This document shows, one piece after another, positions 1 through 33,045 of a stretch of DNA of 33,045 nucleotides; positions within the stretch are counted from its first letter, which is position 1; every line of letters starts with the position of its first letter. The notes beneath the pieces were generated by a model. That model searched no databases and had not been told where the DNA came from. It saw only the letters and a program-made list of their open reading frames with translations. The DNA comes from an archaeon (GTDB lineage Archaea; Nanobdellota; Nanobdellia; Woesearchaeales; UBA11576), in NCBI GenBank assembly GCA_020052935.1, contig JAGVOD010000015.1, forward strand, positions 1-33,045. The letters run 5' to 3'. The position numbers and the translations under genes are program-made.

Positions 1-257
1 CTGGAAAATCAGGGACGAACTCTTTATTATTAATCACAATCGTATTAAGACTTGAATCTGGCTTGAGTTTGGCCAGGCCACATAGATTCGAATAAGAATC
101 ATAAGGTAGTTTAGAGTGCTCATCCAGATAAAAGAATATCATGCTCCTATTCACACCTAAAAATGTTGCGAGTTCGTTCCAGGTCTTGCCCGTCTTGTTT
201 TTTACATCTCGCAGAAAGAGGCTTTGCTTGTTTTTGGGAAAAACAACGTAATCCATG
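1..257 (-). CDS. Partial CDS (N-terminal about 85 aa, runs off the left edge); HTH-like N-terminus resembling archaeal LAGLIDADG-family proteins
   Basis: My translation from ATG at 257 is open to the window edge: MDYVVFPKNKQSLFLRDVKNKTGKTWNELATFLGVNRSMIFFYLDEHSKLPYDSYSNLCGLAKLKPDSSLNTIVINNKEFVPDFP. The LAGLIDADG domain itself is not in the window. Confidence 0.5.
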
Positions 258-323
258 CAAAAAAATAATCCTCAGACATATTTAAACATTTCTACATCAT
301 ATCGTTAGACTTCCGGAAAGAAC

Positions 324-1379
324 TTATGCGTTGCCTTTTATCGCTTCCTTCAGCTGCTCGACGAACCTATCGAAATCCTCTACCTTGACGCAAGAGCCGC
401 AGGCATACTCATGCCCGCCGCCATAGCCATTGATGCCTTTCAACGCAACCTCAATAGCCTTCTGAAGGTTCAAGCCAGGACTGGTGCGCAGGGAGCACTT
501 CATCTCGCCAGACTTCTCGCGAGCTACAAGGATCACCTTACCAGGATATCGGTAGAGCAATTCGTTGGACAATTCGCCAGTGAAGCTCATCTTATCCTCT
601 TTGTAAGTGATCATTATCAGGCGGCTCTCGGAGATCTTGCCTATGGCAAACTTCAGAAGCTGCTCGTACAGCTCATTTATCCTCTCAAAACGCTTCAGTA
701 TAAACTGCGTCTGGGGCGTCTCGCCCTTGAGCAGCTCATAGGGAGATTCGACACGCGTGAATATCTTCACGCACTTCATCACTTCCTGGGTGCTGCCCTT
801 GAGCACAAAATTCATGATCTTGATAAGCTTAGAGAAAGGCGAGTCGAACAACGCCTTTTCAGGACGGTCGATGGAAGCAGGAAGAAGGTCAGGATACTTG
901 GACGCGAAGTCCTTTGTAACGCTGCTGAGCTGCCAGTCCCCGATAATGCCTGCTGCAGCTATCCAAAGGTCCTGAGGGCGCTGGTCCTTCACAACATTAT
1001 AGCAAAGCTCAGAGACACAGGTGCCGTCATTCTGGTTCTCCACGCGCGGATTGAAGTACTTGACACCGGGAAGCTTGAGAGGACCATGATGGTCTATCCA
1101 GATTATAGGCAGGCTGCGGAACTCCTCAACAAATTCGGGCTCGACAATAGCAAGGTCAAGGATGAATATCTTGTCAGGCGCGTACTCGCGGACGACCTTG
1201 AAGAAACGGGAGTCTACTTTTGGGTGAGACTTGACACAGACACCCTTGCCCTCACGCTTGTACCTGTAAAAAAGAAGGAACGAAGAAAGGCCATCGCTGT
1301 CATCATGGAAAAGATAGAGCGGGCGCTGACAATCATCAAGTTCTCCTAGAATATCAGAATATTGTTGTTTTGTCAGCAT
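324..1379 (-). CDS. DHH/DHHA1 family phosphoesterase (RecJ-like, archaeal)
   Basis: HDDSDG near the N-terminus, IDHHGP (DHH motif), C-terminal GGGHEYACG (DHHA1). Confidence 0.88.
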   Translation of the reverse strand: MLTKQQYSDILGELDDCQRPLYLFHDDSDGLSSFLLFYRYKREGKGVCVKSHPKVDSRFFKVVREYAPDKIFILDLAIVEPEFVEEFRSLPIIWIDHHGPLKLPGVKYFNPRVENQNDGTCVSELCYNVVKDQRPQDLWIAAAGIIGDWQLSSVTKDFASKYPDLLPASIDRPEKALFDSPFSKLIKIMNFVLKGSTQEVMKCVKIFTRVESPYELLKGETPQTQFILKRFERINELYEQLLKFAIGKISESRLIMITYKEDKMSFTGELSNELLYRYPGKVILVAREKSGEMKCSLRTSPGLNLQKAIEVALKGINGYGGGHEYACGSCVKVEDFDRFVEQLKEAIKGNA

Positions 1380-1551
1380 TTTGAAAACCTAGATAAAAAA
1401 AAAATAAAAAGGCTTAATCATTTCCACAACCTAGATATAGCCCATCTTACCTAAACAACAGGGGATATATAAAGCTTTTCATTGACCTGAGAACCCTGAA
1501 AAACGCATCGCCACGGCTTATAGAACGCGGATAAAGCGAGTCTAAAACCTT

Positions 1552-1783
1552 CGTTTCTTACCAGAAGTCAAGTTTATGATAGGTGGGTTTTGTGCCTGAG
1601 CTCGCCTGCTACGCAGGCTCACTGGCGCCGGCTCGCGTCGCTATGAATCTTATTGAAACGTGACCACCCCCGTATGGGGCAACCCCCGTCACGTGCTAGA
1701 TACCAAACTAAAGGGCACTCGCATATTGGCGCCACCGGCACAAAACCTGATTGACAGAACTACCGTTTCTTACCAGAAGTCAA
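1552..1783. repeat. 20-bp perfect direct repeat flanking repeat copy A (possible target-site duplication)
   Basis: CGTTTCTTACCAGAAGTCAA at 1552-1571 and again at 1764-1783; it encodes the C-terminal LTSGKKR of the adjacent minus-strand CDS. Confidence 0.8.
1586..1747. repeat. Structured dispersed repeat, copy A
   Basis: Terminal inverted repeat GGTTTTGTGCC (1586-1596) / GGCACAAAACC (1737-1747); inner stem ACGTGAC (1658-1664) / GTCACGT (1688-1694); core CCCCCGTATGGGGCAACCCCC (1667-1687) shared with copies B and C. Confidence 0.75.
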
Positions 1784-3970
1784 TCTTCTTATCACTGGAT
1801 AAAGGTCGTATGCGAGCGCTGCCAGAAGAGCTAGTATGCCTGCGAAAACAAGCCAGTGCCTGAGCCTAAGATCAGGCTTGTAGATGAACTCTGCCACGTG
1901 GCTGCCCTCGCTCACTTTGACACCCATGAAGGATGGTGAGAGGGCATATACACGAGACTCGCGACCATCAACATAGGCCTGCCAGGAAGGATGATAGCTC
2001 ATCTTGAACAGCAGATAACAGGAACGGTTCGCAACAAAAGAGGCAGCATAGTAATCCAGGTTACGGTCCTCATCAACAAGCTCACCGCAAGCAGCAAAGG
2101 CAGGAGAAGCGTGCTTGAAACGCTGCTTCAGCTCATCAGCAGAGAGAGCGTTGTTATCTTCATATATGATCTGGCTAAAATCTCCGGCATCAAACTGCTC
2201 GCCATCCTCGAACTCTGAGATGAAATCCTTGTTCTCCATCAAGCCTGTGTTGAGCCAGGCCCAATTCACACCGCGGACAAAGCCAGAGGTCATCCTACCT
2301 TCATAGACCAGCGCAGTGGAAGAGTCCACAAGGTCAAAGTAGCCCGTAGTGGGGATGCTATAGAGAGTGTAGTTGCCAGCGACAAAGACCTGCGTGAAGA
2401 AAGACGATGTAGGCGGCATGCTGGAAGGCACCAAAGCATACTTCACATTGTAGAGATTGAAGAAGCTCGGGCTCGGGAACATGAAGAACTGGATATAATA
2501 GAACGCAAGATTGTCAAGAGAGCTCATCGCAGCAGTAGAGAAGGAATCATGCGATGAATAAAGCGGGAGAAGGTTCTCATAGTACGGCTCTGCGAAACCG
2601 AGTTCGGCCCGCGAGATGAACCTGCCGTCAGGCGAGTCTTTCAGGAAACGCACCAGCTTAGAGAAATCTTCCTTATCAAAACCTGAATTCGCGATAGTGC
2701 AGAGCTTCATATTCGTCAGGAAGACCTGCGCGAAGACAGGCATAGCAAGAAGCAAGATAAGGATGCAAAGCAGGATTGTACGAGAGATACGCAGCTTTCC
2801 GCGCAGAGCATTCTCGACAGACAAGAACAGGAAGTACAGGCCATAACCTATGAAGAACAGGGCGAAGAACTGGAACGCAAACATGAAACGGAACACAGGC
2901 ATGAAACCCATGCCTGGGATGATGTCGAAGACAATGCCCCAGAAAGACCTGCCGAACATGATGGAAAGGAACACGACGAAACCAGATAGTGCAATGTACT
3001 GGGGGAAACCTTCACGACGCCTGAACGCAGCATAGAGACCGATGAATAACAGTATCGTCATCATGGCGAAAGGCACACGATAGAAATCGAGCGTCCTGCC
3101 TGTGAAAAGGTCGAACAGCACAAGAGGCGCACTGCCCTGGTAATACTCAGGCGTATTGACGTAGAACGCACCGCCATAGAAATCCTGGCTCGTCAGGAAA
3201 GGGACATAGAAATGCGAGACTACGACAAACATCAGCGCAAAGATGATGGCAAGGCACAGGAAACGCCACGCAAAGACCTTCAGTGAAGGCAGCTTGGCAA
3301 AAAGCAGCAGCACTGCACAGATGCAGGCAGCGTAGCCCACAACAGGATTGGTCAGAAGAAGCAAAGACAATAGCAGGACTGAGAGGAAATAGCCTCGCCT
3401 TTCAGACAACGTGATGAATACCCTCACAAGCGCTATCGGGAATAAAGACAAAGCAAGAAGATGCGTGAATATGCCATGCGTGATAAGGGAAAAGCCGATG
3501 TCACCATGCCCGACGCTGCTCGAAAGCAAAAAAGAGACCAGCGAGGCGAGAGCGGCAGGAATCTTAGCAAGACCAAGCCGCGTCATTCCATAATAAAGGC
3601 TTAACGGGAACAGGGCTACGCAAAGGACCACCAGGAGCTTCTGGATGGTGAGGATGGAAACAAGCTTGAATGTCAAGAAGTGCAGCAGCACCATGAAGAA
3701 ATGAGCAAAGTACTGGTAATAATCATACGACGGAAAACCCATAGACCAGGCGCTGTTCCAGTTGCCGAAAACACCTTTTCCAGATTCCAACCTGAAAGCC
3801 AGGTCCTGCGCAGAGGCATAATGCGCAGTGCCATCACCGCCGACAAGGCACCAGCCATCGAAAAGAGGCAGCAGAAGGAGGAAATTGATTATGACCGCGG
3901 CTATGAGGATAAGCTTAGCGAGCTTGCTGTCATCAGCTTCAATGTTTCTTACTTTCTTTTTTCTCTTCAT
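1760..3970 (-). CDS. Large polytopic membrane protein (6-pyruvoyl-tetrahydropterin synthase-related / YfhO-like membrane family)
   Basis: Many hydrophobic segments; N-terminal GGDGTAHYASAQDLAFRLESGKGVFGNWNSAWSMGFPSYDYYQYFAHF resembles that membrane family. The ORF track starts at a GTG (3988) inside repeat copy B; ATG at 3970 (MKRKKKVRN) is the more likely start. Confidence 0.7.
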   Translation of the reverse strand: MKRKKKVRNIEADDSKLAKLILIAAVIINFLLLLPLFDGWCLVGGDGTAHYASAQDLAFRLESGKGVFGNWNSAWSMGFPSYDYYQYFAHFFMVLLHFLTFKLVSILTIQKLLVVLCVALFPLSLYYGMTRLGLAKIPAALASLVSFLLSSSVGHGDIGFSLITHGIFTHLLALSLFPIALVRVFITLSERRGYFLSVLLLSLLLLTNPVVGYAACICAVLLLFAKLPSLKVFAWRFLCLAIIFALMFVVVSHFYVPFLTSQDFYGGAFYVNTPEYYQGSAPLVLFDLFTGRTLDFYRVPFAMMTILLFIGLYAAFRRREGFPQYIALSGFVVFLSIMFGRSFWGIVFDIIPGMGFMPVFRFMFAFQFFALFFIGYGLYFLFLSVENALRGKLRISRTILLCILILLLAMPVFAQVFLTNMKLCTIANSGFDKEDFSKLVRFLKDSPDGRFISRAELGFAEPYYENLLPLYSSHDSFSTAAMSSLDNLAFYYIQFFMFPSPSFFNLYNVKYALVPSSMPPTSSFFTQVFVAGNYTLYSIPTTGYFDLVDSSTALVYEGRMTSGFVRGVNWAWLNTGLMENKDFISEFEDGEQFDAGDFSQIIYEDNNALSADELKQRFKHASPAFAACGELVDEDRNLDYYAASFVANRSCYLLFKMSYHPSWQAYVDGRESRVYALSPSFMGVKVSEGSHVAEFIYKPDLRLRHWLVFAGILALLAALAYDLYPVIRRLTSGKKR

Positions 3971-3977
3971 TTTTTCT

Positions 3978-4105
3978 AGCAGCGCCACGCCAGGCTCGGC
4001 GAGCGCATCTTTTGCCGAAGGCGCTGTCCCCCCGTAGGGGGCAACCCCCGACTACGCGCGTGTGGTTGGGGTGGTATCGCCTCGCGAATTGGCGGTGGCG
4101 CTGCC
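3978..4105. repeat. Structured dispersed repeat, copy B
   Basis: Imperfect terminal inverted repeats AGCAGCGCCACGCC (3978-3991) / GGCGGTGGCGCTGCC (4091-4105); core CCCCCCGTAGGGGGCAACCCCC (4028-4049). Confidence 0.75.
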
Positions 4106-4106
4106 A

Positions 4107-4739
4107 CTAAACCTCATCTTCAAGGTCCATCACTTGGGCGGTAGCTATCGCTTCCTTGACAATATTGTCAACATCTATCTTCGACTCCTCATTCTCTATC
4201 CTCGCAAGATGCGCCTTTGTCACAGGCATCTTAGGGACAGCGTTGCAGCACGATGCAGCCTCGACAGAAAGCTGATAGGTACCTATCTTCTTACCCACGT
4301 CGACAATCTCCTGCTTGTCGTTGCACAGGAGAGGCCTGAGTATGGGAATCTTGACTGCTGAAGCCGCGACAGTCATGTTCTCCAATGTCTGCGAAGCGAC
4401 CTGGCCGAGATTCTCGCCAGTCAACAGGAAATCGCAATTCTCCTTCTTGGCTATCTGCTCAGAGACGCGCAGCATCATACGCCTGCACAGGACGCAACGC
4501 ATCTTGTTATCGCACTTGCGCATCAGTTCTGCCTGGACAAGGACGCCATGCTTGACTATGTACAACTTGGGTATGTGGAGATGCCTGCAGATCTCTATCG
4601 TCTTCTCCCTCGGGCTGGAGAAAGCAAGAGGCTCGTTGGAGAAATGTATTCCTATCACTTCGAGGCCAAGCTGCTTCATCTTCCACGCAGCGACAGGAGA
4701 GTCGATGCCTGCAGAGATCAAAGCGAGGACGCGGGTCAT
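4107..4739 (-). CDS. ThiI-type PP-loop sulfurtransferase domain protein (no THUMP domain)
   Basis: PP-loop SAGIDSPVAAWKMKQLG; CVLCRRMM; LLTGENLGQVASQTLENM typical of ThiI. Only 210 aa, so N-terminal ferredoxin-like/THUMP domains are absent. Confidence 0.85.
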   Translation of the reverse strand: MTRVLALISAGIDSPVAAWKMKQLGLEVIGIHFSNEPLAFSSPREKTIEICRHLHIPKLYIVKHGVLVQAELMRKCDNKMRCVLCRRMMLRVSEQIAKKENCDFLLTGENLGQVASQTLENMTVAASAVKIPILRPLLCNDKQEIVDVGKKIGTYQLSVEAASCCNAVPKMPVTKAHLARIENEESKIDVDNIVKEAIATAQVMDLEDEV

Positions 4740-5914
4740 CTTCGTGACACTGCCTTAGCAGGCCTCCTGAAAATGAAAAATGACGCAGCGATGCAGCCGA
4801 CGATGATCACGAAGCTGATGATCCACATCAATACCTGTATGCCAAACCACTGAACGATAGCTCCTCCGAACAGGAAACTGATGAGAGGACCAACCATCGC
4901 GATGGACGCGTAGGTGCCCATCACAAAGCCCTGCCTCCCGGTCTCAGCAGCAATACCTGACATGAATGCCCAGGCAGAGACATTCCACAATGCGATGCCT
5001 GCACCGACGCAAAGAAGCATGATGAAGAAGAACACATAACTATGCATGAAAGCAAGGACGATGAAAGAGACGCCGATGACCAATGCGCCAATGATGATCA
5101 GCCAAGGCTGGCTGACCCTGTCGCAGAGCATGCCTGCCGCAAACTGGAACAGCATGAAGAACTCGAGGGCGAAGAACGCGTAACCGACGTAACGGTAAGG
5201 CAGGCCGAAAGACTCGACGATGTAGATAGGGATGAAGACAGATGTTATAGGAGAGGTCGCGTTCATGACTATACCGAGTATGCCCATGCCCCTAAGGCGC
5301 GGGTCGGAGAAGAACATCCTGACCTTGTCGAAGAAATTGAAGTCTGAGGCAGAGAACTTGTGCTTCACCACAAGAGACTCCCGCATAGAGACAAGCCACA
5401 ACATGACGAGGAGGGCGAACATCGAAAGCAGGAACGGAGCCCTGACAAACATGTAGTCTGCGAGGAACCCTCCGATGACCGGAGCGATGAGCTTCCCGAC
5501 ATGCATTATGCTCAACGCAAAGCCAGAATACTTCCCACGGGTCTTTGACTCCAAAGAGTCCTGCAGGCCTGCGAGACCGACGATAACAACCGCAGAGTAA
5601 GCCAACGCCTCCAAGAAGCGGGCGACAATGACCAAGTACCACAGACCAGACAGGTAAAGCGCTATGGCCACTACCTGGACCATTATCCCCGCAATCATGA
5701 CCTTCTTGCGGCCTATCACATCAGACAAAGAGCCGAAAGTCGCGGATGTGATGAGCATGGTGAAAGAGAACAATGCATAGAGTAGGCCGACCTGGAAATC
5801 AGAGAACCCGAGGCTCTTGACATAAGGCGCAAGGACAGGATTGAACAGGAAAACACAGAACATGAAAAATGCAGTAAGCTCTGTCGAGTGCAGATAGCCA
5901 TCTACGTGATTCAT
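4736..5914 (-). CDS. MFS transporter
   Basis: About 12 hydrophobic segments; GSLSDVIGRKKVMIAG (MFS loop 2-3 signature), FLADYM. 4-bp overlaps with both neighbours. Confidence 0.85.
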   Translation of the reverse strand: MNHVDGYLHSTELTAFFMFCVFLFNPVLAPYVKSLGFSDFQVGLLYALFSFTMLITSATFGSLSDVIGRKKVMIAGIMVQVVAIALYLSGLWYLVIVARFLEALAYSAVVIVGLAGLQDSLESKTRGKYSGFALSIMHVGKLIAPVIGGFLADYMFVRAPFLLSMFALLVMLWLVSMRESLVVKHKFSASDFNFFDKVRMFFSDPRLRGMGILGIVMNATSPITSVFIPIYIVESFGLPYRYVGYAFFALEFFMLFQFAAGMLCDRVSQPWLIIIGALVIGVSFIVLAFMHSYVFFFIMLLCVGAGIALWNVSAWAFMSGIAAETGRQGFVMGTYASIAMVGPLISFLFGGAIVQWFGIQVLMWIISFVIIVGCIAASFFIFRRPAKAVSRR

Positions 5915-6903
5915 CCAGCACCACCCACCTTGTAGATCTCCTCAGAGACCTTCCTTATCTTAGCCTCGTCCTTCATGTCCTTGAACAAGAGCTCGCCATA
6001 GTCATGCACTATTATCTCGCCTTCGTGATCTATGACCAGCAGGATCGGCGTGTCCATCACTACCTTGTACTTCTTCCTGATATCTGCCAAGTTGAGCTTG
6101 ATGTTCTTCGCAGGCTTTGCAGACCAGCCCTTCCTGGTCTTGCACTTCTGTACTGTGAAATCACGCTGCTTACCTTCGAGAAGCTCGTACTTTCCAGCGC
6201 AGACATTGCAACTAGGAAGCTTCTTGACCTTTATCTTCTCAATAACGTGGGTGATGGAATCTATGCGGAGCATATCGGGCTCTGCGGGTTTTTTGAGGAG
6301 GATCTTCAACGCTTCTGTGACCTGGATTGAAGCTGTGATGTGGCTTGTCGAGTTGAGTATGCCGAGCTCCTCGCAAGAGCCTTGCTGAGCGACCTTCGGG
6401 AAAACACACTTGAAGCAAGGCCCGCCAGGGAGGAAGTTTATTATGACTCCTTTCTCCTGGACTGCTGCAGAGTGTATCCAAGGCAACTTGGTTTTCACGC
6501 AGAACTCGTTGATGAGAAGGCGAGTATCTATATTATCAGTGCAGTCAAGCACCAGATCAGAGCCAGAGAGAAGAGTTAAGATGTTCTCGAAATTCAGGTT
6601 AGCGTCATGCGCTGTGACCTTGACCTCGCTGTTTATCCTGCCGAGATGCGACTTCAGGCAAGATGCCTTGGGCTTAGAGACATCATCTTCTGTGTAAAGC
6701 GCCTGGCGCTGCAGATTAGACAGTTCAACAACATCGTGGTCTATAATAGTAATGTTGCCTATTCCTGCTCTGGCAAGAAGCTCTGCAGTGACAGAGCCGA
6801 GAGCGCCACAGCCAACTATCGCTATACTGCTTGACGCCAGCATCTTCTGGCCATCCCGGCCTATGAATCCAAGAACCTCTTGACGCGAATAACGGCTATC
6901 CAT
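5911..6903 (-). CDS. E1-like adenylyltransferase, ThiF/MoeB/HesA (UbaA-like) family
   Basis: SRQEVLGFIGRDGQKMLASSSIAIVGCGALGS (nucleotide binding), DHDVVELSNLQRQ, DCTDNIDTRLLINEFC, CxxC...CxxC zinc motif. Confidence 0.9.
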   Translation of the reverse strand: MDSRYSRQEVLGFIGRDGQKMLASSSIAIVGCGALGSVTAELLARAGIGNITIIDHDVVELSNLQRQALYTEDDVSKPKASCLKSHLGRINSEVKVTAHDANLNFENILTLLSGSDLVLDCTDNIDTRLLINEFCVKTKLPWIHSAAVQEKGVIINFLPGGPCFKCVFPKVAQQGSCEELGILNSTSHITASIQVTEALKILLKKPAEPDMLRIDSITHVIEKIKVKKLPSCNVCAGKYELLEGKQRDFTVQKCKTRKGWSAKPAKNIKLNLADIRKKYKVVMDTPILLVIDHEGEIIVHDYGELLFKDMKDEAKIRKVSEEIYKVGGAG

Positions 6904-7113
6904 GCATCGCGATAAAGGCGATGGTTTTAAATGCTTTTTGGAGGGGAAAAAGGCAAAACATATTTAAAGTACCTCTGAACAACAGAAAAGTATGCATTTC
7001 AAGTTCATATATGCAGAATACGCGCATTTCAGGTTTTGAATAGCTAGTTCTCTGACTTTTTTAATACAATCATCCGATTTAATCCTTATCCAATAAATCA
7101 TAAAGGTGCTAAA

Positions 7114-8172
7114 ATGATAAACGAAGAACACGAAAATAAAGAAGAAAACCAAGAAGGCTACCGCAGTTTCAAGCGGATGAGGCACTGCAACACGCTTGAC
7201 GATTACCCGCAGATAAAAGGATATGATTTCGAGCAGCCATTCGACTTCGACAGGTTCATAGCCTCGTTCGCCACGACAGGCATACAGGCCGCGGAGGTGG
7301 CGAAAGGCATCGACACGATAAACGCGATGATAGACGACCGCGCAAAGATATACCTGTCCATGACCTCCAACATAATCTCATCAGGGATGAGGGAGAACAT
7401 AACGTTCCTCGTAAAGCACAAGTTCGTCGACGTAATAGTCACGGCAGCAGGAGCAATTGAGGAGGACGTGCTAAAGACCATGAGGCCTTTCGTGGCAGGG
7501 TCATTCGACGTGCCAGGAAGGATGCTGTTCGAGCAGGGCGTAGGCAGGATAGGAAACATATTCGCGCCATTCGACAGGTACATCTACCTCGAGAACTTCA
7601 TGAAGCCATTCTTCGAGAAGATGTACACACTGCAGCAAGAGCGCGGAAGACCATTATCAGTCACGGAATTCACGCACGAGCTAGGACTTGCGGTAAATAA
7701 CGAAGAGTCATTCCTATACTGGGCTGCGAAGAACGACATACCTGTGTTCTGCCCGGCGCTGACAGACGGCTCTATAGGCGACCTGTTCTACTTCCTCAAG
7801 AAGAAGCATGACGACTTCTACATAGACATCGTAGAAGACACTAAGAAGATAATCAAACTAGTCCTCCATACAGAAAAGACAGGAGCGATAATCCTCGGCG
7901 GAGGATCAGCGAAACACTTCGTGCTGAACTCCAACATATTCAAAGACGGCCTGGACTATGCCGTGTATATCACGACAGCGCAGGAATTCGACGCATCAGA
8001 CTCTGGAGGGAACCCGCAGGAAGCCATCACGTGGGCAAAACTCAGGGTGAACTCTCTGAACGTAAAGATAAAATGCGAAGCGAGCGTCGTCTTTCCCCTG
8101 ATGGTCGCGGCGACATTCGCGAAGAGATACCATGAGATAAAGAAAACGACAAAAAAAGAACGCTTTGGCTAA
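7114..8172 (+). CDS. dys: Deoxyhypusine synthase
   Basis: GGGSAKHFVLNSN (catalytic Lys region), YAVYITTAQEFDASDSGGNPQEAITWAK, SGMRENITFLVKHKFVDVIVTAAGAIEED, all characteristic of DHS. Confidence 0.9.
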   Translation: MINEEHENKEENQEGYRSFKRMRHCNTLDDYPQIKGYDFEQPFDFDRFIASFATTGIQAAEVAKGIDTINAMIDDRAKIYLSMTSNIISSGMRENITFLVKHKFVDVIVTAAGAIEEDVLKTMRPFVAGSFDVPGRMLFEQGVGRIGNIFAPFDRYIYLENFMKPFFEKMYTLQQERGRPLSVTEFTHELGLAVNNEESFLYWAAKNDIPVFCPALTDGSIGDLFYFLKKKHDDFYIDIVEDTKKIIKLVLHTEKTGAIILGGGSAKHFVLNSNIFKDGLDYAVYITTAQEFDASDSGGNPQEAITWAKLRVNSLNVKIKCEASVVFPLMVAATFAKRYHEIKKTTKKERFG

Positions 8173-8276
8173 AAAACGGTTTAAATGCGCTTAAAACCCG
8201 CATAAACAGAACCTTTAAATAAGAGATTGCAGCGAAAGCGCATCTTATCATAAGGGAGGAGTGAGAACAAACAGAA

Positions 8277-9713
8277 ATGGACCACATCGCATTTTCAGGA
8301 CTGCGGAGCCAAGAAGTCCAAGCTTATTCTTATCTACGACCAAGATGGACATTCGCCAGCGTCCATGACGGCATACTGCACATAGAAGGAAAATCAGTAG
8401 AAGAAATCGCAAGAGAACATGGAACCCCATTCTACCTCCTTGTCGAAAATGAGATACGGACCAGGCTAAGGCGTTTCCAGGATGCATTCCCCTACACGCC
8501 ATTCCAGCCGCAATACGCCGTGAAGTGCAACTCAAACCCTGCAATCCTGAAGATCGTACGCGAAGAAGGGTTCGAAGCAGACGCCTCAAGCCTGGGAGAG
8601 ATAATGCTCGCGCTGAAATCCGGCTTCAAGCCAGAACAGATCATGCTCACAAACCAATACAAGTCCCCTGAGGAGCTATGCACAGCAATATCGCTCGGCA
8701 TCAAGGCGCTCGGGATAGACTCTATCGAGGACCTCGAGGACACGATAGACATCGCAGAACGCCTCAACAAGGAAGCGAACATATTCCTCAGGATCAATGC
8801 AAAGATAAGGCATGGTGAAGGATACGACACCACGCAACACCAATACGGAATACCCATCGACGCTGCAGAAGAGGCAATAATGAGAGCGACGAGGGAGAGA
8901 CACGTGAGGCTCGTCGGGCTACACTGGCACGGAGCCTACGTGCCAGACCCTGAAGTCTACTTCGAGGCGATGCGCAAGATAGTACCTCTCGCAGACCTCG
9001 CCAAGAAGGCAGGCAACCCGATAGAGTTCCTGGACTTCGGCGGAGGATTCCCCGCAGAATACGGCGAAGGAAAAGCATTCACTCCCGAAGACATGGGCAA
9101 GGAGTTCGCCAGCAGGCTAGAGAAGATGCTGGAAGAGACCGGACTCGAGACACCGACGCTGATATTCGAGCCAGGAAAGTTCATAGTCGCAAACGCAGGC
9201 ATGGCAGTGATAAGAGTGGTCAGCTTCAAGGACCTGGGAGACAACAAGCTCATAGTAACAGACGGAGGGACATACAACATGCTCCCCGACCCGCTGGTAT
9301 GGGACTGCCATTATGATGTCCTGCCCGCCAACAAGATGGACCAGCCGCCTGAAGTCAGATACTCTGCAATCAAAGGGAACACGTGCGACCACCTCGACGC
9401 CATAGCCAAAGACAGACTCCTCCCGCCGCTAAAAAGAGGCGACCTGCTTGTCGTGACAGACTGCGGAGCATACAGCAATGTACTGGCATCAAACTTCAAC
9501 TGCCGCAAAATGCCGAAGATGCTCATGATAAGAGGGGATGGAAAGATTGACGTGATAAGACGGCCAGAGACCTACGAAGAGATGTTCGCGGCAGAGCTCG
9601 ACACCGAAGAAAGAGAGGAAGACCAGATGGTCGCAGAGATGATATACGACGGCAACCAAAGAAGGACTGCAAGGAGACGTAGAAGAGCAGGAATCCAACT
9701 TCTCAAGTCATAA
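8277..9713 (+). CDS. Group IV PLP-dependent (alanine-racemase-fold) decarboxylase: diaminopimelate/ornithine/arginine decarboxylase family, substrate uncertain
   Basis: YAVKCNSNP (PLP Lys), HWHGAYV, DFGGGFP, EPGKFIVA, GNTCDHLD (ODC-like CDxLD rather than the LysA-type CESxD). Confidence 0.85.
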   Translation: MDHIAFSGLRSQEVQAYSYLRPRWTFASVHDGILHIEGKSVEEIAREHGTPFYLLVENEIRTRLRRFQDAFPYTPFQPQYAVKCNSNPAILKIVREEGFEADASSLGEIMLALKSGFKPEQIMLTNQYKSPEELCTAISLGIKALGIDSIEDLEDTIDIAERLNKEANIFLRINAKIRHGEGYDTTQHQYGIPIDAAEEAIMRATRERHVRLVGLHWHGAYVPDPEVYFEAMRKIVPLADLAKKAGNPIEFLDFGGGFPAEYGEGKAFTPEDMGKEFASRLEKMLEETGLETPTLIFEPGKFIVANAGMAVIRVVSFKDLGDNKLIVTDGGTYNMLPDPLVWDCHYDVLPANKMDQPPEVRYSAIKGNTCDHLDAIAKDRLLPPLKRGDLLVVTDCGAYSNVLASNFNCRKMPKMLMIRGDGKIDVIRRPETYEEMFAAELDTEEREEDQMVAEMIYDGNQRRTARRRRRAGIQLLKS

Positions 9714-9716
9714 TGC

Positions 9717-10130
9717 TCAGATATCAAGGCTGACCCGGCATACATAGCCATCCTTTGTCTTCTTGAATTCGTACTGGTGATAAGTAACGGCCTTGACGAC
9801 AGTCTTGCCCTTGCTTTGGGAGACAGGCTCGCCATAGACAAATGCAGTGAGATGCGTATCGTCAATACGCGTTATCTTGAACTTAGAGAAGAACATACCC
9901 TCGATGTCGACAGCAGCGATAAGCGACTGCAGCCAGTTCACCATCAGGTCATCTATCGAATCCGCATTCACCTCGAGCTTCTTCTCATCCTTCGGAGCGA
10001 CAGACTCGACTCTGCACATGACAAAGAACAATGCTTCAGCAGCGTTAGAGAACACTTCCTTCAGGTCCTTGCCATACGCCTCGAACATCACGTCAGAGGT
10101 TATCCCTTCGATGAATTTGTATTTCTGCAT
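9717..10130 (-). CDS. Archease
   Basis: MQKYKFIEGITSDVMFEAYGKDLKEVFSNAAEALF...VKAVTYHQYEFKKTKDGYVCRVSLDI matches the archease pattern. Confidence 0.85.
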   Translation of the reverse strand: MQKYKFIEGITSDVMFEAYGKDLKEVFSNAAEALFFVMCRVESVAPKDEKKLEVNADSIDDLMVNWLQSLIAAVDIEGMFFSKFKITRIDDTHLTAFVYGEPVSQSKGKTVVKAVTYHQYEFKKTKDGYVCRVSLDI

Positions 10131-10132
10131 GT

Positions 10133-10474
10133 TCAGTAGAGTTGTATCCTGTCGTCATCAAGTATGTCCTGCGCACTGCTCTTCTTGCCGTCCTCTTCCA
10201 CCACAGCGAGCGTAGGCTGCGGAGCCTGCTGAGGGGAGTCAGAGAATATGGAGAACATCGATGGAGCGGACTGCTGGGACTGCGGCTCGGCGGGCTGGCT
10301 GGAACTGTCGCCGAACATGCCCATCATGCCGACAGAAGGTGAAGGGTCATCGAAGATGTTGCGTGACTTGATCACGACATTGCTAGACGCGGAGCTTGAA
10401 AGCGCCATGAGCATGTTAGCTAGATGACGCAACTCCTCCTTTGAATCAGACTTCGTATCGACCTCAATCCTCAT
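10133..10474 (-). CDS. Hypothetical protein with Ser/Gln/Pro-rich tail
   Basis: ORF 2 bp upstream of archease in an apparent operon; low-complexity S/Q/P region. Confidence 0.6.
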   Translation of the reverse strand: MRIEVDTKSDSKEELRHLANMLMALSSSASSNVVIKSRNIFDDPSPSVGMMGMFGDSSSQPAEPQSQQSAPSMFSIFSDSPQQAPQPTLAVVEEDGKKSSAQDILDDDRIQLY

Positions 10475-10487
10475 CTTTCCTCACCTT

Positions 10488-10874
10488 CTAACCCACAAAC
10501 CAATAATGAAGATAAACGACCTTGTACTGACTGGTCTCATTGGAAGTTATGAAAACAGTCTCGGTATAAATATCCTTTGCCCCTGTCGATGGAGGCGGCG
10601 CATTTATGGATATCCTGAAATCATAATTGTTAGGTATCAACGGGCTTATGAGGGACTCTGCGCAGGTCGCGTTATTGGCGTAGATGCACGCCCGGAAATC
10701 ATCACGCTGCTCCAGCGCAGGAAGGATATCAACCTGCGTCTTCAGAGGCTTGCCCGCAGCGCCCTTAAGAACGACAAAGACCACGAATATGAAAGTAAGG
10801 AAAAATGCGAAGAACGCCTCCAGCGTGAGCAGGTACGCCTTCCGGTTCTTTCTTCTGCTACGCATCTTCACCAC
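10488..10874 (-). CDS. Single-pass membrane protein with pilin-like N-terminus
   Basis: MRSRRKNRKAYLLTLEAFFAFFLTFIFVVFVVLKGA: basic segment, one N-terminal TM with an embedded Glu, then an extracytoplasmic domain. Confidence 0.6.
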   Translation of the reverse strand: MVKMRSRRKNRKAYLLTLEAFFAFFLTFIFVVFVVLKGAAGKPLKTQVDILPALEQRDDFRACIYANNATCAESLISPLIPNNYDFRISINAPPPSTGAKDIYTETVFITSNETSQYKVVYLHYWFVG

Positions 10875-12121
10875 ACCCTCAGCGTCAGCAAGACGCGCTG
10901 CTGCGAGTAATCCTTGCCCAGCATCATGCCCTCGATCCTTCTTGCATATACATCCTCTATGTCTGGCTGGGCGATGCCATACGACGCAGAGACATCATCA
11001 CCAGCCACAGTGATGTTGAAATCCCTCGCAACAGGATAATGGAATACCTGCTTCAGATAATCATAATTCCTGTTCTTGAGAAGAGAGACTTTCTCCGAAG
11101 ACACAGTAGTCAGTGTCTCTGTCACGCCGACAACCGGATGGAGAGGATAATTCAGCACAGACTCTGCTGGACCGGGATGGAGGGATATGAATAATGGGTA
11201 CTCGCGACCTGGAGAGACATCAAATTCAAGCCTGACAGAAGGATTGGTGTCGTTGGTGCAGAGCCTGAGCGTGATGTTGCGGTCGAACGCGACCATGATG
11301 CCTGAGTTAGCGTCGTAAAGGTCGAGGAAGCTTGCGGTGTAGTACTTGCAGGAAGGGGCGATGCTGTAACGCAGCTCGCCCTTATTGAGCTTGTCCATGT
11401 AGAAATAAGTATAGTTATACGCGGCGAACTCTATCGCGACAGAATGGTTCCTGAAGTCGTTGGATACCAGGTAATTGTACAATCTTGAGTTCTCTGAAAA
11501 GAAATACGACGAGAAATTGATGCCATCACCCTCCGTCTGATACTTCGCCAGGAAGGTATGGTTAGAGAAGACGCCATCGCCATCAAGCACAGTGTCATCG
11601 ACCTCTACTTTGAAGCCTGAAAGGCGCGTCTCGCCATCGAAATAGACCCTGTCCAAGAGGACATCATCAAAGAAGGCAGTGAAGTCACCCGACCTAGCCT
11701 GCTGCTCATCCGCGATGACAGGGCGCGGCGAAGACATCCTAAGAGCAGTGTGAGGATAATACATCTGCACATAACTTCGGTTTGCCATGTCTGCCAGGAA
11801 GAACATCTTTCCGCCATCTATTACGAAATAATCTGCAGAGTGGGCTATCTTCGACTCTGCCCAAGACTCTGTGAATGGGATGATGACCGGCTCGTACTGC
11901 TCTGAAGAGCCAGGGACAAACACCTTGATGCGATCGACATCCTGGAACAGCTCGTCACGGACACCATCATCAAGTATATCCAGCAGAACACCCATGTTTA
12001 TCGCAGGGTAGAGCATAGGCTTGACAAATATGAAGAACCAGGCAAGGTACATCAGGAAGACCGCGAGCGACATCGCCCAATCTACATGCGATAGAGCTTT
12101 CTTCGACCTCTTTTTGAACAT
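10868..12121 (-). CDS. Single-pass membrane protein with N-terminal pilin-like TM and large exterior domain
   Basis: Internal ATG at 12121 gives MFKKRSKKALSHVDWAMSLAVFLMYLAWFFIFVK. The ORF-track start at 12208 lies inside the TrmB CDS, so the internal start is preferred. Confidence 0.65.
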   Translation of the reverse strand: MFKKRSKKALSHVDWAMSLAVFLMYLAWFFIFVKPMLYPAINMGVLLDILDDGVRDELFQDVDRIKVFVPGSSEQYEPVIIPFTESWAESKIAHSADYFVIDGGKMFFLADMANRSYVQMYYPHTALRMSSPRPVIADEQQARSGDFTAFFDDVLLDRVYFDGETRLSGFKVEVDDTVLDGDGVFSNHTFLAKYQTEGDGINFSSYFFSENSRLYNYLVSNDFRNHSVAIEFAAYNYTYFYMDKLNKGELRYSIAPSCKYYTASFLDLYDANSGIMVAFDRNITLRLCTNDTNPSVRLEFDVSPGREYPLFISLHPGPAESVLNYPLHPVVGVTETLTTVSSEKVSLLKNRNYDYLKQVFHYPVARDFNITVAGDDVSASYGIAQPDIEDVYARRIEGMMLGKDYSQQRVLLTLRVW

Positions 12122-12186
12122 ATTATGAGAGAAATGGCCTGATTGGTTAATAAATGTTGCTGCAGGAATGAAACGAGGAGAGCGGC

Positions 12187-12933
12187 TCATCTTTTCGCAA
12201 TCCCCCACAGGTTATAGAAAAACGTCCTGAAAGACTGCGCTATCTCTGGATTCTTAACAGAGAGGCAAGAAGGCTCCTTACCGTATGTAAGTATGAGGAC
12301 GCAGTTTCCTAGGACATCAACGGCAGAAGGGGTTATCCCGTCAATCACCCGCACTTCGGTGTGCTTCATCTTCTTGAAAGTACTATAATACTCTGTGCTC
12401 CTATCCGAGAATATCGCTTTGCAGGCAATCTTCTTCGCAATCCTTTCCTTGTGCCACTTCTGCCAGGCGAGATTGTACTGTTTTTCTTTCCTTGAGACGA
12501 TGCCCATGGCGAGAACCTCATCTTCGGGAGTAAGCTCATGCAGCGCCTCGAAGATTGCTGTCTGGATTCCCTTGAACCCCTTAAACAAAGTCGTCTCGTA
12601 TTCCTTCTCGCCAGCCTTCTCGATGGCAAGCAACGCTGGCAGCTCTTTTTGCAACTCAGCTTCCTTCTCTCGGACTTCTCTCTCCTTCTCGTGCAGGTAA
12701 TCGGCAATGCGGTTCGGGGAAGCTGCTATGAAGTATTTTGTCTTCTCCTTGATGATGTAGCTCGCCAGGCCTTTTGATATCAGCTTGTTAAGGATCTCGT
12801 AGATCTTGCCGCTTGATATCTGGGCAGCCTCGACTATCTTACCTGTCGTCGTCTCCCCAAGCTTCAGAAGTGTCAGATAGACGGTTATCTCTCCCTTCGT
12901 GAGGCCTATCTCCTCGAGCAGCTTCTCATTCAT
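12187..12933 (-). CDS. TrmB family transcriptional regulator
   Basis: N-terminal wHTH LLEEIGLTKGEITVYLTLLKLGETTTGKIVEAAQISSGKIYEILNKLISKGLASYIIKEKTKYF, then helical linker and C-terminal domain. Confidence 0.85.
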   Translation of the reverse strand: MNEKLLEEIGLTKGEITVYLTLLKLGETTTGKIVEAAQISSGKIYEILNKLISKGLASYIIKEKTKYFIAASPNRIADYLHEKEREVREKEAELQKELPALLAIEKAGEKEYETTLFKGFKGIQTAIFEALHELTPEDEVLAMGIVSRKEKQYNLAWQKWHKERIAKKIACKAIFSDRSTEYYSTFKKMKHTEVRVIDGITPSAVDVLGNCVLILTYGKEPSCLSVKNPEIAQSFRTFFYNLWGIAKR

Positions 12934-13046
12934 ACGGCGAGGAAGGATTATCAGGTATTTAAATTTTCCTTATTTACACCTCACCAGGTGGGAGAAAGAT
13001 TATATATACTACAGAAGTTATTTCCAACAAGTAGTTAACAGATACG

Positions 13047-14237
13047 GTGAGGGTGAAAATGCAGAAAATAATCAGAAGCGAACTTGCGGACTATACCCAA
13101 GAAGAGATATTAGCAGTAGCGGAGGGGCTTTACGGATTCAAGAAAATCCGTGCCTATATGTTGGCGGGAAAAGACGATCGGGTATGTGAAACTGCAAATG
13201 AGGAATTAAGATATGCGGGAGTGAGTGGCGGAAGACATCCTGAAGTATGTTACCCATTTACTGAAGATAATTGGCCTGTGTTACGGGTGAAAAAAGAGTT
13301 CGATGAGCAAGGAATCCCATATAGTGCCGAAGTTGTGCGGGAATCGCTCAAGAAATCCAGGCTATCGCCTTATGCGGATGACCATCCTGTCGATGTCGAA
13401 ACCGTAAAGACAATAGATTCTGTATTGGCAGAGAACGGCCTTGATGAGCAAGAGCGGAATGATTTCTTTGTGAGAGCAAGGGAAGATGCTCGTAAAAGGG
13501 GGGGAGTAGAAACTTTTGGTTTCTGGTATCATAGAAAGGAGACGATGTTCTCAATACTTGCAAAATATACCGGACTGCCGAGGAAGGAAGTTGTGGATGT
13601 GTACCTTGATGCTTTATTCAAAGATGGACATAGCTTTTTTTGGAGTGAGGCCCGTGACAAGTATAAACATCTTGAAGAGTTCTTGGACGCTGAAGGGATA
13701 CCTGTAGACGAGATTGTGCCAAGGGCTATCAAAGCATTAGACGACCTTCGTGATGACTCAGAGAGATTATGGCTAATGAATGGTATAAGTAGTATTGATG
13801 GGGTAGTTCTTCCAAAGACACTTGCCCTGGATTTAGTCACCAAATACATTGCAGAAGGACACCGGTTGAGCGAGGAGGATTACGACAACAAGGATTGCTA
13901 CCCTTTGCTTCACGGACTTAAAGATCACCCGAGAATAAGAAAGCTCCGCGAGAAACTTGTGCTGAGGCGGATAGAAGAGAGTGGTCCATATCCGGGGTTA
14001 ATAAGTACTGCAATCAATGAGTTTGGTCTGGATATCAAAACCAGCCCATTGAAAGAAGTTGTGGAAAAATCATTCAAGAAATGCTATGAAAGTACACGAC
14101 CGGATGAGTTGAGGCATTTTGTAAATGCCGCATACGAGTTGGATATGTTCCACGGGGTCGATCTCCTGCCAGCAAAGGAAAGACAGGCTCTCAGGAGAAA
14201 AGCCAGACTTATCGAAATATTAACATCAGATTGTTGA
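13047..14237 (+). CDS. Hypothetical protein, mostly helical, no recognised domain
   Basis: 396-aa ORF with upstream promoter-like ATTATATATACT and an AGGGTG ribosome-binding-like site. Confidence 0.65.
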   Translation: MRVKMQKIIRSELADYTQEEILAVAEGLYGFKKIRAYMLAGKDDRVCETANEELRYAGVSGGRHPEVCYPFTEDNWPVLRVKKEFDEQGIPYSAEVVRESLKKSRLSPYADDHPVDVETVKTIDSVLAENGLDEQERNDFFVRAREDARKRGGVETFGFWYHRKETMFSILAKYTGLPRKEVVDVYLDALFKDGHSFFWSEARDKYKHLEEFLDAEGIPVDEIVPRAIKALDDLRDDSERLWLMNGISSIDGVVLPKTLALDLVTKYIAEGHRLSEEDYDNKDCYPLLHGLKDHPRIRKLREKLVLRRIEESGPYPGLISTAINEFGLDIKTSPLKEVVEKSFKKCYESTRPDELRHFVNAAYELDMFHGVDLLPAKERQALRRKARLIEILTSDC

Positions 14238-14290
14238 GAAGTTTGCAGTGTAACTGCTGGCGCAAAAAGTTTTGGGACCATAGAAAATTC

Positions 14291-15448
14291 TCAAACCCAC
14301 TCCAGCTCTACTATAAGCTCGTCCCAGGTCGGGTATTCTGTGACGATGGCAGGCTTGAGACCTGAGGACTTGATGTCCTTTGCGAGCTCTGAGACGACTT
14401 TTATGTTTGTCAGAAGACGCAGCTTATGTTCATCTATGAAAAGCAGTTCCTTGGGAACATCATAGATACGCATGAGATGGAACTTGAAGATGCTCAGCTT
14501 CTTCATCACTATGCCGCGCTGCTTCGGGTTCAACTCTGATAGCTTCTTCTCATAGCCGATTGATGGACAGAGATAAGGAAGGTATATCGCTCCTCTAGTA
14601 AGCATGCCGCTCTTCTCCACGATGTCAAATGGACGTTTTGTTTTCTTTGCGCGGCGCTGGATACGCTTACTTAACTGGACAGCATCTTTCAACTTTGCAG
14701 TGCAGTAATGCACAGAGTAAGAGAACCTGTTTTTCTGGGCGAACTTCAGAAGCTCCAATGCGAGCGACTCGGAGCCTTTGATACCGTATGACAGACTGTC
14801 CTTGGTCTTGAATCCCAACTTAGAGACCTTGCTTGCCTCTGCGTCAGAGACCTCTAGCTCGTTCAGGTTGAGGAACTTGATTTTATTATTCAGGAACTTG
14901 AGGAGTTTCTCTGTCTGCTTCTTCATGCCAGGGATGACTGGTATTTCGACACCGACATCCCACTTGAACTTGTTCGCTATGTTGATTCTCTGCCACAACT
15001 TGTCATCCTGAAGGTCTGCGTGGAAACGTATCTCATCAAGGCCTGCGACGTAAAGTAGTTTGAGGCGGTCTTCTGTCACCAAGTCAAAAGAGGTGTAGAG
15101 ATGGATGTGGAATGCTTTTCCGAAACGCTGCTTCAACGCGCGTATGTAAGCCACAGTGCGGTTAATCTTTACTAACGGGTCACCGCCTGTGAAGCCAGCG
15201 CCCTTGGAGCTACATAACTCTGCTTCCTTAAGGATGTCGTCGATGTTGCTCGTCGGCCACTCATTCGCGTAAGTGACATCATGCTGATGCTTCTTGTCAG
15301 AGATAGGACAATAGAAACAGTTTCTCGGGCAGAGGCCTGTGACAAATAAAACAGTCTTTTCACCCTTGACGCAGAGCTGGCAGCCTTTGGCGAGAGGGCC
15401 TAGCCTGTAAGAGAAGAAAGGGGTCTTTGTGATGCCCTGCTTTGCCAT
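14291..15448 (-). CDS. Radical SAM protein
   Basis: GLCPRNCFYCPI (CxxxCxxC), GAGFTGGDPLV (GGE-like), plus a N-terminal Cys pair GCQLCVKG. Confidence 0.88.
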   Translation of the reverse strand: MAKQGITKTPFFSYRLGPLAKGCQLCVKGEKTVLFVTGLCPRNCFYCPISDKKHQHDVTYANEWPTSNIDDILKEAELCSSKGAGFTGGDPLVKINRTVAYIRALKQRFGKAFHIHLYTSFDLVTEDRLKLLYVAGLDEIRFHADLQDDKLWQRINIANKFKWDVGVEIPVIPGMKKQTEKLLKFLNNKIKFLNLNELEVSDAEASKVSKLGFKTKDSLSYGIKGSESLALELLKFAQKNRFSYSVHYCTAKLKDAVQLSKRIQRRAKKTKRPFDIVEKSGMLTRGAIYLPYLCPSIGYEKKLSELNPKQRGIVMKKLSIFKFHLMRIYDVPKELLFIDEHKLRLLTNIKVVSELAKDIKSSGLKPAIVTEYPTWDELIVELEWV

Positions 15449-15488
15449 GGAAACGATGAAAACCTGCTTGTTTTTTAATCTTCCCTTA

Positions 15489-16517
15489 TCAAAGTATTAT
15501 ATGACCTTTCTTCACAGCGTCCTCAAGATGCTTATCAGGCCAGACGCTAGACTGCACCTCACCTATGTGCGCTTTCTGCAGCAGGAGCATGCAAAGCCTC
15601 GACTGGCCTATTCCGCCTCCGATCGATAGAGGGATTGTGCCATCCATCACACCCTTGTGGAACTCCAATGACTTCCTGTGATGCAGACCAGCCATATCAA
15701 GCTGCTTCTCCATGGACTTGGCATCGACACGTATTCCCATAGATGAAATCTCAAGAGCTTTACCTCTTACAGAGTCCCACACGATTATATCACCGCAAAG
15801 ACCGTGGCCTTTCTCAGTCGCTGTAGACCAGTCGTCGTAGTCTGCTGCCCGCAGGTCATGCGGCTTGCCAGATTTCAGGGGATGGCCTATTCCTATGATG
15901 AATACAGCGCCGTGCTTCTTCGCAATCTCGTCCTCCCTATCCTTCGGACTCAGATGAGGAAAGAGGTCCTCAAGCTCCTCTGTGTGGATGAAAAATATAT
16001 CCTTGGGAAGCAACCTCTTCAACTGAGGGAATGCCTTTGAAACGACCTCCTCAGTATCCAAGACGGCAGCGTAGATCTTCATGACTACTTCCTTCAGGAA
16101 ACCGAGAGTCCTCTGCTCTTTCGTAATGACTCTCTCCCAGTCCCACTGGTCGACGTAGATGCTGTGTATCTCGTCAACATCCTCATCTTTCCTTATCGCA
16201 TCCATATCTGTGTAAAGTCCAGTGCCTGGCTTGAAACCGTGCTTGCCCAGGGTGTAACGCTTCCACTTCGCAAGGCTATGCACAACCTCGACAGGATCGT
16301 CACAGAACTTTGTCTTGAATGAAACAGGCACTTGCGTGCCAGCAAGATCATCCTGCAGGCCTTTGCCGACTTTGAGGAAACGCGGAGCAGTCACCCTAAT
16401 CAGGCCAAGCTTCTCTGCAAGCTTATGCTCGAACGTATCCTTGACCAGCTTTATGGCTCTCTCTGTCTCGAAAAAGCCGAGCTTTGGCTTTGACTCCTGA
16501 ATTGCAACCTGTTTCAT
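15489..16517 (-). CDS. asnA: Aspartate--ammonia ligase (AsnA type)
   Basis: EVVHSLAKWKRYTLGKHGF, SIYVDQWDWERV, DLRAADYDDWSTATEKGHGLCGDIIVWD, ISSMGIRVD, IGGGIGQSRLCMLLLQKAHIGEVQSSVWP: clear AsnA motifs. Confidence 0.95.
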   Translation of the reverse strand: MKQVAIQESKPKLGFFETERAIKLVKDTFEHKLAEKLGLIRVTAPRFLKVGKGLQDDLAGTQVPVSFKTKFCDDPVEVVHSLAKWKRYTLGKHGFKPGTGLYTDMDAIRKDEDVDEIHSIYVDQWDWERVITKEQRTLGFLKEVVMKIYAAVLDTEEVVSKAFPQLKRLLPKDIFFIHTEELEDLFPHLSPKDREDEIAKKHGAVFIIGIGHPLKSGKPHDLRAADYDDWSTATEKGHGLCGDIIVWDSVRGKALEISSMGIRVDAKSMEKQLDMAGLHHRKSLEFHKGVMDGTIPLSIGGGIGQSRLCMLLLQKAHIGEVQSSVWPDKHLEDAVKKGHIIL

Positions 16518-16864
16518 TTTATCTCCCTCTCAATACTTGATAATATCATCTCCCTACATCCCTCACCATATCTGACATGGCCCAATCCTTCCAATCGCGC
16601 CCATGCCTGCCTGGCTTCAGGAATTTCTCCTACTTCCAGCGGCGGGTCTCCGACAACGAAGGACATGTCCCTCGCGCTGCAACCTGTCCTCCTCTGCACA
16701 ACATCAAGCATGTCCCTGACCGCATCATCAATGCTTATGTACGTCAGGCTGCCACCGCCCGATCCGATACACTTTTCTCTGCCTTGCTCATGCAGATGCC
16801 AGTCAAAGACAGGCATTTCCTGACCACATATCCTTGTGTATACCGTGTATTTTCCTTCTGACAT
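16514..16864 (-). CDS. Small hypothetical protein, translationally coupled to asnA
   Basis: ORF overlaps the asnA start by 4 bp; MSEGKYTVYTRICGQEMPVFDWHLHEQGREKCIGSGGG. Start taken at the internal Met (16864) rather than 16879. Confidence 0.55.
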   Translation of the reverse strand: MSEGKYTVYTRICGQEMPVFDWHLHEQGREKCIGSGGGSLTYISIDDAVRDMLDVVQRRTGCSARDMSFVVGDPPLEVGEIPEARQAWARLEGLGHVRYGEGCREMILSSIEREIK

Positions 16865-16995
16865 TCTCTCACCACCCAATTATGTTATTATGTTGGTCAC
16901 TCTCTTTTGTGATATTTCATACATTCTGCTTGTTCTTAAATCTACTCCATAAATATTGGAAATAATGGCTAAAAATAGAAAGTTTTATATAATAA

Positions 16996-17013
16996 ATGGA
17001 ACAATTGTTCCAT
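16996..17013. promoter_or_regulatory. 18-bp perfect palindrome, putative operator at the asnC-family promoter/start
   Basis: ATGGAACAATTGTTCCAT equals its own reverse complement; downstream of TATA-like TTTATATAATA (about 16984-16994), ends 1 nt before the ATG at 17015. Confidence 0.75.
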
Positions 17014-17014
17014 A

Positions 17015-17464
17015 ATGGCTTACGATATGGACGAGAAAGACCTGAAGATTCTGGATATACTGAAAGAACACGGCGATTATACCACCAGGCAGATCGCCAA
17101 AAAAACACTTCTTCCGCCTACAACGATACACAACAGGATACGAAAGCTCAAAGAAGACGGAGTGATAAAGAAGTTCACTGTGCAGCTGGACGGCGAAAAG
17201 GTCGGCAAAGGATTCATGACATACATCCTGATATCCGTAGATATGGGCTTGCTTAAACAGAAGCATAAGACGCAGTATGACATCGTCACTGAGCTGAAGA
17301 AACTCGACTTCGTCGAGAGGGCGGATATCGTGGCAGGAGGGACAGACCTCGTCGCGATAGTCAGGGTGAAAGATGTGGCAGAGTTCGACAAGGTGCTGCT
17401 CGGCAAGATACAGCTGATAGAAGGAGTGGACAAGACACAGTCATTGATAGTGATACACGGATAA
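17015..17464 (+). CDS. Lrp/AsnC family transcriptional regulator
   Basis: DEKDLKILDILKEHGDYTTRQIAKKTLLPPTTIHNRIRKLKEDGVIKKFTVQLDGEKVG HTH plus RAM-like C-terminal domain. Confidence 0.92.
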   Translation: MAYDMDEKDLKILDILKEHGDYTTRQIAKKTLLPPTTIHNRIRKLKEDGVIKKFTVQLDGEKVGKGFMTYILISVDMGLLKQKHKTQYDIVTELKKLDFVERADIVAGGTDLVAIVRVKDVAEFDKVLLGKIQLIEGVDKTQSLIVIHG

Positions 17465-17496
17465 AATGAGAAAAGGATAATAGTAAGAATAATGCG

Positions 17497-18072
17497 CTAA
17501 ATCTCTTTTTTTCTATCTTCTAAATATTTTAGATAGAGCTTTTTAGTTGTTTCTGTTGAAAACGGCCGCGATTTTGGTTTATCATCATTCTCCAAGTATT
17601 CTATCATTTGCGCACGGTTTTTCTTAAGAATCTTCATCAGAGCAGGAAAACCTTTAGGTGTTGCCATCCACACATAATCTAAGTCATTGAATGTTCCCAG
17701 CACCAGGTCATCCTTGTAAATATCATTCTCGCCAAAAGCCCAATTATCATGTATTGAAACCATGCGGACTATCCTTTTGACCTTGTCTTTTGGGTAAGAA
17801 ACCTCAGCCAGTATTCTTTTGGCAATTATTGCACTCGCTCTCATATGCGCCTCTCTTAGATCCAGTTTGAAAGGGTTGTCTTTAGGCACCTCAGCATAAC
17901 CTACATCATGTAAAATAACCAGCGGGAGCAATAAAGAATCATCCAGGTTTTCCTGCTCACAAACAAAAATCGCGTCCTTCATCATCCATTTGATATGATC
18001 AATATCCATCGGGCGACCTTTTTCATAGTAAAGTTTTGCCAACTTCCAGATTTCAGAGTAGATCTTTTTCAT
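17497..18072 (-). CDS. HD domain phosphohydrolase-like protein
   Basis: LLPLVILHDVGYAEVP (HD), second His region SIHDNWAFGEND. Confidence 0.75.
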   Translation of the reverse strand: MKKIYSEIWKLAKLYYEKGRPMDIDHIKWMMKDAIFVCEQENLDDSLLLPLVILHDVGYAEVPKDNPFKLDLREAHMRASAIIAKRILAEVSYPKDKVKRIVRMVSIHDNWAFGENDIYKDDLVLGTFNDLDYVWMATPKGFPALMKILKKNRAQMIEYLENDDKPKSRPFSTETTKKLYLKYLEDRKKEI

Positions 18073-18076
18073 ATTG

Positions 18077-18856
18077 TCACGTGAACAGTTTCTGATAATT
18101 CATGAAAATATTACTTGCGGTGTCTTCTATCGTCGTGCCTTTTATCTCTGCGATCTTCTTCAATGACTCAATGACGAATGCAGGCTCATTGCGCTGGCCG
18201 GGGAACGGAGAGAGATATGGACAATCAGTCTCGGTGAGGAGCTGGGAGATGTGGACATTCCTGATCATCTCCTGGAAGTGCTCGCTCTTGACGACATTCG
18301 TCGGTATCGAAAAGCTCCAGCCCTTGTCTGCAGCGCGCTTGATGAGGGACTTCTTTCCTGAGAAACAATGAAGCACGACTTTCTTGGCATCGGATGCTTC
18401 TAGCATTTCTATTACGTCTGCTTCTGCTTTCCTTGAATGCACGATGAGCGGGATGTCGAGCTTCTTTGACAGATTTATGAACTTCTGGAACAGTTCTTTC
18501 TGCATGTCTTTGTCTTTGCAGTTCTTATAGTCCAATCCCACTTCTCCGATGGCAATCGGCTTTGCTTTCTCTATCTTCTCAAGCTCAGCATCGACGTCGT
18601 AAGGCAGCATCTTCAACGGATAACCGCCGCAAGTCACCTCTTCCTGCAATGCATCAGGAGGATAGATGCCAAGGGCGGGCTTTACGATGTCATACTTCTT
18701 GGCGAATTGAAGAACATAAGCATTCGTCTCAGGGTCGACCCCGTTGGCTATGATTATCTTTACTCCGGCGGCCTTTGCTCTCGCAACAACCTCATCACGG
18801 TCCTTGGCGAACATCTCGTGGTCGAGATGCGCATGAACATCGACTAAAAGCACCAT
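18077..18856 (-). CDS. TatD family metal-dependent hydrolase
   Basis: DVHAHLDH, AIGEVGLDY, PLIVHSRKAEADV, VLHCFSG, LLTETDCPYLSP. Confidence 0.92.
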   Translation of the reverse strand: MVLLVDVHAHLDHEMFAKDRDEVVARAKAAGVKIIIANGVDPETNAYVLQFAKKYDIVKPALGIYPPDALQEEVTCGGYPLKMLPYDVDAELEKIEKAKPIAIGEVGLDYKNCKDKDMQKELFQKFINLSKKLDIPLIVHSRKAEADVIEMLEASDAKKVVLHCFSGKKSLIKRAADKGWSFSIPTNVVKSEHFQEMIRNVHISQLLTETDCPYLSPFPGQRNEPAFVIESLKKIAEIKGTTIEDTASNIFMNYQKLFT

Positions 18857-18899
18857 GAGAGAATAGGATTGATAGAGGGGTTTTAAACTTTACTGATAA

Positions 18900-19508
18900 T
18901 CATTCATCAGCACACGGCTCTGGCTTGTCTAACAAATGCCGGATATAACCATCCCAAACAGTGAACCGCGCCTTGTCCAGAGCCAAGCCAGCATCATAGA
19001 AACCCCTCGCCATCCTTGGACTGTTGAATGTCTCTGCAGCTATGACTATGAGATGCTCAAGGACATCAGCATCATCCCTGAAGTTATGCAGAGCATGATT
19101 GACAAAGGCATCTGCCTCAACAAAAGAGAACTGTCCTTTGTCAGCAAGCTTGTGGATATAATAAAGCTTCAGCAATACTGCTTCCTTGGAAAGCGGAGAA
19201 GAGTGCACTGCCTCATTAACATAAAAGACAGCCTCATCATAATCGCCAGCAAGATAGTTCATGAGGGAACGGCCCACAATGGCGATCGGATTCTCTGGGT
19301 CGATGCTCTGGAGCTCCCTCGCAGCAGCCATGTCAAACTCATCGCAATCATAGATGAATGCTTTTACGCGCTGCTCAAGCGCAAGCACTTGCGCCTTACG
19401 ACGCTTCTCCTTCCCAGCCTCAAAAGAGAGCAATACTCCACTTTCTGCAGGCTTGACATCATCTGAATCAGCCATAAAACGCCTCATAAACCCCCAAAAC
19501 AGCCCCAA
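18900..19508 (-). CDS. Hypothetical helical-repeat (TPR-like) protein
   Basis: Repeated helix pairs such as MNYLAGDYDEAVFYVNEAVHSSPLSKEAVLLKLYYIHKLADK. Confidence 0.6.
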   Translation of the reverse strand: MGLFWGFMRRFMADSDDVKPAESGVLLSFEAGKEKRRKAQVLALEQRVKAFIYDCDEFDMAAARELQSIDPENPIAIVGRSLMNYLAGDYDEAVFYVNEAVHSSPLSKEAVLLKLYYIHKLADKGQFSFVEADAFVNHALHNFRDDADVLEHLIVIAAETFNSPRMARGFYDAGLALDKARFTVWDGYIRHLLDKPEPCADE

Positions 19509-19691
19509 AACAGCCCTTAATCCCCTATTTAAAATATTGAAAAACGCCTATTTAAAACTAACTTTCCAAGGCAAAGGCGGTTTAAAAAGCCAACAATAAC
19601 ATTTATAAACAATTCTCTAATAACCAGAACCGCGCAAAATGCGACAGAAAAGGGGGAAATCGAACAAAATCTAGTAGAAGGAAGGTGATTA

Positions 19692-20207
19692 ATGATGGCA
19701 ATAGTAGGCTTTGAATTCACAAAAATAAATGTGAAAAGGCAGGAAGTAGCGCAGGGAAAGATAAACATAAGCAACACAGTAGGCATCGTAGACATAAAAC
19801 GAAACGACATAGTCGCAGGCAAGAACACGCAGAACGGGATAAAGTTCGTCTTTGACTACAAGTCGCTCTACGAGCCGAACTTCGCAAAGATAGAGCTCGA
19901 AGGCACAATCCTATACCTCACAGACGAAAAGAACGCAAAAGAGATACTCGACTCATGGGAGAAGGACAAGAGAGTGAGCAAGGACATAGCTGAGAAGATC
20001 ATCAACACAATACTGACAAGATGCAACATACAGTCAATAATCCTCAGCAACACAGTCAACCTGCCGCCGCCAGTGCCCATGCCCAAAGTGAACATAGCGG
20101 CCGGGCCTGCACAGCCGGCAGGACAAGCAGCCAAGCCAGCTGAGAAGCCCGCAGAGAAAGCGCCAAAGGCAGAGAAGAAAGACAAACAGGAGAGCCTGAA
20201 GAAATAA
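19692..20207 (+). CDS. Hypothetical protein with SecB-like pattern and low-complexity K/A/E/P tail
   Basis: FEFTKINVKRQEVAQGKINISNTV...VFDYKSLYEPNFAKIELEGTI...ILTRCNIQSIILSNTVNLPPPVPMPKVN; the pattern resembles the SecB fold but was not verified. Confidence 0.55.
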   Translation: MMAIVGFEFTKINVKRQEVAQGKINISNTVGIVDIKRNDIVAGKNTQNGIKFVFDYKSLYEPNFAKIELEGTILYLTDEKNAKEILDSWEKDKRVSKDIAEKIINTILTRCNIQSIILSNTVNLPPPVPMPKVNIAAGPAQPAGQAAKPAEKPAEKAPKAEKKDKQESLKK

Positions 20208-20220
20208 ATGTTCATAATTC

Positions 20221-20372
20221 AGCAGTGCCACGCCAGATTAAACTGGCAGTGGCACGCGAAGCTCGGCGTCTGAGCGTCTGGTTGAAGGGGCTGTGTCCCC
20301 GGATGGGGCAACCCCCCACGACGCCCGCGTTGTTTAAACTGAAACGCCTCGCAAATTCGCGGTGCCACTGCT
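20221..20372. repeat. Structured dispersed repeat, copy C
   Basis: Ends AGCAGTGCCACGCC... / ...CGCGGTGCCACTGCT; internal hairpin GTGCCACGCCAG-attaaa-CTGGCAGTGGCAC; core CCCCGGATGGGGCAACCCCCC (20297-20317). Confidence 0.75.
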
Positions 20373-20408
20373 GCAAGGAATGAGTGGGGCGCTGCTTAAC
20401 CAACAAAA

Positions 20409-22937
20409 ATGAACCCTGAAACAAGCCTGAAAGTCGCGGAAGCCATACAAGACGACGTCAACAAAGGCATCGTACGCATAGACTCCACGCTGATGCACCA
20501 GATAGCAGTCAGGAGCGGAGACATCGTCGAGATAGAAGGCGAACGCAAGACAGTAGGCATAGTAGACAGGGCATACCCTGGAGATATAGGCCTCAACATC
20601 ATCCGCATGGACGGCATCCTGAGAAGGAACGCCAAGACAGGAATCGGGGAAGTAGTATCTGTCAGGAAAGCGGAAGTGAAGCCCGCGAAGAAAGTCATCA
20701 TCGCGCCCGCGCGAAGAGGAATAATGATACGCGCACCGCCCGAGCTGTTCCAGCAAGGGCTGCTGGGAAGGGCAGTAGTGAAGGGAGACATCGTATCCCT
20801 CGGCGGGACAAAACGACGCAGGACAACGATGAGCGAAAGCCCCTTCGAGGACATATTCTCAATACTCGACGAGAGCATGATGGGCTTCGGCCTGGGAGAC
20901 ATAAAGTTCGTAGTCGCAGACACGCTGCCGAAAGGAGCTGTATTGATCTCAAACACCACAGAAGTGGTGTTCAACCCAGAGGCAGTAGAGCTCAAGGAAG
21001 AGGAAAAGGCCCTCGAAGTCACATACGAGGATATCGGCGGACTGAGGGATGAGATAAAGAAGATACGAGAGATGGTAGAGCTGCCGCTGAAGCACCCGGA
21101 GATATTCGAACGCCTAGGCATAGACGCGCCGAAGGGAGTCCTGCTGCACGGGCCGCCAGGAACAGGAAAGACACTGCTCGCAAAAGCAGTCGCGAACGAG
21201 ACAAACTCAAACTTCTCGCTGATAAACGGGCCAGAGATAATGTCAAAATATTACGGACAATCGGAAGAGAACCTGAGGAAGAAGTTCGAGGACGCGCAGA
21301 AGAACGCGCCTTCAATCATATTCATCGACGAGATAGACGCAATCGCCACAAAACGCGAAGAGACCAAAGGAGAGGTCGAAAGACGCGTGGTGGCGCAGCT
21401 GCTCGCACTCATGGACGGACTGCAGTCACGCGGCCGCGTTGTAGTAATAGCTGCATCAAACGTCCCGCACCTGCTCGACCCTGCGCTGAGAAGGCCTGGA
21501 AGGTTCGACAGGGAGATAGAGATAGGAGTGCCGGGCAAGGAAGGAAGACTGAAAATACTCGAAATCCACACACGAAACATGCCGCTCGAACTAGCAATAA
21601 AGAAAGCATACCTTGAAAACAGGATAAAGAACCTGCAGAAAGAGAATGAAGAGAAAGAAAGGATGCTCATCACTGAAGAAAACGAAGATATCAAAATCAG
21701 GACGAGACGAGCCATCCAAGAAAATAAAGAAACACTCAAAGATTACCAGGAACTTTTCGCAAAGCTCACCAATGATGATGCCAAAAATAAAGAAGTACTC
21801 GACAAACACGCACAAGAGCCGGAAAAATACAGGAAGGTATTCCTCGGAGGGATGCTTGACGAGATCGCAAGCATAACGCACGGATTTGTCGGTGCAGACC
21901 TGTCAGCGTTATGCAAAGAAGCGGCGATGATAGTCCTGAGAAATGTCCTTCCAGACCTACAGCTGGAAAAAGACGAGCCGATACCTCCCGAAGTCCTCAA
22001 GAAACTCATCGTAAAAACCAATGACTTCATGGAAGCGCTCAAGACCGTCAGGCCAAGTGCCATGCGCGAAGTGCTCGTCGAGATACCAAACGTCAAATGG
22101 ACAGATGTCGGCGGGCTTGACGACGTAAAGCAGGAGCTCAAGGAAGCAGTTGAGTGGCCGCTCAAGAACCCAGAGGTATTCACGCGCATGGGAGTTACAC
22201 CGCCGAAAGGGATATTGCTCTACGGAGCGCCAGGGACAGGAAAGACGCTGCTCGCAAAAGCGGTCGCGAAGGAATCAGAAGCGAACTTCATACTCATAAA
22301 AGGCCCGGAACTGCTATCGAAATGGGTCGGCGAATCAGAGAAAGCAGTCAGGAAGATATTCGAGAAGGCAAGGCAGACCTCGCCGTCGATAATATTCTTC
22401 GACGAAATCGACTCGCTCGCGCCAAGAAGGAGCGCAGCAGACGACAACAAAGTGACTGAGAGGGTAGTGAACCAGCTGCTCACAGAGATAGACGGGCTCG
22501 AAGAGCTGCACAACGTCGTGATAATCGGAGCCACAAACAGGCCAGACATACTCGATACAGCATTACTGAGGCCTGGAAGGTTCGACCGAATCATACTCGT
22601 CGGGGCGCCAGACGAAAAGACAAGGGAGAAGATACTCGAGATACACACAAAAAGCATGCCCCTATCCAAGGACGTTAACATAAAAGAGCTGGCGAAGAAG
22701 ACAGAAGGCTACGCAGGAGCAGACATAGCGAGCCTGTGCAGGGAATCTGCAATAATCGCGCTCAGGAAAGATATGACTGCCAAAGAAGTCGGCAAGAAAG
22801 ACTTCGATGAGGCGCTGCTGAAAGTAAGAGCGTCGATAACCAAGGAGATAGAAGACTCATACAAGATGCTCAAAGACCAGTTCACGAGGGCACGAGCCAA
22901 AGAGATGAAAGAGGCAAGGCCAAGCTATTTCATGTGA
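20409..22937 (+). CDS. CDC48/VCP-like AAA+ ATPase with inserted helical segment in D1
   Basis: N-domain; two Walker A ([34 protein letters not shown]), two Walker B ([20 protein letters not shown]), LLRPGRFDR. Confidence 0.95.
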
Positions 22938-22943
22938 AAAAAG

Positions 22944-23375
22944 ATGAGTGAAACAAAAATATTGATTGCACTTCTGATAATGCTACTTCTCATAGGCTGC
23001 AGCAGCGGGCCAGAGCAGCAGGTGCAGATAAAGAAAGTAAGCTCGAGAGAGCAGACAACACAGAAGACGCCGGAACAAGCCCTGGTGTCGGAGATAAGCA
23101 GCGGAAAACTCGTCGAGGTCTATGAGAAGGAGATGAAGCTGGGCGGCGCGAGAAAAGAGAACTGGATGATAATAAAAAACGCCCGCGAAGCAGCTGAAGA
23201 GTTCAACATCATTCCCTGCGACGGATGCGCATTCGACGCGGCAAAAGCACAGATAGAGAAAGGACAGCATACTGTGCTGAAGTTCTACGTCGCGACCCCG
23301 GGAGAGAAGGAGATAATAGTCAAGGACAGGCTCAACAATGCTTATGGAAGCGCAAAGATAAGCGTAACACAATAA
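22944..23375 (+). CDS. Small predicted lipoprotein
   Basis: N-terminal hydrophobic segment then lipobox-like LLLIGCSS. Confidence 0.65.
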   Translation: MSETKILIALLIMLLLIGCSSGPEQQVQIKKVSSREQTTQKTPEQALVSEISSGKLVEVYEKEMKLGGARKENWMIIKNAREAAEEFNIIPCDGCAFDAAKAQIEKGQHTVLKFYVATPGEKEIIVKDRLNNAYGSAKISVTQ

Positions 23376-23387
23376 GAGAGGATGAAC

Positions 23388-24680
23388 ATGGAAAAACCAG
23401 GCGACAAGGTCAAGATCATCTGCGAGAAAGAAGAATACGCGGGCGTGCTCGTCGACAAGAAGAAGGACACGACAGTCGTGAAGCTCGACAACGGCTACAA
23501 CATAGGCGTAGAGAACAAGAAGATAAAGAAGATAGAGGTTGTCGAGAAAGGGAAGGAGCTCGAGATAAAGTACTCTGCCAAGGCAGATAAGAAGAAAGGC
23601 CTGCCCAACATCTCGATACTCCACACCGGCGGAACCATCGCCTCGAAAGTCGACTACAGGACAGGGGCAGTGTATAGCTCATTCAAGCCAGAGGACCTAC
23701 TCGGACTCTTCCCAGAGCTCGGCGAGATAGCCAACTTCGAATCAACGCTAATAGCGAACATGTGGTCTGACGACCTGAGGTTCAAGCATTTCTCAGTCAT
23801 AGCCGAAGCGATAGAGAAAGAGGCGAAGAAAGGCGTAGAAGGAGTCATCGTCGGCATGGGCACAGACAACCTCGCAGTAGCCGCCGCGGCACTATCATTC
23901 ATCATAGAAGACTGCCCGATGCCGGTCATCCTGGTAGGGGCGCAAAGAAGCAGCGACCGCGGAAGCAGCGACGCAGCCATGAACCTCATCTGCGCAGCAG
24001 AATTCATAGCCAAGTCAGACTTCTCCGGAGTGGCCATATGCATGCATGATTATACCAGCGACGACAAGTGCGTCATACTTCCAGCTTGCAAGACAAAGAA
24101 GCTGCACAGCTCCAGAAGAGATGCATTCAAGCCGGTCAATGACTCTGCCATCGCGAGGATAGACTACAAGACAAGGAAGATAGAGACAATAGGGAAATAC
24201 CTGAAGAAAGACAAGAAAAAATCCCTCAAGATAAGGCCGAAGCTCGAAGAGAAAGTCGGACTATTGAAGATACATGTCAACATGTTCCCAGAGCAATTCA
24301 GCTTCTTCAAGGGATACAAAGGGCTCGTGATAGAAGGCACCGGGCTCGGACACACACCCGGACAGGTGCCGAACGAGTGGTGCAAAATCCATGAGAACAT
24401 ATATCCTGCGATAAAAAAAGTAACAGACTCGGGCTGCGTCGTGGTGATGACAACGAACTGCATCAACGGCAGGGTACAGCTGAATGTCTACGACAAGGGA
24501 CGCGACCTGCAGAAGCTTGGCGTAGTCAGCGGAGAAGACATGCTCGCAGAGACAGCGCTCGTCAAGCTATCTTGGTTGCTAGGCAACTACAAGTCAGACG
24601 AGGCGAAGAAGCTCATCGGGCAGAACCTGCGCGGAGAGATAAACCCCAGGATAAGCGAGAAAGAATTCTCAGCAGAATGA
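23388..24680 (+). CDS. gatD: Glu-tRNA(Gln) amidotransferase subunit D
   Basis: N-terminal GatD domain then asparaginase core ILHTGGTIASKVDYRTGAVYSSFKPEDLL, GMGTDNLAVAA, GTGLGHTPGQVPNEW. Confidence 0.92.
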   Translation: MEKPGDKVKIICEKEEYAGVLVDKKKDTTVVKLDNGYNIGVENKKIKKIEVVEKGKELEIKYSAKADKKKGLPNISILHTGGTIASKVDYRTGAVYSSFKPEDLLGLFPELGEIANFESTLIANMWSDDLRFKHFSVIAEAIEKEAKKGVEGVIVGMGTDNLAVAAAALSFIIEDCPMPVILVGAQRSSDRGSSDAAMNLICAAEFIAKSDFSGVAICMHDYTSDDKCVILPACKTKKLHSSRRDAFKPVNDSAIARIDYKTRKIETIGKYLKKDKKKSLKIRPKLEEKVGLLKIHVNMFPEQFSFFKGYKGLVIEGTGLGHTPGQVPNEWCKIHENIYPAIKKVTDSGCVVVMTTNCINGRVQLNVYDKGRDLQKLGVVSGEDMLAETALVKLSWLLGNYKSDEAKKLIGQNLRGEINPRISEKEFSAE

Positions 24681-24739
24681 TCACCATAGATGCTCTGGCC
24701 AAAAAGACATCCAATAATCCAGATAAGACAGGTTAAAGC

Positions 24740-27700
24740 ATGTTAAAGTTCTTGAACACAGAGACATTCGAAGAGAAGATCGGCGAGACCAGGGTAGTCA
24801 TAAAGATAGTCTACGGCAGATACACACAAGACGCGTTCAGCTTCGACATACAGCTCCTCGAACTGATAAACTCAAAATCGCTGAGGAACGCGAAACAGCT
24901 CCCCGAGGAAGTCAAGAAGAAGATAAAGAAAGTGGAGAAGTACGAGATATTCTTCAGGAAAGACCTCCACAAACAGCTCAAGAAAGGCATGCTCCTCGAC
25001 AAGAACTACAAGAAGTTCATCAAGTTCACATCAAAGACACTGGCGCAGACCGCCATAGACGTGCTCAAAGACATGCCAAAGATACTCGCAGGGCAGAAAA
25101 AAGTCCTGCTGAAGATAGACATAGTCAACAAATACCTCGGAGACGGCCTGGCAGCGCACGACGCAGAACACTCCACACAGAACAAGATATTCCTCGACCT
25201 GAGCGGATCCGCGCTGACTGGGAGAGCTTACGCGCCATGGCTCTGCAAGAAGAAGATAGACCTCGCGTTCTTCGACAAGCTGCTCAGCCACGAGCTCCAG
25301 CACCACCTCGAACACCTAAGAGGACTATACAAGGCAGAGGACAAGGCGCAGGAGAGGATAGAGAAGTTCATGAAGCTCAACCCTGCAAGATGGAGCGCGG
25401 GATTCCCTCTATTGTTTGAACTGCTCTGCAACCTCTACACAGAAGGCATCGCCGGATTCAGGGAAAGAAGACGCGCCAAAGCAGTGATGTTCGACCTGGA
25501 CCACATCGACAAGCTCGTGAAATCGCTGGAAAGGATAGCAGACGCCAAGACCAAAGAAGATGCAGAAGAGATACTAGAGAAGGAATTCAGGCCGCACAGC
25601 AACACAGGAGAGTACTACCTCGGCCACCTTATGTGCTACTTCATCGGCCTAAACATACTCAAGAACAGCAGGGAATCTAAGCAGATAGAGATAATATCAC
25701 CAAAGAAGAAGATCAAGCCCGAAGAGCTGAACGAATTCCTGCTCAAGAACAAGAAAGCCAAGATGGAACAGCTCGACGCAAAATCATATGAAGACGCGTA
25801 CACGCTGCTGAGCGGAGTGAAGAACCACACAGAATTCCTCAAGATGTACACAGATGCATGCAGCGGCCTGGAACTCACAAAGCCAGTCATGTTCCTAGAC
25901 CAGGAAGCATACAAGCGACTGATAGCAAAGGCGACAAAACGCTACAAAGAACAGCCGGCCGCGGAAGCAGGTGAAAAATTTATAAAGACAGAAGAAATAA
26001 GGAGCGACATGGAAAAGCTCGACTATGAAAGGATAGGGCTGAAGTGCGGCATCGAGATACACCAGAGACTAGACACGCACAAGCTGTTCTGCGAATGCCC
26101 CTCCGTGATGATAGAAGACGAATCAAAGACAGACTTCAAGAAGATTATCAGGGAGCTACGCGCAGTGGCAGGAGAGCTGGGAGACATAGACGTCGCCGCA
26201 AGGCACGAGATGGAAAAATCAGCATACTTCATCTATCATTATTATCCTTCAACAAACTGCCTTGTGGAACTGGATGAAGAGCCACCGCATCCTATGAACA
26301 CTGAAGCGCTGCGGACAGTGCTGCAGGTGTCCAAGATGCTGGACGCGCACATCGTGGATGAAGTCCAGGTGATGAGGAAGACCGTGGTGAATGGTTCGAA
26401 CACATCAGGATTCCAGAGGACAGCGCTCGTCGCAGTCAATGGGCAGCTTAATGTCGACGGCGCGAGAATAGGCGTGCCGACAATCTCTATCGAAGAAGAG
26501 GCAGCAAAAGACATAACAAAAGGAGTAGACAAGGACGGCAGGCAGTTCGTCGCTTACGGCCTCGACAGGCTCGGGATACCGCTCATCGAGATAGGCACAG
26601 ACCCAGACATAAAGACGCCAGAACAGTGCATGAAAGTCGCGGAGCACATAGGCATGATACTACGCTCTACAGGAAAAGTGGCGCGAGGACTCGGGACGAT
26701 AAGGCAGGACGTCAACGTATCTGTACGCGATGGGTCGCGGATAGAGATAAAGGGGGCGCAAGACCTAAAGATGATACCGACGCTCGTCGAATACGAAGCA
26801 AGGAGGCAATTATCGCTGCTCGAGACGAAACGAGAGCTCGAGAAGAGGAAACCAGAATTCGGGAAAAGCAAATCAAAAGATCTTACTTCTGCCTTAAAGA
26901 ATACAGAATGCAAATTCGTGAATAAGGCGATAGCATCCGGATCAGTCGCGCTGGGATTCACACTACCTGGTTTTGCTGGACTGCTTGGGAAGGAGACACA
27001 GCCAGGAAAAAGAGTCGGAACAGAACTATCTGACTATACCAAGGCAAAGACCGGCATCGGAGGGATGATACACTCTGATGAAGACCTCAAGAAGTACAAC
27101 TTCAGCGAAAAAGAGATAGAAGAAGTGAAGAAAGAGCTGTCTGTCAAGGACGAGGGGTTCGCGATAATAGTCGCTGAGAAGAACACTGCTGAATCTGCGA
27201 TGAAACACGTCATTGAACGCGCGAAAGCATGCCTTTCAGGCGTGCCACGCGAAGTCAGGAAGGCAAACCCCGACGGCACTACGACTTACATGCGACCGAT
27301 GCCTGGCGCTGCACGTATGTACCCAGAGACAGACATCCCGCCGATAAAACCAGACGTGAAAGGCATCGAGAAGGTCGAGCTACTGACTGAGAAGAAGGAA
27401 AGGTTCAAGGAGATAGGACTGGCAGAGGATTTAGCACGCGACATATCCAAGTCAGGCAAGAACTCTATTTTCGAAGGATTTGTCGAGAAATTCCCAAATG
27501 TAAAGGCCGCGTTCATAGCAGAGACGATGATATCGATGCCGAAGAATATCAAGAGAAAATACGACGTCGACATCTCCATGCTGAAAGACTCTGACTTCGA
27601 GAAGATATTCTCGCTGCTTAACGACGGAAAGATATCACGCGACAGCATCGAGGAGATCATGCTGAAGACATGCAAAGGAGAGAAGGTCGATTACTCCAAG

Positions 27701-27865
27701 TATGCTCCTATGAAGGACTCAGAGATAGAAGAAGAGCTCAGGAAGATAATAAAGGAATCGAAAGAGCTGGAGTTCAACGCCCTCGTCGGAAAAGCCATGG
27801 GAACACTCAAAGGACGCGCAGAAGGCAAGAAGATAATAGAGATGCTGAAGAGGATGAAGAGCTAA
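24740..27865 (+). CDS. gatE: GatE (Glu-tRNA(Gln) amidotransferase subunit E) in frame with a N-terminal putative gluzincin-like domain of about 420 aa
   Basis: From 26009: [32 protein letters not shown] ... [22 protein letters not shown] ... is GatE. The upstream in-frame region has [12 protein letters not shown] (HExxH, 25289-25303) and [10 protein letters not shown] (about 25430-25460). Confidence 0.85.
   Translation: [1041 protein letters not shown]
25977..26011 (+). promoter_or_regulatory. Putative internal archaeal promoter and SD-like site preceding the native GatE ATG
   Basis: GAAAAATTTATAAAG then AAATAAGGAGCGACATG; TATA about 24-30 nt upstream of ATG 26009 and AGGAG 5 nt upstream. 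Confidence 0.5.
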
Positions 27866-27882
27866 TTCTTTCGCTATTCAGG

Positions 27883-28158
27883 CTAGAATATCAGGTCTTC
27901 GATCTCCTTTAGCCTTTTGATGTTCAACTGGTACGCATCGCCGTGCTTTGTCTTTCCATAGAACAAGACCAATTCTTCTTTGATCAGGTCTCCCAGGACA
28001 TCTCTTACAAAACCCTCCAGGTGCGGAGGTATCCCGGATTTGAGCCTTTCGTATAACAGATGGCCCTTGCAGAACGCCTGATTTGAGTATAGCTTCTTAA
28101 GGATGTTCCTCTTGATCTTCATATATTCTGCTCTACTTAATCTCTTTCCCATCGACAC
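27883..28158 (-). CDS. Small hypothetical, probable winged-helix-like protein
   Basis: 91 aa: HLLYERLKSGIPPHLEGFVRDVLGDLIKEELVLFYGKTKHGDAYQLN, wing-like end. Confidence 0.6.
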   Translation of the reverse strand: MSMGKRLSRAEYMKIKRNILKKLYSNQAFCKGHLLYERLKSGIPPHLEGFVRDVLGDLIKEELVLFYGKTKHGDAYQLNIKRLKEIEDLIF

Positions 28159-28206
28159 ATCTTTTCAGAAGTCCATATATAAATGCTTCTACTGTAATTG
28201 ATATTA

Positions 28207-28224
28207 ATGGCCAATATTGGCCAT
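28207..28224. promoter_or_regulatory. 18-bp perfect palindrome, putative operator
   Basis: ATGGCCAATATTGGCCAT equals its own reverse complement; just upstream of TATA-like ACATTTATATACGG for the + strand wHTH gene. Confidence 0.75.
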
Positions 28225-28268
28225 AAATAGAAACATTTATATACGGCTTGCGCTTTAATATACATACG

Positions 28269-28598
28269 ATGGAAAACAAAACAGCATTCCTGGAAATATT
28301 CGGCGATTCACCAATACTGAAAGTGCTGGACTTCCTGATAGTCAATGAGGACTTTGACTACAGCATGACGGACATAGCCACCCTCTCAGGAGTCGGTTAC
28401 TCAACCCTCAAACTGTTCTGGGGAAAACTTGAAGAGAACGACATAATAGTCAATACCAGAACTGTGGGGAAAGCCAAGATGTATAGACTCAACCTAGCCA
28501 ACCTCGTAATCAAGAAATTCAGAGATTTCTATTGGGAGACCACAAAACACCAAGTACGTGAAAAGGTCAAAGAAAAAGAAATAACAGTAAAGCATTGA
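28269..28598 (+). CDS. Winged-helix transcriptional regulator
   Basis: ILKVLDFLIVNEDFDYSMTDIATLSGVGYSTLKLFWGKLEENDIIVNTRTVGKAKMYRLN; ATG at 28269 preferred over the track start at 28248. Confidence 0.8.
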   Translation: MENKTAFLEIFGDSPILKVLDFLIVNEDFDYSMTDIATLSGVGYSTLKLFWGKLEENDIIVNTRTVGKAKMYRLNLANLVIKKFRDFYWETTKHQVREKVKEKEITVKH

Positions 28599-28604
28599 AA
28601 TGGA

Positions 28605-29708
28605 TCAATATTTCTTAAGGCTCAAATACTTCGCCACCCACAGCAGAGATTCGTCTGCGTGGTAGAATCTTGTGTGGAAAGGTTCTCCGTCCCTGCGATA
28701 TACCTCTAAGAAATTCCTGTGCTTGAGGATGAGCTGCCTGTATTGTTGCATGTACGTGGTGAAGCGCTTCTTGTCGTACTTTTTCACGACGTCAAGGAAA
28801 CACATCGCGAGATGAGCCCAGATGCTGTCACGCTCGTAATCTCCTGCGAAAATCTCGAGAAGGTGCATACGGTGGATGCGCTCAGGCTTGGTGGTGTACT
28901 TCAGCGGAAACGGCTTTGCCAGCCTGGCCTTCTCAATCGACGCCATGCAGAGCTCGAAAAGATGCTTCGAATCTATCACTCCGCACCAGAAAGGGAAGAC
29001 ATTCGCATCTCCTGTGACGATCTTCTGCTGCGACAGGTCATCATAGAAGTACTCACCAGACCAGAAGTTATGCAGTATCGACCTCTTTATGTCATAATCA
29101 GAGAAAGGATTGTAGAACTTGATTTCCGAGAGGTCATCACTGAGCATCGAGAGCACGCAGTTGTCATAACAGGCAGACTCACGCTTCGAATAATCCTTCA
29201 TCGACGAGAAATACCTATCGTTCCTGACAAGCCGCACACTGTTGTCGAAAACAGTCTCATAGTAATTGTCAAGCTCTTTCACCAGGAAATCCTTGTAACG
29301 CTTCAAGACGTCCTTCGCATTCGAGACGCGTATAGCGTGGATGATGAAAGGCAGGGAATCGACAGCATAGTAAGGGAAGTCAAAGCACTTTCCACTCGGA
29401 GAGATGGAAGTCGTGATGCTGCCGTGCTTCTTGAACCTTGAGAGCGCGTAGTCAAGCGTCTTTATGACCTTTTCTTTGTGACCTAACTTTACCAATGCTT
29501 CTGCGCAGATGCCGAAATCGCGGCAGTAGAACTCATTGAAGTGGCCTGAACTGACCTGGAAGTACTGCTTCTCCTTGTTCCAGCAGGAGTCGATTATCTG
29601 CTCCGCAATCTTGACATCATCGCCAGAATACTTATGGAAGCCATGCTTCCTGACGTAACGAGAACGACGAAACATACGCAGAGCTTCTGAAAGGTGAATA
29701 AATCTCAT
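28605..29708 (-). CDS. Six-hairpin glycosidase-like (alpha/alpha-toroid) hypothetical protein
   Basis: Helical; FYCRDFGICAEALVKLG, GEPFHTRFYHADESLLWVAKYLSL. Fold assignment is by pattern only. Confidence 0.5.
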   Translation of the reverse strand: MRFIHLSEALRMFRRSRYVRKHGFHKYSGDDVKIAEQIIDSCWNKEKQYFQVSSGHFNEFYCRDFGICAEALVKLGHKEKVIKTLDYALSRFKKHGSITTSISPSGKCFDFPYYAVDSLPFIIHAIRVSNAKDVLKRYKDFLVKELDNYYETVFDNSVRLVRNDRYFSSMKDYSKRESACYDNCVLSMLSDDLSEIKFYNPFSDYDIKRSILHNFWSGEYFYDDLSQQKIVTGDANVFPFWCGVIDSKHLFELCMASIEKARLAKPFPLKYTTKPERIHRMHLLEIFAGDYERDSIWAHLAMCFLDVVKKYDKKRFTTYMQQYRQLILKHRNFLEVYRRDGEPFHTRFYHADESLLWVAKYLSLKKY

Positions 29709-29723
29709 ATCCTGAAAACCTCA

Positions 29724-30686
29724 TCAAAAATCGTCTGGCAGGAAAGACATCTTATCCTCTGTCTTGAACGCCACGAACTCGTAAGACTCAATCATGCCCG
29801 GAAAGGCTGTGAGCAACGCCTCCATAATCTCCTCGAAGTGCTGCAGGTCTTTAACTTTCAGCTCTATCTCAAAATCAGCACCGCCAATCGTCTTATTGAC
29901 CGTTATCATGTAAGGGTTCCTCTTGCAGTATTCATATACTCTGGTGTATTCATTCCACCTGTTGAACTTAAGATAGGTCTTATAGAACCTGTAACCCAAC
30001 ATCTTTTCATTGAACCATAGCTTGTATCCGACGATAACCCCTTCTTTCTGAAGCTTTAAAATCCTCTTCTGAATCGTCGCCCGGGATAATCTGAGCTTGT
30101 GTTCCAACTCAAGATAATTGAACCGGGCATTGTTCTTTATCGCATCGAGTATCCGCTTATCGGTCTCGTCGATATCTGTCTCTTTTCTGGAAAGCATCGA
30201 GAACTGCAGGTCATTATTCTTATCATTAACCAAAAACTTAGAAGGGTACCACGTCAAGTCTGCATAATACGTGATGAGATAGTCTTTAAACATATTCCCG
30301 TGCCTGTTCAGCACTTTCTCCCAATACCTATTGAAATCATGGACATCCTTGACTGCCATCGCATAGCAGACGTTCCACGATCCCTCCGCGTGCCCATACC
30401 ACCACACCTCAGGATCTGAAATCATCTGTTTTATCATCGCTTTCCTCTGTTCGTCAGTCATGCTCTTAAGCAGCAGGTTTATCCTGAATGCATGATAACC
30501 CAGAGCAGTCATGTCAATAATAGTGTTGTAGCCAAGAATGACTTTAGATTCTGTCAGTTTCTTGATCCTATACTCAACAAATTGTTTTGACTTCCGTATC
30601 CTTCTGGCAATATCTATCAATGAGACTCTCGCGTCCTTGTCCAGCTCGTAGAGGATTTTACGGTCAATCAGGTCTATCTTTACCAT
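29724..30686 (-). CDS. Tandem Lrp/AsnC-family protein (two HTH plus two C-terminal domains)
   Basis: First HTH DLIDRKILYELDKDARVSLIDIARRIRKSKQFVEYRIKKL; second HTH DETDKRILDAIKNNARFNYLELEHKLRLSRATIQKRILKLQKEGVIVGY. Confidence 0.85.
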   Translation of the reverse strand: MVKIDLIDRKILYELDKDARVSLIDIARRIRKSKQFVEYRIKKLTESKVILGYNTIIDMTALGYHAFRINLLLKSMTDEQRKAMIKQMISDPEVWWYGHAEGSWNVCYAMAVKDVHDFNRYWEKVLNRHGNMFKDYLITYYADLTWYPSKFLVNDKNNDLQFSMLSRKETDIDETDKRILDAIKNNARFNYLELEHKLRLSRATIQKRILKLQKEGVIVGYKLWFNEKMLGYRFYKTYLKFNRWNEYTRVYEYCKRNPYMITVNKTIGGADFEIELKVKDLQHFEEIMEALLTAFPGMIESYEFVAFKTEDKMSFLPDDF

Positions 30687-30842
30687 AATTCCTGCAATTC
30701 ATTACATTATTAATAAATCTTTTGATTAATGTACATAAAAAGGACATATTTATTCTAAATTGTAAAGAAATAAGAAAGAATATTTTATATATTATTACTA
30801 CCACAGAGTAACTAATTAATGATTTATGAAGGTGGTAATATC

Positions 30843-31421
30843 ATGAAACCCAAGCTTTTGGATAAAATAATCGAAAACGCAGACATACAACTAAAAAAAG
30901 ACAAACATGTGAGAGCTCCGCTCGGTGGACACGCAGAGATAACACGTGAAACAAGAACATGTCTCGCAGAATGCTGGACCGATATTCCCACCTCGGTTGG
31001 GGGAAGCAATTCAAGCGTACTAACATACAAGCCAGGTTCCTACGATGAGTATTGGTCTCACTTTCAGAGATATATAGACCGACACGCATACATACTTGAC
31101 AAAGAAGGGAGGATATTAACAAGAGTGAAAGAAGAATGCCATAGATCAATATTCCATGATATTGCTGATAAAGATATTCTAGAAACCATTCAAGGCAAAT
31201 CTGAACGTGTTGAGGAAGCCCTACAAAAAACCCCCAGGAGAAAAGCACGTTACATACTCATTGAACAACACGAGGAAGAGAGATTATTCTACAATCGTGG
31301 AGACCGCGGATATAACCCCGAGCCACCTACCGGGTTCATAGTCTATGACCACTTCGTACTGGTAGTTCCGTTAGAGCTGGCAGAAGAAGATGAAGCCAGT
31401 AGAAGGTGTTTGAGAAGTTGA
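30843..31421 (+). CDS. Hypothetical protein
   Basis: ORF with GAAGGTGG ribosome-binding-like site before ATG 30843 and TATA-like TTTTATATATT at about 30783. Confidence 0.6.
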   Translation: MKPKLLDKIIENADIQLKKDKHVRAPLGGHAEITRETRTCLAECWTDIPTSVGGSNSSVLTYKPGSYDEYWSHFQRYIDRHAYILDKEGRILTRVKEECHRSIFHDIADKDILETIQGKSERVEEALQKTPRRKARYILIEQHEEERLFYNRGDRGYNPEPPTGFIVYDHFVLVVPLELAEEDEASRRCLRS

Positions 31422-31432
31422 ATGATAATAAC

Positions 31433-31570
31433 GCGGCTGAGGGGATTTGAACCCCCGACCTACTGCTTAGGAGGCAGATGCGCACTCGGCAGATACCTAC
31501 AGAGTTTCGCGCTTTTTGGCGTAAGCCAAAACTCCTAATGGCGCACGTATCCAGGCTGCGCTACAGCCGC
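31433..31570 (-). tRNA. tRNA-Arg(CCU)-like gene with an insertion (probable intron, about 61-63 nt, approx. 31478-31540)
   Basis: Reverse complement: GCGGCTG-TA-GCGC-AGCCTGGATAC-GTGC ... CTGC-CTCCTAA-GCAG ... GGGGG-TTCAAAT-CCCCT-CAGCCGC; acceptor GCGGCTG/CAGCCGC pairs, T-arm and anticodon loop CTCCTAA are canonical. Splice sites not resolved. Confidence 0.8.
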
Positions 31571-32296
31571 ATCTAAACGATTTAAAAGCAGACTCGCTCG
31601 TTTTGCTTTATGCTCTCCGAAGAAACCGACTTCATTTATAAATCTTATTATGTCCGCCCTTTTCCGCATCCTAAGCTCCCAAGTTTCAGAAATATAGTCA
31701 GAATTCGGCGATTTAGCCAATCTCCTGTATGGATTCAAAGTAATAACATTAAAAGTCAATAATGCTTCTCGTATCTCTTCGATGAAGGATTTATCTTTGA
31801 GAGTTATATCTACAAAAGACTGTTTCACTGCAAATGCATCTTTTGGTAAAGTTCCGTCAGCATCAAATAAACCTCGAAGGTACCATACCAATGCCGAATC
31901 ACATCCTTTAATCATTGAAGGGATTGATAAATCTTTTTTCACTCCAACACAAATCTTAAAGACATTCCTTAAAAATTTGTGAATATCCACACTCCCTATT
32001 TCCAATGTATAAACAACTTTTTTGCTCAGCACGGGAAATCTTCTACGAATGTTTCCAGACACACCAAATAATTCAATGTTTATGTCATTAATCAAATTCA
32101 TTTGGTCTAAGTTATCATCTGTGAAATCTATTCTCTTAAGATTTGATTCTAAACAACCGTCGCCCTGTAGATAACCGACATAATATGCCAGCTTTGGCGT
32201 GAGAAATTTGGGAATGAATACCTTCTTGTTCTTAATAGTGGTTGGATAATAATCTAATGTTACCAGCCTCGCTTCCGGAATCCATTGTTTAGTCAT
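31535..32296 (-). CDS. LAGLIDADG homing endonuclease; 3' end overlaps the tRNA gene
   Basis: Two LAGLIDADG motifs: LAYYVGYLQGDGCLE and LVWYLRGLFDADGTLP. C-terminal AAVAQPGYVRH* is encoded by the first 36 nt of the tRNA gene and adjoining intron. Confidence 0.9.
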   Translation of the reverse strand: MTKQWIPEARLVTLDYYPTTIKNKKVFIPKFLTPKLAYYVGYLQGDGCLESNLKRIDFTDDNLDQMNLINDINIELFGVSGNIRRRFPVLSKKVVYTLEIGSVDIHKFLRNVFKICVGVKKDLSIPSMIKGCDSALVWYLRGLFDADGTLPKDAFAVKQSFVDITLKDKSFIEEIREALLTFNVITLNPYRRLAKSPNSDYISETWELRMRKRADIIRFINEVGFFGEHKAKRASLLLNRLDAAVAQPGYVRH

Positions 32297-32395
32297 GCAG
32301 ACTAATAATCAGATCTATTTTAAATAGCTCACGTGAGCATGTCCAGTGAGCAGTGGATAAAAAGATATATAACATCGAAAGGTTTACGATTTTGT

Positions 32396-33045
32396 ATGTA
32401 CAAGCTAAAATCAAAGCCAGAGGACTTCATTGTCGAGGAAAAGATAGAGCTGCATCTTGACTCTGATGGAGATTATGCCTATTTCTGGCTCCGCAAACGA
32501 GGATACACCACTGTAAGGGCTCTGGAAAGGATAGCTGCGTTCCTCAACATCCGGCTGCGGGACATAGGTTTCGCAGGCAACAAGGACAAGGAAGCAGTCA
32601 CGAAGCAGGCGATATCGATAAAAGACCCTGGCAAAAGGACAGGGAAAGACAGGTTTGAGAGGTTCAATTCTGCAGAACTTGGCCTCGAATATATCGGAAG
32701 AGGCAAAGCACAGATTAGCCTGGGAGAGCTGGAAGGGAACAGGTTCGAGATAATACTGCGTGAGTGCGACCATGCGCCGCAGGAAATAAAGCAATTCGTC
32801 AATTATTTCGATGACCAACGCTTCTCAGAGACAAACAAGGACGTCGGGAAAGCGATACTCAAAGGAGAGTTCAAGAAGGCGTGCGAGCTGATCAATGCAG
32901 AGGAAGTATCGCGACACCTCAAAGAGATGCCGAACGACTATGTCGGTGCGATGAAGACGCTTCCATTGAAGATACGGCAGCTCCATATACATGCATACCA
33001 GAGCTGGATATGGAACGAGACAGCAAAGGAATATATCGAGCGAAA
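32396..33045 (+). CDS. truD: tRNA pseudouridine synthase TruD (partial, runs off the right edge)
   Basis: MYKLKSKPEDFIVEEKIELHLDSDGDYAYFWLRKRGYTTVRALERIA...GFAGNKDKEAVTKQ..., TruD motifs; TATA-like GATATATAAC about 27-35 nt upstream of the ATG. Confidence 0.9.
   Translation, partial: MYKLKSKPEDFIVEEKIELHLDSDGDYAYFWLRKRGYTTVRALERIAAFLNIRLRDIGFAGNKDKEAVTKQAISIKDPGKRTGKDRFERFNSAELGLEYIGRGKAQISLGELEGNRFEIILRECDHAPQEIKQFVNYFDDQRFSETNKDVGKAILKGEFKKACELINAEEVSRHLKEMPNDYVGAMKTLPLKIRQLHIHAYQSWIWNETAKEYIER

Follow-up and report, generated by a model that had tools for sequence, protein, structure and literature searches.

Prokaryotic MITEs are short, non-coding, high-copy intergenic elements with TIRs and TSDs of 8-9 bp, and they can form stem-loops; QMITE2 of Coxiella, for instance, has DRs of 7-9 bp and TIRs of 23-29 bp (review PMC10969869). 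The repeats described here from Woesearchaeota share the general properties of this class. However, they keep a near-invariant apical core of 19 bases across unrelated TIRs and different TSD lengths, their palindrome spans nearly the whole element, their arms evolve in concert, and no parent IS was found for them. IS6/IS26-like elements offer a second point of comparison, with a TIR consensus GGTTCTGTTGCAAA and, in their archaeal members, TSDs of 8-9 bp (PMC6807381). The ends of one of our subfamilies (GGTTCTGTTGAAAG, GGCTCTGTTGAAAA) match this consensus at 12 of 14 positions, and 8-bp TSDs are seen at loci L026 and L040.

REPs are intergenic and abundant (PMC3733652). Like GTAG-tagged REP palindromes, the Woesearchaeota elements are dispersed and intergenic and partly carry GTAG before a hairpin; unlike them, they have TIRs and TSDs, are three to six times longer, and carry a motif that is central and not fixed as GTAG. 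With the structured RNA families of Rfam 15 they share covarying helices and a conserved loop, but they lack a G-U signature and match none of these families.

Three palindromic elements in one contig

The window, that is, the whole stretch of 33,045 nucleotides that was analyzed, had been described in a sequence-only reading as holding a three-copy family of repeats on the same strand, built around a core CCCC-GNA-GGGG- between diverged inverted arms. A pattern scan confirms the three copies (A, B and C), their places and their + strand; the shared core is real, although its form must be corrected to CCCC-GKAN-GGGN-CNN-CCCC. No fourth match occurs in the window, even with 2 mismatches allowed, and dinucleotide shuffles give chance expectations of 0.00 (0 mismatches) and 0.02 (2 mismatches). 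This relaxed core recovers the same three sites and nothing in 100 shuffles. The features are as follows.

1552-1571, unstranded: 20-bp direct repeat CGTTTCTTACCAGAAGTCAA on the left of copy A (direct reading)
1586-1747, + strand: copy A, the entire palindromic element; its outer arms are GGTTTTGTGCC (1586-1596) and GGCACAAAACC (1737-1747)
1604-1618, + strand: left-arm hairpin of copy A, GCCTGC-TAC-GCAGGC, equivalent to the P2 hairpin of one subfamily (fold)
1668-1686, + strand: apical core of copy A, CCCCGTATGGGGCAACCCC (pattern)
1764-1783, unstranded: second member of this 20-bp direct repeat, on the right of copy A (direct reading)
3976-4106, + strand: copy B, whole element, at the junction of a ThiI-domain gene and a YfhO-like gene, antisense to both
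4030-4048, + strand: apical core of copy B, CCCCGTAGGGGGCAACCCC (pattern)
20221-20373, + strand: copy C, whole element with its extra left hairpin, between a 171-aa gene and a CDC48 gene (fold)
20225-20255, + strand: left hairpin of copy C, GTGCCAC-GCCAG...CTGGC-A-GTGGCAC (fold)
20297-20315, + strand: apical core of copy C, CCCCGGATGGGGCAACCCC (pattern)

The outer limits of the three units are approximate and are those that we judged best. Folding shows complementary inverted arms in every copy, as had been proposed, and bears out the additional left-arm hairpins of A and C. Copy A folds at -68.5 kcal/mol (z -3.3), and the position of its P2 hairpin is common to L004, L016, L018, L026 and elements of other genomes. 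A covariance model made from 27 B/C-type copies in the same genome matches copy A at 1622-1734 (E 6e-8); the stronger matches of copy B (E 2e-26) and copy C (20243-20373, E 5e-27) concern sequences that are themselves members of the model.

Each copy of the family is a long imperfect palindrome, according to folds and alignment, in a gene-free unit of 131-168 bp (about 130-170). In the outer arms, P3 (for example GCAGYRSCAC-GCCA / TGGC-G-GTGSYRCTGC), the 3' side has an unpaired G that is conserved. Inside P3 lies an internal loop, longer on its 3' side, which reads GGCTnCG / TCGCAAAA in this genome and CTTC / GACCTKAGG in others. It is followed inward by a short helix, a variable stretch of about 20-25 bases per side, an inner stem P5 and, at the apex of the palindrome, the near-invariant 19-base core. 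P5 sequences are diverse within the genome (ACGTGACA/TGTCACGT, TCGCGACA/TGTCGCGA and ACAGGACA/TGTCCTGT, among others), and most are complementary. In one subfamily, to which copy A belongs, additional arms lie further out, and the left arm alone bears a hairpin. We considered an intramolecular triplex formed by the C4-G4-C4 core and rejected it by reasoning, as its strand polarity would be wrong.

Some units are more complex: L010, L019, L217, L221 and L225 have additional hairpin units within the core, and the right arms of L025 and L295 hold two-hairpin units. Such nested hairpins suggest that hairpin tips are places where other small palindromes insert or grow.

Copy number and distribution

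The three copies of the window are a local sample. The 1.64-Mb assembly of this genome contains at least 116 relaxed-core matches, dispersed as single units over most contigs and both strands, and 30 exact GGGGCAACCCC cores (reversed control: 0). With 56 matches forward and 60 reverse, the common + orientation noted for the window is true there and is a coincidence at the genome scale.

Of 292 genomes sampled from the same order, 99 had core matches, the reversed control pattern giving 1 match in all, and public sequences with the core are mostly Candidatus Woesearchaeota MAGs. Full-length matches to the covariance model were obtained in other Woesearchaeota elements (E 1e-5 to 1e-13), and counts of TIR ends reached 93 and 119 in two other Woesearchaeota genomes. 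Cores in Streptomyces sp. AV19 were rejected as members: they have different flanks and a GGAG variant, and most of them match the covariance model in the core alone; we therefore regard them as unrelated or convergent. The plasmids and phages searched had no similar stretch, and the literature searched yielded no paper that describes such repeats in Woesearchaeota. Copies A, B and C belong to a large, apparently undescribed superfamily of palindromic MITE-like elements of Woesearchaeota.

Evidence for mobility

Recent sister elements in two other Woesearchaeota genomes bear traces of transposition. In genome G065 (JACPII), 20 elements with flanks, mostly 131-135 bp long, carry the TIR GTATTTGTTTAGCA or GTATGTGCATAGCA, and 13 of them are bounded by a perfect 8-bp TSD. 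Elements of G061 (A_NAN_12) are mostly 164-168 bp long, with the TIR GGCTCTTAGGCAAAT; here, a count read off the flanks gives an exact 9-bp TSD for 12 of the 17 elements with comparable flanks. Overall, a TIR combined with an 8-bp TSD (at most 1 mismatch) is present in 12 of 100 archaeal copies, versus 0-2 (about 1/100) in ten controls with decoupled flanks.

Duplications are much rarer in the genome of the window, where an exact 8-bp TSD accompanies only two copies (L001 and L026) of 53, versus 0/53 in five controls; most copies of this genome therefore look old. No TSD is visible at copies B and C, and copy A has an irregular 20-bp repeat instead, which is not a regular TSD.

Comparison with relatives reveals empty sites for all three copies. 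The junction of the ThiI-domain and YfhO-like genes, occupied by copy B, is reduced to 1 bp in the same-genus relatives G001 and G003, and the intergenic region orthologous to that of copy A is element-free in the same two genomes. At the copy C site, the spacer of G002, G003 and G004, also of this genus, is short and free of elements, versus 201 bp here. Copies A, B and C are lineage-specific insertions. Upstream of CDC48, G001 has hairpins of another kind.

Based on crude ORF calling, 49 of 55 copies in this genome are intergenic, versus 23% of random positions. Their flanking genes are both sense in 12 cases, both antisense in 11, convergent in 8 and divergent in 6. Intergenic location without orientation preference is as expected of an inserted element and not of a leader or terminator RNA. 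Short, non-coding and multicopy, with TIRs, with TSDs in sister families and with empty orthologous sites, the elements have the characters of MITEs.

Arm pairing and alternative explanations

The earlier observation that the arms have diverged but stayed complementary is statistically supported. Across 24 pairs, pairing stands at 92.2% and 16 of the 24 show double changes, a level reached in 0 of 500 shuffles; the signal collapses on sliding. In the 14 pairs of the outer helix, pairing rises to 99.7%, with double changes in 10 of 14 pairs; these pairs contain 55 double-change cells, 0 one-sided (G-U) cells and 1 unpaired cell. We also counted helical mismatches with a scoring that does not favor G.T, and obtained 8 G.T versus 9 A.C in copies of this genome and 20 versus 23 in other genomes (28 versus 32 in total). 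The same kind of count in 19 tRNA acceptor stems, a small control, gave 6 G.T versus 0 A.C. An RNA selected on one strand is expected to keep G.U and purge A.C. The lack of one-sided intermediates and the parity of G.T and A.C thus indicate that pairing is kept at the DNA level.

Strong covariation, stable folds and a conserved apical loop, bulge and internal loop are what a structured non-coding or cis-regulatory RNA family would display, its transcripts folding on the core under selection for pairing, and the sequence-only reading had left a choice between a MITE-like element and such an RNA. We consider the RNA very unlikely, since the 55 double changes without a single G-U intermediate and the equality of G.T and A.C contrast with the 6:0 ratio of tRNA stems, orientation relative to genes is random, with copy B antisense to its operon, and insertions are lineage-specific. 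In addition, Rfam 15 at gathering scores found nothing on the elements of the window (a borderline tRNA elsewhere only), and at E <1 ten element-bearing loci gave no match to the elements and one unrelated sub-threshold match. The MITE-like half of the choice is upheld by TIRs, TSDs, empty sites, copy number, intergenic location and random orientation. As to the follow-up that the same reading had proposed, further copies and compensatory changes were both found, and no described RNA family matches; the search for a cognate transposase with matching ends found none.

REP-like palindromes moved by a tyrosine transposase (HUH, IS200/IS605-type, RAYT) are called to mind by most cores of this genome, in which GTAG precedes a GGGG/CCCC hairpin as in GTAG-tagged REPs, and by the abundance and intergenic location of REPs. 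In other genomes, however, the motif reads GTAA, GTAT, GGAT or GGAC, and its position is central, not terminal. Moreover, exact 8- or 9-bp TSDs are present, which tyrosine HUH enzymes of these types are not known to make; we hold this origin to be highly improbable. There is scarcely any chance that the elements are attC-like single-strand recombination sites of an archaeal integron: a conserved extrahelical base and an unpaired internal loop in a long hairpin do recall attC, but the copies are dispersed singly on both strands of most contigs rather than in cassette arrays, TSDs are present, and it is the apical sequence that is conserved rather than R boxes.

Taken as a whole, the elements are very probably non-autonomous, palindromic MITE-like transposons whose arm complementarity is maintained at the DNA level. 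Some observations run counter to this explanation: no autonomous partner turned up, most copies in this genome, A to C included, lack a clean 8- or 9-bp TSD, and a single MITE family would not usually combine one core with several types of TIR and TSDs of two lengths.

The search for a transposase

The absence of a transposase near the three copies, already remarked, holds in that Pfam names none among the 27 ORFs of the window, several of which have no Pfam match. Although two genomes carry dozens of recent copies, an autonomous partner with the same ends was not found. Unpaired TIR sites, IS240 queries and one IS66-like query disclosed no transposase-bearing element with matching ends in these incomplete assemblies. 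In the two copy-rich genomes, unpaired TIRs are mostly MITEs with a degenerate second end.

Three candidates were rejected. An IS240-type (IS6) transposase is absent from the assembly of this genome (85% complete), and the IS240 genes of relatives are without matching ends. The subfamily ends GGYTCTGTTGAAAA do resemble the IS6/IS26 consensus, but those of other subfamilies differ, and an IS6-like TIR with an 8-bp TSD is seen in one subfamily only, not in copies B and C. A pair of CTGTTGAAAG sites 2.6 kb apart on contig C22, examined as an autonomous element, sits in ordinary coding sequence. Finally, the IS66-like L185 from the same genus (TIR GGCACTGTAGCAGAA) was sought in 16 genomes, the copy-rich ones among them, and is missing from 15; its single match, in G063, has no matching TIR.

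A model for mobilization and arm maintenance

We propose that the elements are short non-autonomous DNA transposons, palindromic and about 130-170 bp long, with terminal inverted arms, and that they would be mobilized in trans by a transposase, most likely of the DDE type. Insertion would proceed by cut-and-join transposition with duplication of an 8- or 9-bp target, as seen in sister elements and in a few of the copies here. Hairpin arms are known to be kept paired by template switching (PMC8794818, PMC8604942), and the pattern of paired changes suggests that such copying between arms, during replication of hairpin-prone DNA, is most likely what upholds complementarity around the core. Template switching does not explain the retention of the bulge, internal loop and core. 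Since these persist in spite of it, they are probably selected, and the core, the one-base bulge and the internal loop with its longer 3' side probably carry sequence or structure needed for mobilization.

Elements that differ in TIRs and TSD length, and so presumably in transposase, all keep the core. We may speculate, tentatively and with more doubt than conviction, that it is a recognition module for a mobilization or replication factor, a second, hairpin-tip signal that MITEs of Woesearchaeota would need to amplify and that might act on DNA in extruded or single-stranded form.

These findings illustrate that Woesearchaeota genomes of about 1-2 Mb can hold more than 100 copies of a small, seemingly undescribed transposon family. 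With dozens of paired changes and almost no mismatched intermediates, the copies form a natural test bed for the evolution of long palindromes, and their arms warn that covariation alone is no proof of a functional RNA. That the hairpin tip is conserved although the ends are unrelated makes the way in which such elements are mobilized a question open to testing.

Other features of the window

The CDC48 gene of the window contains, at 21590-21860, an insertion of ~85 residues (residues about 395-482) that is charged for the most part in translation and that proved absent from the same-genus orthologues with which it was compared. The GatE-like ORF at 24740-27865 is 1041 aa long; its GatB_N domain begins only at residue 435, so that the N-terminus is far longer than usual. 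In addition, the stretch at 31437-31502 on the minus strand matches the Rfam tRNA family with a score of 29.1, against a gathering score of 29, and ARAGORN reported no tRNA there; this is possibly an odd or degraded tRNA.

Other repeats and insertion sequences in other genomes

The 19-mer pattern of the apical core, the center of each palindromic element of the archaeal family, is also present within a dispersed repeat of Streptomyces sp. AV19, CTCCCCGGAGGGGGCAACCCCCAGACGGG (L050, L051, L063, L066 and other loci), the flanks of which are otherwise unrelated. A same-genus genome carries at L185 (705-2286) an insertion sequence of IS66/IS6-like type, with terminal inverted repeat GGCACTGTAGCAGAA and a 436-aa transposase whose matches to the IS66 and IS6 families are both weak.

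Hairpin units within family copies, and a different hairpin-rich element in G001

Several copies of the family have hairpin units nested inside the apical core (L010, L019, L217, L221, L225 and L245 (280-830)). One such variant measures 500 bp and contains CCTCCG...AGG units several times over. The nested units look like small palindromes loaded stepwise at hairpin tips. The right arm of L025 and L295 harbors a second type of small inserted element, formed by two adjacent hairpins and reading TCAGAAAT...ATTTCTGAGC..GCTCAGAAACC..GGTTTCTGA.

Upstream of CDC48 in the same-genus relative G001, at the position matching that of copy C (20221..20373, plus strand) in the window, we found a hairpin-rich element unlike copy C, one end of which reads TTTTCAATAAG (contig C54, L318). 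This element is an insertion independent of copy C.
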